Of a DNA stretch of 64,000 bases, positions 1 through 64,000 are shown piece by piece. Below the pieces are notes generated by a model. That model saw only the letters and a list, made by a program, of their open reading frames with translations, was not told the origin of the DNA and ran no database searches. A program made the translations under genes and the position numbers. Position 1 is the first letter of the stretch. Each line of letters starts with the position of its first letter. Where the stretch lies: positions 1 through 64,000 of the forward strand of contig NZ_CANMDS010000006.1 in the NCBI RefSeq assembly GCF_947496725.1, written 5' to 3'. The DNA comes from an uncultured Dokdonia sp. GTDB taxonomy: Bacteria; Bacteroidota; Bacteroidia; Flavobacteriales; Flavobacteriaceae.

Positions 1-2
1 TG

Positions 3-77
3 TGGGCGCTAAGGGATTCGAACCCCTGACCCCTTGGGTGTAAACCAAGTGCTCTGAACCAACTGAGCTAAGCGCCC
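3..77 (-). tRNA. tRNA-Val (anticodon TAC)
   Basis: The minus strand folds as a complete cloverleaf. The acceptor stem GGGCGCT/AGCGCCC closes at both ends, the T arm contains GGTTCGAAT, and the anticodon loop TTTACAC gives anticodon TAC for valine. The 3' CCA is not encoded; the discriminator base is A. It is identical over its whole length to the next tRNA, 110 bp away, so the two form a tandem duplicate probably transcribed together. Confidence 0.96.
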
Positions 78-112
78 GATTATTTTTAGACAAGTTTATC
101 GTTTCTTGTTTG

Positions 113-187
113 TGGGCGCTAAGGGATTCGAACCCCTGACCCCTTGGGTGTAAACCAAGTGCTCTGAACCAACTGAGCTAAGCGCCC
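113..187 (-). tRNA. tRNA-Val (anticodon TAC), second identical copy
   Basis: This has the same cloverleaf and TAC anticodon as the copy at 3-77, with the same acceptor stem, and CCA is likewise not encoded. It is the promoter-proximal copy of the pair, separated from the other by 35 bp of AT-rich spacer. Confidence 0.96.
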
Positions 188-246
188 CGACTTATGTAGT
201 CAAGTAACATTAAAAAGATAGCGTTGCCATTATTTCAATGCGGGTG

Positions 247-254
247 CAAATATA
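247..254 (-). promoter_or_regulatory. Putative -7 box for the tRNA-Val pair
   Basis: On the minus strand this reads TATATTTG, a perfect match to the Bacteroidota -7 element TANNTTTG, about 60 bp upstream of the first tRNA-Val. No TTG lies at the usual 17-23 bp spacing, so only half of the promoter is supported. Confidence 0.4.
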
Positions 255-294
255 GAATTAAAGTTTTATAGTGTAAAATCTTTTGCAATAAAAA

Positions 295-1512
295 TTAAAT
301 TATTTCTGCTACGACAAAGGTGCTTCCGCCTATAAAAATAAGATCGCTGGTTCCCGCAACCTTTTTTGCGGCCTTAAATGCCTCTTTTACACTAGGATAT
401 GCTTTACCCTTAAGTCCTAAGCCTTCTGCTTCTTTTTTTAAGTGTTGTACCTCCATTCCTCTTGGCACGGCAGGTTTACAAAAGTAATAAGAGGCATATC
501 CCGGAAATAATGGTAAAATGCTCTCTAAATCCTTATCTGAAACTACGCCAAGTACAATATGTAAATTCTTATAACGCTCCTTACCTAATTGATTCATCAC
601 ATAAGTGAGCCCTTCCTTATTGTGCCCGGTATCGCAAATCACCTTTGGCTCTTCTTGCAATATTTGCCACCTTCCCTGGAGGCCCGTATTTTTTACCACA
701 TTCTTTAATCCCTTTGCAATATGCTGGATCCCTACGTGAAAACTCGCTCCTTGCAAAACAGAAAACGCTACTTGAACTGTACGTATGTTGTTTTTTTGAT
801 AATCTCCCACTAGGTCAGATTGCATAGGCATTAAGTCAAAATCATACGCTTTGTGAAGGGGTGCATTACGCTTTCGCGAAAGCGCACTAAAGACCTCCTC
901 TGTCTCTTCATTAAACTCACCTATTACAACAGGGACATTCTCTTTAATAATACCTCCTTTCTCTGCGGCTATAAGCGGGATGGTATCACCCAAAAACTGC
1001 GTGTGATCCATACCAATATTTGTTATAACCGAAAGTACGGGTGTAATAATATTTGTGGCATCAAGCCTACCTCCTAAGCCTACCTCTATGATCGCAACAT
1101 CCACTTCTTTTGTTGCAAAATATGAGAAGGCCATCCCTACAGTCATTTCAAAAAATGATAGTTGATGCTCTTCAAAAAAGGCTTTGTGCTTTTTTACAAA
1201 CCCCATTACAAACTGCTTGCTACAAAGCTCACCGTTTATTTTTATGCGCTCTCTAAAGTCTTTAAGATGTGGTGAGGTATATAGCCCCACTTTATAACCT
1301 GCTTCTTGTAAAACAGATGCCATCATATGACTAGTAGATCCTTTACCGTTTGTGCCTGCTACGTGAACGGTTTTAAATGTGGTATGAGGATTACCTAGAT
1401 GTGCTGCTAGAAGATTTATGTTACTTAGGTCTGCCTTGTATGCAGCAGCTCCCTTACGTTGATACATAGGTAGCTGGTTAAAAAGCCAGTCTAAGGTTTC
1501 TTGATATGTCAT
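295..1512 (-). CDS. folC: Bifunctional folylpolyglutamate synthase / dihydrofolate synthase
   Basis: This cytoplasmic Mur-ligase-family enzyme adds glutamate to dihydropteroate or folate with ATP. The 405 residues are full length. The ATP-binding loop HVAGTNGKGST is at residues 50-60, the FolC signature EVGLGGRLDATN is near 143-154, the magnesium-site segment NIGMDHTQFLGDT is near 165-177, and CDTGHNKEG marks the C-terminal domain. It lies 28 bp downstream of the TonB-like gene on the same strand, so co-transcription is likely. Residues 211-215 (LSRKR) are encoded by a copy of the 16-bp palindrome, placed between the central and C-terminal domains. Confidence 0.95.
   Translation of the reverse strand: MTYQETLDWLFNQLPMYQRKGAAAYKADLSNINLLAAHLGNPHTTFKTVHVAGTNGKGSTSHMMASVLQEAGYKVGLYTSPHLKDFRERIKINGELCSKQFVMGFVKKHKAFFEEHQLSFFEMTVGMAFSYFATKEVDVAIIEVGLGGRLDATNIITPVLSVITNIGMDHTQFLGDTIPLIAAEKGGIIKENVPVVIGEFNEETEEVFSALSRKRNAPLHKAYDFDLMPMQSDLVGDYQKNNIRTVQVAFSVLQGASFHVGIQHIAKGLKNVVKNTGLQGRWQILQEEPKVICDTGHNKEGLTYVMNQLGKERYKNLHIVLGVVSDKDLESILPLFPGYASYYFCKPAVPRGMEVQHLKKEAEGLGLKGKAYPSVKEAFKAAKKVAGTSDLIFIGGSTFVVAEII
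869..884. repeat. 16-bp palindrome copy 1 (in folC)
   Basis: Exact CGCTTTCGCGAAAGCG. In the folC frame it encodes LSRKR, probably in a loop of the protein. Confidence 0.95.
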
Positions 1513-1540
1513 TGTGATATAAAGATAGGTGTTACAACGA

Positions 1541-2374
1541 TTAGTCTGAGAGACTAAAGCGGTATACTATTTTTCCTATTTGTTTTGAAGGCGCTTTTGA
1601 GTCGGCATTAAATTTTGTGGCAAGTGCTGCTGCTTTTGCCGGCTCTAAGAGACAGCGTGTGTTATTTGTAGTGCCTCGCACTCCTGGCGTAGCTTTTATA
1701 ACTTTACCGGTACGGTCTACCTCAATACTCACTACAACTACTCCTGACTCATTACACTCTTGCTGGCGTTTTGGTTTTCCTAGTGCTTTACGACCTCCTA
1801 GCTGGTAGTTACCATCACCATCTAGACCTCTTCCGGTACCATAATAACTAGATGCGTTAGGGTCTCCATTAGGATCCCCCTTATCTCCAGCTTGGTTATC
1901 ATTACCTTCACCTCCTTGAGCTACACCATCCTTTTTAGGACCATTAATAAGCGCGTCTAGTGCACTTGTTGTAGACTTATCTGGTTTAGGATCTGGCTTT
2001 GCTTCTTCTACTGGTTTTTCTACCGGCTTTTCTTTTGGTTTCTCAACCTTAGGCTTTGGAGTTTCCTTTGGTTTTTTTTCTATAACCGGAGCATCTTCTG
2101 TGTCTTGCGTGACAACCTCATCCTTAATCTCTGGTTCTGGTGGAGTGGGCTCTGGTTGTGGTGCTGTATTTTTTGGTGCAGATGCCACAGGTTTTGTAGG
2201 CTGTACATTACCAGAACCTACACTAGAGGTTCCAAAGTTTACGGCTATACCCCCTTCTTCTGGCGGGTCCATATAGTTCATACCCACCATAAACATAAGC
2301 AATAATATAATCGCCATAATAATACTACTTATGGTGAAAGATTTGCGTTTATGTATGGTATCTAGGTATGCCAA
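1541..2374 (-). CDS. TonB-like energy transducer
   Basis: This inner-membrane protein probably transmits ExbB/ExbD motion to outer-membrane receptors. It has a short cytoplasmic stretch with HKRKS, one membrane segment (IIMAIILLLMFMVGM), a long Pro/Glu/Lys-rich periplasmic spacer, a Gly/Asp-rich linker, and a C-terminal domain with SIEVDRTGKVIKA typical of TonB C-terminal folds. There is no in-frame ATG. A TTG at 2372-2374 gives MAYLDTIHKRKS, which matches the family's usual start; an earlier TTG at 2420-2422 would place the palindrome inside the N-terminus. The first is preferred. It follows exbD and precedes folC in one minus-strand run. Confidence 0.82.
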   Translation of the reverse strand: MAYLDTIHKRKSFTISSIIMAIILLLMFMVGMNYMDPPEEGGIAVNFGTSSVGSGNVQPTKPVASAPKNTAPQPEPTPPEPEIKDEVVTQDTEDAPVIEKKPKETPKPKVEKPKEKPVEKPVEEAKPDPKPDKSTTSALDALINGPKKDGVAQGGEGNDNQAGDKGDPNGDPNASSYYGTGRGLDGDGNYQLGGRKALGKPKRQQECNESGVVVVSIEVDRTGKVIKATPGVRGTTNNTRCLLEPAKAAALATKFNADSKAPSKQIGKIVYRFSLSD

Positions 2375-2400
2375 GGTATATTTATTTAAGAGTGTAATTA

Positions 2401-2416
2401 CGCTTTCGCGAAAGCG
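2401..2416. repeat. 16-bp palindrome copy 2 (exbD / TonB-like junction)
   Basis: Exact copy with T on the right flank (GCGTA). It lies between the exbD stop and the likely TTG start of the TonB-like gene. If translation starts at 2422 it encodes RFRES at residues 3-7. Confidence 0.95.
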
Positions 2417-2436
2417 TACCAAAAACCATTTATCAA

Positions 2437-2829
2437 TTAGTTAGGCCTTACCGCTAGTACAATTTTATACTTATTACGGTTTGCGATATCCATAATCTTT
2501 ACGGCATTTTCTATAGGCACTCCTTCTTCTGCTCTTAGTATAATGGTAGGTTCTTCTACTCCAGCTAGCTCGCTATTGATAAAGCCTTCTATACCGTTTT
2601 CTGTCACACGCTCCTTGTTTACATAATAGTCAAGGTCTTTTGTGATGCTTACAGATAGGTTTTGCTTGTTACTGGTTTTTCCTTTTGCTTTAGGCAAAAT
2701 AAGGTCTAGGGCATCTGGCGTGATAGCTGGTGAGGTTAACAGAAAGAATACAAGTAGTAAAAAGACAATGTCTGTCATACTACTCATACTGAACTCTGGG
2801 CTCACTTTATTTCTTCCGCGCAGATTCAT
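2437..2829 (-). CDS. ExbD/TolR-family proton-channel subunit
   Basis: This 130-residue protein has one N-terminal membrane segment containing the conserved aspartate (SMTDIVFLLLVFFLL), then a small periplasmic domain ending in KYKIVLAVRPN. ExbD/TolR proteins form the proton channel with ExbB/TolQ and drive TonB or Tol. Its start lies one base after the exbB-like stop, and the TonB-like gene follows, so the three genes form one operon. Whether it serves TonB or another envelope function cannot be decided from sequence. Confidence 0.92.
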   Translation of the reverse strand: MNLRGRNKVSPEFSMSSMTDIVFLLLVFFLLTSPAITPDALDLILPKAKGKTSNKQNLSVSITKDLDYYVNKERVTENGIEGFINSELAGVEEPTIILRAEEGVPIENAVKIMDIANRNKYKIVLAVRPN

Positions 2830-2830
2830 A

Positions 2831-3535
2831 CTAGCTAGGCTCGTTTAATAGGTCTAAGAAATCTACCGCATTTGCCTCCATAGAGTGTACTACTTTATCT
2901 GTACGCACTACAAGGTGGTTATATCCCATATAAGCAATAATACCCACAATAAGGCCAGCAACTGTAGTGGTCATCGCGGTATAAATACCCTCTGCAAGGG
3001 TACCCATCTCTGCTTGTCCAGAACTTGTTGCTAGTGTATGAAAGGCAAGTACCATACCTATTACAGTCCCTAAGAACCCAATCATAGGAGCTGCTCCCGC
3101 TATGGTAGCAAGTACACTCACATTGCGCTCTAGTTTATAGACTTCTAGTTTTCCTTGATTTTCTATAGCTGTATTAATATCCTCAAGAGGGCTTCCTATA
3201 CGAGAGATTCCCTTTGCGGTTAATCTAGATACAGGAGAGTTAGCCTGAGCACAGTATATTTTTGCTCCTTCTATGTTACCAGAAGCGACATTATCTCTTA
3301 TTTGATTCATAAAATTACCATCTACTTTTGAGGCTGCTTTTATAGCAAAGAGTCTTTCAAAGTATATATAGATAGCCACAAAAAGTAGTACAAATAGAAC
3401 GGCAATAATGATGATCCCCGCTGTACCTCCAGTTAAGAGCAAATCTATGATAGATAATGTCTTCTCTACGGGCTCGTCTGTAGCAAGTATATCTGCCGCA
3501 TCTTGAGCTCCGTCTTGAATAAGTGTATTAAGCAT
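2831..3535 (-). CDS. MotA/TolQ/ExbB-family proton-channel protein
   Basis: This 234-residue inner-membrane protein has three hydrophobic segments: residues about 30-58, and two in the C-terminal half around FLGTVIGMVLAFH and TTTVAGLIVGIIAYMGY. That is the ExbB/TolQ architecture. The segment AAPMIGFLGTVIGM is the family signature. It is the first gene of exbB-exbD-tonB-folC. The N-terminal acidic extension before the first membrane segment is typical of Flavobacteriia members. Confidence 0.93.
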   Translation of the reverse strand: MLNTLIQDGAQDAADILATDEPVEKTLSIIDLLLTGGTAGIIIIAVLFVLLFVAIYIYFERLFAIKAASKVDGNFMNQIRDNVASGNIEGAKIYCAQANSPVSRLTAKGISRIGSPLEDINTAIENQGKLEVYKLERNVSVLATIAGAAPMIGFLGTVIGMVLAFHTLATSSGQAEMGTLAEGIYTAMTTTVAGLIVGIIAYMGYNHLVVRTDKVVHSMEANAVDFLDLLNEPS

Positions 3536-3594
3536 ATGTTTATTAATTGAGGCTTTAGAATGAAACGAACGTTATTTTAGAAAATTGCCTAGAC

Positions 3595-4998
3595 TTAAGC
3601 ACCCATAGTTCCTCCTGTAAGAAGAACAAAGGCAACAGCTCCCGCAGCAAACCCTACAAAGGCTAACCACGTGATCTTTTTAAGGTACCAGATAAAATCT
3701 ATCTTTTCCATTCCCATAGCTGCAACTCCTGCTGCAGAACCTATGATAAGCATACTTCCTCCTGTTCCGGCAGAGTATGCAATAAAGTGCCATAGTAAAC
3801 TGTCTGTCTCTGCAGTATACATACCCATAGAGGCAGCCACTAGTGGCACGTTATCAATAATAGCAGATAGAATACCAAGTATTACTACCACAACATCTTG
3901 ATTAGGTACCGCTCCATTAAGAATCTCTGCAACATAACGCAATGTTCCCACTGGATCACCAGCTTCAGACACACCATATACAAGACTTTCAAGTCCTGCT
4001 ACTGCCATTAATATTCCTAAAAAGAAAAGGATACTTGAAATCTCGATACGAGAAAGTGCTTTGTGAGCACTGTATAAGTGCTTACGCTCTTTTGTAAAGT
4101 CTTCTTCTGGGTGAATGTACTCAGATACTAACCACACTACACCTAGTGCGAGCATCATCCCCATATAAGGAGGTAAGTGCGTTATAGTTTTAAAAATAGG
4201 CACAGATACAATCATACCTAGTCCTAAGAAGAGCATTGTCTTACTACTTAATAATCTTCCTGCTTCTTCATCTTCTTGTGTATCTACAATTATATCGCCT
4301 TTAAAAGCTGGTAAGTATGTTGCAATAAAGAATGGTATAACAAAACAAATTACAGATGGTATGATTACAAACTTGATAAGTCCCATTGCTGTAACATTAT
4401 CTGCAATCCAAAGCATTGTAGTAGTAACGTCCCCAATAGGTGACCAAGCTCCTCCAGCATTTGCAGCAATTACTACCATTGCAGCAAACCATAGACGTTG
4501 ATCTCTACTTACAATAAGCTTACGTAATAAGGTTATAAGTACGATTGTAGCCGTAAGGTTATCTATTATAGCAGAAAGGATGAATGCTAGTATCCCTATA
4601 ATCCATAATAACTTCTTCTTACTACGAGTTCTTACAGCTCCTTTAAGAACTTCAAAACCTCTGTGAAGATCTATAATCTCAACAATGGTCATCGCCCCTA
4701 TAAGGAAGATAAGTATCTCTGCTGTTTTACCTAAGTGGTGCAAAAGTGTGTTGTCAAAACCGTGCTCTGCATCGTGCAAGGCATCTCCCGTAAGAGGCAC
4801 CCCATTAGGAAACAAGCTATAAGCTTGCTCATAGGTATCTATTACGTCAAACCAGCCTAGGTGAAAACCTACTGCTAGAAATGCCCAGATAAGTGATGCC
4901 ATAATAAGTGCAGGCACTGTTTTATCAAGTTTAAGAGGATGCTCAAGGGTTATAGAAAGGTACCCGATAATAAAAATGAGAATAATTACTGATTCCAT
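3595..4998 (-). CDS. nhaD: NhaD-family sodium:proton antiporter
   Basis: This 467-residue protein has about 12 hydrophobic segments and belongs to the NhaD family of the ion-transporter superfamily; it exports Na+ in exchange for protons, fitting a marine cell. Recognisable segments are SAIIDNLTATIVLITLL and the second-half counterpart SAIIDNVPLVAASMGMY, the paired re-entrant motifs, plus ANAGGAWSPIGDVTTTMLW. It stands alone, 46 bp downstream of the dehydrogenase gene on the same strand. Confidence 0.92.
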   Translation of the reverse strand: MESVIILIFIIGYLSITLEHPLKLDKTVPALIMASLIWAFLAVGFHLGWFDVIDTYEQAYSLFPNGVPLTGDALHDAEHGFDNTLLHHLGKTAEILIFLIGAMTIVEIIDLHRGFEVLKGAVRTRSKKKLLWIIGILAFILSAIIDNLTATIVLITLLRKLIVSRDQRLWFAAMVVIAANAGGAWSPIGDVTTTMLWIADNVTAMGLIKFVIIPSVICFVIPFFIATYLPAFKGDIIVDTQEDEEAGRLLSSKTMLFLGLGMIVSVPIFKTITHLPPYMGMMLALGVVWLVSEYIHPEEDFTKERKHLYSAHKALSRIEISSILFFLGILMAVAGLESLVYGVSEAGDPVGTLRYVAEILNGAVPNQDVVVVILGILSAIIDNVPLVAASMGMYTAETDSLLWHFIAYSAGTGGSMLIIGSAAGVAAMGMEKIDFIWYLKKITWLAFVGFAAGAVAFVLLTGGTMGA

Positions 4999-5044
4999 AT
5001 GTATATAAAGTTGGTGTGATTATTACATCTTACAGATGCAAGTA

Positions 5045-6277
5045 TTAAAGTAATTCTTTTAATGCAATTTCAAAAGCTGTCTTGCTTATATTTTGTTTTG
5101 AACTGTTATTCTGATACGTATTTTCTATAGCATTACGTATAGTTTGTGATGTATCGTTAAAGATTGCATCATCTGTCATTTGCACCCGGCGCTCCATAAA
5201 GTATGCAAATACTCTTGCCATACCACAGTTTGAAATAAAGTCTGGTATAAGACTCACCTTTGCGTCTGTATGCTCCATTATAGGTCCAAAGAAAATTTCT
5301 TTATCTGCAAACGGTACGTTTGCTCCACAAGAAATAACTTCCAGCCCCGTATCTATCATTCTATTAATTTGATCTTCTGTAATAAGACGAGAAGCTGCAC
5401 AAGGAGCAAAAATCTCTGTCTCAAGATTCCATATCTCCTCGTTCATTTGTGAGAATGGTATCAACCCTTCTGTAGAAGCGTTAAGTGTATTACCTGTTTT
5501 ATTAAGATACATATCTCGTATCTCCTCAAAAGTAAAACCGTCTTTGTTTATAAAACCTCCTACAATATCTATAATACCCACTATTTTTGCACCCATTTGC
5601 GCTAGATAGTAAGCAGCTGCTGCGCCTACGTTTCCAAAACCTTGTACCACGGCACGCTTACCCTTTACATCTCCTCCATAAATATCATAATAGTGACGTA
5701 CTGCCTCTGCTACACCGTAGCCAGTAATCATATCTGCTACAGTATACTTGCGTGTTACATCTGGAGAAAATGACGGATTTTCTATCACCTTTATGACTCC
5801 TTGTCTAAGTTGTCCTATACGGTTAATCTTATCTGCCTCTGTAGGTTGAAAGTGCCCAGTAAAAACACCTTCTTGAGGATGCCATACGCCACTCTCTTCT
5901 GTAATAGGTATTACCTCGTGTATCTCGTCTACATTAAGATCACCTCCCGTACCATAATAACTTTTAAGTAGTGGTGACACGGCTTTATACCAGCGCTCTA
6001 AGACTCCTTTCTTACGAGGATCTTTTGGGTCAAAGTTAATTCCTGACTTTGCTCCACCAATAGCTGGACCAGAGACTGTAAACTTAACCTCCATAGTTTT
6101 GGCTAGAGAAAGGACTTCATTTTTATCTAGTCCTACACGCATACGTGTACCACCACCAGCGGCACCTCCTCTTAAAGAGTTAATAACTACCCACCCCTCT
6201 GCTTCGGTTTCTGGGTCGTTCCAGTGAAAAACAATCTCTGGTGACTTATCTTCGTATCGCTGTAAAAGCTCTCTCAT
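5045..6277 (-). CDS. Glu/Leu/Phe/Val-family amino-acid dehydrogenase
   Basis: This NAD(P)-dependent oxidative deaminase has 410 residues from the chosen ATG. The frame is open to a GTG at 6319, but the family starts near MRELLQRYEDKSPEIVF. The catalytic-lysine segment GGAKSGINFDP and the Rossmann motif GFGNVGAAAAYYLAQMGA are present. Early residues RGGAAGGGTRMR are typical of the leucine/valine-type branch. Substrate preference among glutamate, leucine and valine is not certain from sequence. Confidence 0.9.
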   Translation of the reverse strand: MRELLQRYEDKSPEIVFHWNDPETEAEGWVVINSLRGGAAGGGTRMRVGLDKNEVLSLAKTMEVKFTVSGPAIGGAKSGINFDPKDPRKKGVLERWYKAVSPLLKSYYGTGGDLNVDEIHEVIPITEESGVWHPQEGVFTGHFQPTEADKINRIGQLRQGVIKVIENPSFSPDVTRKYTVADMITGYGVAEAVRHYYDIYGGDVKGKRAVVQGFGNVGAAAAYYLAQMGAKIVGIIDIVGGFINKDGFTFEEIRDMYLNKTGNTLNASTEGLIPFSQMNEEIWNLETEIFAPCAASRLITEDQINRMIDTGLEVISCGANVPFADKEIFFGPIMEHTDAKVSLIPDFISNCGMARVFAYFMERRVQMTDDAIFNDTSQTIRNAIENTYQNNSSKQNISKTAFEIALKELL

Positions 6278-6342
6278 ATATTTAGTTAAGTAAGCCCCAA
6301 ATATACAAACTTGAATCACCTTCTAGAAGAAGTGTTCATAAA

Positions 6343-7449
6343 TTAAGAATCATATAACATTCCGCTAGAGTGGTCTTGTGATGCTCCTGTGACACTTGCA
6401 AGGCAATTAGGAAGCCCTTCAAGCCTTAAAATCCCTAATAAACCAAAAACGAGAGCCTCTTTAAATTCAATAAGTTGCGCATCTGGCACTACAAGATTTA
6501 ACACAGCTCCCTTGACCTTATTTGCTTTATACTGAGCTTGCACACGGGATAACAAATAGCTATTGTAAGCTCCTCCTCCGGTGACTAAAACTGAGGTGTT
6601 TTCTTTAAACTGAGTCGCAATTTGCACAGCAATATGCTCTGTAAACGTCGCCAGCACATCTATATCAGAGATTTTATAAGATTCAATTATTGGGAATACT
6701 TGTTCGTGCACCCACTCTATCCCCAGAGATTTTGGAGCTGGAGAGCCATAATATGGTAAGCTATTCAGTTCCTTTAATAAGGGAGCGTGTACGGTTCCCG
6801 CTTTCGCGAAAGCGCCCCCATCATCATACGGCTTACCCAACTTATCAGCATATTTATTGAGCACAACATTAACTGGACAAATATCATACGCCAGCCGAAC
6901 TCCATTTTCCTCAGTCGAAACATTTGCAAATCCACCAAGATTGAGACAATAATCATATGTACCAAACAACAGCTTATCTCCTATAGGAACAAGCGGTGCG
7001 CCTTGCCCACCTAGCGCTACATCTTGCACCCTGAAGTCGCAAACCACTTTATGACTAAGCAACTGAGCAAGTTCCGGAAGATTACCTATCTGTAAAGTAA
7101 AACCATCTTGTGGCTGGTGTAATATAGTATGGCCGTGAGAACATATCGCATCAATATCCTTTATATGATGCTGGGCTATAAAGGCGTTTATAACTTGAGC
7201 TAAATACTGGGTGTATGATTTATTTATAGCTGTTAACTCGTCTATAGACAGTATATGTGCAGTACGAAGCTTACTCTCCCACAAGTCTGTATAGGCAATT
7301 GTTTCTGCATTAATTATCTGAGCATCAAAAACCGGATAGGCTTCTCCAGATATTTGCGGTGACATACTAATTTTAATAAGCGCACAGTCTATTCCATCTA
7401 AGCTGGTACCGCTCATCACACCTATAACGTTATAGTTTTTTTGTTCCAT
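6343..7449 (-). CDS. anmK: Anhydro-N-acetylmuramic acid kinase
   Basis: AnmK phosphorylates 1,6-anhydro-MurNAc with ring opening during peptidoglycan recycling. It has 368 residues from the ATG at 7449; the frame continues one codon to a GTG. GVMSGTSLDGID near residues 10-21 is the ATP-binding signature, CSHGHTI and GGFANVS are family motifs, and VTGGGAYN is the second phosphate loop. It is divergent from the acyl-CoA dehydrogenase gene, 84 bp apart. A palindrome copy encodes AFAKA in the segment GGAFAKAGTVH. Confidence 0.94.
   Translation of the reverse strand: MEQKNYNVIGVMSGTSLDGIDCALIKISMSPQISGEAYPVFDAQIINAETIAYTDLWESKLRTAHILSIDELTAINKSYTQYLAQVINAFIAQHHIKDIDAICSHGHTILHQPQDGFTLQIGNLPELAQLLSHKVVCDFRVQDVALGGQGAPLVPIGDKLLFGTYDYCLNLGGFANVSTEENGVRLAYDICPVNVVLNKYADKLGKPYDDGGAFAKAGTVHAPLLKELNSLPYYGSPAPKSLGIEWVHEQVFPIIESYKISDIDVLATFTEHIAVQIATQFKENTSVLVTGGGAYNSYLLSRVQAQYKANKVKGAVLNLVVPDAQLIEFKEALVFGLLGILRLEGLPNCLASVTGASQDHSSGMLYDS
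6799..6814. repeat. 16-bp palindrome copy 3 (in anmK)
   Basis: Exact copy, flanked by C and C rather than the usual A and T. It encodes AFAKA on the minus strand, in a region of AnmK between conserved motifs. Confidence 0.95.
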
Positions 7450-7462
7450 CACCCTAAATCTA

Positions 7463-7493
7463 TTGAGAAAAGCACAAGAAACAAGTATATTTG
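7463..7493 (+). promoter_or_regulatory. Bacteroidota-type promoter for acyl-CoA dehydrogenase
   Basis: A TTG at 7463-7465 is followed after 20 bp by TATATTTG at 7486-7493, a perfect match to the Bacteroidota consensus TTG-N17-23-TANNTTTG. Transcription would begin near 7500, about 35 bp before the start codon. Confidence 0.75.
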
Positions 7494-7533
7494 TAGAGAT
7501 TTTTTACACAATCCTTAATATTTAAAATTGACT

Positions 7534-8676
7534 ATGGATTTTAGCTTAACAGAAGAACACCTTATGATACGCGACGCTGCTCGCGATTTTGCACGTACAG
7601 AATTACTAGACGGAGTAATAGAAAGAGATAACATACAACAGTTTCCTGCAGAACTTGTAAAGAAAATGGGTGACCTAGGCTTTATGGGTATTATGGTTGA
7701 TCCAAAATATGGAGGAAGTGGAATGGATGCGATTTCATATGTTCTTATTATGGAAGAGCTATCTAAGATAGATGCCTCTGCGTCTGTAATTGTTTCTGTA
7801 AATAACTCATTAGTTTGTTATGGTCTTGAAACTTATGGGTCTGAAGAGCAAAAACAAAAATACCTTACTAAGCTTGCTACAGGTGAGATGGTAGGTGCTT
7901 TTTGTCTTTCTGAGCCAGAAGCTGGATCTGATGCAACTTCACAAGCTACTACAGCAATAGATAAAGGAGATCACTACGTACTTAATGGTACAAAAAACTG
8001 GATTACAAATGGAGGACGCTCTGACGTGTATCTTGTAATCGCTCAAACTGATAGAGAAAAAGGTCACCGCGGTATCAACGCTTTTATAGTTGAGAAAGGG
8101 ATGGAAGGTTTTGAAGTAGGACCTAAAGAAGACAAACTAGGTATACGTGGTAGTGACACGCACACACTACAGTTTAATGACGTAAAAGTACCTAAGGAAA
8201 ATAGAATAGGTGAAGACGGGTTTGGTTTCAAATTTGCAATGAAAACACTTTCTGGAGGACGTATAGGTATTGCTGCACAGGCACTAGGTATTGCTTCTGG
8301 AGCATACGAGCTTGCTCTTAAATATTCTAAAGAGCGTAAAGCCTTTGGTACAGAGATTTGTAACCACCAAGCTATCGCTTTTAAACTTGCAGATATGTAC
8401 GTTGAGATAGAAGCTGCACGTCACCTAGTGATGAAAGCCGCTTGGGATAAAGATCAAGGTAACAACTATGATCAATCAAGCGCTATGGCAAAACTTTATG
8501 CATCAAAGGTTGCAATGGAGCAAACAGTAGAAGCTGTACAAATACACGGTGGTAACGGTTTTGTAAAAGAATACCACGTAGAGCGATTAATGCGTGACGC
8601 AAAAATCACTCAGATATATGAAGGAACTAGTGAGATTCAAAAAATTGTAATCTCTAGAAGTCTTATAAAAGGATAA
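7534..8676 (+). CDS. Acyl-CoA dehydrogenase
   Basis: This FAD-dependent enzyme introduces the alpha-beta double bond into acyl-CoA thioesters and passes electrons to electron-transfer flavoprotein. It has 380 residues from the ATG; a TTG two codons upstream is less likely. FAD/substrate motif LSEPEAGSDAT is near residue 128, WITNGGRSD follows, and the C-terminal IYEGTSEIQ carries the likely catalytic glutamate. The gene is monocistronic between a clear promoter and a terminator. Chain-length or branched-chain preference is not determinable. Confidence 0.94.
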   Translation: MDFSLTEEHLMIRDAARDFARTELLDGVIERDNIQQFPAELVKKMGDLGFMGIMVDPKYGGSGMDAISYVLIMEELSKIDASASVIVSVNNSLVCYGLETYGSEEQKQKYLTKLATGEMVGAFCLSEPEAGSDATSQATTAIDKGDHYVLNGTKNWITNGGRSDVYLVIAQTDREKGHRGINAFIVEKGMEGFEVGPKEDKLGIRGSDTHTLQFNDVKVPKENRIGEDGFGFKFAMKTLSGGRIGIAAQALGIASGAYELALKYSKERKAFGTEICNHQAIAFKLADMYVEIEAARHLVMKAAWDKDQGNNYDQSSAMAKLYASKVAMEQTVEAVQIHGGNGFVKEYHVERLMRDAKITQIYEGTSEIQKIVISRSLIKG

Positions 8677-8700
8677 TCACTTATCTCTTTATAAATAAAA

Positions 8701-8728
8701 AAAAGCGGCCTAGTGCCGCTTTTTTTAT
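8701..8728. terminator. Bidirectional rho-independent terminator
   Basis: Stem AGCGGC/GCCGCT with a 5-nt loop, A-run on the left and T-run on the right. It serves both the acyl-CoA dehydrogenase gene and the convergent nuclease gene. Confidence 0.85.
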
Positions 8729-8740
8729 TTTATACTTTAG

Positions 8741-9550
8741 TTATCTAAGCTTCCAGCCCTTAGTACTCGTGCTGCCCTCTAGCCTATCTTCTACACTATC
8801 TTCAAGTTCTGGAAAGAAGTCTATACCGGTAAGCTTTTCTATCTGATCTACAGAGGTAACAAATGTTTTAAGAGACTTATTTGATGCTTTGTGATTCATT
8901 AAAAAGGCAATCATTTTTGCATCCCCTCCAGATTGATCATAAACAATTTTATAAAATGATTCTGGCACGGTAACTCCTTCTGTGCCTATGGCGCCCATCT
9001 TATCTTTTAGCACACCACCTGTCACTACATAAACTCCATCATACTTCTTTGCCCAGTAACGCACTTGCTGCTCAAGTTCATTCCAGATACCAGCATTAAA
9101 ATCGTGCCTTTGCGGACTAATATTACTTGTCAAAAAAGTTTCTTCATAGGCCGCTTTACTAAACTCCCTATCACCTGCTGGGCACAAATGCCCACGATCA
9201 TATCCAGATTTTTTATAATTACGCCAGTGTGCAGACTCCGTCTCCACTTGAGGGTCTACCTCAAAATAAGGACGTTTAAAGTCATTATTTACAATATGGC
9301 TTTTTTTAAGTTCGTACGCCACCCACTCTGCTTGTTCATCTCTCTCACTATAACTGAGCGAGTAATAATTATGGTGAACCACCTGCCCCGTGGTAGATGT
9401 AGGTAAAAAGTAGGTGTTTGTAGTTGCCTTAGGCTGTCTGCCCTGCTCTATCATAGGAGCATCTACAGCCTTGTTTGCATAGTTTTCAAATACGTACCAA
9501 GCAAGTGTAAAAACAATAACTAGTAACGGATAGGTGTATTTTCTTTTCAT
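8741..9550 (-). CDS. DNA/RNA non-specific endonuclease (NucA/NucB-like)
   Basis: This 269-residue protein has an N-terminal membrane anchor or signal (residues 7-21), so it probably acts outside the cytoplasm. The beta-beta-alpha-metal nuclease motif DRGH is at 118-121, followed by the conserved TSNISPQ and the metal-ligand region FNAGIWNELE at 151-160. Family members cut DNA and RNA with Mg2+ and may scavenge nucleotides or phosphate. It ends before the shared terminator and begins 9 bp after the ABC permease gene. Confidence 0.92.
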   Translation of the reverse strand: MKRKYTYPLLVIVFTLAWYVFENYANKAVDAPMIEQGRQPKATTNTYFLPTSTTGQVVHHNYYSLSYSERDEQAEWVAYELKKSHIVNNDFKRPYFEVDPQVETESAHWRNYKKSGYDRGHLCPAGDREFSKAAYEETFLTSNISPQRHDFNAGIWNELEQQVRYWAKKYDGVYVVTGGVLKDKMGAIGTEGVTVPESFYKIVYDQSGGDAKMIAFLMNHKASNKSLKTFVTSVDQIEKLTGIDFFPELEDSVEDRLEGSTSTKGWKLR

Positions 9551-9559
9551 TAATAAATT

Positions 9560-10660
9560 CTAATTTTTCACATCTAGTGCATCCCTTAGAGCATTACCTA
9601 CAAGCATAAACGCCATTACAAGTAACATTATCGCAATACCAGGGATGATGGCAAGATACGGCTTCCCGAGGATGATATAACTATAGTGATCTTTAATCAT
9701 AGCTCCCCAGCTGGGTGTAGGTGGTTGTGCTCCTATACCTAAAAAACTCAATCCGCTTTCTATAAGGATAGCTCCTGCAAAGTTTGCTGCCGAAATCACT
9801 ATAAGCGGCGCTATAACATTAGGTAAAATATGCTTTACTATGATACGCCCATCTGTATACCCTAGTGCTCTTGCCGCTGTAACATATTGCATTTGTTTTA
9901 CTCCCATCACCTGTCCTCGCACAACACGAGCCACCTCAACCCACATTGTAAGCCCTACTGCGATAAAAACTTGCCAGTACCCCTTACCTAGCGCAAGTGT
10001 AATTGCAATAACAAGAAGCAAGGTTGGGATAGACCAAGTCACATTAATAATCCACATAATAGCGGCATCTACTTTTCCGCCAAAATAACCTGCTAGCGAC
10101 CCCATAAAGAGGCCTATAATAAGTGATATAAAAACTGCTACAAATCCTATAGAAAAAGATATTCTCGCACCTATGAGCATCCTACTCAAAAGATCTCGAC
10201 CGTACTTATCTGTCCCTAGTATAAATGTACGTGGTGATATGTACGCTTTCGCGAAAGCGTTATAATCTTCAACCCCATTTACAGTAACTTTTTTTGGTAA
10301 ACCCACCACTCCGTCACTCATATACGGGGTATATGTGATACCATCGTTCTCTAAATTGTAATCTGCTATAGGTATTTCTGTGTCTGAATTATAACTACCC
10401 GAAAACCATCTAGAAATAAATGATTGCTCTACCTTTAAATCACTTGGAATTGTGAGGATATCTACCGTAAAGCCGGGTGATTGTGAGTGGATAGAGAGGT
10501 GCATCTGGTTTGCATTCTCACTACTATCTGGAGCGATTACATAAGCAAATAAAGCAGCTAGGCCGCATAGTACAATGTACACCAAACTCAAAACGCCCCA
10601 AAAATTTCTTTTAAATTTTTGGAGCGCTAGGCTTGTTAATGAGTTTGCTCTTTGCGACAT
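9560..10660 (-). CDS. OppC/DppC-like ABC transporter permease
   Basis: This 366-residue inner-membrane permease has one N-terminal membrane segment (LVYIVLCGLAALFAYVIA), a periplasmic domain of about 90 residues, then five hydrophobic segments. The EAA loop for the ATPase, ARALGYTDGRIIVKHILPN, is intact, and the C-terminal GAQPPTPSWGAMI is typical of the OppC branch. No partner permease, ATPase or binding protein is adjacent, so it is an orphan here. A palindrome copy encodes AFAKA in the periplasmic part, just before TFILGTDKYGRDL. Confidence 0.92.
   Translation of the reverse strand: MSQRANSLTSLALQKFKRNFWGVLSLVYIVLCGLAALFAYVIAPDSSENANQMHLSIHSQSPGFTVDILTIPSDLKVEQSFISRWFSGSYNSDTEIPIADYNLENDGITYTPYMSDGVVGLPKKVTVNGVEDYNAFAKAYISPRTFILGTDKYGRDLLSRMLIGARISFSIGFVAVFISLIIGLFMGSLAGYFGGKVDAAIMWIINVTWSIPTLLLVIAITLALGKGYWQVFIAVGLTMWVEVARVVRGQVMGVKQMQYVTAARALGYTDGRIIVKHILPNVIAPLIVISAANFAGAILIESGLSFLGIGAQPPTPSWGAMIKDHYSYIILGKPYLAIIPGIAIMLLVMAFMLVGNALRDALDVKN
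10244..10259. repeat. 16-bp palindrome copy 4 (in the OppC-like gene)
   Basis: Exact, in full ACGC...GCGT form. It encodes AFAKA in the periplasmic loop of the permease. Confidence 0.95.
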
Positions 10661-10663
10661 CTA

Positions 10664-12814
10664 TTAATCCTTAATAGTCACAAGCTTATCTCTTCTAATA
10701 TTGTTGATTTTTAAATCATTAAGCACATTAAGCGCTTCTTCTACATAAGCATCTTTTGCTAAATTTTTATGCCAGCGCTCACGCTTTTCTTGAAGGATGG
10801 TATCCTTTTTAAAGAGTTGCTGCTCATAAGGCAGTGAGTTATAAGTAAGCTCTGTGTCATAATCATCTATAGAATCAAACTTCTTTGCAAAAGCTTCGCT
10901 TTTTGCAAGTCTAGCTTTGTACTTATCATAGTTAAGTGACCATTCTTTGTCATCACGGCGCTCCTTGATCCATTTTGCATACTCATCTACTAGTTGTAAA
11001 TGCTCGCTTTTAGACATACGTTGCTTACTGTTTTCTATAGTTTGCTCAAAGTCTACATAACCATCCCACACATCATAATCTGCAGCTTTAATTTTATCCC
11101 AAGGCAAAGGGTTTTCTTGATCGCGCTCACCTATATCTACATATTTAAAACGGTCTGGAACAACTACATCACTCTTTACTCCTTCTAGTTGTGTTGAACC
11201 TCCGTTTACTCTATAAAATTTTTGAGTTGTAAGTTTTAAAGCTCCTAGATCTCCATATGGGTTTTTACGCAAGTAAGAATTAAGGTCTGCTACGTTTTGC
11301 ACAGTTCCTTTACCATATGTTTGTTTCCCTCCTATGATGATGGCTCTTTTATAATCTTGCATTGCTGCTGCAAGTATCTCACTGGCAGATGCAGATATCT
11401 CGTTTACTAAAATCACGAGAGGTCCATCCCACAATACAGAAGAGTCTCTATCTTCTAGCACCTCTGGTTCATCACCGTTAGATGCAACCTGCACAATAGG
11501 TCCATCTTTTATAAACAAGCCAGCTATATCTACGACAGTTTTAAGCGATCCTCCACCGTTGTTTCTAAGATCTATTACAAGTCCCTCTACACCCTCTTCT
11601 TTAAGGCGTTCTATCTCCTTCTTTACATCACTTGCAGCATTCTTCTCTTTGTAATCATCCATTGTAAAGTAGAACTTAGGCAAGTTTACAATACCGTATC
11701 TCTTACCATCCTTAACCACCTCTGCAGATTTTGCATAGGTTTCTTCTAGCTCTACAATATCACGCTCTATTGTAATATCTTTTGTACTACCATCTAGCTT
11801 AGTCTTTACCGTAAGGATTACTTTAGTTCCCTTTGGGCCCTTTATAAACTCTATGGCATCTTGAAGACGCATCCCTACAATGCTCAAGGCATCTTTCTCA
11901 TCTTCTTGACGTACCTTCATAATAATATCACCCTCACGCAGCTCATCACCTCTCCAGGCTGGACCACCAGAAATAATATCTGTGATACGTACTTCTCCAC
12001 CTTTCTTTTGTAGTCTAGCCCCAATACCTTGAAACTGACCACTCATTTGTGTATCAAAACGATCTTTTGCTACTGGAGCAAAATAGTAGGTGTGAGGATC
12101 AAACTCTTCTACTATTGCATTTAAGAAAATTGCAAACCAATCTTTGCGCTCAAGCTCTAATGTAAATTCAAAAAACTCTTTTGTATTATCTGCTACTTCT
12201 TCTCTAGCTTTTGTCTCTAGTTCTTGGTTAGAAAGAATTTCTTTAGGCTCTTTTGCTTCTTTATCATCTTCTTCATCTACCTTTTCTTGATCTTCTCTTA
12301 AATCATAGTAAGAGCTAAGCGCATTAAGCTTGAGTTGCTGTCTCCATCTATTTTTAAGCTCTTTTTTATTTTTTGCAAAAGGTTGCTTTTCATACTCTGT
12401 ATTGAGAATCTCTTCCTTCTCAAAGTCAAAAGGTTTTTTAAGTAACTCTTCTTGTATTTTATTTGCCTCCTCTGTACGTTCTATAAGACGGTTGTAAGTA
12501 AGATCAAAGAAAGATAAATCTTTATCTCGTATCGCATCGTCTATTTGAGTTTTATACTTTTCAAACTCTTCTATATCCTTTTTGTAGAAAAAACGACGGT
12601 ACGGATCTAGTGCGTCTATGTAATCATCAAATACATTTGCAGAAAACTCATCGTTTATATCTTTTGCATCATAATGACCTCGCTCAAGCAAGTAAGCAAT
12701 AAGGTCTAGCAATGTTTTATCTTTATCTGGATCGTCAAACGACTTTGTCGTAAAACTGCAACTCGCAACCGAAAACAATAGTACCAGTGCGATTAATTTT
12801 AAATTCCTCTTCAT
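10664..12814 (-). CDS. Carboxy-terminal processing (tail-specific) peptidase
   Basis: This periplasmic serine protease of the Prc/Tsp family is about 716 residues long. The chosen start gives a lipoprotein signal (MKRNLKLIALVLLFSVASC); an ATG at 12832 is also possible, and the frame is open to 12865. Order: long N-terminal helical domain, PDZ domain (GIGARLQKKGGEVRITDI), then the peptidase core with RNNGGG, NEISASASEI (serine) and GGKQTYGKGTVQ (lysine), and a C-terminal charged domain. Typical substrates are tagged or misfolded envelope proteins. It is divergent from surE. Confidence 0.93.
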   Translation of the reverse strand: MKRNLKLIALVLLFSVASCSFTTKSFDDPDKDKTLLDLIAYLLERGHYDAKDINDEFSANVFDDYIDALDPYRRFFYKKDIEEFEKYKTQIDDAIRDKDLSFFDLTYNRLIERTEEANKIQEELLKKPFDFEKEEILNTEYEKQPFAKNKKELKNRWRQQLKLNALSSYYDLREDQEKVDEEDDKEAKEPKEILSNQELETKAREEVADNTKEFFEFTLELERKDWFAIFLNAIVEEFDPHTYYFAPVAKDRFDTQMSGQFQGIGARLQKKGGEVRITDIISGGPAWRGDELREGDIIMKVRQEDEKDALSIVGMRLQDAIEFIKGPKGTKVILTVKTKLDGSTKDITIERDIVELEETYAKSAEVVKDGKRYGIVNLPKFYFTMDDYKEKNAASDVKKEIERLKEEGVEGLVIDLRNNGGGSLKTVVDIAGLFIKDGPIVQVASNGDEPEVLEDRDSSVLWDGPLVILVNEISASASEILAAAMQDYKRAIIIGGKQTYGKGTVQNVADLNSYLRKNPYGDLGALKLTTQKFYRVNGGSTQLEGVKSDVVVPDRFKYVDIGERDQENPLPWDKIKAADYDVWDGYVDFEQTIENSKQRMSKSEHLQLVDEYAKWIKERRDDKEWSLNYDKYKARLAKSEAFAKKFDSIDDYDTELTYNSLPYEQQLFKKDTILQEKRERWHKNLAKDAYVEEALNVLNDLKINNIRRDKLVTIKD

Positions 12815-12843
12815 AAAATTCAGTATTTTCATGTAACTAGCAA

Positions 12844-12925
12844 TGTACATTAAAAATTGTGCCACAAAAAGAGCGGTGGTCGTAATCTTTTGTTAAACCC
12901 CTCTAGTGCTCATATTAATGTACAA
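12844..12925. promoter_or_regulatory. Inverted TGTACATTAA sites between prc and surE
   Basis: TGTACATTAA at 12844-12853 recurs inverted as TTAATGTACA at 12916-12925, flanking the core of the divergent intergenic region. This could be a pair of operator sites; no regulator is identified. Confidence 0.25.
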
Positions 12926-12961
12926 TTTACGTATTTTCGTGTATAGAACACAACTCCTGCT

Positions 12962-13735
12962 ATGAACAAAAAACCACTTATACTTATTACTAATGATGAT
13001 GGCATCACAGCACCGGGTATACGCAACCTTATAGAGGTTATGCTCAACATAGGTGATGTTGTTGTAGTTGCTCCAGATAGCCCACAAAGCGGTATGGGTC
13101 ACGCCATTACCATAAACGACACTCTCTACTGCGACCCAGTAAAGCTAGATCCAGATGCTACACACAAAGAATACACTTGTTCTGGAACTCCTGCAGATTG
13201 TGTAAAACTTGCAAACCAGCAAATTCTCACTCGCAAACCAGACATTTGTGTAAGCGGCATTAATCACGGCAGTAACTCAAGTATTAATGTTATATACAGC
13301 GGCACAATGAGCGCGGCAGTAGAGGCCGGTGTAGAAGGCATCCCAGCCATAGGATTCTCCTTACTAGATTATAGCCACGATGCAGATTTTGAACCTGCAA
13401 AGAAATATGTAGAACGCATCACAAGACAAGTTCTCAAAAACGGCTTACCTAAAGGTATCGTACTCAATGTAAACATCCCAAAATTACCTGCAGATCAAAT
13501 TAAAGGCACCAAAGTGTGTCGCCAGGCAAAAGCACAATGGGTAGAAGATTTTGACAAGCGCACAAACCCTATGGGAAGAGACTATTACTGGCTTACAGGA
13601 GAGTTTGTAAATCAAGACAAAGGTGAAGACACAGATGAGTGGGCATTATCACAAGGTTATGTTTCTATCGTACCCGTACAGTTTGATCTTACTGCACATC
13701 ACTTTATTCAAGAACTTAATGAGTGGGAAGGATAG
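12962..13735 (+). CDS. surE: 5'/3'-nucleotidase SurE
   Basis: SurE is a metal-dependent phosphatase acting on nucleoside monophosphates. The 257 residues contain the metal site ITNDDGITAPGI near residues 8-19 and SGINHGSN near 99-106, as in the family. It is the first gene of a plus-strand run surE, 95-aa membrane protein, lpxB, NlpC/P60 peptidase and comEC, an order I recall as common in Flavobacteriia. Two palindrome copies, one decayed, separate it from the next gene. Confidence 0.95.
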   Translation: MNKKPLILITNDDGITAPGIRNLIEVMLNIGDVVVVAPDSPQSGMGHAITINDTLYCDPVKLDPDATHKEYTCSGTPADCVKLANQQILTRKPDICVSGINHGSNSSINVIYSGTMSAAVEAGVEGIPAIGFSLLDYSHDADFEPAKKYVERITRQVLKNGLPKGIVLNVNIPKLPADQIKGTKVCRQAKAQWVEDFDKRTNPMGRDYYWLTGEFVNQDKGEDTDEWALSQGYVSIVPVQFDLTAHHFIQELNEWEG

Positions 13736-13741
13736 TAATTA

Positions 13742-13757
13742 CGCTTTCGCGAAAGCG
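13742..13757. repeat. 16-bp palindrome copy 5 (after surE)
   Basis: Exact copy starting 6 bp after the surE stop. There is no T-run, so it is not a standard terminator. Confidence 0.95.
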
Positions 13758-13774
13758 CATCTATCCCCTTTAAA

Positions 13775-13790
13775 ACTTTTCGCGAAAGCG
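13775..13790. repeat. Decayed palindrome copy
   Basis: ACTTTTCGCGAAAGCG keeps the core and right arm but has three changes in the left arm. It lies 18 bp after the intact copy and ends 8 bp before the start codon at 13799. Confidence 0.7.
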
Positions 13791-13798
13791 GAAGAATT

Positions 13799-14086
13799 AT
13801 GAAAAAAGATATTCTCATAGGCATTATTATAGGACTACTAGCAAACACCATAGGCGTTCTTATTTTTTCCTTTTACATAGGCACAACTCAAGATCGCACT
13901 CTTACTAATGTATTACAAACTGCCCTGGCAGAGGGAAGACTTGGTAAAATTATAGCGATAGGTGCCGTTCTTAATCTAGTAGCATTTTTTGGACTACTTA
14001 GACAAGGACAAGATGCACGAGCAAGAGGAGTACTCCTTATGACCATCGCTATGGCTTTTGTGACAATGATATTAATGTTTAGCTAA
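13799..14086 (+). CDS. Small membrane protein of unknown function (surE-lpxB interval)
   Basis: This 95-residue protein has three predicted membrane helices (residues about 5-27, 49-66 and 77-94) separated by a soluble loop (TQDRTLTNVLQTALAEGRLGK). I do not recognise a characterised domain. Its stop overlaps the lpxB start (TAATG), implying translational coupling. The position suggests an envelope-related role, but this is inference. Confidence 0.85.
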   Translation: MKKDILIGIIIGLLANTIGVLIFSFYIGTTQDRTLTNVLQTALAEGRLGKIIAIGAVLNLVAFFGLLRQGQDARARGVLLMTIAMAFVTMILMFS

Positions 14087-15207
14087 TGAAGTATTACATT
14101 CTTGCCGGTGAGGCTAGCGGAGATTTGCACGGTTCAAATCTTATGAAAGCCTTGTATAAACAAGATCCTGAGGCAGAGATACGCTTCTGGGGTGGTGAAC
14201 TTATGCAAGAGGTGGGCGGTACTCTAGTCACACACTATAAAGAAAGAGCCTTTATGGGCTTTATGGAGGTGATTACCAACCTCCGTAAAATTAGTGGACT
14301 TATAAAAGAATGTAAAAGAGACATTGCTAGATTTGAGCCAGATGCACTTATTCTTATAGATAACAGCGGTTTTAACCTACGTATAGCAGAGTGGGCACAC
14401 CCACTAGGTGTCATTACACATTATTATATAAGCCCTCAAGTGTGGGCATCACGATCTGGTCGTGTAAAAAAAATTAAGGCCTGTGTAGATCATATGTATG
14501 TCATTTTACCATTTGTAAAAGATTTTTATGACACATATGATTATGATGTAAACTTTGTAGGACACCCACTACTTGATGCTGTGGCAAACAGAGAGCAAGC
14601 AGATGCTGTGGCATTTGCACAAGAGCATAATCTTGATGAACGCCCTATGATCGCCCTACTTCCCGGTAGCCGCACACAAGAAATTAATGCGATGCTGGAG
14701 GTGATGCTTAGTGTTATACCTAACTATCCAGACTATCAATTTGTGATTGCAGGCGCGCCTAGCCAAGAAGCCACTTTTTACGAGTCATTTTTAAAAAATC
14801 ACGATGTACAACTTGTGATGAATAAAACCTATGACATACTAAGCTTTGCAAACGCTGCACTTATCACTTCTGGTACCGCGACACTTGAGGCTGCAATATT
14901 TAAAGTACCCCAAGTGGTTTGTTATAAGGCAAATGCGGTTTCTTATAGTATTGCAAAACGTATTATAAAAACCAAATACATCTCACTTGTAAATCTTATT
15001 ATGGACAGAGAAGTCGTAAAAGAACTTATACAAGGTGACCTCAACACAAAAAACCTAAAGCACGAGCTAGACAAGATTACAAACGACTCTTATAGAGAGC
15101 AACTGTTTACAGACTATTTTGAACTAGAGAAAAAACTGGGTGGTGCTGGTGCTAGTGATAAAACTGCAAAACTTATTGTAGATATCACAAATAGCGAAAA
15201 CAACTAA
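14086..15207 (+). CDS. lpxB: Lipid-A-disaccharide synthase
   Basis: LpxB is a peripheral membrane glycosyltransferase joining UDP-diacylglucosamine and lipid X to form the lipid A disaccharide. The 373 residues carry AGEASGDLHGSNLM at the N-terminus, YISPQVWASRSGRVKKI mid-protein, ALLPGSRTQEI in the nucleotide-binding half and ITSGTATLEAAIF near the donor site. It is translationally coupled to the upstream membrane protein. Confidence 0.96.
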   Translation: MKYYILAGEASGDLHGSNLMKALYKQDPEAEIRFWGGELMQEVGGTLVTHYKERAFMGFMEVITNLRKISGLIKECKRDIARFEPDALILIDNSGFNLRIAEWAHPLGVITHYYISPQVWASRSGRVKKIKACVDHMYVILPFVKDFYDTYDYDVNFVGHPLLDAVANREQADAVAFAQEHNLDERPMIALLPGSRTQEINAMLEVMLSVIPNYPDYQFVIAGAPSQEATFYESFLKNHDVQLVMNKTYDILSFANAALITSGTATLEAAIFKVPQVVCYKANAVSYSIAKRIIKTKYISLVNLIMDREVVKELIQGDLNTKNLKHELDKITNDSYREQLFTDYFELEKKLGGAGASDKTAKLIVDITNSENN

Positions 15208-15240
15208 CTAATAAGATCACTCCAAATCTCATAGCTACTT

Positions 15241-15714
15241 ATGAAACAGTTTCTTGCCGTATTATCTCTACTACTATTACTTACCTCTTGTGGTAGTTCA
15301 AAAAGAACCACAGTAAAAGACATAAGCACTACAAAAACAGAGCGCATTATAAAGCAGGCGCAAGCATTTTCTGGCACTCGTTATAAATTTGGTGGGACTA
15401 CGCGCAAGGGTATGGATTGCTCTGGTCTTATATATGTTGCTTTTCAAAAAGAAAACATTGTTTTGCCTAGAGTGTCAAGAGATATGGCACAACGAGGCAA
15501 ACCCGTAAAAAATAAAGATATTGACACAGGTGATCTCTTATTTTTTAGAACTTCAAAAAGTAGTAAACGTATAAACCACGTAGGCCTAGTAACAAAGGTA
15601 GATGGCGATGATATCTATTTTATACACGCCACAACCTCAAAAGGAGTACTTACCTCAAATCTTAATGAGCGTTACTGGAATCGTGCTTATGTAATGGCGA
15701 GACGTGTTCTGTAA
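15241..15714 (+). CDS. NlpC/P60 (C40) family cell-wall peptidase, lipoprotein
   Basis: This 157-residue protein has a lipoprotein signal (LLLLLTSCGSS, lipobox cysteine 17) and an NlpC/P60 domain with catalytic cysteine 60 in GMDCSGL and histidine in INHVGLV; IHATTSKGV supplies the third polar site. Such enzymes cleave peptidoglycan stem peptides from the periplasmic side. It lies between lpxB and comEC on the same strand. Confidence 0.93.
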   Translation: MKQFLAVLSLLLLLTSCGSSKRTTVKDISTTKTERIIKQAQAFSGTRYKFGGTTRKGMDCSGLIYVAFQKENIVLPRVSRDMAQRGKPVKNKDIDTGDLLFFRTSKSSKRINHVGLVTKVDGDDIYFIHATTSKGVLTSNLNERYWNRAYVMARRVL

Positions 15715-15776
15715 AACATAATTTACTATCTTTCAGATAATTAATACTTGTAAAAAGCGAGTATTTATAGTTATCT

Positions 15777-17801
15777 GTGAGAAAATTAAATATTCCTATT
15801 TTAACGCTACTCATATCTATCACCATAGGTATAGTATTGTATGACTACCTTAAGACCCCAGCTATTACAGTCTGGGTTTGCTCAATACTCTTATCTCTTA
15901 CTGGAGTCTTACTTAATACATATAGCAGTAAAAAAATCATAGGCTCAGCACTCTTTATGTGCTGTACTTCTGCAATATTTATCACCATAGGTTATCTATC
16001 TAGAACTTATACTGATGATACCCTCTCACAGAATCATTATACACATACTAACACAGAGGGTTCACACACGCTACTTGTCAAAATAAATAGGGAATTAAAA
16101 CCTACGTTGTATCAACATAAGTACCTAGTAGAACTCAAAGGAATAGATAGCACTATTACTACTGGTAAATTACTTCTCAACATTTATAAAGACTCTGCAA
16201 CCATATTACCCAAAACTGGAGAATGGTGGTATGCAAGAACTGCTCTGTTGCCTGTACCCCATCCCAAAAATCCGTATCAGTTTGATTATGGTGCTTATCT
16301 CAATAAGCAACAAATATACAGACAGGTTTCTGCAAAGCCTCAAGAAATGTTGCGCGCTAGTATGGATACGTATGATATGGGTGTGTGGGCGTCACGCTTT
16401 CGCGAAAGCGTAAAAAAGTCCCTTCACCACCAATCTTTTACACCAAGACAACTTGCAGTCATTAAAGCGCTCGTACTAGGCCAAAGACAGGGTATAGATA
16501 AAGAGATGAGTTCTCAGTATGCCGCAGCAGGTATGATGCACATACTCGCCGTGTCTGGACTGCACGTAGGTGTAATTTTACTTATACTAAGATTCTTATT
16601 TGGTTTTATAAAATGGCGGCAACTGCAATGGGTAAAATCACTACTCATTATCTCACTCATCTGGAGCTTTGCCATTATTACTGGCTTATCACCATCTGTG
16701 CTAAGAGCTGCAACTATGTTTAGCTTTCTTGAGGTAGGTGAGCTTCTGGGCGGAAAAAGAAAGTCGCAAGATGCTGTGCTAGCTTCTGCTATATTCTTAC
16801 TTCTACTCGACCCGCTGCTTATCTACCAGGTGGGGTTTCAGCTCAGTTATCAAGCTGTGATAGCGATTTTATGGGTGCAACCTTGGCTAGCCAGTTTCTG
16901 GTCTCCAGAGGTGTTTATATTAAGAAAACTACGGGACGTGGTATCTGTAACTATTGCAGCACAACTAGGTGTTATGCCACTTAGCCTCTTTTACTTTCAT
17001 CAGTTTCCTGGGTTATTTATTATTTCTAATGTTTTAATTATTCCGTTTTTAGGTCTCATACTAGGCGGTGGCTTGCTTGTGTGTTTTCTGAGCGTCACAG
17101 ACCTTCTACCAGAGTTTATAGCACAAACTTATGGAGGTATTATAGATGTAATGAATAATTATATAGCTTGGGTGGCAGGACAAGAAGATTTTGTGGCTAG
17201 ACATATAAGTGTGTCTGCAACACTTATGATACTCGTTTATATGTTTATGATTACTACACTCCTTTTGTGTATGAAATATTCAAAACGCAGACTTATTGTT
17301 GCTAGCCTAGCAACCATAATTTTGACAGGTTTTATCGTGTTAGAAATTAATCAACCTGCTTCTCAACACCTGGCAATACTTAATAGAAGCGCTTCAACAA
17401 CACTTACTCAACTACAAGAAAAGCAACTTACGGTGTTTAATAATGACTCCCTATATCTCACCCACACAGATAGTAGAGTAAAGGCATATCAAGATGCTCT
17501 CAAAATAGATACCGTTGTGCAGAAGTCTCACGGAAATTATTTTCGCTTTAAGCGAAAAGAAATACTTATTGTAGATAGTTTGAGCATATACAATCTTGAA
17601 GAGGCAAATCCAGATTATGTGATACTCACGCACTCGCCAAAAGTTAATATGAATAGACTCATCGAGCGATACCCTAACTGTACAATTATTGCAGACGGGT
17701 CTAATTATCACAGTTATGTATCCCGATGGAAAGCGACTTGTACAAAACAAAAAATCCCTTTCCATAGCACGTATGAAAAGGGAGCTTTTATAATAGATTG
17801 A
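15777..17801 (+). CDS. comEC: ComEC/Rec2 DNA-uptake channel protein
   Basis: This 674-residue polytopic membrane protein is the inner-membrane channel for single-stranded DNA in natural transformation. The start is GTG. Hydrophobic segments lie at the N-terminus, then a soluble OB-like region, then the competence domain with ILAVSGLHVGVILLI and a run of membrane helices. The C-terminal soluble part is short and lacks an obvious full metallo-beta-lactamase domain, as is common in Bacteroidota. A palindrome copy encodes RFRES just before the competence domain, and a second-type palindrome lies near 17540. Confidence 0.92.
   Translation: MRKLNIPILTLLISITIGIVLYDYLKTPAITVWVCSILLSLTGVLLNTYSSKKIIGSALFMCCTSAIFITIGYLSRTYTDDTLSQNHYTHTNTEGSHTLLVKINRELKPTLYQHKYLVELKGIDSTITTGKLLLNIYKDSATILPKTGEWWYARTALLPVPHPKNPYQFDYGAYLNKQQIYRQVSAKPQEMLRASMDTYDMGVWASRFRESVKKSLHHQSFTPRQLAVIKALVLGQRQGIDKEMSSQYAAAGMMHILAVSGLHVGVILLILRFLFGFIKWRQLQWVKSLLIISLIWSFAIITGLSPSVLRAATMFSFLEVGELLGGKRKSQDAVLASAIFLLLLDPLLIYQVGFQLSYQAVIAILWVQPWLASFWSPEVFILRKLRDVVSVTIAAQLGVMPLSLFYFHQFPGLFIISNVLIIPFLGLILGGGLLVCFLSVTDLLPEFIAQTYGGIIDVMNNYIAWVAGQEDFVARHISVSATLMILVYMFMITTLLLCMKYSKRRLIVASLATIILTGFIVLEINQPASQHLAILNRSASTTLTQLQEKQLTVFNNDSLYLTHTDSRVKAYQDALKIDTVVQKSHGNYFRFKRKEILIVDSLSIYNLEEANPDYVILTHSPKVNMNRLIERYPNCTIIADGSNYHSYVSRWKATCTKQKIPFHSTYEKGAFIID
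16393..16408. repeat. 16-bp palindrome copy 6 (in comEC)
   Basis: Exact copy encoding RFRES (residues about 206-210), between the soluble region and the membrane competence domain. Confidence 0.95.
17540..17558. repeat. Second-type palindrome TTTTCGCTT-T-AAGCGAAAA
   Basis: A perfect 9-bp inverted repeat around a single T. Its 17-bp core, TTTCGCTT(T/A)AAGCGAAA, recurs at 49998-50014. It uses the same TTTCGC/GCGAAA half-sites as the main palindrome but spaced by 5 bp. It lies inside comEC, encoding FRFKRKE. Confidence 0.65.
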
Positions 17802-17806
17802 GTAAA

Positions 17807-18346
17807 TTACTTAGACCAAGTGTACACGAAGTCTTCTTGATATTTTGCCCATTTTTCTTGAGTTGTGAGTGTCTTATAGTCGTCATTACTCACCATCTTT
17901 ACATAAATCTCAAGACGTCTAGGGGTATGGTATCCCACAATAGGCTGTATGTAATTACCCTGCTCATCAAAAAATACCATTGTAGGGTATCCTCTTAGTT
18001 TTAAAGCTGCTGCTAGCTCGTGCTGGCTATTACGCCCTTTTCTATTTGGGTCGTGCCTTGGGTTTGTATATACGTTACCTAGATAATTAATTTCTTCAGT
18101 ACCCTCTGCATTAAACTTTACTGCGTAGTAGTTCTCGCTTATAAAAGCGGCTACTTCAGCATTTGCAAATGTATTTTTGTCAAGCATTTTACAAGGGCCG
18201 CACCAGGTAGTGTAGACATCCATAAAAATCTTCTTAGGCTCTTCCTTTTGTGCAGCAAGCGCTTCATCCATTGTCATCCAGTTGATTTCTTGAGCACTTA
18301 TAGATGTTGTCGCTATAAGAAGCAGGAGGTATAGTATTTTATTCAT
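17807..18346 (-). CDS. Secreted thioredoxin-family protein
   Basis: This 179-residue protein has a signal peptide (LYLLLLIATTSISAQ) and a thioredoxin fold with WCGPC (cysteines 49 and 52) preceded by FMDVYTT. The cis-proline region is GYPTMVFFDEQGNYI. It is likely a periplasmic disulfide reductase or thiol carrier. It converges with comEC (5 bp between stops) and is cut off from the upstream peptide transporter gene by a terminator. Confidence 0.92.
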   Translation of the reverse strand: MNKILYLLLLIATTSISAQEINWMTMDEALAAQKEEPKKIFMDVYTTWCGPCKMLDKNTFANAEVAAFISENYYAVKFNAEGTEEINYLGNVYTNPRHDPNRKGRNSQHELAAALKLRGYPTMVFFDEQGNYIQPIVGYHTPRRLEIYVKMVSNDDYKTLTTQEKWAKYQEDFVYTWSK

Positions 18347-18395
18347 TGTATTTATTTAATTATTAAGTCTTTCTAATTACTAGATTCTTACAGAC

Positions 18396-18429
18396 AAAAA
18401 ACGTTCCACAATATAGGGAACGTTTTTCT
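18396..18429 (-). terminator. Rho-independent terminator after the POT transporter
   Basis: Stem ACGTTCC/GGAACGT with A- and T-runs on either side, between the POT transporter stop and the thioredoxin-like start. Confidence 0.8.
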
Positions 18430-18456
18430 TTATTCATATTGTGTACGATTATACCA

Positions 18457-20046
18457 TTATCGTATACCGTGCATCATTCTGATAAGTGTTTTATTTAATA
18501 ATAACATTACTACACCTGCTCCTGCTGGTATCACTGTAAATATTAAAAAGAATGTAGCCATACCGTGCTCCTCAACAATAGGATCTATATAACTACCCGT
18601 TATACCCGCAGCTGTATTTGCAATAAAGTTTGCTACAAACCAGATCCCGAACATAAGCCCTACTAGTTTTGCCGGCGCGAGTTTACTCACATAAGATAAT
18701 CCTACAGGAGATACACATAACTCACCTAGCGTGTGAAAAAGGTATGCTAGTACTAAAAATACCATACTTACAGAAGCCGTCTTTGCTCCTAATGGAATAC
18801 CCATAGACCCAAAAGAAAGAATACCAAAACCAAGACCTAATAAAATAAGACCTATAGCAAACTTTACAGGTCCACTAGGATTGTATTTACTCTTCCATAT
18901 TTTTGAAAATAATGGTGCAAAAGCAATGATAAAGAATGAGTTTAAGATACCAAACCAAGAAGCTGGAACCTCTGGAGCATCATCTGCAAACTGGCGAGAT
19001 AACATCCAGATTACAATACCCCATATTACTACAAAACCTAATCCTAAAATGATATTAGACAATGCATATTTACCATACGTTTGTTTAAATAACATACCTA
19101 GTACCCAGGTAATAATTATCATAGGTACAACGGTGAGAAGCGTGTTTATAATTTTAAAAGTCATACCACTACTTCCTTCTAGCACTCTATCTGTATAGTC
19201 TGCTGCAAAGATGGTCATAGATCCTCCTGCCTGCTCAAATGCCCACCAGAAGAAAATTGTAAAGAATGCAAGTACACTAATCACAATAAGTCGATCACGA
19301 GTTACCTTAGACTTCTCTGCATCATCTATAACACTATCTATAGCTTCGGCAGCATTTTCTACGCTATCTTCTATAACATCATCAAGCTCGTCTGCTTTTG
19401 CTGGCTTAGAACCTATTTTACCAAAAATACCTTGAGCAAAATAGAATTGTAACATCCCTACAAGCATAAAGATTCCTGCAAGACCAAAACCATAGTGCCA
19501 TCCTACAGACTCACCTATGTAACCACATAATAAAATACCTAAGAAAGCTCCAGAGTTAATACCCATATAGAATATGGTATATCCCGCATCTTTTTCTTTT
19601 CCTTGGTCTTTGTAAAGCTGTCCCACCATAGAAGAAATATTTGGCTTAAACATTCCATTACCTACTATAAGCAACACAAGTCCTGCATAGAAGAAAATAT
19701 CTGAGCTTATCTCAAAAGCCATAGATGCGTGTCCTAGTGTCATTAAAAATGCACCTATGATAACGGCTTTTCTATACCCCGTAATTTTATCGGCTATTAA
19801 CCCTCCAAAGATTGGTGTTACATAAACTAGCCCTGTGTAGAAAGCGTATAATTGTAATGCCTCTGCACGCTCCCAGCCCCAGCCGCCATCAAGTACTGCC
19901 GAAACTAAAAATAAAACAAGTAATGCGCGCATTCCGTAATAAGAAAAACGCTCCCACATCTCTGTAAAGAAGAGTACAAAAAGACCAGAAGGATGTCCTA
20001 AAACAGTCTTTTGATTGGTTTCAGAACCACCGAATTTATATTCCAT
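18457..20046 (-). CDS. Proton-dependent oligopeptide transporter (POT/PTR family)
   Basis: This 529-residue major-facilitator protein imports di- or tripeptides with protons. The family motif EMWERFSYYGMRALL is in helix 1 (ExxER type), and the PTR2 signature GGLIADKITGYRKAVIIG follows. An acidic cytoplasmic loop lies mid-protein (ADELDDVIEDSVENAAEA), and the C-terminal half has GELCVSPVGLSYVSKLAP. Its neighbour is a DPP-IV-like dipeptidyl peptidase on the same strand 41 bp upstream, which suggests coordinated peptide degradation and uptake. Confidence 0.94.
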   Translation of the reverse strand: MEYKFGGSETNQKTVLGHPSGLFVLFFTEMWERFSYYGMRALLVLFLVSAVLDGGWGWERAEALQLYAFYTGLVYVTPIFGGLIADKITGYRKAVIIGAFLMTLGHASMAFEISSDIFFYAGLVLLIVGNGMFKPNISSMVGQLYKDQGKEKDAGYTIFYMGINSGAFLGILLCGYIGESVGWHYGFGLAGIFMLVGMLQFYFAQGIFGKIGSKPAKADELDDVIEDSVENAAEAIDSVIDDAEKSKVTRDRLIVISVLAFFTIFFWWAFEQAGGSMTIFAADYTDRVLEGSSGMTFKIINTLLTVVPMIIITWVLGMLFKQTYGKYALSNIILGLGFVVIWGIVIWMLSRQFADDAPEVPASWFGILNSFFIIAFAPLFSKIWKSKYNPSGPVKFAIGLILLGLGFGILSFGSMGIPLGAKTASVSMVFLVLAYLFHTLGELCVSPVGLSYVSKLAPAKLVGLMFGIWFVANFIANTAAGITGSYIDPIVEEHGMATFFLIFTVIPAGAGVVMLLLNKTLIRMMHGIR

Positions 20047-20087
20047 ATTGTAATTAATTATTTAGTGCTAATATAAGTCGTTTATAT

Positions 20088-22277
20088 CTAAAGTTTTTCT
20101 TTGATAAAATCTGTCATCATTGTAAATAGGTGTAAACGTGTGTTACCTCCGTAAATACCGTGATTTTTATCTGGATAGTTAAAGTAATCAAACTGCTTGT
20201 TTGCCTGTACTAGTGATTCTACAAGGCGCGTTGCGTTTTGCACGTGCACATTATCATCTGCACTACCGTGCACTAGTAAAAAGTCTCCCTCTAGCTTACT
20301 CACGTGACTCATAGGTGAGTTATTATCATAACCACTTGCGTTTTCTTGTGGGGTTTGCATATAACGCTCTGTGTATATAGTGTCATAAAATCTCCACGAT
20401 GTTACCGGTGCAACAGCTATAGCCATCTCAAAGGTATCTGCTCCTTGAAAAAGACAATTTGAAGCCATAAAACCTCCATAACTCCATCCCCAGATACCTG
20501 TACGATCTTCATCTATGTAAGCACGCTTGCTCAACTCTTTTGCTGCAGCAATCTGGTCTTGTACTTCGTACTTACCTAGCTCTTTTTGAGTTACTTTTTT
20601 AAAGTCACGCCCTTTTAATCCGGTCCCTCTTGGGTCTACACAAACTACAATGTAGTCGTTTTGTGCTAGCATATGAAACCAGTAATCGTTAGACGTATCC
20701 CACTTATTTGCCACACTCTGTGATCCTGGCCCAGAATATTGTGTCATAAACATAGGGTACTTCTTAGATGGATCAAAATCTGTAGGCTTAATCATATAAG
20801 CGTTAAGCGATACTCCATTTACATCTATCTCAAAAAATTCTTTTGGAGAGATATCATAACCTGCATATAAGTCTTTTAAGGCTTGGTTATCTTTTATAAC
20901 GCGTATTTGCTTTCCGTCTTTTGCGCTGTTAAGTGTGAAGCGGTATGGTGTTGTTGTATTTGAGTATGTATGTATAAAGTTGCTGAAGTTTGCGCTAAAG
21001 TCTGCACTGTTAGTTCCTTCCTTATCTGCAAGGGCTTGTTTCTTTTTACCATTAAGACCTATAGCATACACACCACGGTTAATAGAACCATTTTCTGAGC
21101 TTTGGTAAAAAATACGTTTTGTACCTGCGTCATAACCATAATAACCTGTCACTTCCCAGTTACCAGAAGTTACTTGATTTTTTAAAGACCCATCTGCATT
21201 ATGGTGATAGATGTGATTCCACCCATCTTTTTCGCTTGTCCAGATAAAGCTATTGTCATCTAGAAAAGTAAGGTTATCTGTCACATCTACATATGCTTTA
21301 TCTGTTTCTAGCACGGCAAGTGTAGTCTGGTAGGTACTCGCATTAAAAAGCGAAAGCTTTAAGGTATCTTGATGACGATTAAGTGTTTGTACAGAAAGTA
21401 CATTAGGGTCTTTTGACCAAGAGATGCGTGGTATGTAGTACCCAGCGTTATCACCTAGATTAACTTCTACATCTTTTGCTTTACGACTATTACCCGTATC
21501 TAGGTTATGCAAGCGTAGGCTCACTTTTGCGTTAGGCTCTCCAGCTTTTGGGTATTTAAAGACAGTCTGTGTCTGGTATAATTTATTACCATATACATCC
21601 ATAGAGAATTCTGGAACTTCACTCTCATCAAAACGTATGTAAGCAATTTTCTTACTATCTGCACTCCAGTCAAAGGCGCGCACAAAGCCAAATTCTTCTT
21701 CATACACCCAGTCTGTAATTCCATTTATAATGCTGTTCTTCTTTCCGTCTGTAGTGAGCTGTTGTGTTGCTCCAGAGGCAATATCAAAAACAAAGAGGTT
21801 ATTATCCTTTCCATAAGCGATTTTCTTTCCGTCTGGTGAAAATGTTGGCTCTTGAATAAGATCGTCAGATACTTTAGTCAGCTTTCGCGAAAGCGTATTC
21901 CACACATAATATTCACCCAGCGTAGATCTTCTAAAGATAGATTGCAATTTTGTAGAGAGTAGCACCTGCTGCTCATCATCACTAAACTCATAACTTATAA
22001 AGTAATCAAGCCCGTCTATATCTGCACTACTTACAGCCGTACGTACTTTCTTGCCCGTATCATAGCTGTAAATATCTACACTACCTGTGCGGGTTGCTCT
22101 ATCAAAGTTTTGTACAGCATACTCTTGACCATTTGCCATAGAGTGTATAGACTGTAGTCGCTCTGCTCTAAAAGTGCCATTTTTCCAAATATCTTCAAGG
22201 CTTATTTGTTTTTTTTGCGCAGTTGCGCTCTGGATTGCAAGAAGAAATACAGCAATCAAAAAGGTATGTAATCTCAT
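20088..22277 (-). CDS. S9 family prolyl oligopeptidase, dipeptidyl-peptidase IV-like
   Basis: This 729-residue exported peptidase has a signal peptide (MRLHTFLIAVFLLAIQSATAQ), an N-terminal beta-propeller, and a C-terminal alpha/beta hydrolase domain with the nucleophile in GWSYGG, aspartate in HGSADDNVH and histidine in DKNHGI. The EE motif in VYEEEFGF is the N-terminus-binding signature of DPP-IV. It probably releases dipeptides for the adjacent POT transporter. A palindrome copy with one mismatch encodes LSRKL in the propeller. Confidence 0.94.
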   Translation of the reverse strand: MRLHTFLIAVFLLAIQSATAQKKQISLEDIWKNGTFRAERLQSIHSMANGQEYAVQNFDRATRTGSVDIYSYDTGKKVRTAVSSADIDGLDYFISYEFSDDEQQVLLSTKLQSIFRRSTLGEYYVWNTLSRKLTKVSDDLIQEPTFSPDGKKIAYGKDNNLFVFDIASGATQQLTTDGKKNSIINGITDWVYEEEFGFVRAFDWSADSKKIAYIRFDESEVPEFSMDVYGNKLYQTQTVFKYPKAGEPNAKVSLRLHNLDTGNSRKAKDVEVNLGDNAGYYIPRISWSKDPNVLSVQTLNRHQDTLKLSLFNASTYQTTLAVLETDKAYVDVTDNLTFLDDNSFIWTSEKDGWNHIYHHNADGSLKNQVTSGNWEVTGYYGYDAGTKRIFYQSSENGSINRGVYAIGLNGKKKQALADKEGTNSADFSANFSNFIHTYSNTTTPYRFTLNSAKDGKQIRVIKDNQALKDLYAGYDISPKEFFEIDVNGVSLNAYMIKPTDFDPSKKYPMFMTQYSGPGSQSVANKWDTSNDYWFHMLAQNDYIVVCVDPRGTGLKGRDFKKVTQKELGKYEVQDQIAAAKELSKRAYIDEDRTGIWGWSYGGFMASNCLFQGADTFEMAIAVAPVTSWRFYDTIYTERYMQTPQENASGYDNNSPMSHVSKLEGDFLLVHGSADDNVHVQNATRLVESLVQANKQFDYFNYPDKNHGIYGGNTRLHLFTMMTDFIKEKL
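21880..21895. repeat. 16-bp palindrome copy 7 (one mismatch, in DPP-IV-like gene)
   Basis: AGCTTTCGCGAAAGCG, with the first base changed from C to A. It encodes LSRKL on the minus strand, in a propeller loop. Confidence 0.88.
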
Positions 22278-22451
22278 ATATTTTTACCAATTGTGTAAAG
22301 TATTTCAATTTTACTAAAAATAAGGCAGAAAACCCTGCTTTTTGCTGTTAAAAACCTTCAGAATGTTAAGAACTCACACCGCTATAATCACGCATTAGAC
22401 TTAGGTTAACCACATTCTCATTATCTTTATCACTTTCTAAAAAACTGCTTA

Positions 22452-23765
22452 ATGACAAAGGCGATATCTGGTTTTTCTAAACTATCAAAAACTGAGAAGA
22501 TTACGTGGCTTACCGCAAACTTCTTTAACAATTCTGAGGCAGCAACCCAGACTTTAACCTCATACTGGAACACAGATGCAAAGCTCCAGCAACTGCACGA
22601 TGAGTTTATAGAAAACACCATCACAAATTACTACCTACCCCTAGGAGTAGCGCCTAATTTTACCATAAACGACACCATCTACACCATCCCGATGGCTATA
22701 GAAGAAAGCTCTGTAGTTGCTGCGGCGAGTAAGGCTGGTAAATTCTGGCAAGAGAGAGGCGGTTTTAAAACCACCGTTCTAGGCACCACTAAAGTAGGAC
22801 AGGTACACTTTACTTATGATGGTGACAAGGAAGATTTACAACAGTACTTTGATAAAATCACACCAAAGCTCTATGAAGATGTAGAAGAGATTACGGTTAA
22901 TATGAAAAAACGTGGTGGCGGTATAAAAAACATCGCCCTACGAGATAAAACAGCCGCTGTAGATGACTACTACCAGCTGCACTGCACCTTTGAGACGCTA
23001 GATGCAATGGGTGCAAACTTTATAAACAGCTGTTTGGAGCAATTTGCAACCACTTTTAAAGAAGGGTTTGAGGCAGATGCCCGCTTTCGCGAAAGCGGAA
23101 ACACGTTAGATATCATTATGTCCATTTTATCTAACTATGTTCCAGACTGTCTTGTACGCGCAGAGGTAAGTTGCCCTATAGATCAACTCACCGAAAAAAA
23201 TATAGACGGCGAGACCTTTGCCAAAAAATTTGTTCAAGCAGTTACCATTGCCGAAGAAGAACCTTATCGAGCTGTTACCCACAACAAAGGAATAATGAAC
23301 GGTATAGATGCCGTAATACTTGCTACTGGAAATGACTTTAGAGCGGTGGAAGCAGGCGTGCACGCATATGCAGCAAGAGATGGGCAATATAGAAGCCTTA
23401 CGCACGCAAGTATCAAGGATGGCATTTTTACCTTCTGGATGGAGATACCACTAGCACTAGGTACCGTAGGAGGTCTCACAAAACTACACCCACTAGTAAA
23501 GTGGAGTATGGAGCTACTAGGAAACCCATCTGCAAAGGAACTTATGCAAATTGTTGCCGTCGCCGGTCTAGCTCAAAACTTTGCAGCACTTAAGTCGCTC
23601 ACCACAACTGGCATACAGCAAGGGCATATGAAAATGCACCTTATGAACATTTTAAACCAGATGAATGCGACTCCAGATGAGAAGCAACAAACGGTAAATC
23701 ATTTTAAATCAAACACCGTTACTCATAGCGCAGTTGTTACTTTTATAGACGGACTACGCTCATAA
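22452..23765 (+). CDS. Class II (degradative-type) HMG-CoA reductase
   Basis: This NAD(P)H-dependent enzyme interconverts HMG-CoA and mevalonate. The 437 residues begin with the class II-type sequence GFSKLSKTEKI. PLGVAPNFTIN and IPMAIEESSVVAAASKAGKFW form the HMG-binding region, and DAMGANFINSC is the conserved catalytic segment. In Flavobacteriia this type serves the biosynthetic mevalonate route to isoprenoids. It is followed 11 bp later by the GYDIA kinase. A palindrome copy encodes RFRES in the segment EADARFRESGN. Confidence 0.94.
   Translation: MTKAISGFSKLSKTEKITWLTANFFNNSEAATQTLTSYWNTDAKLQQLHDEFIENTITNYYLPLGVAPNFTINDTIYTIPMAIEESSVVAAASKAGKFWQERGGFKTTVLGTTKVGQVHFTYDGDKEDLQQYFDKITPKLYEDVEEITVNMKKRGGGIKNIALRDKTAAVDDYYQLHCTFETLDAMGANFINSCLEQFATTFKEGFEADARFRESGNTLDIIMSILSNYVPDCLVRAEVSCPIDQLTEKNIDGETFAKKFVQAVTIAEEEPYRAVTHNKGIMNGIDAVILATGNDFRAVEAGVHAYAARDGQYRSLTHASIKDGIFTFWMEIPLALGTVGGLTKLHPLVKWSMELLGNPSAKELMQIVAVAGLAQNFAALKSLTTTGIQQGHMKMHLMNILNQMNATPDEKQQTVNHFKSNTVTHSAVVTFIDGLRS
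23082..23097. repeat. 16-bp palindrome copy 8 (in HMG-CoA reductase gene)
   Basis: Exact copy, with C and G as flanking bases. It encodes RFRES between the conserved FINSC segment and NTLDIIMSILSNY. Confidence 0.95.
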
Positions 23766-23776
23766 AATCTCGTTTT

Positions 23777-24691
23777 TTGAAACACCATTATTACAGTCAC
23801 GGCAAACTATTACTCACCTCAGAATATCTTGTTCTAGATGGGGCACAAGCGCTAGCGCTACCTACAAAAAAAGGACAGCATCTAGGTATAAAGCCCATAG
23901 ATCAAGAAGCAATCATCTGGCGTAGTTATTTAAGCACTGGAGAGCTGTGGTTAGATTATAAGTTTAGCTTTCCCTTAGATAGTAATAATGGAAGAGAAGA
24001 TGCCATTTACGAGCGCCTTTTAAGCATTTTACAAGCTGCACAAAAAATCAATAGTTCATTTTTAAATACGCAACAAGGCTATGAGGTCGAGAGTACACTA
24101 GAGTTTCAAAAAGACTGGGGGCTAGGCTCCTCTTCTACTCTACTTGCAAATATTGCAAGGTGGGCCTCTGTAGACCCTTACAAGCTACTTGATATGACTT
24201 TTGGAGGTAGTGGGTACGATATAGCTTGCGCCACAACAGAGAGCGCTCTTATCTACCAAAAAACCAGCACGACACCTATAGTCACACCCGTGACATACAA
24301 CCCTCCTTTTAAGGACGAACTTTACTTTGTTTATCTCAATAAGAAACAAAACAGTAGAGAGAGCATAAAACATTATAGGAGTCTTGATCAAGCAGCACTA
24401 ACTGAGGAGAAGGCTAGATTTTCTAAATTTACACAAGACCTTTTGAGTTGTAAATCCATTGTGGCTTTTGAAAAACTACTTTCAGAACACGAGAATAATT
24501 TGTCTCGCATTCTTAAAACACCCACAATAAGAACACAACTTTTTGCAGATTATCCTCGCGCGATAAAAAGCTTAGGAGGCTGGGGTGGTGACTTTGTTTT
24601 GGTAGTAGGAACAACTTCTCAAATGGATTATTTTAGAAACAAAGGGTATGACACTATCGTACCTTATAAAGAAATGATACTAGGAGAATAA
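23777..24691 (+). CDS. GYDIA-family GHMP kinase (probable mevalonate-pathway kinase)
   Basis: This 304-residue GHMP-superfamily kinase contains the ATP loop GLGSSSTLLANIARWA and the hallmark GGSGYDIACA that names the Bacteroidota GYDIA group. The N-terminal GKLLLTSEYLVLDGA is the GHMP motif 1. Adjacent to HMG-CoA reductase, it probably phosphorylates mevalonate or phosphomevalonate, but the exact step is inferred from context. The start appears to be TTG; no ATG lies near the conserved N-terminus. Confidence 0.88.
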   Translation: MKHHYYSHGKLLLTSEYLVLDGAQALALPTKKGQHLGIKPIDQEAIIWRSYLSTGELWLDYKFSFPLDSNNGREDAIYERLLSILQAAQKINSSFLNTQQGYEVESTLEFQKDWGLGSSSTLLANIARWASVDPYKLLDMTFGGSGYDIACATTESALIYQKTSTTPIVTPVTYNPPFKDELYFVYLNKKQNSRESIKHYRSLDQAALTEEKARFSKFTQDLLSCKSIVAFEKLLSEHENNLSRILKTPTIRTQLFADYPRAIKSLGGWGGDFVLVVGTTSQMDYFRNKGYDTIVPYKEMILGE

Positions 24692-24707
24692 CGCTTTCGC
24701 GAAAGCG
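24692..24707. repeat. 16-bp palindrome copy 9 (after the GHMP kinase)
   Basis: Exact, ACGC...GCGT. It starts at the base directly after the TAA stop and lies just before a true terminator. Confidence 0.95.
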
Positions 24708-24720
24708 TAAACACACACCA

Positions 24721-24759
24721 AAAAAAAAGGCTCGAACAATAATTGTCCGAGCCTTTTTT
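24721..24759. terminator. Bidirectional rho-independent terminator
   Basis: Stem GGCTCG-A-ACAAT with ATTGT-C-CGAGCC (one mismatch), with A8 on the left and T6 on the right. It serves the GHMP kinase and the convergent ppiD-like gene. Confidence 0.88.
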
Positions 24760-24776
24760 ACTTGAAATACAATCTA

Positions 24777-26918
24777 CTAGTAGAATGTAGCTCTGTTATC
24801 TTCAATATCTGCAGCTTCTTTAAGAGCGTTAAGCACTTTTGTACTTACAGCAGCTCTAGACTTCTGAGCTTCTTGCCCTGCAAATGCAGCATAATTTTCT
24901 AGCCCTGGAGCTTCAGAGATTTTTACAACCTCTATTACATATACTCCTCTTGATCCTTCTATAGGAGCAGATACTTCTCCTTCTTTTAATCCGAAAGCTG
25001 CTCCTACTACTTTAGGCTCGTTTCCTGCTCCAGCGATTGTAGGGGCATTCATAGACACAGCACCAGCAGTTTTTACAGTTGCACCTTGTGATTGTGCTAT
25101 TTCTGAAAGCGTGCTACCAGAAATTTTGTTTTTGATGATTTCTGCCTTCTTCATATTACGTAATAAAGGTGTCACTTGTAATGACACATCTTCTACACGT
25201 TCTGTACCAGCAGGTGTTCTACGTGTAACTTGCGCTACAATATAACCACCATTTGTAGGGAAACGTTTTATGTTACCTACTTTTGTCTCTTCTTCAAAAG
25301 CCCATTGTATTACAGATCTCTGTGCTCCCTCACCTGGTAATGTTTCATCCATAGCGCGTATACGTTGTACTGGGCGCACTGCATATCCATTTTCTTTTGC
25401 AACAGCTTCAAAATCTCCCGCTTCGGCAGCAAGTTCAAACTTTTGAGTTGTGTTGTATATATTAGAAATGGTTTTATCTGAAGGTAAAATTTCTTTTACT
25501 ACTGTAGCTACCTTGATTACATCTTGTACGTTCTTTTGGTCTACTATCTTAATCACGTGGTAACCAAAATCTGTCTCTGTTACTCCTATTGTTCCAGCTC
25601 TATTATCTACAATAAAGTCTCTGTATCCAGCTGCAAAAAGATTTGGATTTTGATAATCTAGATCTCCACCATTTACACTGTTAGACTGATCTGAAGAAAA
25701 CTCTTTTGCAAGATCTTCAAATTTGCTTTTGTTTCTCTTTAAAACAGAAAGTAAGCTATCTGCAAGTTTCTTTGCATCTTCTTTAGATCTCGTTGCCGAA
25801 GATGGTATAGGTCCTCTAGCTGTATTTGTTACCGCACCTTGAAAATCTATAAGGATATGACTTGTCTTTACAGAGTCTGGCATCTTTCTTACATCTACTA
25901 CACGAGAAAGGTTCATATATCTACCATCCTTATAAGGACCATAAACACCACCTTTACCTAATGCAAAAAGTGTATCTGCATTTGTAGCAGGTAAATCTTT
26001 CTTAAAGAACCAACGATCTACAAATGGCACATCTGAGTTATCTATAAGAAAATCTTCTATCTCATCTGTTTTGTCAAACCCAGCAAAAGTTTCTGTAACT
26101 CCAGTCGCTCCATTACGTGCACTATACTCACTTCTTAATTTTGAAAGCTCTGCTTTAATCGCATTCTCATCTTCTAGAGAAGCTTCTTCTACAAACTTCA
26201 CAAAACGTATAGAACGCGTCTCGTCAGTTTTAAACTCTTCCTTATGCTCATTTACGTAGTTCTGGATTTCTTCCTTACTAACCTTTACGTCTTCATCTGG
26301 AACAGATGTGTAAAGCATTTGCACAAATTGAATATCTACCGTATTGTTATCAAGCTTGTATGCTACCTCTCCATCTTTAAGAGTAGCTCCTACACCAGCT
26401 CTAACAAGATTATAGTATATCTCTTGCTTTTCTTGATTTCTTAAGCTCTCTTCAAAAACTATCCAAGACTGGTAGTCTCCAGGGTTCTGGCTATCCTTAA
26501 GCGTTGCAATAAACTCTTGCATTTTTGCCTCGCTAAAGAATCCGTCTCCATCTTGAAAACGCACATCATTTTGAAGTGCTTGCTTAAGTAACTCTTGAGT
26601 GCGGTCTTTACCTACTTGTATACCTAACTCTTCATACTGCTCTTCTAGAAGTACTCTATTTACTTCTTGCTCCCATACAGCGTTTACGGCTTTTGTAGTA
26701 GAACTATTTGCTCCTGCTCTACGTGTTTGTGATTCTACCTTTGCGGCAAAGTCTTCACGATCTAGGTTTACACCGTTTATAGATGCAACACGGTTTTGCT
26801 TATCTGCATTAAAACCTCCACTATCTAAAATAGATGAGAAGATAAATGCAAACAGTGCAAGTGCGATAATAATGATCAAGAAGATACTCTTGCTACGTAT
26901 TTTATTTAAAATTGCCAT
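24777..26918 (-). CDS. PpiD/SurA-like membrane-anchored peptidylprolyl isomerase
   Basis: This 713-residue envelope chaperone has a cytoplasmic N-terminus, one membrane segment (SIFLIIIIALALFAFIFSSIL) and a long periplasmic region. A SurA-type N-terminal chaperone domain is followed by a PpiC rotamase domain (about residues 345-460, with NGGDLDYQNP and FGYHVIKI) and a second, weaker isomerase-like C-terminal part. PpiD-type proteins help fold outer-membrane proteins leaving the Sec translocon. A strong inverted repeat lies 10 bp upstream of its start. Confidence 0.93.
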   Translation of the reverse strand: MAILNKIRSKSIFLIIIIALALFAFIFSSILDSGGFNADKQNRVASINGVNLDREDFAAKVESQTRRAGANSSTTKAVNAVWEQEVNRVLLEEQYEELGIQVGKDRTQELLKQALQNDVRFQDGDGFFSEAKMQEFIATLKDSQNPGDYQSWIVFEESLRNQEKQEIYYNLVRAGVGATLKDGEVAYKLDNNTVDIQFVQMLYTSVPDEDVKVSKEEIQNYVNEHKEEFKTDETRSIRFVKFVEEASLEDENAIKAELSKLRSEYSARNGATGVTETFAGFDKTDEIEDFLIDNSDVPFVDRWFFKKDLPATNADTLFALGKGGVYGPYKDGRYMNLSRVVDVRKMPDSVKTSHILIDFQGAVTNTARGPIPSSATRSKEDAKKLADSLLSVLKRNKSKFEDLAKEFSSDQSNSVNGGDLDYQNPNLFAAGYRDFIVDNRAGTIGVTETDFGYHVIKIVDQKNVQDVIKVATVVKEILPSDKTISNIYNTTQKFELAAEAGDFEAVAKENGYAVRPVQRIRAMDETLPGEGAQRSVIQWAFEEETKVGNIKRFPTNGGYIVAQVTRRTPAGTERVEDVSLQVTPLLRNMKKAEIIKNKISGSTLSEIAQSQGATVKTAGAVSMNAPTIAGAGNEPKVVGAAFGLKEGEVSAPIEGSRGVYVIEVVKISEAPGLENYAAFAGQEAQKSRAAVSTKVLNALKEAADIEDNRATFY

Positions 26919-26928
26919 TGTATGTTGT

Positions 26929-26971
26929 TTATGCTATAATAGTGGGCGAAAATACCATTATTATAGCATAA
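26929..26971 (-). promoter_or_regulatory. Strong inverted repeat in the ppiD 5' region
   Basis: A perfect 12-bp inverted repeat, TATGCTATAATA and TATTATAGCATA, extended by one more pair outside and by a G.T plus three pairs inside, around a 9-nt loop. It lies 10 bp before the ppiD ATG and 25 bp after the upstream gene's stop. There is no T-run in the direction of transcription, so it is more likely an operator or a 5'-UTR hairpin than a terminator. Confidence 0.6.
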
Positions 26972-26995
26972 TAAAAAATAAAAAAACAAGGCAAT

Positions 26996-28294
26996 TTAGT
27001 CTTTAGAAATACGGACTTCTAAGAGTTCTATTTTTGTATTTGAAGTCTCTAAGATGTGAAAGATTATTCCTTCTATCTCTATAGTCTCTCCCTCTTCTGG
27101 AATTTCTTCTGTGTGACTAACCACGAGCCCCCCTAAAGTCTCATAATTCTCACTTTCTGGCAGATCCAGTTTATACGTCTCATTGAGGTAGTCTACCTCG
27201 TGTCTAGCAGAAAGTTTGTAGCTAGAACCGCTTAACTGCTCCTCTACTAGTGCGACTGTATCGTGCTCATCTTCTATCTCGCCAAAAAGTTCTTCTACGA
27301 TATCCTCAACGGTCATCATACCGCTAGTCCCGCCATATTCATCTATAACGACACAAATGCTTTTGCGTTTTTTAGTAAGTACATTAAGCACATCTTTTAC
27401 CAGCATAGTCTCAGGCACATAGACTACCGGCATCAATACGCTACTTATTGTTTTAGGCCTCTTAAAGAGCTCAAATGAGTGCACGTAGCCTATAATATCA
27501 TCTATTGTGTCTTTATAAACCAGTATTTTAGAAAGTCCCGTTTCTATAAAAATCTTATTTATTGCGGCAGGCGTAGTGCGCTCATCTACAGCTACAATCT
27601 CTGTACGGGGCAACATCACTTCTCGCGACTTCACCTCAGAAAACTCTAGTGCATTTTGAAAAATCTGTATTTCTGTATCTACCTCATCAGAGTCGTTTAC
27701 AGACTCCATTTGCTCAGATATATAATTTCCTAGTTCCACTTTCGTGAAAGCTAACTGCACCTCATCTCCATCTGTCTTAAACAAGTATTTAAGAACGAGG
27801 TCTGATATCCAAATAATAAATGCGCTAAGCACATAAAATAAGAGGTAAAAGAAATAAGCAGGTATTGCAAAAAACTTAAGAAGCTTATTTGCATAAATCT
27901 GAAAGAAAACTTTTGGTAAAAATTCGGCTGTGATTAAAATCACTAGTGTAGAAATAATCGTCTGACTAAGCAGGCTAAACTCTTGCACGAAGGTATTGAG
28001 CCACGTTAAACTTTCGCCGAAAGGCATATTCTCTAGCCACCCTTGTAAGAGTGCTCCCATAAAATAACCATATACAACCAGGGCAATATTATTACCCAGC
28101 AGCATTGTTGCTATAAACTTGGAAGGTTTTGCAGTAAGTTTTTTGAGAACAATAGAGAGAAAATCATTTTGCTTCTTCTCTATTTCAATATGTATTTTAT
28201 TTGCCGACACATAAGCAATCTCCATTCCTGAAAAAAACGCAGAGAGTATGAGCGAGCAACATATGGTTATAATCTGTCCTTCAAAACTTCCCAT
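26996..28294 (-). CDS. CNNM (DUF21) / CBS-pair / CorC-domain membrane protein
   Basis: This 432-residue protein of the hemolysin C/CorC/GldE-like family has four N-terminal hydrophobic segments (DUF21), a pair of CBS domains (about residues 210-330, with VMLPRTEIVAVDE), and a C-terminal CorC_HlyC domain. Members are linked to Mg2+/Co2+ efflux; GldE relatives assist gliding in Flavobacteriia, but this context (lptC side) argues for the general group. The start overlaps the upstream small gene's stop by one base. A decayed palindrome at 27737 falls in the coding region. Confidence 0.9.
   Translation of the reverse strand: MGSFEGQIITICCSLILSAFFSGMEIAYVSANKIHIEIEKKQNDFLSIVLKKLTAKPSKFIATMLLGNNIALVVYGYFMGALLQGWLENMPFGESLTWLNTFVQEFSLLSQTIISTLVILITAEFLPKVFFQIYANKLLKFFAIPAYFFYLLFYVLSAFIIWISDLVLKYLFKTDGDEVQLAFTKVELGNYISEQMESVNDSDEVDTEIQIFQNALEFSEVKSREVMLPRTEIVAVDERTTPAAINKIFIETGLSKILVYKDTIDDIIGYVHSFELFKRPKTISSVLMPVVYVPETMLVKDVLNVLTKKRKSICVVIDEYGGTSGMMTVEDIVEELFGEIEDEHDTVALVEEQLSGSSYKLSARHEVDYLNETYKLDLPESENYETLGGLVVSHTEEIPEEGETIEIEGIIFHILETSNTKIELLEVRISKD
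27737..27752. repeat. Decayed palindrome copy in CorC-type gene
   Basis: CACTTTCGTGAAAGCT keeps 13 of 16 positions of the palindrome. It reads AFTKV where an intact copy would read AFAKA. Confidence 0.6.
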
Positions 28295-28488
28295 TAAGAG
28301 TTTTTCCTGTTTTCAAATTTCTTACGGAAGTGACGTCTAAAAAAATACATACCTACACTTACTGCAAGACAAAATAAAAAGAAATAAGCTTTAGATTGAT
28401 CTTCACCCCAAAGTGTTACCACTTTATACCCTGCTAGTATTGCCACTATGATATAAACGTACTCCGTGTATTTTATATATCGCATCAT
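28294..28488 (-). CDS. Small membrane protein of unknown function (lptC-CorC interval)
   Basis: This 64-residue protein has two hydrophobic segments (YVYIIVAILAGYKVVTLW and AYFFLFCLAVSVGMYFF) and a basic C-terminus (RRHFRKKFENRKNS). No domain is recognised. It overlaps lptC by 4 bp at its start and the CorC-type gene by 1 bp at its end, so it is clearly translated as part of that operon. Confidence 0.85.
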   Translation of the reverse strand: MMRYIKYTEYVYIIVAILAGYKVVTLWGEDQSKAYFFLFCLAVSVGMYFFRRHFRKKFENRKNS

Positions 28489-29057
28489 AAGTCTTCAGAA
28501 TTTTCTTTTACGTATTGTTTTGCTACGTTGTTTAAAGATACAAAATTTGTAAAGTCTTCATTTGAGTCAAAGAGGTCTCCGTCGTTACGAGAGCCATCTT
28601 TAAGAATAAGCGTGTACGGCTGATCTGTAAAAATCCAACTATTAGATTGATCCCAGTATAGCTGTTGTGCTTTTAAAGTTATAGAGTCGTGGGTAAACAA
28701 CACCACATTATCTTGCAAATCTATAAGGTTTGTGCCCTTATAACGTATGGCATAGTTTGAAGTAATTAAATTCTCCTTACCATCTTCACTTATAAAAATG
28801 ACTTCTATTCCATCTGGAAACTCCTCATAAGGAAAAGAGGCGTTTGCATAATTTTTTATGTAAGGTGTTTTTAAATGTGCAGTGACTTTGCCAGAATCTA
28901 CATACTTAAGATTAATACCCCTACCTTCTGTAACAGGACCATCAGACTTCATACTTAACCTACGTATATCGTCTGCTTTACTATCACAACTTAAAAACAA
29001 AGTCACGGCAAAAGCCGTGACTAAGATTTTTAATATATTTCTATGTAGTAGTGACAT
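28485..29057 (-). CDS. lptC: LPS export ABC transporter periplasmic protein LptC, lipoprotein form
   Basis: This 190-residue lipoprotein (lipobox LFLSC) has an LptC-like beta-jellyroll core; GVTAHLKTPYIKNYA-like repeats and SNYAIRYKGTNLIDLQDNV are characteristic of Bacteroidota LptC. It passes lipopolysaccharide from LptBFG to the periplasmic bridge. The start overlaps the stop of the upstream TPR gene by one base. The operon is outer-membrane protein, TPR protein, lptC, small protein, CorC-type. Confidence 0.88.
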   Translation of the reverse strand: MSLLHRNILKILVTAFAVTLFLSCDSKADDIRRLSMKSDGPVTEGRGINLKYVDSGKVTAHLKTPYIKNYANASFPYEEFPDGIEVIFISEDGKENLITSNYAIRYKGTNLIDLQDNVVLFTHDSITLKAQQLYWDQSNSWIFTDQPYTLILKDGSRNDGDLFDSNEDFTNFVSLNNVAKQYVKENSEDL

Positions 29058-30436
29058 TAGTTATTTGGAACTCTTACACTTGATCCAATCCAACATCCTA
29101 TCTTGATAGTTTGACCAGCTTTTCCAGATGTAAATACATCTGCTTTACTTGGTGCTAAAGCTCTGTAACTTGCTGCTGTCTTGTTTGCAGTACCAGCTAG
29201 TGATGGACTTACACGCCCAGCTCTTTGTGCTGTACTAGCAGCTAACCAGTATACGGCTCTCTTATCAAAAGTAGTCTGACCACAGTTATTTGCACTTGCT
29301 GCATACATTGCTGCAATTCTCAAGTAAACAATACCGTAAGATGGGTCTTCACTAAGCGCTTTGTTATAAAGACCTCTTGCTTTACCGTAGCTACCACTTT
29401 TTCTTGCTTTTTCTGCAAGTCTGTAATAAGCATTTGCTCTTTCTTTTGGATCTGTTTCAAGATCGATAGCTTCTTGGTAATATCTTGCCTCTGCAGCAGA
29501 GTCTCCTCTGTTTCCAGCTAAGATACCTAAGTACTTTGCAGATTTTGCAGAAGGCTCAAGTCTGTGAAGGTTCTCAACCATTTGCTTAAATAAATCTGTA
29601 TCTGTACAATCTTTACTTGCAAGACGTCCTGCAGCTTTCTTAATCCACTCCTTATCATTCTTCATAGAATCAAAATCCTTCTGATAAAGTGGCACAAGGT
29701 TCTCACAGTTACCTAACTCTCCAAGAGCTCCATCTGTACTTCCTCCAAAGATTCCGAAAGCCTTAAGATTCGTATTATAACCTTTTACTCTTCTTTTCTC
29801 TTTTGCGCTAAGTGCAGTACCAGATTCTTCTTTTTCTACTAGCTTCTGTAATTTTGAATCTAGTGCAGTCGCTTCTTTATTAAGCTTTGCTTGCGTATCA
29901 TCATAAAGGTCAAAAACCTCTTGAAGTTGCACTTGCTGTCCATTCTTATAAAGATCTACTGCTAGCTTAAAACGAGTGTAGATATTTTTTGCACTTGTAA
30001 TAGAGTTTGCATCCATATTAAATGCATTTTGAAATGCATCAAATTGTGCTTTTGGCGTTCCAAGTTTGTTATCAAACATTATTTGCGCCTGTGCTGCTGC
30101 GTTCTTTCCTTTTGGAGTTTTTGCAGGGAAGTATTGCTCTCTCTTCTTTAAAAACTCAATAAGCTTTTGTGCTACAGCTCCTTTTTCGGCAGCGCTTGCA
30201 GCTTTAAGATCTGCTTTAAGTAAACGCTCTCCATACTGGTATAAAGCTAGAGAATAGTTAGGGCAGTCTTTTTGAAGTTTTTCAAAAGGTGCTCTTGCAG
30301 CCTCGTAATTTTTAACTTTTGCAGCTTCTACAAATATAGAACCCGTCGTAAGGCACTCCTCACTTATTTGTGCATTTGCTGTAAATCCGCCAGCTATGAC
30401 GAGCGCTACAAAAAATGTGGTTAATCTAGTTTTCAT
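29057..30436 (-). CDS. Exported TPR-repeat protein
   Basis: This 459-residue protein has a signal peptide (LTTFFVALVIAGGFTANAQ) followed by helical repeats. C-terminal TPR-like units are recognisable, for example AEARYYQEAIDLETDPKERA and KARGLYNKALSEDPSYGI. No catalytic motif is visible. Its position before lptC and after an outer-membrane protein gene suggests envelope scaffolding. The specific role is unknown. Confidence 0.85.
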   Translation of the reverse strand: MKTRLTTFFVALVIAGGFTANAQISEECLTTGSIFVEAAKVKNYEAARAPFEKLQKDCPNYSLALYQYGERLLKADLKAASAAEKGAVAQKLIEFLKKREQYFPAKTPKGKNAAAQAQIMFDNKLGTPKAQFDAFQNAFNMDANSITSAKNIYTRFKLAVDLYKNGQQVQLQEVFDLYDDTQAKLNKEATALDSKLQKLVEKEESGTALSAKEKRRVKGYNTNLKAFGIFGGSTDGALGELGNCENLVPLYQKDFDSMKNDKEWIKKAAGRLASKDCTDTDLFKQMVENLHRLEPSAKSAKYLGILAGNRGDSAAEARYYQEAIDLETDPKERANAYYRLAEKARKSGSYGKARGLYNKALSEDPSYGIVYLRIAAMYAASANNCGQTTFDKRAVYWLAASTAQRAGRVSPSLAGTANKTAASYRALAPSKADVFTSGKAGQTIKIGCWIGSSVRVPNN

Positions 30437-30453
30437 AATGTTAGGTTTTACTG

Positions 30454-31701
30454 TTAATTAAATTTAGTTTGGACAAACCATAAGTCGTTTATTGATAAAC
30501 TTACGCCTACGTTAAAAAAGTTTTCTTGTATAAGGTTTGCGTTTGTAGTTCCTCTCTGCCCTACTTCAAATTGTAAGTTAAGATTACTAATTCTTCGTCC
30601 TGTAGGTAGTCCAACTCCAAAAGATATGCCAAACTCATTTATATCTTCATTAGAAACTACAAGTCCAGTCTCCTCATATCTAAATCCTGCACGGTAAGTC
30701 ATACGCTCCCAGTAACTTGAGATAGAATTATATTTTGGCGTATAAAAACCTCCTACTCTCATTTGCGTTGCATCTTCAAAGGAAACATTATCTGGAGTAA
30801 AGGTTCTATTACTAAAACTACTTGTTTGCTGGCTTGTGTACTCACCACCAAAGAACCACTTATTCTTTTCTCCTATACCTAACCCTACCGTTACCGAAGA
30901 AGGAAGATCAAAATCTGTATCTGGAACACTTATTTCTTGCACATCTACATCTTGTAGTAAACCTAGACTATTAAATAAAACCGTAGAAACCTCTCTCTCA
31001 TTTTCTGTACCTATAGTAGCAGATGGCACATACTTTACTGATGATCTAAGCTCAAGCTTATCACTAATCATTGTTTCATACTGTGCCCCAAGCTCAAATG
31101 CTAATCCCGAAAAGTCACTTCTATTAGACTCTCTCGTACCTAGCTCTGCTTCTTCTTGAGATCTTACAGCTTCGTTTTGAATATTTCCAAAGTAGTAGTA
31201 CATACTTGCTCCCACTGTAAGTCCTTTTGCAAGTGTATAACCTGTAGAAACAAACGCACGATTAAGGCCACCACGGCCCGTAAAACGATTAAGCACCTCA
31301 TCTGTGCTATCATCTAGCTTGTACCCTACTGCCGTATATGGCATAAGACCTATGCTCACCCCACCTTTTTTTGAAATAGGAAAACCAATAGCTAGATAAT
31401 CAAAAGTAGATTTTGAAGAACCCTCCTTTGTCGTGGCATCTTCTGCATTTACTTCGTTATGGTTACCTCCTACTGTAAAAGTGGTGTAACGCAATTTACC
31501 TAGTGATGCGGGATTTAATAAATTGAGGTGTAAACTATCGCTATACGTCTGTATGCCTCCCATAGATTTATTTTCTACGGTTCCTCTAAACTGTTGTATC
31601 CCCACTCCATAAAAAGAGTATGGAGAAGTAGTAGCTCCTTCTTGGGCAAGACCTTTAACGGCCATCATCAGCACTGCTACAATAAAAAGTTTTTTAATCA
31701 T
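30454..31701 (-). CDS. Outer-membrane beta-barrel protein (OmpP1/FadL-like)
   Basis: This 415-residue protein has a signal peptide (FIVAVLMMAVKGLAQ) and alternating amphipathic strands rich in aromatic residues. The motif SPYSFYGVGIQQFRG and repeated GGxxxG turns resemble Flavobacteriia OmpP1/FadL-like porins, which import hydrophobic compounds. The last residues (WFVQTKFN) do not end in phenylalanine. It overlaps the start of the TPR operon by spacing of 17 bp and overlaps coaX by 8 bp. Confidence 0.8.
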   Translation of the reverse strand: MIKKLFIVAVLMMAVKGLAQEGATTSPYSFYGVGIQQFRGTVENKSMGGIQTYSDSLHLNLLNPASLGKLRYTTFTVGGNHNEVNAEDATTKEGSSKSTFDYLAIGFPISKKGGVSIGLMPYTAVGYKLDDSTDEVLNRFTGRGGLNRAFVSTGYTLAKGLTVGASMYYYFGNIQNEAVRSQEEAELGTRESNRSDFSGLAFELGAQYETMISDKLELRSSVKYVPSATIGTENEREVSTVLFNSLGLLQDVDVQEISVPDTDFDLPSSVTVGLGIGEKNKWFFGGEYTSQQTSSFSNRTFTPDNVSFEDATQMRVGGFYTPKYNSISSYWERMTYRAGFRYEETGLVVSNEDINEFGISFGVGLPTGRRISNLNLQFEVGQRGTTNANLIQENFFNVGVSLSINDLWFVQTKFN

Positions 31702-32419
31702 TCTGATATGTTAAGATATAATTGAGGCCCTCAAGCAAAAAATTTGAGTGCGCAAAGATGCTATTTTTTAATCGTTTTGCCAAGAATTCTCCATCACCAC
31801 CCGTTATTATTACGGTATCCACATTATAATGCTCTTTGTAATGATTTATTGCACCATCTATTTCAAGTAAAGTGCCTTGCACAACTCCAGAGTGTATTGA
31901 TTCTTCTGTACTAATCCCTATTATACTATCTGGCATTTGTTTTTCTAACAGCGGAAGATTTGCCGTAAGTCTATTAAGTGTCTCATAACGCAAGCGCAAA
32001 CCTGGCGAGATTGCTCCACCTTTATAAGAACCTTTATCAGTTATAAAATCATAGGTAATACAAGTACCCGCATCTATAATGAGTCCATTTTTTTGAGGAT
32101 GTGCTTGCATAAAAGCAGCCACAAGAGCCATTCTATCTACACCCAGCGTCTCTGGCGTACCATAATCGTTTGTAAATGGAAGCGTTGTATTGTGCGAAAG
32201 CACAATCGTAGGAAAACGTAATTGCACAGATCTAGCTTGCTCATCTGTAAGCCTTCCTACAGAAGATATAATTGCCTTTTTAATAGGATAAAGACCTGCA
32301 AACTCACCTACCTCTTCACTAAAGTCTTGTAATGCAAAGTGATGCTTAGCCTGCAGCGCATCTCCTTTATAGATAGCGGCCTTAACCCTAGTATTCCCTA
32401 CATCAATTATAAGTTGCAT
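31694..32419 (-). CDS. coaX: Type III pantothenate kinase
   Basis: CoaX performs the first step of coenzyme A synthesis. From the chosen ATG the protein is 241 residues; the frame is open to 32461 but the family begins at MQLIIDVGNTRVKAAI. DVGNTRVK is the phosphate loop, YGTPETLGVDRMA binds pantothenate, and IIDAGTCITYDFI carries the second conserved aspartate. It overlaps the outer-membrane protein gene by 8 bp. Confidence 0.94.
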   Translation of the reverse strand: MQLIIDVGNTRVKAAIYKGDALQAKHHFALQDFSEEVGEFAGLYPIKKAIISSVGRLTDEQARSVQLRFPTIVLSHNTTLPFTNDYGTPETLGVDRMALVAAFMQAHPQKNGLIIDAGTCITYDFITDKGSYKGGAISPGLRLRYETLNRLTANLPLLEKQMPDSIIGISTEESIHSGVVQGTLLEIDGAINHYKEHYNVDTVIITGGDGEFLAKRLKNSIFAHSNFLLEGLNYILTYQND

Positions 32420-32488
32420 ATACAATAGTAAGCGCCAAAAATACAAAAGGAAAGCACCCACATTGTTAAGGTAATGGTAAAAATCACC

Positions 32489-33265
32489 CTAATAACCTGT
32501 TACAAAACAAACTTCAAGCATTTTGTATAACTCCGGATGTTTACGTTTAAATAGATCTGGACGCTCAAAAAAGTACTCTGCCGCCACCGCAAAAAACTCT
32601 ATTTTACTTGTACCACCATATTTTCTTATGTCTGAGGTATCATTATTTATAGCCTCCATCTCTGTATGCATCATATCTAGCCAGGGCACAATATTTTCTT
32701 TACCTAGTAACTGTTCTGGTATACCATCTACCTCACCATCCATCTTATCAAGTAAATGCACAAACTCGTGTATCGCTGTATTTCCTTTATCTGTCTTATT
32801 ATTAAACCCAAAATGAAGTGCCTTGCGAGAGAGTATCATATGGTTTTCAAACTGTCCCGTCCCTACCATACCTCCTATGATACGATCTTCACCCTCTGAG
32901 TGATACTCGAGATTTGCATTAAAGTAATCTGGATAAATAAGTACCGTATCTAAGTTATTGTAATGCCAGTCTCCAAAGTTAAAAATAGGGATAACCGCAC
33001 TAGCTGCCACAAACACCTTATCCTTATCAGACAGGTCAAATCCCACAGCCTCTACATTTACTTCGGTGAGAAAGGCCATCATTCTTTTTTTAAAGAATTC
33101 CTTCTTTTTAGGAGTGAGCTCTTTGTAAAAAAGCACTTCATCACTTAATAAAGACTCCCAAGTAGATGGGAAAGGATCTGGTGTACGCTTTCGCGAAAGC
33201 GTAAAAAGCCCGTAACCCATAAAAACAAATAAGGCTAATCCAGCCAAAAGGAATAGTATAATCAT
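32489..33265 (-). CDS. mtfA: MtfA-like zinc-dependent peptidase
   Basis: This 258-residue protein has an N-terminal membrane anchor (ILFLLAGLALFVFMGYGLF) and the zinc motif HEFVHLLDKMDGEVDG, an HExxH with downstream glutamate region, as in MtfA, the peptidase that acts on the Mlc regulator in enterobacteria. The target in this organism is unknown. A palindrome copy encodes LSRKR right after the membrane anchor. Confidence 0.88.
   Translation of the reverse strand: MIILFLLAGLALFVFMGYGLFTLSRKRTPDPFPSTWESLLSDEVLFYKELTPKKKEFFKKRMMAFLTEVNVEAVGFDLSDKDKVFVAASAVIPIFNFGDWHYNNLDTVLIYPDYFNANLEYHSEGEDRIIGGMVGTGQFENHMILSRKALHFGFNNKTDKGNTAIHEFVHLLDKMDGEVDGIPEQLLGKENIVPWLDMMHTEMEAINNDTSDIRKYGGTSKIEFFAVAAEYFFERPDLFKRKHPELYKMLEVCFVTGY
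33186..33201. repeat. 16-bp palindrome copy 10 (in mtfA)
   Basis: Exact, in ACGC...GCGT form. It encodes LSRKR at the cytoplasmic boundary of the membrane anchor, where a basic stretch is tolerated. Confidence 0.95.
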
Positions 33266-33354
33266 CTAGTGTCTTATTACTTTAAAAATACTTCTTACAT
33301 CAAACCGCAATGTACGACTGTGAAGCAATTGCAACAACGAAAGTTATACAAAAC

Positions 33355-33383
33355 AAAAAACCCGATCAGAAGATCGGGTTTTA
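33355..33383 (-). terminator. Terminator after tRNA-Phe
   Basis: Stem AACCCGATC/GATCGGGTT-type hairpin (33361-33378 core) with an A-run on the left, which is a T-run on the minus strand. It lies directly 3' of tRNA-Phe. Confidence 0.85.
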
Positions 33384-33386
33384 ATG

Positions 33387-33459
<73 letters not shown>

Positions 33460-33540
33460 TAAAGCTTTTAGGTGGCTTACGTTTGCAATGTGACTCACAC
33501 TATTTGTTGAGTTGTATGCGATACTTCTCGTAAGCGGATG

Positions 33541-33570
33541 CAAATATAAAACCTTTCTGAGATCTGGCAA
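33541..33570 (-). promoter_or_regulatory. Bacteroidota-type promoter for tRNA-Phe
   Basis: On the minus strand TTG (33568-33570) is followed after 19 bp by TATATTTG (33541-33548), an exact consensus promoter. Transcription would start near 33534, about 75 bp before the mature tRNA end. Confidence 0.8.
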
Positions 33571-33657
33571 CATCTTTTTGAAAAAAATTGCAATATTTTT
33601 TTCGAGACCGCATATTTCACAAATTAGAAACCTTATTCTTTATTTCTACGTAAGTAA

Positions 33658-33688
33658 TTGTAGTTAATTACGATTAAGCATATATTCG
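33658..33688 (+). promoter_or_regulatory. Promoter of the arsenosugar locus
   Basis: TTG at 33658-33660 is followed after 20 bp by TATATTCG at 33681-33688, one mismatch from TANNTTTG. The start codon of the peroxidase-like gene is at 33711. The -7 box lies within a perfect inverted repeat. Confidence 0.6.
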
Positions 33689-33696
33689 TATGCTTA
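33675..33696. promoter_or_regulatory. Operator-like inverted repeat over the -7 box
   Basis: TAAGCATA and TATGCTTA form a perfect 8-bp inverted repeat with a 6-bp spacer, covering the -7 element. A dimeric repressor bound here would block transcription. An ArsR-type arsenic sensor would fit the locus, but none is encoded in the window. Confidence 0.55.
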
Positions 33697-33710
33697 CATA
33701 ATATATAACT

Positions 33711-34046
33711 ATGGCAGATCAATATTACGACCCAAAAGATTTAAGAAAATTCGGAAAAATCACGGAGTGGAGTGAAGAGTTAGGAACTAAGTTTTTTGAC
33801 TACTACGGTAAAGTTTTTGAAGAGGGAGCACTCACTGCGCGTGAGAAATCGCTCATCGCACTTGCCGTTGCTCACACAGAGCAGTGCCCATATTGCATAG
33901 ACGCATATACTAAAGACGGTCTACAGAAAGGAATCACTAAGGAAGAGATGATGGAGGCTGTACACGTAGGTGCTGCTATAAAAAGTGGTGCGACGCTGGT
34001 ACACGGCGTGATGATGATGAATAAAGTAAATAAACTAGACGGGTAG
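33711..34046 (+). CDS. Arsenosugar-locus peroxidase-like protein (AhpD/CMD fold)
   Basis: This 111-residue carboxymuconolactone-decarboxylase/AhpD-type helical protein carries the redox pair CPYC (cysteines 59 and 62) in AHTEQCPYCIDAYTKDG. Proteins of this subgroup accompany ArsS and are annotated as arsenosugar-biosynthesis-associated peroxidase-like; the reaction is unproven. It may supply thiols or handle As(III)/As(V) redox. It is the first gene of the locus behind the operator-bearing promoter. Cysteine, not selenocysteine, is encoded. Confidence 0.88.
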   Translation: MADQYYDPKDLRKFGKITEWSEELGTKFFDYYGKVFEEGALTAREKSLIALAVAHTEQCPYCIDAYTKDGLQKGITKEEMMEAVHVGAAIKSGATLVHGVMMMNKVNKLDG

Positions 34047-34051
34047 TTTTA

Positions 34052-34067
34052 CGCTTTCGCGAAAGCG
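34052..34067. repeat. 16-bp palindrome copy 11 (between peroxidase-like gene and arsS)
   Basis: Exact, ACGC...GCGT. It starts 6 bp after the stop codon. Confidence 0.95.
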
Positions 34068-34125
34068 TACTCATACAGATTTCCAACCAAAAGAAATCAA
34101 CACTACAAACGACAAACATTTTTAA

Positions 34126-35181
34126 ATGTCAGCAACAAAATCACTGAAGAAAGAAGGTAGCGAACTCGCACAAGCAAACAAGCAAATAGAAATTTTATCT
34201 AATGGTATTTTTAAGGACGAACTACCTACGTTTGCTAAAAAAATAAAGGAGACCAACCAGCTACCGTTACGCCCTAACAAACTAGAAATACTCCAAATAA
34301 ACGTGGGGTATATGTGTAATCAAGTGTGTGATCACTGTCACGTAGATGCTGGTCCAGATCGCAAGGAGATTATGACTTGGGAGACTATGGAGCAATGTCT
34401 AGAAGTGATACGCAATACTGGTGCTCACACGCTAGATCTTACTGGTGGCGCACCAGAGATGAATCCGCATTTTAGACGTTTTGTAGAAGAAGCAAGTAAG
34501 GCTGGGATTAAAGACTTTATTGTGCGTTCTAACCTTACCATTATACGTGCAAATAAAAAGTACTACGATCTCCCAGATTTCTTTAAAAAACACAATGTAC
34601 ACGTCATCTCATCTATGCCACACTGGACACGTGGTAAAACAGACAAGCAACGCGGTGATGGAGTTTTTGATAAATCTATAAAAGCACTACAAGAGCTTAA
34701 CGAGCGTGGCTACGGTATGCCAGGAAGTGACTTAAGACTAGACCTAGTTTACAATCCATCTGGAGCTTTCTTACCGGGAGACCAAGCAAGTATGGAGAAG
34801 GATTTTAAAAAGGCACTTATGGAGGATTTTAATATCCAGTTCCACAACCTTTTTGCAATTACAAACTTACCTATAGCACGATTTTTAGATTACCTCATCG
34901 CATCAGAAAATTATGAGGATTATATGTATCAACTCGTAGAGGCATATAACCCTGCCGCAGTAGAAAATGTAATGTGTAAAAACACAATTTCAATAAGCTG
35001 GGATGGTTATTTATTTGATTGTGATTTTAATCAAATGCTAGAATTGCCAGTGGCGAGTAGTGTAAAGCACATAAAAGATTATAATGAAGATTTACTTAAT
35101 GATCGTAACATTATGATCTCTCAGCACTGTTATGGTTGTACTGCAGGTGCAGGAAGTAGTTGTCAAGGAACCGTTGCTTAA
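34126..35181 (+). CDS. arsS: Arsenosugar biosynthesis radical SAM enzyme ArsS
   Basis: This 351-residue radical SAM enzyme has the cluster motif CNQVCDHC (cysteines 64, 68 and 71), the SAM-binding segment DLTGGAPEMNPHF, and the C-terminal Cys-rich domain ending CYGCTAGAGSSC (cysteines 335, 338 and 346), probably for an auxiliary iron-sulfur cluster. Characterised ArsS proteins couple dimethylarsenite to the 5'-deoxyadenosyl radical of SAM, forming 5'-deoxy-5'-dimethylarsinoyl-adenosine. All diagnostic residues are intact. No in-frame TGA is used, so this is a cysteine form. Confidence 0.93.
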   Translation: MSATKSLKKEGSELAQANKQIEILSNGIFKDELPTFAKKIKETNQLPLRPNKLEILQINVGYMCNQVCDHCHVDAGPDRKEIMTWETMEQCLEVIRNTGAHTLDLTGGAPEMNPHFRRFVEEASKAGIKDFIVRSNLTIIRANKKYYDLPDFFKKHNVHVISSMPHWTRGKTDKQRGDGVFDKSIKALQELNERGYGMPGSDLRLDLVYNPSGAFLPGDQASMEKDFKKALMEDFNIQFHNLFAITNLPIARFLDYLIASENYEDYMYQLVEAYNPAAVENVMCKNTISISWDGYLFDCDFNQMLELPVASSVKHIKDYNEDLLNDRNIMISQHCYGCTAGAGSSCQGTVA

Positions 35182-35272
35182 TACGTAGAAAATCACGACA
35201 CCAAAAACCGCCATACTCATATTTGCTCAAACAGCAACTACCGAAGCTTCTCGCAAGAAGCTCGGGCAGTCT

Positions 35273-35878
35273 GTGGCTTTATTTAAAGAGCTCAATAGGC
35301 AAACTATCGCTACGGTACGCAAGACGGGAATTCCCTATGTTATTTTTTCTGAAAATGAGCAGGTAGGAAACACCTTTGGCGAGCGTTTCACAAATGCACT
35401 TACCTCGGTTTTTGACAGTGGTTATGACCAAGTTATAACCATAGGTAATGACACTCCGCACCTTTCGGCGGGGCATATTCTTTTAGCACAAGAAAAGCTC
35501 AAACAGTCTGCGCTTGTTATTGGCCCAAGTACTGATGGCGGTTGCTATTTAATGGGGATTAAAAAGAAACATTTTAAGCCTGAGCAATTTAAAAATCTAC
35601 CGTGGCAGTCTAGTAAACTAGGTGCTATTATTTCTGATACGCTTTCGCGAAAGCGTACAAACCTTTACCTCCTTGAGAAGCTCTCAGATCTTGACACATT
35701 TGCAGATTTACAGCAGATGCTCAAAGAGACTTCCACATTATCAAAAAGACTATTACAACTTATACAAAACATAGTAAATCAAGGTCTTTCTCTTGGTTAT
35801 CACACTACAAACCGATTCTTTGAGTCGCTCACTAAAAGCCACTTTAACAAAGGATCACCATCATTAGTTAGTATTTAA
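35273..35878 (+). CDS. TIGR04282-type arsenosugar glycosyltransferase-like protein, start-defective
   Basis: The DUF2064/TIGR04282-like fold is recognisable by GERFTNALTSVFDSGYDQVITIGNDTP and VIGPSTDGGCYLMGI. The only legal start is a GTG at 35273, but family homology continues upstream in frame to 35189 (KITTPKTAILIFAQTATTEA), including the first nucleotide-binding strand. One missing T at the tag-aaa junction (35187-35188) would recreate ATG-AAA-ATC. The gene may therefore be truncated, use a non-canonical start, or be decaying. A palindrome encodes LSRKR. A second homologue is at 43766. Confidence 0.75.
   Translation: MALFKELNRQTIATVRKTGIPYVIFSENEQVGNTFGERFTNALTSVFDSGYDQVITIGNDTPHLSAGHILLAQEKLKQSALVIGPSTDGGCYLMGIKKKHFKPEQFKNLPWQSSKLGAIISDTLSRKRTNLYLLEKLSDLDTFADLQQMLKETSTLSKRLLQLIQNIVNQGLSLGYHTTNRFFESLTKSHFNKGSPSLVSI
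35640..35655. repeat. 16-bp palindrome copy 12 (in TIGR04282-type gene)
   Basis: Exact, ACGC...GCGT. It encodes LSRKR after the conserved DGGCYLMGI region, a site absent from the second homologue at 43766. Confidence 0.95.
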
Positions 35879-35882
35879 ATCT

Positions 35883-35903
35883 TGTAAGCCACAACAGCTT
35901 ACA
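35883..35903. promoter_or_regulatory. Inverted repeat upstream of susC
   Basis: TGTAAGC and GCTTACA form a perfect 7-bp inverted repeat with a 7-bp spacer, 41 bp before the susC start. It shares TAAGC/GCTTA half-sites with the operator-like repeat at 33675, with a different spacing. No T-run follows, so a terminator is unlikely. Confidence 0.45.
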
Positions 35904-35944
35904 GTTATTCTTAGATTTTCTTATTTACCAACTAATACACTCAG

Positions 35945-38900
35945 ATGAAATCATTTTATCTTAGTATGCTCTTGCTTTTTACAGCAAGTTTGTATGCTCA
36001 AACTACCGTTACCGGAACCGTCACAAGCGCAGAAGATAACACTACAATACCTTTTGTAAATGTCCTTGTAGAAGGCACAAACCAAGGAACTATTACAGAC
36101 GAAAATGGTGCTTACTCCATTACCATACCTACGGATGCATCCGTTTTAAAATTCTCTTCGCTCGGTTATAGCTCACAATTAATTACTGTAACTGGCAGAA
36201 CTCAAATAGATATTACACTAAGCATCTCACAGGAGGGACTTGACGAGGTGGTAGTAACGGCCCTGGGCGTAAAACGCAACACAAGAGAACTAGGATATAC
36301 AGTACAAACCATTAATGCAAAAGATATAGACGAGGTAAAGTCTGTAAACTTTCTGGACAACCTTTCTGGTAAGCTTGCGGGAGTTACCATCACACAAGGC
36401 GCAACAGGAGTAGGCTCTTCATCACGCATAAGCATACGTGGAGAAGCTTCTTTTTCTAATAACAATCCGTTGTTTGTAGTAGATGGTGTACCTATTAATA
36501 ACAACACTGTTTTTAACTTTACAAATGAAGCAGCCGCAGGTTTTCAAGAAGTAGATTTTGGAAACGGCGCGATGGAAGTAAACCCAGATGACATTGCTTC
36601 TGTTTCTGTACTTAAAGGTCCAAGTGCTGCTGCATTATACGGTACGCGTGCATCAAATGGTGTCATTGTAATAGAAACTAAAGATGGTAGCAAGAAAAAA
36701 GGATTAGGCATAAGCATTAACTCTTCTATCTTTTTAGACAGTGCTTTCCAACTTCCAGATTTCCAAAACGAGTACGGACAAGGACAAGGCGGAGTTTTTG
36801 AATATGTAGATGGTCTTGGAGCAGGAATCTCAGATAACATTACGTATTCTTGGGGACCTAGACTAGATGCTGGAATTTTAATTCCGCAATTTGATAGTCC
36901 GGTGACGCTTCCAGATGGAACGATTGTACGTGGTGGAGATACAGCTTTATATAATGGACTTGCCATCACTCCTACTGAATTTAGGTCAAACCCAGATAAC
37001 CTAAAAGACTTTTATGAAACTGGTGTAACCACCATAAATAATGTATCTGTCTCTAGTGGATTTGATAAAGGTGATTTCCGTATATCTTTTACAGACCTAC
37101 GTAGTGAGTCTATCATCCCTGGTGTAAACTTAGATAGACAAACCATCGCAACAAAACTCAACTTTAAACCAACAGAAAAAACTAAAATCAAAGCGAGCAT
37201 TAGTTATGTAAACTCTGGTAGTGATAACCGCCCATCAAACGGATACGGAAGTGAGAATGTAAATTACTCACTCGTAGCCTGGGGACCTCGCTCTCTTAAT
37301 ATAGACAGCCTACGTGATTACTGGCAGCCAGGATTAGAAGGTGTGCAGCAGTACTCTTTTAACTACACCTTCTTTGATAATCCGTTTTTCATCTTAGAAG
37401 AAAACAGAAACTCTTTTAACCGTGATCGCGTTTTTGGTAACATAGCCCTTACACAGACACTCGCCAAAAATCTTGACCTTACCATACGCACAGGGATGGA
37501 CTACAGTAGTGAGAAACGACAGTTTTTAAGAAACTTTAGTTCTAACCGTTTCCAGAATGGTGGCTATGCTGAGCACGATGTTTTTTATCGTGAGATTAAT
37601 ACAGACTTCTTACTTAACTATGACAATAAGTTTGGCGACTTCTCACTGGACGTAAGTCTTGGAGGAAACCGCCTATCACAAGTAGCTTCTACAAAACAGG
37701 TGCAAACTACAAACCTTGCACAACCAGGCATCTTTAACCTTAACAATGCCGCATCACCTATAGAAGCATTCCAATTTGAATCTGAAAAGCGTATCAACTC
37801 TTTTTACGGAGTGGCAAAACTGGGTTACAAAAATTTCTTATACCTAGACGTTACAGGACGTAATGACTGGTCAAGTGCACTGGCAACACCTTTTAGCGCA
37901 GATAATACTTCGTTTTTCTATCCTTCGGCTAGTTTGAGTTTTATAGGATCTAACGTTTGGGAACTTCCAGAGGCAATAAGCTACTTGCAATTAAGAGCAA
38001 GTGTTGCTCAAGTGGGTAATGACACTAATCCTTTCCAAACTTCTGGAGCATTTATCGCACAAACTCCTTTTGAAGGGCAGCCTACTTTTAGCGCACAAAA
38101 CTTTATCCCTAATGCAAACCTTAAACCAGAGCAAACTACATCTTACGAGATAGGTACAGATATACGTTTCTTTAAAGACAGGTTTAATGTAGACTTCACC
38201 TACTACAACGCACTTACTAAGGATCAGATTATCTCCTTACCTATTGCTATTTCCTCAGGCTTTAATCAGCAGGTGGTAAATGGTGGTGAGGTGCGCACTT
38301 CGGGTATCGAGGTCATTGCAGGCATCACTCCTATCGTAAATGAAAACTTTAGATGGAACACGACCTTTAACTTCAGCACCAATAAGTCTGTAGTTGAAAG
38401 TTTACCACAATCTGACGGTCGTCTTACGCTTGCCTTTAGCCGTATTTATGACAGCGCAAACCAAACCGTATTTTTCCAAGTAGAAGAAGGTGGGGAAGTT
38501 GGCGATATTTATGGAACAGGCTACCTACGAAATGACGATGGCGATTTTATCATTGATGATAATGGTCGCTTTATCGCAGATAACAACCTCAAGAAAATAG
38601 GAAATTACACAGCAGATTTTAATCTAGGGTGGAACAATGATTTCCGTTACAAGCAGTGGAGTGCTTCTTTCTTATTTGACTGGCGTCAAGGTGGAGATAT
38701 TGTCTCTAGAACGCGAGCGCTAGGTAATGTAGGAGGCCAACTAGCAGAAACTGCTTTCCGCCCAGAAGAGGGAATTATTGCTCAAGGAGTTGTAAACACA
38801 GGCACTGCGGCAAATCCAAATTTTGTTCCAAACACCACAGCAGTTTCGGCAGAGAGTTACTACCGTCAGTTTTATGACCGCAACCACGAAGAAAACAACA

Positions 38901-39160
38901 TTTATAACGCATCATTCTTAAAACTTCGTCAGTTTTCGATAGGATATTCTTTCAAGCTTAAGGATGGATTTATCGGTCTTAAAGAAGGTGTAGATGTAAA
39001 CCTTTCACTTATAGGACGTAATCTTTTTGCTATCACAGAAAACCCACATTTTGACCCTGAACAACTTGCAGTGCAGGGACAAGGGTTTGTGAGCGGTGTA
39101 GAAGATTTGAGCTATGCTACAACAAGAAGCTTCGGATTTAAGGCAGGATTTAACTTTTAA
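35945..39160 (+). CDS. SusC/RagA-family TonB-dependent outer-membrane receptor
   Basis: This 1071-residue receptor has a signal peptide (YLSMLLLFTASLYAQ), a carboxypeptidase-regulatory-like domain (residues about 20-95), a TonB-box region (GLDEVVVTALG), a plug domain ending near residue 230, and a 22-strand barrel ending in GFKAGFNF with terminal phenylalanine. With its SusD partner it should import a ligand by TonB-driven uptake. Position between arsenosugar genes suggests an organoarsenic, precursor or cofactor substrate, but nothing in the sequence fixes this. Confidence 0.95.
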   Translation: MKSFYLSMLLLFTASLYAQTTVTGTVTSAEDNTTIPFVNVLVEGTNQGTITDENGAYSITIPTDASVLKFSSLGYSSQLITVTGRTQIDITLSISQEGLDEVVVTALGVKRNTRELGYTVQTINAKDIDEVKSVNFLDNLSGKLAGVTITQGATGVGSSSRISIRGEASFSNNNPLFVVDGVPINNNTVFNFTNEAAAGFQEVDFGNGAMEVNPDDIASVSVLKGPSAAALYGTRASNGVIVIETKDGSKKKGLGISINSSIFLDSAFQLPDFQNEYGQGQGGVFEYVDGLGAGISDNITYSWGPRLDAGILIPQFDSPVTLPDGTIVRGGDTALYNGLAITPTEFRSNPDNLKDFYETGVTTINNVSVSSGFDKGDFRISFTDLRSESIIPGVNLDRQTIATKLNFKPTEKTKIKASISYVNSGSDNRPSNGYGSENVNYSLVAWGPRSLNIDSLRDYWQPGLEGVQQYSFNYTFFDNPFFILEENRNSFNRDRVFGNIALTQTLAKNLDLTIRTGMDYSSEKRQFLRNFSSNRFQNGGYAEHDVFYREINTDFLLNYDNKFGDFSLDVSLGGNRLSQVASTKQVQTTNLAQPGIFNLNNAASPIEAFQFESEKRINSFYGVAKLGYKNFLYLDVTGRNDWSSALATPFSADNTSFFYPSASLSFIGSNVWELPEAISYLQLRASVAQVGNDTNPFQTSGAFIAQTPFEGQPTFSAQNFIPNANLKPEQTTSYEIGTDIRFFKDRFNVDFTYYNALTKDQIISLPIAISSGFNQQVVNGGEVRTSGIEVIAGITPIVNENFRWNTTFNFSTNKSVVESLPQSDGRLTLAFSRIYDSANQTVFFQVEEGGEVGDIYGTGYLRNDDGDFIIDDNGRFIADNNLKKIGNYTADFNLGWNNDFRYKQWSASFLFDWRQGGDIVSRTRALGNVGGQLAETAFRPEEGIIAQGVVNTGTAANPNFVPNTTAVSAESYYRQFYDRNHEENNIYNASFLKLRQFSIGYSFKLKDGFIGLKEGVDVNLSLIGRNLFAITENPHFDPEQLAVQGQGFVSGVEDLSYATTRSFGFKAGFNF

Positions 39161-39176
39161 CGCTTTCGCGAAAGCG
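39161..39176. repeat. 16-bp palindrome copy 13 (between susC and susD)
   Basis: Exact. It begins at the base directly after the susC stop and fills half of the 34-bp gap to susD. Confidence 0.95.
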
Positions 39177-39194
39177 TAACATAAAACATTACAA

Positions 39195-40634
39195 ATGAAA
39201 CATTTTTTATACATCACTTCCCTCCTGCTTTTACTTGGAATGAGCAGTTGCACAGAAGATTTTGAAGAAATAAATACTAACCCAAATGATCCCGTAAGCG
39301 TGCAACCTAGCTTGTTATTGCGACAAGTTATTTATGACTACGGAGAGCAAATGAGTTATGAAGGTTTTGTGGCTGGAGATTTACTATCACAACACAGAAC
39401 TGCTCTTGACTTTAATCTTTTTGATCGTCACGCCTTAAAATCACCTCAGCTAGGCGGAAATCCTTGGCCTATTTTTTATACTAATTTAAGAGACAACGAG
39501 ATTATCTTGCAACAGGCGCAAACTAATGTGACTTTTGCCGTGTATGAAGGTCCTGCACTTATCCTCAAGGCTTATATGGCGGCTGGACTTACAGATCTTT
39601 TTGGCGATGTTCCTTACTCAGAAGCTTTTAATGGCATAGATGGAACGGTAACACCAGCTTATGACACGCAGGAGGCTATATATACAGGAGCAGATGGTAT
39701 TCTAGCAAATCTAGATGCAGGAATTGCTGCTATTGAGGCTTATGAAGATGTGATCCCGCTAGAAGGAGATATTCTTTATGATGGTGATTTACAGGCTTGG
39801 GTACGCTTTGCAAACAGTCTTAAAATCAAACATCTTTTACGTATCTCAGATCGTGTAGATGTAAGTGCAGATTTACAAGCGCTGGTTAATGAGGATAACT
39901 TTATAACTAGTAATAGTGATAATGCTGTTTTTAACTTTAGCAATACGGAGCCTAATAGTTTTAGACTTGCACAATTACGTGTGGGTGACTTTAACAACTT
40001 CGTACTTTCTGAAACGATGGAAACCATTCTTGTAGACCTTGAAGACGCGAGGCTTAATACGTTTTTTAGACCAGCATCAAATACTGACGAATTTAACGGA
40101 CTTATAAACGGAATAGATGCAACCTCAACGGCTGCCGTGCTAGGAGATTTATCACTTGCAGGTACTGCTTTTAGAGAAGATACCTCTGTACTAGATGCCA
40201 ACTTTATGACGGCTTGGGAAACTTCGCTAGCACTCGCCGAAGCTGCTCAGCGCGGACTTATCACCGCAGATGCGCAGGCACTTTATGAAAACGGTGTTAC
40301 TCTCGCTTTTGAATACTGGCAAACACCTTTACCAGCAGATTATCTTACTGGTAATGCTGCTTTTAATAATGTAGATAGTTCGCCGCTAGAACAAATACTT
40401 ACTCAAAAATGGATTGCAAACATCATAAACGGCTATGAAGGTTGGATAGAATATAGACGCACCGGTTTTCCTGCGTTTATGGATGTGCAAGCAAGTCTTA
40501 ATGACGGTTTAATTCCCGTACGTATGCCTTACCCATCTGAAGAAGAAGCGCTCAATGCAGATAATTACCAGACAGCATTTGATGCAACAGATGGCAATAG
40601 CCTTAATGTACGCGTGTGGTGGGATGTAGATTAA
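39195..40634 (+). CDS. SusD/RagB-family outer-membrane lipoprotein
   Basis: This 479-residue surface lipoprotein has a type II signal (LLLLGMSSC) and the N-terminal FEEINTNPNDPV typical of the SusD-like type 2 group. Helical TPR-like scaffolding (EGPALILKAYMAAGLTDLFGDVPYSEAF) and the C-terminal WIEYRRTGFP are characteristic. It forms the lid over the SusC channel and binds substrate. It is co-transcribed with susC. Confidence 0.95.
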   Translation: MKHFLYITSLLLLLGMSSCTEDFEEINTNPNDPVSVQPSLLLRQVIYDYGEQMSYEGFVAGDLLSQHRTALDFNLFDRHALKSPQLGGNPWPIFYTNLRDNEIILQQAQTNVTFAVYEGPALILKAYMAAGLTDLFGDVPYSEAFNGIDGTVTPAYDTQEAIYTGADGILANLDAGIAAIEAYEDVIPLEGDILYDGDLQAWVRFANSLKIKHLLRISDRVDVSADLQALVNEDNFITSNSDNAVFNFSNTEPNSFRLAQLRVGDFNNFVLSETMETILVDLEDARLNTFFRPASNTDEFNGLINGIDATSTAAVLGDLSLAGTAFREDTSVLDANFMTAWETSLALAEAAQRGLITADAQALYENGVTLAFEYWQTPLPADYLTGNAAFNNVDSSPLEQILTQKWIANIINGYEGWIEYRRTGFPAFMDVQASLNDGLIPVRMPYPSEEEALNADNYQTAFDATDGNSLNVRVWWDVD

Positions 40635-40660
40635 TGAATTGTGGGAGGGTACTGCGGACA

Positions 40661-40723
40661 TCTCCCCTAGCCCCTCTTCAAAGAGGGGAACTTTTGTGAA
40701 ATACACTTTCCTAACGGAAAGTG
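40661..40723. repeat. Double hairpin, REP-like element after susD
   Basis: Two stem-loops lie in tandem: CCCCTCTT/AAGAGGGG (40671-40688, 2-nt loop) and CACTTTCC/GGAAAGTG (40704-40723, 4-nt loop). The C-rich first part resembles stray REP-like repeats I recall from Flavobacteriia intergenic regions. It could also attenuate readthrough from susD into the symporter gene. Confidence 0.5.
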
Positions 40724-40750
40724 ATAAATATTAGAATAAGGAGCTTATAT

Positions 40751-42085
40751 ATGAATGTAGAAATCTGGCAATGGGGATTAATTATAGCATCGAGTGTGTT
40801 GATGTTTGTGCTGTCTCCGCTTGCCAAAAGTCCTGATGAGTTTTTTAAGGCTACGCATCGTAAGAAGTCTCCTAATGTCTGGATGCTTACGGGTAGTCTC
40901 ATTATCTCGTGGATTTTTGCAAAGAGTATAACCAATGCTGCCAACCTAGGTCTGAGTTTTGGGATTGTGGGTGGTGTGGCTTATGCGGGTTATTACCTCT
41001 CCTTTGCCGTGGCTGGTGTGATTATCTACCAGATGCGTTTGCAAGGTGGATTTACAAGTATACATCAGTTTCTAACTTCTCGATTTGGAAAAGGAGCGAT
41101 GCGCTTATTTTCTGTGCTCATAGCCATTAGGCTTTTTAATGAGGTGTGGAGTAACACGATGGTGATAGGTTCTTACTTTGGAGAGATGGGAAGCACTCCT
41201 TATTATTGGGCGATTCTGGTCTTTACGATACTCACTCTTGCTTATGCGCTCAAGGGCGGATTGAGCAGTTCTATATTTACAGATGTGATACAGATGGGAT
41301 TATTCTCCATACTGCTATGTGTGATATTATGGAGTATATTTTCGGTAGATGATTTTAGTGTGAAGGAGGTTGCGACTTCTGGAACGTGGAGTTTTGATCT
41401 TGGTCTTAATTTGCTATTTGCAGCCTTGTTGCAGTCATTCTCATATCCCTTTCACGATCCTGTATTAACAGATAGAGCATTTTTAAGTTCGCCTAAGGTT
41501 ACTTTACTTAGCTTTCTAATCGCCTCGGTATTGGGAGCTGCTTGTATTATATTATTTAGTGTAATAGGTGTGTATGCTCAATCACAAGGAATGGCAGGAC
41601 AGGCCGCGGTAGAAGTTGGCAAAGCTTTTGGCGTAGTCATATTATTAGTCATCAACTTTATTATGATTACCTCGGCGGCATCTACGCTGGACAGTACATT
41701 CTCCTCATTTTCAAAATTACTTTCAGTCGATTTAAATTTGGGTAAGAATCTTTCGTTTGGGAGATTATCTATGGCTGTAATTGCCATATTGGGAACCATT
41801 CCCGTATTTCTTAATGCAGAGATTTTAAGCGCCACGACCATATCTGGAACGATGGTAATTGGACTAACGCCGGTATTTTTATTTTGGCGAAAGCCAGCCC
41901 CAAAAATTAGTTATTACTTGAGTGTAGTGACGGGTATCATTTTTGGCTTCATATTAGTTTTTGATGCCTTACCATTATCATTACAATTTACAACAGGATC
42001 TTATGCTGCCTTACTCTGGACAAACGTCTGGGGCATCACAGCCTGCACCATATTATACCTCATACCACGATGGATAAAAAGATAA
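40751..42085 (+). CDS. Sodium:solute symporter (SSS family)
   Basis: This 444-residue inner-membrane symporter from the ATG has about 12 helices; the frame is open to 40721. The SSS signature GGLSSSIFTDVIQMGLF is intact, and conserved ITNAANLGLSFG lies in helix 2. It would move a small solute inward with Na+. Lying directly after SusCD in the arsenosugar locus, it is a candidate inner-membrane step for the same substrate. Its end overlaps the metallophosphoesterase gene by 16 bp. Confidence 0.92.
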   Translation: MNVEIWQWGLIIASSVLMFVLSPLAKSPDEFFKATHRKKSPNVWMLTGSLIISWIFAKSITNAANLGLSFGIVGGVAYAGYYLSFAVAGVIIYQMRLQGGFTSIHQFLTSRFGKGAMRLFSVLIAIRLFNEVWSNTMVIGSYFGEMGSTPYYWAILVFTILTLAYALKGGLSSSIFTDVIQMGLFSILLCVILWSIFSVDDFSVKEVATSGTWSFDLGLNLLFAALLQSFSYPFHDPVLTDRAFLSSPKVTLLSFLIASVLGAACIILFSVIGVYAQSQGMAGQAAVEVGKAFGVVILLVINFIMITSAASTLDSTFSSFSKLLSVDLNLGKNLSFGRLSMAVIAILGTIPVFLNAEILSATTISGTMVIGLTPVFLFWRKPAPKISYYLSVVTGIIFGFILVFDALPLSLQFTTGSYAALLWTNVWGITACTILYLIPRWIKR

Positions 42086-42897
42086 AAAACATAGGCAATC
42101 TCACTGGCAAAGTACTCCTTTATGGCGGTGTGTATAGCAATCTACAAGCACTAGAGAAACTAAAATCCATAGCAGAGGAACAAGGGATTGCACCAGAAAA
42201 TTGCATATGCACTGGAGACATCGTGGGATATTGTGCGCAACCAGAAGAAACCGTACAACTCTATAAAATATGGGGAACACACGGTATCGCTGGTAATGTA
42301 GAAAAGCAACTGAGTGAAGGCGCAGAAGATTGTGGGTGTGACTTTAGAGAAGGATCGCGTTGTGATGGTTTTAGCCAGTTGTGGTATCCTTACGCACAAA
42401 GCAAACTCTCTAAGAATTCGCTAGAGACATTAGAGGCGCTTCCAGACCATATTACATTTACCTACGCTGGTAAAAAGGTGACGGTTGTACACGGCTCATA
42501 TAATCATATTTCTGAATTCATATTTAAATCTACAGCTTGGGAAATAAAAGGCTCAAATTTTGATACAACCCAAAGTGATGTGATTGTTGCAGGACATTGC
42601 GGCTTGCCTTTTCATACGGAGCAAGAAGATAAACTCTGGCTCAACCCTGGCGTGATTGGGATGCCAGCAAATGATGGCTCTACAGAAGTCTGGTATGCCA
42701 TTCTAGATGACACTTCTGGCAATCTTAGCTATGAACATCATACCTTTGCATATAATTACAAGCTCACGAGCCAGTTAATGCAAAACGGCTTACTGCCAGA
42801 AGAATATGCGCGTACCATCGTAACTGGCATCTGGGACAACACAGAAATACTGCCACCTGTAGAGAGTGGCTTACAAGGATTTGGCATCAAATTATAA
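42070..42897 (+). CDS. Calcineurin-like metallophosphoesterase, divergent metal site
   Basis: This 275-residue protein has the family fold: GDIVGY, VVHGSYN and AGHCGLPF are all recognisable. The first metal motif, usually D-x-H, reads LLYGGVYSNLQAL, so both ligands are replaced, and the usual GNHD reads GNVE. It also has a Cys-rich insert (CGCDFREGSRC). It may have altered metal use or lack phosphatase activity. It overlaps the symporter gene by 16 bp. Its role in the locus is unknown. Confidence 0.88.
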   Translation: MDKKIKNIGNLTGKVLLYGGVYSNLQALEKLKSIAEEQGIAPENCICTGDIVGYCAQPEETVQLYKIWGTHGIAGNVEKQLSEGAEDCGCDFREGSRCDGFSQLWYPYAQSKLSKNSLETLEALPDHITFTYAGKKVTVVHGSYNHISEFIFKSTAWEIKGSNFDTTQSDVIVAGHCGLPFHTEQEDKLWLNPGVIGMPANDGSTEVWYAILDDTSGNLSYEHHTFAYNYKLTSQLMQNGLLPEEYARTIVTGIWDNTEILPPVESGLQGFGIKL

Positions 42898-42906
42898 AGA
42901 CCTATT

Positions 42907-43395
42907 ATCAAAAAAATCATATACATACTCATCTTTCTCATAAGCGCTATAAGTGTTGGGCAATCAGATATGGACTTGTTATTAAAACAGTACAACACAC
43001 GCTCTGTTCCTTATATTTCTGTGCAAGAACTCAAGATGGAAATGAGTGACTACTTAATTTTAGACACTCGTAAAAAGGAAGAGTTTGAGGTAAGCCATAT
43101 CCCTGGAGCGGTGTGGGTTTCTGAGAAGGTGAATGATAGTATGTACGCTTTCGCGAAAGCAAAAAAAGATCAACCCATCGTCGTTTATTGCTCCGTAGGG
43201 ATACGCTCTGAAGATTTTGGCGAGCGATTGAAGAAGAAAGGATTTACAAACGTCAAAAATCTATACGGAAGCATATTTGCGTGGAAAGATGAAGGCTACG
43301 AAATTCAAAACAAGAACAAACAACCAACCGACTCTGTTCACGTATTTTCCAAAGTTTGGGGGAAATATTTAAAAACAGGACATAAAGTTTACTAG
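42907..43395 (+). CDS. Exported rhodanese-like protein with a non-ATG start
   Basis: From ATG 42970 the protein has 141 residues: a single rhodanese domain with the active loop CSVGIRS. In frame upstream is a clear signal peptide (KKIIYILIFLISAISVGQS) beginning after ATC at 42907, with no ATG, GTG or TTG between the previous gene's stop and 42970. One base change (ATG to ATC) explains this. Export or cytoplasmic location therefore depends on AUC/AUU initiation. A palindrome with one mismatch encodes AFAKA. It may carry sulfur for thioarsenicals; this is inference. Confidence 0.8.
   Translation: MKKIIYILIFLISAISVGQSDMDLLLKQYNTRSVPYISVQELKMEMSDYLILDTRKKEEFEVSHIPGAVWVSEKVNDSMYAFAKAKKDQPIVVYCSVGIRSEDFGERLKKKGFTNVKNLYGSIFAWKDEGYEIQNKNKQPTDSVHVFSKVWGKYLKTGHKVY
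43146..43161. repeat. 16-bp palindrome copy 14 (one mismatch, in rhodanese gene)
   Basis: CGCTTTCGCGAAAGCA, last base changed. It encodes AFAKA between the domain halves (SMYAFAKAKKDQP). Confidence 0.88.
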
Positions 43396-43587
43396 ATGAA
43401 TAAATATATACCACTCATTTTTATAGGCCTCACCATAGGAGGATTTGCTTTATTGGCTTATCATCTTACTAACGAGACATCCACCTGGAAAGACTATCTC
43501 TCTAGTAGTCTCATTATTATAGCAAATATTGGGATGTTTATAGCCATTAAAAAAAGTGACCAGTGGACAAAAAAAGATGATGAGTAA
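43396..43587 (+). CDS. Small membrane protein of unknown function (arsenosugar locus)
   Basis: This 63-residue protein has two hydrophobic segments (IPLIFIGLTIGGFALLAYHL and SLIIIANIGMFIAI) and a charged C-terminus (KKSDQWTKKDDE). It begins directly after the rhodanese stop and overlaps the next small gene by one base. No domain is recognised. Confidence 0.75.
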   Translation: MNKYIPLIFIGLTIGGFALLAYHLTNETSTWKDYLSSSLIIIANIGMFIAIKKSDQWTKKDDE

Positions 43588-43766
43588 TGACTAGAAAGAA
43601 AATCATACTCATATTTATCATACTCCTTATCCTATTACTCGTACTAACTGTAAGCAAGCTAAATTTTGAGAACCTAGGTTGGTCTATTAATGCGAGTATA
43701 TACCAGCAGCTCATCACGATGGCGCTTATGTTTTTGTACCTCTTATATAATTATAGAAAGCAATAA
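43587..43766 (+). CDS. Very small membrane protein of unknown function (arsenosugar locus)
   Basis: An ATG overlapping the previous stop (TAATG) opens 59 codons encoding a basic N-terminus (MTRKK), a long hydrophobic stretch (IILIFIILLILLLVLTV), a short polar loop and a second hydrophobic segment (LITMALMFLYLLY). The stop overlaps the next ATG (TAATG) in the same way. The double overlap supports real translation as part of the operon. No family is recognised. Confidence 0.72.
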   Translation: MTRKKIILIFIILLILLLVLTVSKLNFENLGWSINASIYQQLITMALMFLYLLYNYRKQ

Positions 43767-44368
43767 TGAAGAAAAATATAGTACTCATATTCACCAGAAA
43801 TCCAGAACTAGGCAAAGTAAAAAGCAGACTAGCCAAAGGTGTAGGTCAAGAAAACGCTCTTGAGATTTACAAGAAGCTCTTGTCACACACCAAAGACGTA
43901 GTAAGCACTTTAAATTGTACTAAACGTGTAGGCTACTCTGTGAAGGTGCGCGATAATGATATGTGGGATAATGCTATTTTTGAAAAATTCCAGCAAGAAG
44001 GTGAAGATCTAGGAGTACGTATGTATATGGCATTTGAAAAAGCCTTTGCAGATGGGTATGACAATGTACTCATTGTAGGCAGTGACCTCTACGACTTGCG
44101 TGCTTCTCACATAAATGAGGCTTTTGACGCGCTACACTCTAATGATGCAGTAATAGGCCCAGCCCAAGATGGTGGTTATTATTTAATGGGGATGAACAAG
44201 CTTGTAAAAGAGGTATTTTACAACAAAGAATGGGGTGGCGATACGGTCTTTGCAAGTACTATGGATGATCTAGCAACAGCAAAAGTTCATCAACTTGAAA
44301 CCCTTAATGACATTGACTTTGCAGAGGATTTAAAACCATATGCTGAGTTTGCTCAGTATTTACAATAA
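43766..44368 (+). CDS. TIGR04282-type arsenosugar biosynthesis glycosyltransferase-like protein
   Basis: This 200-residue DUF2064 protein has a GT-A-like nucleotidyl/glycosyltransferase fold: NIVLIFTRNPELGKVKSRLA at the N-terminus (nucleotide binding), DNVLIVGSDLYDL (metal-site aspartate), and GPAQDGGYYLMGM. It is annotated with the arsenosugar pathway by co-occurrence with ArsS and is the intact version of the gene that is start-defective at 35273. It is translationally coupled to the tiny upstream gene. Confidence 0.9.
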   Translation: MKKNIVLIFTRNPELGKVKSRLAKGVGQENALEIYKKLLSHTKDVVSTLNCTKRVGYSVKVRDNDMWDNAIFEKFQQEGEDLGVRMYMAFEKAFADGYDNVLIVGSDLYDLRASHINEAFDALHSNDAVIGPAQDGGYYLMGMNKLVKEVFYNKEWGGDTVFASTMDDLATAKVHQLETLNDIDFAEDLKPYAEFAQYLQ

Positions 44369-44401
44369 CAAGAAAATTTAATACGTTTAAAAAAACATAT
44401 T

Positions 44402-45214
44402 ATGGAAAAATACATCATAGAAACAGCAGATTACTTAAAAAGCAAAGGCTTTGAAAATCCTGAAGTAGGTATCATTTTAGGTACTGGTCTTGGGCAACTT
44501 ATTGATCGTGTTGAGATAGAACACACCGCAAGCTATAATCATATTCCTAATTTTCCAACGGCAACTGTAGAGTTCCATACAGGTAAATTAATTTACGGTA
44601 CGCTAGAAGGTAAAAAGGTTATTATTATGCAAGGTCGTTTTCACGTGTATGAAGGCTACTCACTTACAGATGTAACCTACCCAGTACGTGTGATGCACGC
44701 TTTAGGCATCAAGCACCTATTAGTATCTAATGCTTCTGGAGCTATTAACCTTGATTTCAAAAAAGGAGAATTAATGCTCATAGATGATCACATTAATCTA
44801 CAAGGAGGATCACCGCTAGCTTTTAAAGGAGTAGAAAAAATGGGAGAGCGCTTTGTAGATATGAGCGCACCTTATGATGCTGCTATGAACAATACGCTAC
44901 GCACTATTGCAAAAGACAATGGCATAAACTTACACGAAGGAATATATGCATCTGTAGTAGGTCCACAGCTGGAAACTCGCGCAGAGTATCGCTACTTAAG
45001 AATTATAGGAGCAGATGCCGTAGGGATGAGTACTGTACCAGAAATTATCGTAGCAAATCACTTAAAACTTCCAGTGGTGGCAGTATCTGTTCTTACAGAT
45101 GAGTGTGACCCAGACAACCTCAAGCCAGTAGATATTCCAGAAATAATTGCAATGGCTGGTAAGGCAGAGCCAGAGATGATCACGCTCTTTACAGGATTGA
45201 TTAAATCTTTATAA
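44402..45214 (+). CDS. Purine-nucleoside phosphorylase
   Basis: This 270-residue trimeric-type phosphorylase carries GTGLGQL (phosphate), QGRFHVYEGY, SNASGAINLD, and VGPQLETRAEYR. The position equivalent to asparagine 243 of human PNP reads aspartate (SVLTDECDP), which in related enzymes (MTA phosphorylase) favours 6-aminopurines. In this locus it could remove adenine from dimethylarsinoyl-adenosine. It could instead simply be the housekeeping enzyme. Confidence 0.9.
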   Translation: MEKYIIETADYLKSKGFENPEVGIILGTGLGQLIDRVEIEHTASYNHIPNFPTATVEFHTGKLIYGTLEGKKVIIMQGRFHVYEGYSLTDVTYPVRVMHALGIKHLLVSNASGAINLDFKKGELMLIDDHINLQGGSPLAFKGVEKMGERFVDMSAPYDAAMNNTLRTIAKDNGINLHEGIYASVVGPQLETRAEYRYLRIIGADAVGMSTVPEIIVANHLKLPVVAVSVLTDECDPDNLKPVDIPEIIAMAGKAEPEMITLFTGLIKSL

Positions 45215-45218
45215 AGTA

Positions 45219-45234
45219 CGCTTTCGCGAAAGCG
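45219..45234. repeat. 16-bp palindrome copy 15 (after the phosphorylase)
   Basis: Exact. It lies 5 bp after the stop codon in the gap to arsM. Confidence 0.95.
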
Positions 45235-45295
45235 AAATCTAAACCAAAAGATATCATCATTACATACAAACTACTATCTATTTAAACAACGAGTT

Positions 45296-46264
45296 ATGAG
45301 TTACCTTAATGCTACAAATGATCTTTATAAAGAAGCAGCACTTACACCAGATGTAGGACTGTGCTGTACTACAAATCCTATATGGGAATTACCTGGATTA
45401 AAGATCCCAAAGATAATGCAAGAGATGAATTACGGTTGCGGAAGCACTGTAAATGCTCGTGATCTTACTAATGAGCCCAAGATGCTATATGTAGGTGTAG
45501 GTGGTGGTATGGAGCTATTACAGTTTGCATACTTTAATCGTAATAAAGGTGGCGTAGTAGGTGTAGATGTGGTAGATGAAATGCTAGAAGCGTCTCGCAA
45601 AAACTTTATAGAAGCAGAGAAGTTGAACCCTTGGTTTAAGAGCGAATTTGTAGATCTTCAAAAAGGAGATGCCCTTAACCTCAATGTGGCAGATAACTCA
45701 ATAGACGTAGCAGCACAAAACTGCCTCTTCAACATCTTTAAAGCCGAAGATTTAAAACGCGCCATTGCAGAGATGTATCGCGTGCTTAAACCTCACGGCA
45801 AGCTTGTAATGAGCGACCCTACTTGTGAGCAGGAAATGAATGAGGAATTACGTAATGATGATCGTTTACGTGCGCTTTGTCTTTCTGGGAGTTTACCCAT
45901 AGCCGAGTATGTAAAAGCACTTACAGATGCTGGTTTTGGAACTATTGAGATAAGAGCTCGTAAGCCATATAGAATACTTAATCCTGGAGCATATCCTACA
46001 GATGAGCTCATTTACATTGAGTCTATTGAAGTAGCAGCAATCAAAGATCCTATGCCAGCAGACGGACCTTGTATTTTTACAGGTAAAGCCGCGATTTATT
46101 ATGGAGAAGAAGATTTTTTTGATGATAAGCTAGGACACATCCTTCTTAAAAATCAGCCGCTGGCTATTTGTGATAAAACAGCAGGAGCACTTGCCGCTTT
46201 AGGTCGTGATGACATCTTTATAAGCGAGTCTACGTATCACTATGATGGTGGTGGATGTTGCTAG
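45296..46264 (+). CDS. arsM: Arsenite S-adenosylmethionine methyltransferase ArsM (arsenosugar type)
   Basis: This 322-residue class I methyltransferase has the SAM loop LYVGVGGGMELLQF and three cysteines placed as the As(III) ligands of ArsM: cysteine 48 in YGCGS, 177 in DPTCEQ and 195 in LCLSGS. An extra CC pair is at 23-24, and the C-terminus ends GGGCC. It would convert As(III) to mono- and dimethylated forms, the substrate for ArsS. The tail after residue 260 is a feature of this subgroup. Confidence 0.93.
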   Translation: MSYLNATNDLYKEAALTPDVGLCCTTNPIWELPGLKIPKIMQEMNYGCGSTVNARDLTNEPKMLYVGVGGGMELLQFAYFNRNKGGVVGVDVVDEMLEASRKNFIEAEKLNPWFKSEFVDLQKGDALNLNVADNSIDVAAQNCLFNIFKAEDLKRAIAEMYRVLKPHGKLVMSDPTCEQEMNEELRNDDRLRALCLSGSLPIAEYVKALTDAGFGTIEIRARKPYRILNPGAYPTDELIYIESIEVAAIKDPMPADGPCIFTGKAAIYYGEEDFFDDKLGHILLKNQPLAICDKTAGALAALGRDDIFISESTYHYDGGGCC

Positions 46265-46315
46265 GCTACTGTTAGTTTTTTATAATACATACGACTCTAT
46301 ACGTATGAGTCACAC

Positions 46316-46346
46316 AAAAAGCGTTTCTTTATAAGAGGCGCTTTTT
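46316..46346 (+). terminator. Probable terminator after arsM
   Basis: AAAAAGCG pairs with CGCTTTTT around an imperfect inner stem, followed by a T-run, between arsM and the first DUF547 gene. Confidence 0.55.
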
Positions 46347-46362
46347 TATGAAACCAACATCT

Positions 46363-47262
46363 ATGAAAACCTTTCTTTACATTTCTTTACTCTGTCTTGC
46401 TTGTGCTTGTAGCACAACTAAGACTATAACTGCACCACCTGAAGTCACTACTGCAGAAACACCTGCTGTCATAAAGAAAGATAGTGTCCCTATAGAAACA
46501 GCTCCCATCATAACTGTTACAGAAGATACAACCACAGTAAGTGCTCTAGCAGAAGAGATGATTACTGAATCGGAAGAAATTGAAGTTGAAGTTGAAGTTT
46601 TTAATACTGCAATTACAGAAACTGTTAATCACGATAGTTTTAATGACTTACTTAAGGCATATGTATCACCAGCTGGAAATGTAGATTATAATAGTTTTAA
46701 ATCAAACTGGGGAAAACTACGCAACTACATTAAACTACTAGGAGAACAAACACCTACAGATGCGTGGTCTCAAGAAGAAAAGCTCGCCTACTGGATGAAC
46801 GCATATAATGCAATGACTATAGATCTCATCTTACGTCACTATCCGCTAGAAAGCATAAAGGATATTAAAAACCCGTGGGATCAACGATTCTGGAAACTTG
46901 AAGATAGCTGGTATAACCTCAACCAGATAGAACACGATATTTTAAGAAAAATGGGCGATGCAAGAATTCACTTTGGGATAAACTGCGCTTCATTTTCTTG
47001 CCCGCCATTGCTTAATGAGGCTTTTACAGCGGCAAGTGTAGATGACCAGCTTGATAAGCTAGCTCGTGAATTTATAAATGACACCTCTCGTAACACGATT
47101 ACAACGGAAAGAGTTGAGGTGTCTAAAATTTTCAGCTGGTTTGCAAAAGATTTCAAAACAGATGGTAGCCTGATAGATTATCTAAATACGTACGCTTCAA
47201 CTCCTATTTTACCTTCGGCGAAGGTGAGATATAAAGCATATGACTGGACGCTCAATAAGTAG
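46363..47262 (+). CDS. DUF547 lipoprotein (first copy)
   Basis: This protein has 299 residues from the internal ATG, which gives a clean lipoprotein signal (ISLLCLACAC); another ATG five codons upstream at 46348 is possible. A Thr/Glu-rich linker is followed by the DUF547 domain with YWMNAYNAMTIDLIL and INCASFSCPPLLNEAF. DUF547 has no established reaction; a Cys-Cys pair within CASFSCPP is strictly kept. Its place right after arsM suggests a role in the arsenosugar pathway. Confidence 0.85.
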   Translation: MKTFLYISLLCLACACSTTKTITAPPEVTTAETPAVIKKDSVPIETAPIITVTEDTTTVSALAEEMITESEEIEVEVEVFNTAITETVNHDSFNDLLKAYVSPAGNVDYNSFKSNWGKLRNYIKLLGEQTPTDAWSQEEKLAYWMNAYNAMTIDLILRHYPLESIKDIKNPWDQRFWKLEDSWYNLNQIEHDILRKMGDARIHFGINCASFSCPPLLNEAFTAASVDDQLDKLAREFINDTSRNTITTERVEVSKIFSWFAKDFKTDGSLIDYLNTYASTPILPSAKVRYKAYDWTLNK

Positions 47263-47310
47263 TAAAGTTTTCTTAATTACTCGCTTATCTATTTTGAAAA
47301 AGCGATATTA

Positions 47311-47326
47311 AGTTTTCACGAAAGTG
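47311..47326. repeat. Decayed palindrome copy
   Basis: AGTTTTCACGAAAGTG differs at four positions from the consensus; it lies between the two DUF547 genes, in the usual post-gene location. Confidence 0.5.
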
Positions 47327-47347
47327 TAAACCAATAAAATAATAGTT

Positions 47348-48148
47348 ATGAAAATATACACACGCATTTTATCACTAATAGCCATAGCCATCTCTTTACA
47401 AAGCTGTGCGTTGCTCTCTGCTGGAGGGATTACAAGTCAAGGGCAACCTACTAAGGAAGTAACACAACCACTTACATCTACTACGGCAAACTCTGCTGTA
47501 AATGTAGATCACTCGCAATGGGATTCATTGCTCAAAAAGTATGTAAATGAAGAGGGACTTGTAGACTATGATGGATTCCAAAAAGATAGACCGCTACTTA
47601 ACGGCTACTTAAATCAACTCGCAAATCTTGACCCATCAAACAAGTGGAGTGAACAAGAGTTACTTGCTTATTATATTAATCTTTATAACGCAGTCACTGT
47701 AGAGCTCATACTTGATAACCCAGAGGTAAGCAGTATAAAAGATGTAGACGCCCCGTGGACTAAAGGGCGTGCAAGAGTAGATGGACGCTTGCTCTCTCTA
47801 GGAGGCATTGAAAATGGCGTGCTACGCAAGATGAATGAGCCTAGAATACATTTTGCTATAAACTGTGCATCTATCTCTTGCCCACCACTACTGCGTGAGG
47901 CGTACACTGCTGCTAAAATCAATGAGCAACTTGACAAAGCAACTAAGCAGTTTATTAATAGTTCAAAAAATGATATTAGCGCAAATACGGCAGCGCTTTC
48001 TTCTATTTTTAAATTTTACACAGAAGACTTTTATAGAGGATCAAATAAAAGCTTACTACCTTATATAAATAAATATGCAAATACTCCGGTTGCGCCTGGT
48101 ACTCCTGTCACGTTTAAGGAATATGATTGGGGCTTAAATAAGCAATAA
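47348..48148 (+). CDS. DUF547 lipoprotein (second copy)
   Basis: This 266-residue paralogue of the preceding gene has a lipoprotein signal (IAIAISLQSCALL), and DUF547 with YYINLYNAVTVELIL and INCASISCPPLLREAY. The two are tandem duplicates that have diverged considerably. It ends near KEYDWGLNK, matching YDWTLNK in the other copies. Confidence 0.88.
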   Translation: MKIYTRILSLIAIAISLQSCALLSAGGITSQGQPTKEVTQPLTSTTANSAVNVDHSQWDSLLKKYVNEEGLVDYDGFQKDRPLLNGYLNQLANLDPSNKWSEQELLAYYINLYNAVTVELILDNPEVSSIKDVDAPWTKGRARVDGRLLSLGGIENGVLRKMNEPRIHFAINCASISCPPLLREAYTAAKINEQLDKATKQFINSSKNDISANTAALSSIFKFYTEDFYRGSNKSLLPYINKYANTPVAPGTPVTFKEYDWGLNKQ

Positions 48149-48201
48149 AGTAAAACTGATTGAGGTGTTTTTGCGTACATTTAGAATAAGATACATCTTT
48201 A

Positions 48202-48909
48202 ATGAATTCTATATCTGTAGTTATCCCTGTTCTTAATGAGTCTGAGACCATATGTGCATTGCTCACTCACCTAGAAAACAAGGCGTCTTCTCAAAATTAT
48301 ATACACGAAATCATCGTTGTAGATGGTGGCAGTAGTGATGACACTGTTACTCAAGTCACTCAATATGCAGCGCTTAGTAAAACGGTATCTATTATCACGT
48401 CTCAAAAAGGTAGAGCACGACAGATGAATACGGGAGCCATACAAGCTACAGGTAACATACTTTACTTTTTACACGCAGACTCTTACCCACCTCAAAACTA
48501 TGATGCACTCATTTTAAAAGAGGTCACTCAGGGTAATCCTGCAGGGTGCTTTAAAATGAAGTTTGATTCTAATCACTGGTGGCTACAGCTAGCTGGCTGG
48601 CTTACAAAGTTTAAGTGGCGAGCGTGCCGTGGTGGTGACCAGAGCCAGTTTATTACCAAAGCTCTTTTTGAAGAACTGGGCCGCTTTGATGAGCGATATA
48701 TTATTTATGAGGATAATGACCTTATAAATAAGTTATATGCGCGACGTAAATTTGTCGTTATTCAAGAATGGCTCACAACCTCTGCACGTCGTTATGAGGA
48801 AAATGGTATCTGGAAATTACAGTTTCACTTCTGGAGTATTTATGTGCGCAAATGGCTAGGCGCTAGTGCAGAAGATTTGCACAAATATTATCTCAACAAG
48901 ATCTCATAA
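48202..48909 (+). CDS. TIGR04283-type arsenosugar biosynthesis glycosyltransferase
   Basis: This 235-residue GT2 enzyme has VVIPVLNESETICALL at the N-terminus, IIVVDGGSSDDT, the family-specific KGRARQMNTGA, FLHADS as the DxD-like metal site, and RGGDQSQFITKALFEELG. By location it is a candidate for adding the aglycone or another sugar-derived group in arsenosugar assembly. It is the last intact plus-strand gene of the locus. Confidence 0.92.
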   Translation: MNSISVVIPVLNESETICALLTHLENKASSQNYIHEIIVVDGGSSDDTVTQVTQYAALSKTVSIITSQKGRARQMNTGAIQATGNILYFLHADSYPPQNYDALILKEVTQGNPAGCFKMKFDSNHWWLQLAGWLTKFKWRACRGGDQSQFITKALFEELGRFDERYIIYEDNDLINKLYARRKFVVIQEWLTTSARRYEENGIWKLQFHFWSIYVRKWLGASAEDLHKYYLNKIS

Positions 48910-48914
48910 CAGGT

Positions 48915-49226
48915 TTATACCTCATCTGCTTTGCGACCCCAGTCTGCAATTGCGTTTATAAGTGGTATAAGTGACTTACCTATGTCTGTAAGCATATACG
49001 CTACTTTAAGTGGTGGTTTTGTAGTATAAACCTTTCTATCTATTATACCATCACTCTCTAGTGTTTTGAGCTGTAGGCTAAGTGTGCGCTATGTCACAGA
49101 AGGCATTTGCTTGCGTAGTTCACTATATTGTAATGGACCTTCTATAAGATGGTAAATGATTACCATTTACCACTTACCACCTATCACTCCCATCGTAAGA
49201 CTTGTACAGCAAGAGCCTTTTCTCAT
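48915..49226 (-). pseudogene. HxlR-family transcriptional regulator with two nonsense codons
   Basis: The frame reads MRKGSCCTSLTMGVIGGKW-stop-MVIIYHLIEGPLQYSEL, then RKQMPSVT-stop-RTLSLQLKTLESDGI, then RKVYTTKPPLKVAYML and LINAIADWGRKADEV. This is a complete winged-helix HxlR protein except for TAA at 49167-49169 (where a lysine is expected) and TAG at 49089-49091 (where a glutamine is usual). The conserved N-terminal cysteine is present. It lies divergent from a nitroreductase, the common target of HxlR regulators. Confidence 0.85.
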
Positions 49227-49345
49227 TTAATGGCATATATCTCGATGTGTTAAATTAAACCTATACTTTTTGGCTGTTCTTGCAAAGCTTTATAACTGTA
49301 TATACTTTTACTAAAATAGTTAATACAGCAAAAAAAATAAACGTT

Positions 49346-49945
49346 ATGAGTTTTATAAATGCAATGCAAGAGCGCTACACCACAAAGGTGTATGACGAGA
49401 CAAAAAAGATAGATCCTAAGCACATAGAAGAGCTTAAAGAAAGTTTACGACTAAGTCCTTCTTCTATAAACAGCCAGCCTTGGAAATTTACTTTTGTTTC
49501 TGATCAAGACACAAAAGAGAAGCTCTCTAAAGTATCTTGGATAAACACTGAGAAAGTAACAAAGAGTGATACTGTAGTTGTTTTTAGTAGAGTAGATGAT
49601 TTATCACTTTTTGAAGAGCAAATAAAGAGAGAATTACCACAAGGAATGGTAGATTATTATAATGAGAATCTAAAACCGCTGCCTAAAGAACAGGTTACTG
49701 CTTGGTTTGATAAGCAAGTATATCTCTCTGTAGGTGTATTGCTAAGTGCTTGTGCGGTTATGGGCATAGATGCTACCCCTATGGAAGGAATAGAGCCTGT
49801 AAACTATGACAAGATTATAGGAAACGATGGCTATGCAACCCTAGTTGCCGTAGCTATAGGATATAGAGATGAAGAGGATTTTAACCAACCTAGTAAAAAT
49901 CCAAAATCAAGAATCGCATTAGATAAAGTGGTAGAAACTATATAG
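49346..49945 (+). CDS. Nitroreductase-family NAD(P)H-dependent oxidoreductase
   Basis: This FMN-dependent protein has 199 residues from the ATG (the frame is open to 49280, but homology starts at MSFINAMQERYTTK). SPSSINSQPWKFTFV binds FMN; LSACAVMGIDATPMEG and AIGYRDEEDFNQP are typical. Family members reduce quinones or nitroaromatics. The upstream HxlR regulator is broken, so expression is probably no longer controlled by it. Confidence 0.92.
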   Translation: MSFINAMQERYTTKVYDETKKIDPKHIEELKESLRLSPSSINSQPWKFTFVSDQDTKEKLSKVSWINTEKVTKSDTVVVFSRVDDLSLFEEQIKRELPQGMVDYYNENLKPLPKEQVTAWFDKQVYLSVGVLLSACAVMGIDATPMEGIEPVNYDKIIGNDGYATLVAVAIGYRDEEDFNQPSKNPKSRIALDKVVETI

Positions 49946-49971
49946 TCTAAACTACTTCGATTTTATTATAC

Positions 49972-50000
49972 AAAGCGCTCCATACTGGGGCGCTTTTTTT
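49972..50000 (+). terminator. Rho-independent terminator after the nitroreductase
   Basis: Ten-base-pair stem AAAGCGCTCC/GGGGCGCTTT with a 5-nt loop and a T-run. Confidence 0.88.
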
Positions 50001-50014
50001 CGCTTAAAGCGAAA
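49998..50014. repeat. Second-type palindrome TTTCGCTT-A-AAGCGAAA
   Basis: A perfect 8-bp inverted repeat around one A, with the same core as 17541-17557 in comEC. It sits between the terminator and the convergent head-GIN gene. Confidence 0.65.
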
Positions 50015-50020
50015 GAATAA

Positions 50021-50782
50021 TTAATCAATAATAACCTCACCCGTAAAGAAGCTTTCTACCTCAACAACTGGTGGTGTATTTTTTAAAATCAAATTACCCG
50101 TACTACGTAATTCTCCCACGATAGATGATTGTGGTGCTAGTATTACATCATTAGTCCCCCTGTGGAAGATAGAGACATTTTGAACATCAAGATCTTCTAA
50201 GGGTAATCTACTATCACCATCTAGTAAATTTATGGTAAGATTTGTCACACTTCCGTTTATGAAGAAATTAGACAATCCGTTGCATTGTAATAGCACATTT
50301 TCTGCATCTAGTGTAAGATTAAAGTCACCATCTTTATGATAAAAGTCTTCTTCTATAAGGTCATCACTTATTAACCTGAGTGAGTTCCAGGTCAAGACAC
50401 CCTCTGCCTCTACCGTTTGCCCGCCGCTATTGCGTATTTGTTTTAAATCGGGATGACTCACATACACCTTTGATGTATCATAATCACGTATAACATTACA
50501 AGAAGCTGTGTTTTTAATTTTGAGTGTATTGTCCTCTATGAGAATTTCAAAATCTTCAAGTAAATTTTCTCCAGTTTCTAGTCTTACCGAGATATCTGGA
50601 GCGTCTGTCACTATGAGTTGAGCACGTTCAAAGATGGTAATACTATCAAAATCTGTTAGGTCATACTCTTGTGTAATGATATCGCCTGTGGCTTTTAGAC
50701 ACGTAAGTGTGTCTTCTGTATCACAAGAAATGATGCTTACAATGATTACTATTATACTAGCTATATAAATGGAGTGTCTCAT
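50021..50782 (-). CDS. Head-GIN domain (DUF2807) lipoprotein
   Basis: This 253-residue lipoprotein (lipobox SIISC) has an N-terminal head-GIN region (YDLTDFDSITIFERAQLIVTD) and repeated right-handed beta-helix-like units (DAENVLLQCNGLSNFFINGSVTN). Such proteins are thought to be surface or periplasmic adhesins or putative auto-transporter-like; function is unproven. It is 4 bp downstream of the PagL-like gene. Confidence 0.88.
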   Translation of the reverse strand: MRHSIYIASIIVIIVSIISCDTEDTLTCLKATGDIITQEYDLTDFDSITIFERAQLIVTDAPDISVRLETGENLLEDFEILIEDNTLKIKNTASCNVIRDYDTSKVYVSHPDLKQIRNSGGQTVEAEGVLTWNSLRLISDDLIEEDFYHKDGDFNLTLDAENVLLQCNGLSNFFINGSVTNLTINLLDGDSRLPLEDLDVQNVSIFHRGTNDVILAPQSSIVGELRSTGNLILKNTPPVVEVESFFTGEVIID

Positions 50783-50786
50783 CTTA

Positions 50787-51884
50787 TTAAAATCTATATC
50801 CTATACCAAACTCTACTGCCTCTGCTTTTGCACCGTGTGCCTTTACGACCATACTCCCTGCAAGGTGTTTTCCGAAGGTTCTTTTTAAACCTAACCTATT
50901 GTAAAATCTCCCTTCAAAATCATACGGGTAGTACACATAGTATCCTAATTGGGATACAAAAGAAAGCTCATTAAAGTGCAGCTCGTGTCCTACAAAAATC
51001 CCAAAACGCTTCCAGTCTTCCTCACCCGTGACATCACCATCTGGATATGCAATAGACTCATAACGTATGAGCTCTTTTAAAAAATTTGCAAAAAATGCGT
51101 CAACTCCTGCCGTAAAGCTAGATTTGTGATTAATACGCTTATCTACAAAGGCAGTAATGGTAACAAAACCATAGCGTGGTGAGTTGTTTATATCGCTTTG
51201 GTTTGCTCCACCGCGCACTGTTAAGTTAAAATGTATAGGTTCTTTATAAGGAGTTTTTTCTCCCATAGGTATATACTCGGGAAACTCGGCCGCTTTTGGG
51301 AAGTAATTTAACCCTGCAGTAAACGCCCACGTATTTGTAGAATTATTTGGTGCCTTAAGATTTGCATTACTATAGTGTATAATAGTCACCCCTGCTTGAA
51401 AGCCTATATTTTTAAAAATATTATTTTTCTTATAGCTTAACTTAAGCATCGTGCTACTCAAGACTGTAGTGCCATATGCATTATTTATAAAATTATTCTC
51501 CCTGTCATAGGGTTTTGTAGCAATCGCGAGACCCTGCCCTATTCTAAACTGTAAGCGCCTCTTCCAGTAATAGAAGTTATAATGCGCATACACACTATAT
51601 AGTTCTCCCAGATACTCATTTTTCATATCTTGGTACACAAAGGTGTACCCCACATCTGGAAAGTTGTAACGACGCTCCCAGGGTTCAAAACCATAGGTCT
51701 TTCGGTTATATGCCAGCATCACTCCCGTAGGATGTTCTGTAATAAGGTGAGAGATATCTGGATTATGTTCTAAAATCGTTCCGCCAAAAAGGTCTGCCTC
51801 TACATCAAAAGGTCTTACTTTATCTTCTTGTGCAGTAGTGCAAATGCCGTAAAGAAGTACAAATACAGTAGTAATGATGCGCAT
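50787..51884 (-). CDS. PagL-like acyloxyacyl hydrolase (lipid A deacylase)
   Basis: This 365-residue outer-membrane enzyme has a signal peptide (ITTVFVLLYGICTTAQ) and a beta-barrel C-terminal half. The PagL catalytic H-x-S pair is present in IIHYSNANLKAPN, and the final GYRF has terminal phenylalanine. PagL-type enzymes remove the 3-position acyl chain of lipid A. It pairs with the head-GIN gene in one operon. Confidence 0.85.
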   Translation of the reverse strand: MRIITTVFVLLYGICTTAQEDKVRPFDVEADLFGGTILEHNPDISHLITEHPTGVMLAYNRKTYGFEPWERRYNFPDVGYTFVYQDMKNEYLGELYSVYAHYNFYYWKRRLQFRIGQGLAIATKPYDRENNFINNAYGTTVLSSTMLKLSYKKNNIFKNIGFQAGVTIIHYSNANLKAPNNSTNTWAFTAGLNYFPKAAEFPEYIPMGEKTPYKEPIHFNLTVRGGANQSDINNSPRYGFVTITAFVDKRINHKSSFTAGVDAFFANFLKELIRYESIAYPDGDVTGEEDWKRFGIFVGHELHFNELSFVSQLGYYVYYPYDFEGRFYNRLGLKRTFGKHLAGSMVVKAHGAKAEAVEFGIGYRF

Positions 51885-51972
51885 AGATGTAGGTTGTAAT
51901 GGTTTTTTAAACCTACGAAAAAATGTCTGCTATAGTTTGTCTAAAACCTACTATTTTTAAAAGGTTTTTTTA

Positions 51973-51988
51973 CGCTTTCGCGAAAGCG
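51973..51988. repeat. 16-bp palindrome copy 16 (intergenic)
   Basis: Exact, ACGC...GCGT, between the PagL-like gene and the YqaE-like gene. It is upstream of the former, so it is not a post-stop copy for that gene. Confidence 0.95.
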
Positions 51989-52027
51989 TACCTATATCTA
52001 TTAAACTCCTACAAGTCTTTATAACAT

Positions 52028-52056
52028 AAAAAAGCCCGCTACTTATGTAGCGGGCG
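52028..52056 (-). terminator. Terminator after the YqaE-like gene
   Basis: Stem GCCCGCTAC/GTAGCGGGC with a 4-nt loop and an A-run on the left that is a T-run on the minus strand. Confidence 0.85.
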
Positions 52057-52077
52057 CTTGTAATATATGTGTTGCTC

Positions 52078-52233
52078 TTATTTACTGTTTACGTAAAAGG
52101 CGTGAATCACTCCGGGAAGCCAGCCTAATAGGGTAAGTAAGATATTTATGAGTAAATCTTTTCCTGCTCCTTTTTCTAGTGCAACTGCTAGTGGCGGAAA
52201 AAGAATACTTAGAATAATGGTTATTAGTGACAT
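52078..52233 (-). CDS. YqaE/Pmp3-family small membrane protein
   Basis: This 51-codon gene begins MSLITIILSILFPPLAVALE and ends WLPGVIHAFYVNSK. The two-helix hairpin, the FPP-LAV turn and the LLGWLPGVIHAFY signature place it in the YqaE/Pmp3 (UPF0057) family, linked to membrane potential and salt stress. It has its own terminator. It is easily missed because of its length. Confidence 0.92.
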   Translation of the reverse strand: MSLITIILSILFPPLAVALEKGAGKDLLINILLTLLGWLPGVIHAFYVNSK

Positions 52234-52331
52234 TGGTTTTTGGTTTGTTGTTAATACTGATATAAATCTACAATACTACTTATGAGATCTTATTAATATT
52301 ATCTCAATTGTTTTGAGTTTAACAAACGTAA

Positions 52332-53612
52332 CTAGAAATACTGCCCTATACCAAACACAAATCCACTAGTGGAATTTGAGGTAACACCATACCCATAATC
52401 TACTCGAAAAGTGGCATTAAAAATCTTTTTATGAATAAACCTAAGGCCTAGACCTGGATAAACTCGTAAATTTTGATCATCACCAAAATCGCCAAAATCT
52501 CCCCCGGGATTGCGCCAAGAGCCAGCATCTACAAAGCCCACTCCTTGTATTGTAAACCAGTCTCGATCTGCTAGCGTTTGTCTATACTCTGCATTGAGTA
52601 CTACCACGCCGGTGCCTCTATCTATGGTATTACCTACACCTCGTATATTAAGATTGTTATCTACAGAAAAGGGGGCAAAAGGAGAATCTGCATTTGTAGC
52701 AAGACCTAGACGCAATCGCGTTGCGAAGTTTCCATCATAAATACCATCCTTATCTCGTATTCTAGCAAAATATCTAAAATCATTCCACCAGATGGTAAAA
52801 TCTGGTAATGTCACCGCATTAGCCTGTACATATTGTACATTAAAAGTACTTTTAAAACCACTCACATACTGAAAGTCATACTTTAGAGCATCATACTCAT
52901 AAATTCCTTTAAGCAGTATTTTATCTACATTAAAGGCTTGTGGCACGCTCACATCTGTGGCTCCATTGAGGTATAAATAATCTTCATTAAAGAAGTTAAC
53001 ACCTAACTCAACACGATGCTTAAAGTTAAAAGCATATAGGCCTAAAATCTCTATGGAAGTATTGTTATACTTATAGTCTGCAGTACCATTATCTAAGAAC
53101 ACAGGTTCTTGAGTAGTAAGACTCTGAAAGTTAATCGCAAGTCCTACATTGTTATTAAATAAAAAAGGCGCTCTAAAATTTATACCATACGAGCTAAAAA
53201 TATCTTTCTGATAAAACCCTCCAAAACCTATATTTCTTCCTAATAAATTATATTCATAAAGACCTAGCCTGTATGCAAACTCATCATCATTAGTCGTGTA
53301 GAAATTAACTTGCGGGTTTATTGTGATATTTTCTTCTACGTTATAAAAAACATTATAGAAGTTATCGTGTGACTTAAAAACCTGAAAATAAGCGTGAGCA
53401 ACTGCTGGAAGTCTTTTAAGGCGTATTATATCTTGATTTATCACTGCAGAGTCCAATGCAACTCCCGGTTTTATATCACTTATGAGTTTTATAAAACTAG
53501 GTTTAAGCCTTTTTGTGCCTTGTACTTTAAGGTCTAGCACTTCACCCTCTTGTCCAGCAAGCTGTACAGCAGTAATGCAACATACCATTAAAATTAATAC
53601 TCTCTGTAACAC
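52332..53612 (-). CDS. Omp85-superfamily outer-membrane protein (first of tandem pair)
   Basis: This 426-residue protein has a signal peptide (ILMVCCITAVQLAGQ), one POTRA-like domain (residues about 20-95), and a C-terminal barrel with NLNIRGVGNTIDRGTGVVVLNAEYRQTL and FIHKKIFNATFRVDYGYG, ending GIGQYF. It resembles small BamA/TamA- or ShlB-like members. Thirty-two bases separate it from a close paralogue on the same strand. Confidence 0.88.
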   Translation of the reverse strand: MLQRVLILMVCCITAVQLAGQEGEVLDLKVQGTKRLKPSFIKLISDIKPGVALDSAVINQDIIRLKRLPAVAHAYFQVFKSHDNFYNVFYNVEENITINPQVNFYTTNDDEFAYRLGLYEYNLLGRNIGFGGFYQKDIFSSYGINFRAPFLFNNNVGLAINFQSLTTQEPVFLDNGTADYKYNNTSIEILGLYAFNFKHRVELGVNFFNEDYLYLNGATDVSVPQAFNVDKILLKGIYEYDALKYDFQYVSGFKSTFNVQYVQANAVTLPDFTIWWNDFRYFARIRDKDGIYDGNFATRLRLGLATNADSPFAPFSVDNNLNIRGVGNTIDRGTGVVVLNAEYRQTLADRDWFTIQGVGFVDAGSWRNPGGDFGDFGDDQNLRVYPGLGLRFIHKKIFNATFRVDYGYGVTSNSTSGFVFGIGQYF

Positions 53613-53644
53613 TTTACATCATTATAAAAGAATCTCTCTATCTA

Positions 53645-54904
53645 TTAAAAATACTGTCCTATCCCAAAGACAAGACCACTGTTTTGTGACGCCCCTAGCC
53701 CTACTCCATAATCTAGTCTTATAACTGCATTAAATATACGTTTATGTATAAAACGCAATCCTACCCCAGAGTATACCTCAAGAGCATCACCACTTACAAG
53801 ATCATCTAGCGGTTGCCTTGCCTCTCTTAAGGTTCCTCCATCTACAAAGGCATTACCCTGTAGTACAAACCAGCCTCTCTCTAGCAGCGTGTGGCGGTAC
53901 TCTGTATTTATAAATATAAAACTCGCACCCCTCGCGATATCATTACCAGCCCCACGTAAGTTAAACTGATTATCTACAGTAAATGGCGCAAACTCAGACT
54001 CATTAAAAGAAGCAAATCCTAATTGTAATCTACTTGCCCAGTTACCTTTACTTCCTATTCTTTTAAAATATTCGGTTGTATTAACTCCTATAAAAGAGTC
54101 GTCAAGTAAGCCCTCACCTCCATTAATATATCTCGCATCAAGTAAGTTTCTAAAACCAGAAACATACTGATAATCTATGTCTAAAAAATTTGTCTCATAC
54201 TCAGCTCGCACAGCAATTTTTGAAGCCTCTAGATTGTTTGGAAAAGTAGCATCTATCTCTGTATCGTTTGCAGCATACTGCTCTTTAAAAATATTAATCC
54301 CTAGCTCTGCTTTGTTGTGAAAGTCAATTTCGTAAAGTCCGTAAATCTCAGCTCCCGCTCTATCTTTTTTATAATTGAGAGTAGTTGTATCAAAGTAAAT
54401 GGGCTCAAAGGTGACATCTTTAATGTAATTTACACCTAGCCCTAACTTGTTTGTAAATAAAAATGGGGCCTCCCAGTAAGCTCCGTAAGAATTAAAAACA
54501 TCACGCTGGTAAAAGCCACCCACAATCTGGCTCTGGCCTAAGAAGTTAAACTCAAATACACTGAGTCTAAAGGCAAAACTTCCATCATTTGCCTCAGAGA
54601 TACGTATACCCGGTATAATTGTAAAATTTTCTACAATATCATAAGTGACTTCTATAGCACCATTACGTACCTCAGCTATAGTAGCAGTGGCTTTTGCAAT
54701 AGCAGGAAGTCTATTAAATCGCTCTACATCTGTAGCTACTTTAAGCGAGTCATAAGGAGATGCTACTTCTGTTTTTATGAGTCTTCTTAACAGTGACTCA
54801 TCTACTTTTTTTAACCCTTTAAAAGTAATTATTTCTACTTGCTGCTTTTGAGCATAAACAAGGCAAGGTAACAAGAACAGACATAGATATATAATTTGTT
54901 TCAT
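53645..54904 (-). CDS. Omp85-superfamily outer-membrane protein (second of tandem pair)
   Basis: This paralogue has 419 residues from the ATG that gives a signal peptide (IYLCLFLLPCLVYAQ); the frame is open to 54952. The architecture is the same: POTRA-like part, barrel with NQFNLRGAGNDIARGASFIFINTEYRHTL, and FIHKRIFNAVIRLDYGVG, ending GIGQYF. It is transcribed first of the two. Presumably it secretes or assembles an outer-membrane substrate, but no partner protein is nearby. Confidence 0.88.
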   Translation of the reverse strand: MKQIIYLCLFLLPCLVYAQKQQVEIITFKGLKKVDESLLRRLIKTEVASPYDSLKVATDVERFNRLPAIAKATATIAEVRNGAIEVTYDIVENFTIIPGIRISEANDGSFAFRLSVFEFNFLGQSQIVGGFYQRDVFNSYGAYWEAPFLFTNKLGLGVNYIKDVTFEPIYFDTTTLNYKKDRAGAEIYGLYEIDFHNKAELGINIFKEQYAANDTEIDATFPNNLEASKIAVRAEYETNFLDIDYQYVSGFRNLLDARYINGGEGLLDDSFIGVNTTEYFKRIGSKGNWASRLQLGFASFNESEFAPFTVDNQFNLRGAGNDIARGASFIFINTEYRHTLLERGWFVLQGNAFVDGGTLREARQPLDDLVSGDALEVYSGVGLRFIHKRIFNAVIRLDYGVGLGASQNSGLVFGIGQYF

Positions 54905-54969
54905 AGGTTTATTTACGATACTATGAGTCTGTCGGTTCTTAATCGTAAACATTGCAGGAGCTATCGTAT

Positions 54970-55983
54970 TTAATTTCTACCGTAGTATTCTTTTACAATA
55001 TCTTGAGCTGGTTTGTTTTGAGGTGTAAACTGGCTATTTTCTGGTCCTCCTACACGGTCGTGATGTATAAACCATTTCCATAAAAAGCCTCCTGCCATCC
55101 ACTCTTCATCCCAGACGGCTTCATAAAGTGCTTTTGTAACATTTACTTGCGCTTCTAGATTTACTTGAGTCATACTTCGGTCAGAGCGCCAGGGTTCTTT
55201 ACCTGTATAGTCTACAGAGCGATAGCCATACTCTGTAAATAATACTTTGCGTTGTTGCGCTTTCGCGAAAGCGGAAATCTCCTCTTTCCATTTTATCCAG
55301 CCTTCTATGGCACACGCCACAGTAGGTGTTTGATCATCACATACTGGAAAGTAAGCATCTATACCTATATAATCCAGCTCTTGCCAGAAGGGTGTTCGTT
55401 TATACTCATCCCAGTTTGCAGCATACGTAAGCTTACCTTTGTATACTTTTTTGATATCTTTTATGAGCTGTTGCCAGAAAGCTGGTCTATTTACTACAAA
55501 TTGCTCCAGCTCTGTGCCTATGCAAAATATTGCTGCATCTTCCTCTTGAGCAAGTGTGGCATAATCCATTATAAAATCGCGATACGATTGCTCAAGTGCC
55601 AGCCACTCCCCTTCTGTCTCCATCTTGAGGTAACCTGTAAACTCACCCCGACGTATCCATATCTGTGGTTTGAGCATCACATCTATACCTTTATCGTGAA
55701 GTTGTGCTACATAATTACGACCGCCTTCTCTAGTCTCACCATACCACTGTCTATCTGTATTATATACAATTTGCGCTTTATCTAGTGCCGGCACAAAACC
55801 AAAAGGCATTACGGCAGCATAGTTTGCGTTTATATCAAGAACGGGTGCCACGTGACTGCTGTCTACTGGAGAGCGATTTGCCACAAAACTTATACCGTTA
55901 ACCTTTTGCTCTGGAGCTGGCTGAGCACTACACGCTTGTAAGACCAGTATGATTATGAGAGATTGTAAAACTGTTTTTATCAT
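54970..55983 (-). CDS. GH113-like glycoside hydrolase, lipoprotein
   Basis: This protein has 337 residues from the ATG giving a lipoprotein signal (LIIILVLQACSAQ). The TIM-barrel motifs CIGTELEQF and VLFTEYGYRS carry the two putative catalytic glutamates, and LTYAANWDEYKRTPFWQ, IGIDAYFPV follow GH113 beta-mannanase relatives. Substrate is inferred only. A palindrome copy encodes AFAKA just before the second glutamate region (ISAFAKAQQRKVLF). Confidence 0.85.
   Translation of the reverse strand: MIKTVLQSLIIILVLQACSAQPAPEQKVNGISFVANRSPVDSSHVAPVLDINANYAAVMPFGFVPALDKAQIVYNTDRQWYGETREGGRNYVAQLHDKGIDVMLKPQIWIRRGEFTGYLKMETEGEWLALEQSYRDFIMDYATLAQEEDAAIFCIGTELEQFVVNRPAFWQQLIKDIKKVYKGKLTYAANWDEYKRTPFWQELDYIGIDAYFPVCDDQTPTVACAIEGWIKWKEEISAFAKAQQRKVLFTEYGYRSVDYTGKEPWRSDRSMTQVNLEAQVNVTKALYEAVWDEEWMAGGFLWKWFIHHDRVGGPENSQFTPQNKPAQDIVKEYYGRN
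55258..55273. repeat. 16-bp palindrome copy 17 (in GH113-like gene)
   Basis: Exact, with atypical flanks (G, G). It encodes AFAKA on a helix just upstream of the strand bearing the second catalytic glutamate. Confidence 0.95.
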
Positions 55984-56029
55984 TAGTATCAATTCAAGAA
56001 ATTAAAGATAGGCTTCTATGTAGTAAACC

Positions 56030-56063
56030 AAAAAAACCTGACCACTTTTATAAGTGGTCAGGT
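56030..56063 (-). terminator. Terminator after the transporter-like gene
   Basis: Perfect 12-bp stem ACCTGACCACTT/AAGTGGTCAGGT with a 4-nt loop and an A-run on the left (T-run on the minus strand). Confidence 0.9.
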
Positions 56064-56114
56064 CTAGCGATCTCTAGATTATAAAGTATACGTCAAATCT
56101 AGTAGATGCTTATA

Positions 56115-57017
56115 TTAAAAAACAACTCGTAGTCCCAAGTTAAAAGTCTCACCTAGTCCCGTATTATTACCTCTTACAAAGTTGGTATATAAAGCCTCGA
56201 GGTTGAGCTCATCTGTGAGTTGATATTTTGCGCCTCCACCTACTGCGGTAAAGTCTTGCTCAAAATCATTACCTAGATCTATGCGCTGTGAGTGCTGTAC
56301 TAAGCCTAGAACGGTAAACTTAGCACTAGGGAAGTAACTTAAAAACACCCCTGGAGTAAGATTTAAACTATTATTTGCAAAGCTGCCGTCTACGGTGTCA
56401 AAGTTCTCATCTTGCTCTGCCTCTTTTCCAAAATTAAACTCAGAATTAAGCTCTGCAAATACTTGCCAGTCACCACCTGCAAAGGTGTGATCAAAAAAGA
56501 AACGGTTTTGCCACGTGAATCCTTTTTGGTCAAGAAAAACTCCTTGCTCTGTCTCTTGATCTATAAGTGGTATAGATAGCGAACTTTGAATTGAAAAGTT
56601 ATTTACAGATGCAAAAGGAACAAACTTTACCGCAGGAGCGATAGAAGTAAGACCACTACGAGCGGTGCCACGCTCTCCGTCAAAACTAAAGACATCTAGC
56701 GCATCTCTACCGCCTATTACATTAGATCGAACTTCTAAAATTACACCTACATTGAGTCTTCTATTTTCTGAAACTCCAGTAAAAGCTTCAAGTGATGATG
56801 TAAAAAATGATTGTCTAGGCTCATCACCATCTGTAAATGTACTTTCTGTTTGCGTGTACAAATTATTAAACCACTTGATGTCATATTGTCCTTTTGCAAT
56901 AAGCTTAGATGGTGTAAGCGTCTGTATGACAGAGCCGCCTATCTCATTATCATCAATATCTTGTGCGTAAATAGTGGTAGCGATTAGGCATAGCGCGCCC
57001 ATTAAAAAATGTTTCAT
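56115..57017 (-). CDS. Outer-membrane transporter-like beta-barrel protein
   Basis: This 300-residue protein has a signal peptide (FLMGALCLIATTIYAQ) and amphipathic strands ending GLRVVF. The motif SLTSIAPAVKFVPF and WQVFAELNSEFNF fit the transporter (phenol-degradation MetA-like) group annotated in Bacteroidota. Substrate is unknown. It ends before a strong terminator and sits next to the third DUF547 gene. Confidence 0.78.
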   Translation of the reverse strand: MKHFLMGALCLIATTIYAQDIDDNEIGGSVIQTLTPSKLIAKGQYDIKWFNNLYTQTESTFTDGDEPRQSFFTSSLEAFTGVSENRRLNVGVILEVRSNVIGGRDALDVFSFDGERGTARSGLTSIAPAVKFVPFASVNNFSIQSSLSIPLIDQETEQGVFLDQKGFTWQNRFFFDHTFAGGDWQVFAELNSEFNFGKEAEQDENFDTVDGSFANNSLNLTPGVFLSYFPSAKFTVLGLVQHSQRIDLGNDFEQDFTAVGGGAKYQLTDELNLEALYTNFVRGNNTGLGETFNLGLRVVF

Positions 57018-57060
57018 TTTTTTAAATATTAGGTTGGAAATTTATTATTTGTGCTCTCTT

Positions 57061-57215
57061 CACTCCACTCAGTAAGAGCAAGTAGTGGAGTGAGAAAGTC
57101 TTGTAAACTTTAAAAAAACTGAGCCTACTAGAGGGTTTTGTTTTACGAACCTTAGTATTATGACAACTTTCACGTAAAACGTTGCAGACTCAGTACGATG
57201 TCATTATTTGACATC
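57061..57215. other. Structured spacer with several inverted repeats
   Basis: In 155 bp lie CACTCCACT/AGTGGAGTG (57061-57092), ACTGAG/CTCAGT enclosing GTTTTACG/CGTAAAAC (57117-57195), and GATGTCA/TGACATC (57197-57215), the last overlapping the DUF547 stop. No open frame fits. It may hold terminators or a small RNA. Confidence 0.35.
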
Positions 57216-57914
57216 ATTTAGGGTCCAGTCGTAAGGGTAATAAGAGAGTTTTGAGTCTATATCTAGTTTAGTTCCTCTGTATTTATTTATAAAATCCAGC
57301 ACACTCCCACTTCTAGTAAAATCACCATTATACCACTCAAATATTTGTGAGATCTGTACCTTTTTGCCTTTTACTCGTATAAACGATGGATTATTGAGCG
57401 CTAGTTTAGTTTGTCGCTGTAACTGAGCTTCAAGCTTACTAGGTATATATGCTTCATTTATTATAGGAGGACAGCCCAATCCTGCACATACAAGTACAAA
57501 ATGAAAACGAGCCTCGTCTGGAAAAACAGCACGTAGCTTCTTGTTTTCTATATCATTAAGGGTGATTGAGCTACCTCCTACAGCGTGTTTTTGTTTGTCA
57601 AAAAAACCTTTTATGCTGAGCGGTTGCTTTACGGGATACTTAGCCACAACCCCTTTTATTACAGATAGATTGTAAGCATTGATCCAGAAAGCTTGGTATG
57701 TTTTTGTATCTGTCTTGCTCACTTTTATAGTTTGTGCAACCGCAAGGAGTTTATCTAAAGACTCTGGATTACTTTGTACAGCAGCATAATCTACTCTTCC
57801 ATTTTTTATATATTCTTTAAAAAAAACATCTGCATCTGTAAAAAATGCATCTGTACTCTGTGCACTCATCGTGTTAATAACAAGTAGTGTAAAAAGGAAT
57901 GTAACGATTTTCAT
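57204..57914 (-). CDS. DUF547 protein (third copy)
   Basis: This 236-residue protein has a signal peptide (TFLFTLLVINTMSAQ) and no lipobox, unlike the two copies near arsM. The DUF547 motif reads LVCAGLGCPPIINEAY, keeping the cysteines but replacing serines with glycines, and the C-terminus YYPYDWTLNDVK matches the others. It lies close to the FAD oxidoreductase and polyferredoxin genes on the opposite strand. Confidence 0.88.
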   Translation of the reverse strand: MKIVTFLFTLLVINTMSAQSTDAFFTDADVFFKEYIKNGRVDYAAVQSNPESLDKLLAVAQTIKVSKTDTKTYQAFWINAYNLSVIKGVVAKYPVKQPLSIKGFFDKQKHAVGGSSITLNDIENKKLRAVFPDEARFHFVLVCAGLGCPPIINEAYIPSKLEAQLQRQTKLALNNPSFIRVKGKKVQISQIFEWYNGDFTRSGSVLDFINKYRGTKLDIDSKLSYYPYDWTLNDVK

Positions 57915-58214
57915 AATTGCTGTTTTATGTGCACTTGGGTCGGGTAAAAAACAATCGTCTTACACTTTTTCTTAAAATAAATTGATTTTGATCACCAGAT
58001 AGCTTGTTGTCCTTAATGTATTTATAGCATTAATCTACAATTCATTTAGATATGTTCTAAATAAGCCTAGGTGCTGTTAAGTTTACTATCTTTAGTTCGA
58101 CACAACCCTAGTAACTTGTGAAGAAAAAAGGTTTTACATACGCTTTCGCGAAAGCGTAATCACATACCACATTACTAGAACCTCTTTTCAAATTACTTAA
58201 AAACACCAACCATT
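57915..58214. other. Intergenic region upstream of the FAD oxidoreductase
   Basis: A 300-bp divergent spacer with the palindrome at 58141. A weak -7-like TATCTTTA (58087-58094) is present, without a TTG at the right spacing. No open frame or RNA gene is seen. Confidence 0.5.
58141..58156. repeat. 16-bp palindrome copy 18 (upstream of FAD oxidoreductase gene)
   Basis: Exact, ACGC...GCGT, 58 bp before the start codon in a divergent spacer, so not a post-stop copy. Confidence 0.95.
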
Positions 58215-59555
58215 ATGCAAGAACATATCGTCATTATAGGCAACGGGATTTCTGGCGTTACAACCGCCCGTCACATCCGCAAAGCTTCTGACAAAAAGAT
58301 CACCATCATTTCTGCCGAAACAGATCACTTCTTTTCTCGCACAGCGCTTATGTATATCTATATGGGACATATGAAATATGAGCACACAAAACCGTATGAA
58401 GATTACTTCTGGAAGAAAAACCGTATTGATCTTAAACGCGCTTTTGTAGACACAGTAGATCACGAGAATAAGCAATTATTACTCTCTGGTGGCGAAAAAA
58501 TGAGTTATGATAAACTCGTGCTTGCTGTGGGGTCAAAACCTAATAAATTTGGGTGGCCAGGGCAAGATCTAGATGGTGTACAAGGGTTGTACTCAAAACA
58601 AGATCTAGATATGCTAGAGGCAAATGCTCCAGATAAAGAAACCTGTAAACGTGCTGTGGTAGTAGGTGGCGGTCTTATAGGTATTGAGATGGTAGAGATG
58701 CTGCTCACGCGTGATATACCGGTCACATTTTTAGTAAGAGAAAATAGTTTCTGGAATGGCGTTTTACCACAAGGAGAAAGCGAGATGATTAACAGACACA
58801 TTAAATCTCACCACGTAGATTTACGTTTAGGCTTTAATCTAGATAGTATTCTAGCAGATGATAATGGTAAAGTGCGCGCTGTAACTATTAAAGAAACTGG
58901 AGAAGAAATCGCCTGTAACGTAGTAGGGCTTACCGCTGGTGTGTCTCCTAATGTGGCTTTCTTAAAAGATAGCGGTATTGAGTTAGGTCGAGGTATCAAG
59001 GTAAACCCTATGCTGGAGACTAATATAAAAGATATTTATGCCATAGGTGATTGTGCAGAGCAACACGAGGGTATAAACGGTCGTAGACCCATTGAGGCTG
59101 TCTGGTATACGGGCAGAATGATGGGAGAAACACTTGCTCAGACATTAACTGGAAATCCTACCGCATATAACCCTGGTCACTGGTTTAACAGTGCAAAATT
59201 TATGGATATAGAGTACCAGACGTATGGATGGGTGTTCTCAAAACCTAAAGAAGGCAATACACACTTTCACTGGATGCATAAGGACGATAACAAGTGTATC
59301 ACTATAGAGATGCAAGAGGGTACTCGCAAGTTTGTGGGTATAAATAACTTTGGTATCAGGCTACGTCACGAGCTATTTGACCGCTGGCTTACTGAGGGAC
59401 GCACAACAGATTATGTGCTAGAGCATCTTAAAGATGCAAACTTTGATCCTGAGTTTTACAGCCATTACGAGAAGGATATTCTCGATGCTTATAATGCTGC
59501 ATACGGGACATCACTTAGTCCCAAAAAGAAAAGCTGGAAAAGAATTTTTGCATAA
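58215..59555 (+). CDS. NAD(P)/FAD-dependent oxidoreductase (pyridine nucleotide-disulfide type)
   Basis: This 446-residue flavoprotein has the FAD loop IIGNGISGVTTARHIRKA, NAD(P) loop VVVGGGLIGIEMVEML, and IYAIGDCAEQ near the FAD-binding C-terminus, followed by an extra C-terminal domain. It resembles the reductase subunits that feed electrons to rubredoxin or iron-sulfur partners. The next gene, 21 bp away, encodes a membrane polyferredoxin, an obvious acceptor. The substrate is unknown. Confidence 0.9.
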   Translation: MQEHIVIIGNGISGVTTARHIRKASDKKITIISAETDHFFSRTALMYIYMGHMKYEHTKPYEDYFWKKNRIDLKRAFVDTVDHENKQLLLSGGEKMSYDKLVLAVGSKPNKFGWPGQDLDGVQGLYSKQDLDMLEANAPDKETCKRAVVVGGGLIGIEMVEMLLTRDIPVTFLVRENSFWNGVLPQGESEMINRHIKSHHVDLRLGFNLDSILADDNGKVRAVTIKETGEEIACNVVGLTAGVSPNVAFLKDSGIELGRGIKVNPMLETNIKDIYAIGDCAEQHEGINGRRPIEAVWYTGRMMGETLAQTLTGNPTAYNPGHWFNSAKFMDIEYQTYGWVFSKPKEGNTHFHWMHKDDNKCITIEMQEGTRKFVGINNFGIRLRHELFDRWLTEGRTTDYVLEHLKDANFDPEFYSHYEKDILDAYNAAYGTSLSPKKKSWKRIFA

Positions 59556-59576
59556 CCAACCTAACGACTTACACTT

Positions 59577-61208
59577 ATGAAAATTATTAAAAACCTAGGC
59601 TTGGTGATCTTTATTACTGGGCTTGCCATCTGGACAGCTTCCATCTTTATGGGAGACTTCACCTTACAACAAGAACAACTTGATTCCTTTATTTCTGAAA
59701 AAGGAATTAAAAGTGAGCTAGTAGCTCAAAAAATTTCAGATAACGTAGTGGGTAAAAAACTAGGCACATTTGCTTTTACAGGTGCCGTAAGAGATGCCCT
59801 TGCTCAAAACAATGACTACTATGATGCACAAATTGCAAAATATGATGCGGCAAAGGAGTGGGATAAAAAAGGAGAACAATATCAGTACAGAATAAACGAT
59901 AAAGACTTTCAAGCCTTTAGCTTCTCACTAGCCAAAAAAGCCGGAACAGGATTTATAGTAGAAAATAAAGGGCTTATGTGGTTCTTAACCTTTGGGCTAG
60001 GGATACTAGGAGCTCTTATGTTCATTTTTCCTAATCTCGTGTTATTAGGCAAACCAGGTATCAAAAATGACCACGTATATCACGAGGCAGCAACCAATAG
60101 AGGATGGATTGCCTGGCTGGTACTTGTGTACCTCGTACTATTTTATCTCGTGCTTTATTTTAATGCAGACTATGTGGTAAACTGGACATTTATACTCGAC
60201 CCTATAAGTAATGCGCTTAACGGAGGCGATGCCAGCCAGTGGTTTGTTTATGGCTTTTTATACTGTGTGATTATGGTAACGATGGCGGTGCGTATGTATA
60301 TAAAATACCGTCACAATAAATACCAGATTGTACGTACTACCTCTGTATTATTCTTTCAGATTGTATTTGCCTTTCTTATCCCTGAGATTATGGCAAGTTT
60401 AGGAAAGCCTGGTTATGATTTTAAAAACGCATTCCCGCTAGATTATGATTTCTTCTTTGAGTGGAATCTCGACACACTTACTCAAAGTGGTGGTTTAGGT
60501 ATCTTCATACTTGTGTGGGGTGTTGTGCTTACACTAGTTATTGTACCAGTAATGGTTTACTTCTTTGGAAAAAGGTGGTACTGTAGTTGGGTTTGTGGTT
60601 GTGGAGGCCTTGCCGAAACTCTTGGTGATCCCTACCGCCAGCATTCTAATAAGTCTATGAAAGCCTGGAAGCTTGAGCGCTGGCTCATACACTCGGTACT
60701 CGTGTTTTCACTAGTGATGACACTCGTCACATTATACTGTTACTTTACCGGGGCAGAAGCTTTTTTAGGAATCAACTCGCAGTGGATAAAAGACACCTAT
60801 AGCTTCCTGATAGGAGCTTGGTTTGCAGGAGTAATCGGGACTGGTTTCTACCCTATTTTTGGTAACCGAGTATGGTGTCGTTTTGGATGCCCACTAGCAG
60901 CCTACTTAGGATTTGTACAACGTTTTAAATCTCGTTTTAGAATTACTACAAACGGAGGACAATGTATCTCTTGTGGTAACTGTTCTACCTACTGTGAGCA
61001 AGGAATTGATGTACGTGCATATGCTCAGAAAGGAGAAAACATCGTACGTTCTAGTTGTGTAGGTTGTGGTGTATGTAGCGCTGTATGTCCTCGTGGCGTA
61101 CTTAAGTTAGAAAACGGACCAGAAGCAGGTCGTATCAACCCTACGCAAGTACTACTAGGTAATGATGTAGACCTTATGGATTATGTAAATAACAAAGAGG
61201 CAAGCTAG
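59577..61208 (+). CDS. Membrane polyferredoxin (NosR/NapH/CcoG-like 4Fe-4S protein)
   Basis: This 543-residue protein has an N-terminal membrane segment and periplasmic part (residues about 25-130), then several membrane helices, with CSWVCGCGG and CRFGCPLAAY at membrane edges, and two 4Fe-4S motifs at the C-terminus: CISCGNCSTYC and CVGCGVCSAVCP. This is the topology of NosR/NapH-type electron carriers. With the FAD protein it would make a trans-membrane electron path. The target is not evident. Confidence 0.9.
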   Translation: MKIIKNLGLVIFITGLAIWTASIFMGDFTLQQEQLDSFISEKGIKSELVAQKISDNVVGKKLGTFAFTGAVRDALAQNNDYYDAQIAKYDAAKEWDKKGEQYQYRINDKDFQAFSFSLAKKAGTGFIVENKGLMWFLTFGLGILGALMFIFPNLVLLGKPGIKNDHVYHEAATNRGWIAWLVLVYLVLFYLVLYFNADYVVNWTFILDPISNALNGGDASQWFVYGFLYCVIMVTMAVRMYIKYRHNKYQIVRTTSVLFFQIVFAFLIPEIMASLGKPGYDFKNAFPLDYDFFFEWNLDTLTQSGGLGIFILVWGVVLTLVIVPVMVYFFGKRWYCSWVCGCGGLAETLGDPYRQHSNKSMKAWKLERWLIHSVLVFSLVMTLVTLYCYFTGAEAFLGINSQWIKDTYSFLIGAWFAGVIGTGFYPIFGNRVWCRFGCPLAAYLGFVQRFKSRFRITTNGGQCISCGNCSTYCEQGIDVRAYAQKGENIVRSSCVGCGVCSAVCPRGVLKLENGPEAGRINPTQVLLGNDVDLMDYVNNKEAS

Positions 61209-61219
61209 AATATTTTTTA

Positions 61220-61235
61220 CGCTTTCGCGAAAGCG
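61220..61235. repeat. 16-bp palindrome copy 19 (after the polyferredoxin)
   Basis: Exact, 12 bp after the stop codon and upstream of a separate, true terminator. Confidence 0.95.
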
Positions 61236-61285
61236 GAATACTAATTCATATAGCTCTTTGCATAGCATATCGCTAAAGCAAATTA

Positions 61286-61321
61286 AAAAACAACCACCTT
61301 AGTCATCTAGGGTGGTTTTTT
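61286..61321 (+). terminator. Rho-independent terminator after the polyferredoxin
   Basis: Eleven-base-pair stem AACCACCTTAG/CTAGGGTGGTT (one T.G pair) with a 4-nt loop and a T-run. Confidence 0.88.
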
Positions 61322-61441
61322 AATACGCTAAGTAATCGTTAAGACGCATAAATCTCCCCTGTTTTTGTATACTTTCTCATAACTTTGCGACACATATAAA
61401 GCCTCACAGATTATGAGGTAATACCATAAAAACACAGCGCA

Positions 61442-63271
61442 ATGCTAGCATATATAAAAGAAGTATTACAAGAAATGCCTCAAGACTGGTTACGTCTTAC
61501 CACACATAGGTTAGACATCTATGATGAATCTAAAGCTAAAAGTCAGTTTCTTGATGAGTTTGAAAAACTATATAACAATAATGTTTCAGATCAAAAATCA
61601 CTGAGCCAGTTACCTACGGCTTATGATTATATAAGACTGGGACACCCACTATCAAGTATTTTAGAATGGGCAATAGCAAAAACATATGCCCTAAAGACAG
61701 AAAGCGTTATAAGCTTTCAGTCTAAGACTGTACCTGTGCTTGCCGTGCTTCGTAAAAATTTATTAGAAAATAAGAGCACACGCATTTTATATACTGGAGC
61801 GCTCTCTTCTCGTTTTGACACAACAGCCTTAAAAGAAGTGTACGGCTATAACTTTGAGCTTCAAAAGCTAGAAAGTGTTGATGATATCACACCTTTTAAT
61901 GGAAGCACAGTACTACTATCTGAACAGCAAAAAATCGCTACTACAGCCTTACATAAAGAAGTAGACTTTTATGTAAATACGTATGGGGATCTAGGTAGTA
62001 TTCTCATTATTAATGGAGAAAATAACAACCACTACGTAGCAGATGTACAACACGTGCGCAGAAGGGAGACGGTGGCAATGACACCAGAAAACACACTTGT
62101 AGCACTAGAGTCTCTCGTAAACACAACCGATTTTACCGCTAAAAAAAGTACCAAAGAAGCAGATAAAGTAAAGGTTTTAAGTACCATAAAAGAAATAACA
62201 CAAGCAAACTCAAAAGCGCTTGTAGGTTCAAGTGGACTATCTATACAATATGCCATAATGATGGGTCTTGTGGCAGAAGCTCAAGAACAACACCCTGGTA
62301 AAGCAATCAAGTTTGTAGTACCACCTAACTGTTATGGAGGAACAAATGACCAAGCTAGACGCGTAGCTGCCTGTCTTGATAATGTAGAGGTTGTAGACCT
62401 ACCGGTAGATGGTGATAATGATATGGTACAAAGTGTAGACCGTGTACTTACTACACTCGCAGAACAAGACGCTATACCATATATCATTGCAGAGATCCCT
62501 ACAAATCCAAGGGTAGAGGTGCCAGATCTTGTAAAACTTAAAGAAGTGTTGAGCACTCCTCGTAAAACTCCTGGTGGAGACACAGCAATAGATCCGGTAT
62601 TTATTCTAGATCAAACGTTTTGCCCTAATGTACACTTCTTAGGTGATAATGATTATCTATCAACTGTGAGAGCAATCTCATACGCCAGCGGATCAAAATT
62701 TCCGAGTGGCGGTAAAGTGACTGCTGGCTACTGTGTGGCAAACACGAAAGCAACTCCGCTCATCGCAAATATCGAGAAGCACTTAACCATATGCGATAAT
62801 GAGGCTACAGCTTTGCAATATGAGTTACTTGCTCAACAACTGCCTTCTATGAACCAGCGCATTGCAGATGCTTATGTCAACACACGTAAGTTTGTAACTT
62901 TTATAAGCGAAGTGCTGCCAGATGCAAAAATCAATTTTGTTTCAGAAGAGCTCGCTCAAGAAGGATTTACTCCATCTGTGTTTTCACTAGACTTACCTAC
63001 TAAGGGTGATACACCAGGCCAGCGTGAGACCTATAAAAGAGCGCTCAACCACAAACTTATAAACTTAATGATTACAGAAATCCCTAAGGAGAGCAAGTAC
63101 TGTGTAAGTTATGGGCAACTTAAGGGTGTGTACTGGACTATACCTGCAACCTCTACCCAAGGCACAACTAAGGAGGGTGATAAAGATTACATCGCTCGTG
63201 TGTCCCTCTCACCAAATATGGATTTAGAACGTCACAAAGAGATTTTTAAAGAATTTGTAAGTGAGATGTAA
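61442..63271 (+). CDS. PLP-dependent enzyme of the Cys/Met-metabolism group, extended N-terminus
   Basis: This 609-residue protein carries the cystathionine synthase/lyase-like fold in its second half: VPPNCYGGTNDQ, ILDQTFCPNVHFLGD (PLP aspartate), and ASGSKFPSGGKV with Schiff-base lysine 419. The first roughly 250 residues are unlike the usual 380-400 residue members. Reaction is not determinable; a gamma- or beta-elimination or replacement on a sulfur amino acid is plausible. Confidence 0.8.
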   Translation: MLAYIKEVLQEMPQDWLRLTTHRLDIYDESKAKSQFLDEFEKLYNNNVSDQKSLSQLPTAYDYIRLGHPLSSILEWAIAKTYALKTESVISFQSKTVPVLAVLRKNLLENKSTRILYTGALSSRFDTTALKEVYGYNFELQKLESVDDITPFNGSTVLLSEQQKIATTALHKEVDFYVNTYGDLGSILIINGENNNHYVADVQHVRRRETVAMTPENTLVALESLVNTTDFTAKKSTKEADKVKVLSTIKEITQANSKALVGSSGLSIQYAIMMGLVAEAQEQHPGKAIKFVVPPNCYGGTNDQARRVAACLDNVEVVDLPVDGDNDMVQSVDRVLTTLAEQDAIPYIIAEIPTNPRVEVPDLVKLKEVLSTPRKTPGGDTAIDPVFILDQTFCPNVHFLGDNDYLSTVRAISYASGSKFPSGGKVTAGYCVANTKATPLIANIEKHLTICDNEATALQYELLAQQLPSMNQRIADAYVNTRKFVTFISEVLPDAKINFVSEELAQEGFTPSVFSLDLPTKGDTPGQRETYKRALNHKLINLMITEIPKESKYCVSYGQLKGVYWTIPATSTQGTTKEGDKDYIARVSLSPNMDLERHKEIFKEFVSEM

Positions 63272-63297
63272 CTAAAATTTGTTGCAAAGTTTAGAGG

Positions 63298-63335
63298 CGC
63301 TTGTAAAATCTATTGTAGATTTTACAAGCGTTTTT
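63298..63335 (+). terminator. Rho-independent terminator after the PLP enzyme
   Basis: Perfect 15-bp stem CGCTTGTAAAATCTA/TAGATTTTACAAGCG with a 3-nt loop, then T5. Confidence 0.92.
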
Positions 63336-63368
63336 AAGTTATGAGCATTATAATTATCGGTCTTAGTA

Positions 63369-63384
63369 CGCTTTCGCGAAAGCG
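63369..63384. repeat. 16-bp palindrome copy 20 (intergenic)
   Basis: Exact, following a T-A flank, in the gap between the PLP enzyme terminator and the DinB-like gene. Confidence 0.95.
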
Positions 63385-63439
63385 TGATACTACATTTAAA
63401 ATTTATGTAGAAACATTATCTTGTAATTAAAATAATGTA

Positions 63440-63916
63440 ATGACTACTTCTCAACATCTTGCAAAGCACCTCAGAGAGTTCATATCTGGACCTAACACGA
63501 CGGGTTCTCATCTTAAAGAACATCTAGACGACATAACACTAGATGAGGCAAATAAAGCGCTCTATGGACTTAATACCATTGCAAAGCTTGTCTATCACAT
63601 TAACTATTATATTGAGGCTGTAAGTGGTGTTCTGGATGGAAAGCCACTCACTGCAAAAGATATATATAGCTACGATGCACCTATATTAAAAACTCAAGAG
63701 GCTTGGAAACTTAGACTCGATACATTGTATACAAATCTAGATAGATGTGCATCTCAAGCATCTAGGCTTACAGACCAAGAGCTAAAGAGTAATTTTGTAT
63801 TAGAAAAGTACGGTACTTATGAGCGTAATCTAATGGGACTGCTGGAGCACTCGCATTATCATTTTGGGCAAATTGTAGTTCTCAAAAAAATAATTAGACA
63901 ACAGCCTGTACAGTAA
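63440..63916 (+). CDS. DinB-like four-helix protein
   Basis: This 158-residue helical protein has histidines in YHINYYIEAV and LLEHSHYHFGQIVVLKK, placed as the metal-binding triad of the DinB/YfiT superfamily, several of which are thiol-S-transferases. The role here is unknown. A terminator follows. Confidence 0.8.
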   Translation: MTTSQHLAKHLREFISGPNTTGSHLKEHLDDITLDEANKALYGLNTIAKLVYHINYYIEAVSGVLDGKPLTAKDIYSYDAPILKTQEAWKLRLDTLYTNLDRCASQASRLTDQELKSNFVLEKYGTYERNLMGLLEHSHYHFGQIVVLKKIIRQQPVQ

Positions 63917-63932
63917 GATTTACCTTAAAATA

Positions 63933-63964
63933 AAAAACTCCCGATATTGCTATCGGGAGTTTTT
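63933..63964. terminator. Bidirectional rho-independent terminator
   Basis: Ten-base-pair stem ACTCCCGATA/TATCGGGAGT with a 4-nt loop, A-run before and T-run after. It serves the DinB-like gene and the convergent gene entering at the right edge. Confidence 0.88.
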
Positions 63965-63970
63965 AGTTAT

Positions 63971-64000
63971 TTAGTCTTCTAGAGGCTTCATCTCGAAGTC
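63971..64000 (-). CDS. Partial C-terminus of a minus-strand gene
   Basis: The edge of the window reads DFEMKPLED followed by TAA on the minus strand, directly behind the terminator. It is probably the last nine residues of a gene continuing beyond the window. Nine residues are too few to name it. Confidence 0.55.
   Translation of the reverse strand, partial: DFEMKPLED

What the first reader, a model, noticed from the sequence alone, without database searches (positions are those of the whole stretch)
869..63384. Highly iterated 16-bp palindrome CGCTTTCGCGAAAGCG, about once per 3.2 kb
Eighteen exact and two one-mismatch copies occur, at 869, 2401, 6799, 10244, 13742, 16393, 21880, 23082, 24692, 33186, 34052, 35640, 39161, 43146, 45219, 51973, 55258, 58141, 61220 and 63369. 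Chance expectation for one 16-mer in 64 kb is far below one. Most are extended to ACGC...GCGT. It is GC-rich in an AT-rich genome, lacks T-runs and is not tied to one gene class. Candidates: a binding site for a nucleoid or chromosome-segregation protein, a DNA-uptake or recombination signal (comEC is present), or a spreading mini-element. HIP1 of cyanobacteria and parS/Noc sites are the nearest known analogues in form. I do not recall a published description for this sequence.
Basis: partly seen in the sequence, partly recalled or inferred. Interest (0 to 1): 0.88.

Follow-up and report, generated by a model that had tools for sequence, protein, structure and literature searches.

The report
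Genome-wide 16-bp palindrome in Dokdonia
A marine bacterium carries about 700 nearly identical copies of a short mirror-image DNA word, spread out a few thousand letters apart and kept unchanged while the DNA around them changes, which looks like a signal for exchanging or repairing DNA and was not found in the papers searched.

Summary
The window has 18 exact and 2 one-mismatch copies; the genome has 711 exact copies. 557 shuffled palindromes of equal composition have no copy in 864 kb that holds 183 of this one. All 18 genomes searched in its genus (that of a Dokdonia isolate), three of a second genus and one of a third are loaded; 349 of 397 family genomes have none. Sites avoid each other (8 gaps under 1 kb, 52 expected) and are kept (0 of 616 inner-core differences at 5.5% divergence). 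They change mainly by substitution. Each palindrome is the centre of a roughly 66-bp element: the strand running into it from either side is C-poor and G/T-rich for about 25 nt, also at third codon positions. I read it as a palindromic DNA-exchange signal working like an uptake sequence or Chi. Reader protein and function are not shown. Two methylase families (HIP1 type), RecBCD, an extra ParB/Noc, terminator and mini-element were tested and not met.

The parts
869..884 (.). palindrome copy, exact; inside ORF 295-1512 (Mur ligase domains)
2401..2416 (.). palindrome copy, exact; at the 5' end of ORF 1541-2422 or just before it
6799..6814 (.). palindrome copy, exact; inside AnmK ORF 6343-7452; has two substitutions in G419 and G417, which have a perfect copy 298 bp away
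10244..10259 (.). palindrome copy, exact; inside ABC permease ORF 9560-10660
13742..13757 (.). palindrome copy, exact; intergenic, 6 bp after the surE ORF
21880..21895 (.). palindrome copy, one mismatch (AGC...); inside DPP IV-type peptidase ORF; the same variant stands in all five relatives aligned
23082..23097 (.). palindrome copy, exact; inside HMG-CoA reductase, encodes RFRES in a variable stretch; present in 15 of 16 genus genomes with this locus
24692..24707 (.). palindrome copy, exact; starts at the base after the stop codon of ORF 23777-24691
33186..33201 (.). palindrome copy, exact; inside Peptidase_M90 ORF
34052..34067 (.). palindrome copy, exact; intergenic, inside the recently exchanged block
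35640..35655 (.). palindrome copy, exact; inside ORF 35273-35878
39161..39176 (.). palindrome copy, exact; starts at the base after the stop codon of a TonB-receptor ORF
43146..43161 (.). palindrome copy, one mismatch (...GCA); inside ORF 42970-43395
45219..45234 (.). palindrome copy, exact; 4 bp after the stop codon of ORF 44402-45214
51973..51988 (.). palindrome copy, exact; intergenic
55258..55273 (.). palindrome copy, exact; inside GH113 ORF
58141..58156 (.). palindrome copy, exact; intergenic; alignments of the second exchanged block start 34-46 bp to its right
61220..61235 (.). palindrome copy, exact; 11 bp after the stop codon of ORF 59577-61208; alignments of the second exchanged block to G419, G417 and G420 end inside it
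63369..63384 (.). palindrome copy, exact; intergenic
15777..17801 (+). comEC (Competence domain), a protein expected for DNA uptake; it holds one site

Best explanation
The 16-mer is the core of a symmetric element of about 66 bp: [G/T-rich, C-poor, ~25 bp]-CGCTTTCGCGAAAGCG-[mirror image, ~25 bp]. A two-fold symmetric protein probably reads the palindrome as double-stranded DNA (inferred). I propose that the element marks own-kind DNA for exchange or recombination, working like the DNA uptake sequences of Neisseria and Haemophilus: DNA carrying it is preferentially taken up or processed, strand processing starts at the palindrome, and the G/T-rich strand that ends 3' at the palindrome on either side favours RecA loading and strand exchange. 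Near-perfect copies are kept and new ones fixed by biased exchange or selection, and a second copy within about 1 kb adds little, which gives the spacing. Shown here: number, conservation, spacing, permissive placement, arm composition, change mainly by substitution, patchy distribution, and a different place of the site in one gene of another genus.
For: (a) 711 perfect against 214 singly mismatched copies although 48 singly mismatched forms exist; more perfect than singly mismatched in 5 of the 7 genomes for which I have both counts. Such an excess is named as a mark of uptake sequences and unlike regulator sites (passage of PMC1626085). (b) Spacing: CV 0.51 for the first 100 exact sites of G000 contig 1, random 0.99 +- 0.10; in the G427 sample 8 of 178 gaps under 1 kb against 52.2 in a null with the same intergenic preference, 1 under 500 bp against 31.3. 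(c) Conservation: inner 14 bp 0 of 616 positions differ between G000 and G427 at 5.5% divergence; against five relatives 34 of 43 aligned 16-mers outside the exchanged blocks are identical while 0-3% of neighbouring 16-mers are. (d) Permissive placement: 84 of 183 sites intergenic although about 9% of the DNA is non-coding; 65 of 99 coding sites use the AFAKA frame. (e) Arms: third codon positions upstream 5.6% C and 24.1% G, downstream 28.3% C and 7.0% G, far control 16.4 and 17.4 (110 coding sites); enriched words GGGT, GTGG, TGGG, TGTG; RecA prefers TGG repeats (start of the abstract of PMC3763553 in the listing). (f) Exchange between species: window 33.64-46.27 kb and 58.19-61.23 kb are about 89-97% identical to G419, G417 and G420 while the long alignments around them are about 68-80%. 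(g) comEC is in the window; DUF5689, a Pfam domain of a protein essential for transformation in Riemerella (PMC8459023), is found in 28 of 28 genomes searched; R. columbina prefers its own DNA (PMC7965970).
Against: In G424 (230 perfect, 280 singly mismatched) and G190 (153 and 224) singly mismatched copies outnumber perfect ones. The known uptake sequences are 9-10-bp cores and not palindromic (passages). Phage contigs, one of them with an integrase match, carry sites with skewed arms, which also suits a role inside the cell. Alignment breaks between species are mostly hundreds of bp or more from a site. DUF5689 is equally present in non-carriers and its tree does not group carriers; comEC is described as widespread. 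Conversion-tract lengths could not be measured well. Stability of 44 of 44 sites would fit ordinary purifying selection on any essential binding site as well.
Confidence: 0.4

Rival explanations
1. Chromosome-architecture site: a dimeric nucleoid protein binds every few kb and pins, bridges or insulates the DNA; regular spacing is then a direct need.
For: Palindromic core, mutual spacing, strong conservation, presence in phage contigs, similar density in all intergenic classes, sites in 39 of 40 sampled 20-kb regions of G427.
Against: No significant origin-terminus trend (Spearman -0.24, P 0.13; 6.05 sites per region in the half nearer the assumed origin, 4.8 in the farther half); no extra ParB/Noc; the long one-sided G/T arms would need another reason; the consensus is stricter than is usual for regulator sites (passage).
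Confidence: 0.23
2. Chi-like repair signal: a helicase-nuclease of the AddAB kind stops at the palindrome from either side and hands the G/T-rich 3' strand to RecA.
For: Density about one per 4.6 kb, arms G/T-rich on the 3'-ended strand on both sides, largest gap 10.2 kb in the listed stretch, presence in phage contigs.
Against: RecC absent from 40 of 40 genomes searched, so not RecBCD; known Chi sites are short, one-directional and read as single strand (recalled); AddAB was not searched.
Confidence: 0.18
3. HIP1-type palindrome tied to an orphan DNA methylase and mismatch repair.
For: Highly iterated palindrome with deviations mostly at the outermost bases, as reported for HIP1 (PMC4390886, section 13).
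Against: G000 has no match to PF00145 (C5) and none to PF01555 (N6/N4), and neither have G415, G420, G422, G424 and G242; the conserved core is 14 bp, and 216 of 222 CTTTCGCGAAAG lie in the full 14-mer. Dam-type and type I methylases were not searched.
Confidence: 0.05
4. Insertion mini-element (REP or MITE like) that spread by copying itself in.
For: Very uniform copies; 13 of 183 directed comparisons align with gaps; two non-carriers (L153, L154) are about 12 residues shorter where HMG-CoA reductase carries the site.
Against: Five other non-carrier rows shown have a stretch as long or longer there; most species differences are substitutions; flanks share composition, not sequence, and change at the background rate.
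Confidence: 0.03
5. Transcription terminator or regulatory hairpin.
For: Many copies just after stop codons; hairpin energy -8.3 kcal/mol for the 22-mer.
Against: 99 of 183 sites lie inside ORFs; density is alike in convergent, divergent and tandem gaps (13, 18 and 49 sites in 12.5, 15.4 and 47.3 kb); arms are not complementary beyond composition.
Confidence: 0.03

Closest known systems
DNA uptake sequences (DUS) of Neisseriaceae and uptake signal sequences (USS) of Pasteurellaceae
   Same: Hundreds of dispersed near-perfect copies, in most carriers counted more perfect than singly mismatched, permissive and intergenic preference, high conservation in variable surroundings; so described for DUS/USS in PMC2397512 and PMC1626085 (passages).
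   Different: Palindromic, 14-16 bp core, mirror-image G/T arms, avoidance below 1 kb, Bacteroidota host, no uptake shown.
HIP1 (GCGATCGC) of cyanobacteria
   Same: Highly iterated palindrome in a lineage, deviations at outer bases.
   Different: Twice as long, about one per 4.6 kb instead of about one per kb, no PF00145 or PF01555 methylase in this genome, asymmetric arms.
Chi sites with RecBCD/AddAB
   Same: Density of a few kb; G/T-rich strand ending at the site (comparison recalled).
   Different: Two-directional palindrome; no RecC; length.
parS and Noc-binding sites
   Same: Palindrome of about 16 bp with TTTC...GAAA halves (recalled consensus).
   Different: 711 dispersed copies, no ParB-family protein specific to carriers, halves one bp closer to the centre (recalled consensus).

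Membership tests
DUS/USS uptake sequence | hundreds of dispersed copies, more perfect than singly mismatched | tested here: met
   G000 711 perfect, 214 singly mismatched; also G206, G010, G242, G394. Not met for the full 16-mer in G190 (153, 224) and G424 (230, 280)
DUS/USS uptake sequence | placed in permissive, more variable surroundings yet itself conserved | tested here: met
   core 0.6% against 5.5% overall; flanks at 60-100 bp 6.8% against 5.3-5.5% at 200-400 bp
DUS/USS uptake sequence | spacing matches length of exchanged tracts | tested here: inconclusive
   mean spacing 3.1 kb (<=1 mismatch) and 3.9 kb (exact); only two exchanged blocks delimited, 12.6 and 3.0 kb; G000-G427 profile not resolved into tracts
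DUS/USS uptake sequence | rare in recently acquired DNA | tested here: inconclusive
   counts rise with GC (Spearman 0.47, P 0.002) and one of 40 regions has none; but exchanged blocks and phage contigs carry sites
DUS/USS uptake sequence | raises uptake of DNA by competent cells | not testable with these tools
   needs an uptake or transformation assay
HIP1-type palindrome | highly iterated palindrome | tested here: met
HIP1-type palindrome | methylase specific for an internal sequence in the genome | tested here: not met
   no PF00145 and no PF01555 match in G000; other methylase families not searched
Chi with RecBCD | RecBCD present | tested here: not met
   PF04257 in 0 of 40 genomes; found in the E. 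coli control
Chi with AddAB | AddAB present and stops at the site | not tested
   no search was made
parS/Noc | cognate ParB-family protein beyond the universal one in carriers | tested here: not met
   one PF02195 match in 14 of 15 carriers, two in G422; one to three in the 13 others
parS/Noc | clustered around the origin | tested here: not met
   sites in 39 of 40 regions of G427; Spearman with distance -0.24, P 0.13, origin taken from the skew switch near 0.70 Mb
mini-element | copies arise by insertion | tested here: not met
   13 of 183 comparisons have gaps
intrinsic terminator | confined to gene ends, with a T-run | tested here: not met
   flanks

The most novel reading that the evidence does not exclude
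A palindromic DNA-exchange signal in Bacteroidota: a symmetric element read by an unknown dimeric receptor, with built-in RecA-favoured 3' arms on both sides, acquired separately by at least two distant genera and spread through their genomes by biased exchange, with spacing set by the length of exchanged DNA.
Probability: 0.32. Interest if true: 0.9.

Novelty: new variant of a known kind. Interest (0 to 1): 0.8.

Why it matters
If it is an exchange signal, it would be a palindromic uptake or recombination sequence in Bacteroidota, where the transformation machinery of Riemerella includes proteins of unknown function and R. columbina prefers its own DNA without a motif having been settled. The arms would link self-recognition to RecA loading in a testable way. 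If it is an architectural site, its number and regular spacing would be unusual. Either way it may mark DNA that left this lineage: efflux and heavy-metal genes in other genera carry it.

Tried and rejected
Extra ParB/Noc (one match in 14 of 15 carriers, two in G422, one to three in others). RecBCD (RecC in 0 of 40). C5 and PF01555 methylases (none in G000, patchy elsewhere). DUF5689 surface protein as a horizontally shared reader: in 28 of 28 genomes, 12 carriers and 16 others, and its tree does not group the carriers. Extended hairpin: arms not complementary beyond composition. Mutational origin of the arms: they change at the background rate, slightly faster than neighbours against more distant species (67-73% against 72-75% identity), and G rises as well as T; I favour selection on composition, but a mutational part is not excluded. 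Recombination breaks at sites: most ends lie hundreds of bp or more away, some within 36-62 bp; few independent events. Other iterated palindromes in the 80 named family loci: none at the thresholds used, but the Dokdonia locus L051 itself, with 2 copies, also falls below them, so the test is weak. Known plasmids and phages by a 32-nt query: no full-length match; the 16-mer itself stands once in each of two Mycobacterium prophage records, which I take for chance. Literature: 16-mer in no paper; TTTCGCGAAA in 10 papers, unrelated by title and abstract start; Dokdonia with palindrome, 5 papers, nothing relevant by title and abstract start; none of the 15 listed of 6,430 papers holds 'highly iterated palindrom'. 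One search was a faulty script (wrong strand for about half the rows), replaced; the protein rows of loci stored on the other strand are not meaningful and were not used.

On checking I lowered the best explanation from 0.42 to 0.40 and the novel case from 0.33 to 0.32, and raised the architecture and Chi-like rivals by 0.01 each, because the excess of perfect copies fails in two of seven genomes.

Full report
Observation. The window holds 18 exact and 2 one-mismatch copies of CGCTTTCGCGAAAGCG; with up to 3 mismatches 22 matches were found where 0.07 are expected. One listed place is off by two (16395, not 16393). The whole genome, 3,291,590 bp in 121 contigs, has 711 exact copies and none of the reversed control word, and 925 with at most one mismatch. 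Of 557 distinct shuffled palindromes of the same composition none occurs in 864 kb (window plus 40 regions of the close genome G427), where the motif occurs 183 times.

Where it occurs. Of 397 family genomes searched, 349 have no copy, 42 have 1 to 13, and six have 153 to 711, in three genera. The window's genus is that of 'uncultured Dokdonia sp. isolate 1128': its locus L051 and G424 of the genus have identical HMG-CoA reductase rows, and its genome G397 has the same size and count as G424. All 18 genomes of that genus that I searched have 333 to 939 copies with at most one mismatch; three g11 genomes have 629 to 708 and one g191 genome 377. In a sample of 394 genomes of the phylum 11 have a match, and none besides the own genome more than 2. 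In an HMG-CoA reductase tree, whose deep forks are mostly weak, the g191 genome pairs (support 80) with Gilvibacter, which has no copy, and g11 stands on a long branch among other genera. In that same gene the site sits at about codon 210 in 15 of 16 Dokdonia rows and at about codon 130 in three of three g11 genomes (codons by my arithmetic), so at least there the two genera placed it independently. Low-copy genomes: I read 12 stretches of seven genomes; Pfam on six site-bearing ORFs in four of them gave RND efflux, outer-membrane efflux, a heavy-metal ATPase and a TonB receptor, and the site spacings 933, 2446 and 3460 bp recur between genera. This looks like imported DNA.

Placement. In 864 kb (ORFs called by a simple length rule) 99 of 183 exact sites lie inside ORFs and 84 between them, although about 91% is coding. 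In ORFs the AFAKA frame is used 65 times, LSRK 18 and RFRES 16. Intergenic density is alike for tandem, divergent and convergent pairs. Spacing is far from random: CV 0.51 over the first 100 exact sites of G000 contig 1, and in the G427 sample (sites with at most one mismatch) 8 of 178 gaps are under 1 kb where a null with the same intergenic preference gives 52.2 (minimum 36 in 1000 draws). Counts show no significant trend with distance from the skew switch taken as origin (Spearman -0.24, P 0.13; 6.05 per region in the nearer half, 4.8 in the farther) and rise with GC (0.47, P 0.002).

The element is larger than 16 bp. On each side, the strand that runs 5'-to-3' into the palindrome is poor in C and rich in G and T for about 25 bases: at 5-10 bases C is 6.5% and G 28.7%, against about 19% each far away. 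In 137 of 187 sites both arms have more G than C, in 49 one arm, in one neither. Third codon positions show it as well: upstream C 5.6% and G 24.1%, downstream C 28.3% and G 7.0%, far 16.4 and 17.4 (110 coding sites). In intergenic exact copies the three bases next to the core are T (72%), T (87%) and A (77%) counted one by one. Arms of 14 g11 sites show the C-poverty (9.1%); the two g191 sites I read do not (C 22.7%). Sites in viral pieces with GC up to 45.5% show it more weakly (mean G minus C 2.0 per arm, 22 distinct sites; background -0.1). Arms are not complementary to each other beyond composition. Words such as GGGT, GTGG and TGTG are enriched, close to the TGG repeats that RecA prefers (abstract start of PMC3763553 in the listing).

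Conservation and change. Between G000 and G427, 5.5% apart over 144.5 kb aligned (of about 356 kb of G000 given), 44 sites with at most one mismatch in either genome were compared: 4 of 704 core positions differ, all at an outermost base, and 0 of 616 in the inner 14 bp. The arms change at the background rate. Against five relatives 73-78% identical, with the two exchanged blocks left out, 34 of 43 aligned 16-mers are identical where 0-3% of neighbouring 16-mers are. Of 183 directed, non-independent comparisons in alignments below 88% identity, 150 keep the site with at most one mismatch, 11 have two mismatches, 9 have three to nine, and 13 align with gaps. In one case a site has two substitutions in G419 and G417 while a perfect one stands 298 bp away; G420 has both, the old one with one mismatch. 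In HMG-CoA reductase the site fills a variable stretch; five non-carrier rows shown are as long or longer there, two (L153, L154) are about 12 residues shorter. So the sites are made and lost mainly by substitution and strongly maintained.

What it is not, as far as tested. ParB family: one match in 14 of 15 carriers, two in G422, one to three in 13 others. RecC: 0 of 40 genomes. No C5 (PF00145) and no PF01555 methylase in G000, G415, G420, G422, G424 or G242. Terminators and mini-elements do not fit.

What it works like. An excess of perfect over singly mismatched copies is described as a shared mark of uptake sequences and as unlike regulator sites (PMC1626085, passages); H. influenzae has 1471 perfect and 764 singly mismatched (PMC1939737, passages), here 711 and 214. 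Five of seven genomes with both counts show the excess; G190 (153, 224) and G424 (230, 280) do not. Neisserial DUS are highly conserved, sit in permissive regions, and their spacing matches conversion tracts (PMC2397512, abstract and passages). Here conservation and permissive placement are met; the tract match is open. Riemerella, placed in Flavobacteriaceae by its authors, is naturally competent with machinery that includes proteins of unknown function, one with DUF5689 (PMC8459023, abstract and sections 19-20), and R. columbina prefers its own DNA with no motif settled (PMC7965970, passages and section 16). DUF5689 proteins occur in 28 of 28 genomes searched, 12 carriers and 16 others, and their tree does not group carriers. 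The window has comEC. Species exchange DNA: 33.64-46.27 kb and 58.19-61.23 kb are about 89-97% identical to G419, G417 and G420 against about 68-80% in the long alignments around them; G415 shares the first block at about 90% but has 77% in the second.

Against this reading. Phage contigs carry sites: of three checked with ten ORFs, one has an integrase and tape-measure match, one major head, portal and tape-measure matches, one a baseplate match; of 14 contigs tallied (25 of 41 stretches) the rate is one per 6.0 to 39.8 kb, 9 of 14 within 6 to 10.2 kb. Regular spacing and conservation would equally suit an architectural protein or an AddAB-type Chi. I give the exchange-signal reading 0.40, architecture 0.23 and Chi-like 0.18.

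Literature. The 16-mer was not found in any open-licence PMC paper; Dokdonia with palindrome, highly iterated palindromes with Bacteroidetes terms (15 listed) and the 10-mer core gave nothing on it, judged by titles and abstract starts. HIP1 was compared through PMC4390886 (abstract, sections 3 and 13, first part of section 18). Subscription papers are not covered.

Noticed in passing
window 33643-46267: A 12.6-kb block (radical SAM DUF3641, SusC/SusD-type receptor pair, methyltransferase and others) is about 90-96% identical to other Dokdonia species while its surroundings are about 68-80%; a tRNA gene lies just left of it at 33387-33459, as for many islands.
   Followed up: partly
window 58190-61232: A second highly similar block (pyridine nucleotide oxidoreductase and 4Fe-4S protein genes) whose right alignment end falls inside the palindrome copy at 61220 for three relatives and whose left end lies 34-46 bp right of the copy at 58141.
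   Followed up: partly
L031-L042: RND efflux, outer-membrane efflux and heavy-metal ATPase genes in other Flavobacteriaceae genera hold the palindrome at conserved positions (spacings 933, 2446, 3460 bp), a likely trace of transfer from a carrier lineage.
   Followed up: partly
L165, L168, L171, L177, L178, L181, L190 and related viral contigs: Phage contigs carry several palindromes with flanks shared between contigs and skewed arms.
   Followed up: partly
L238 (G427:C1:2852001-2872000): A 20-kb stretch without any copy, GC 35%, no tRNA; may be a recent island.
   Followed up: no
window 13775-13790: A three-mismatch copy ACTTTTCGCGAAAGCG starts 33 bp after the perfect copy at 13742; possibly a decayed or nascent site.
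   Followed up: no
L093: 12-mers around ATTTTTTCCTCC occur six times in 12 kb of an Eudoraea contig; may be an unrelated local repeat.
   Followed up: no
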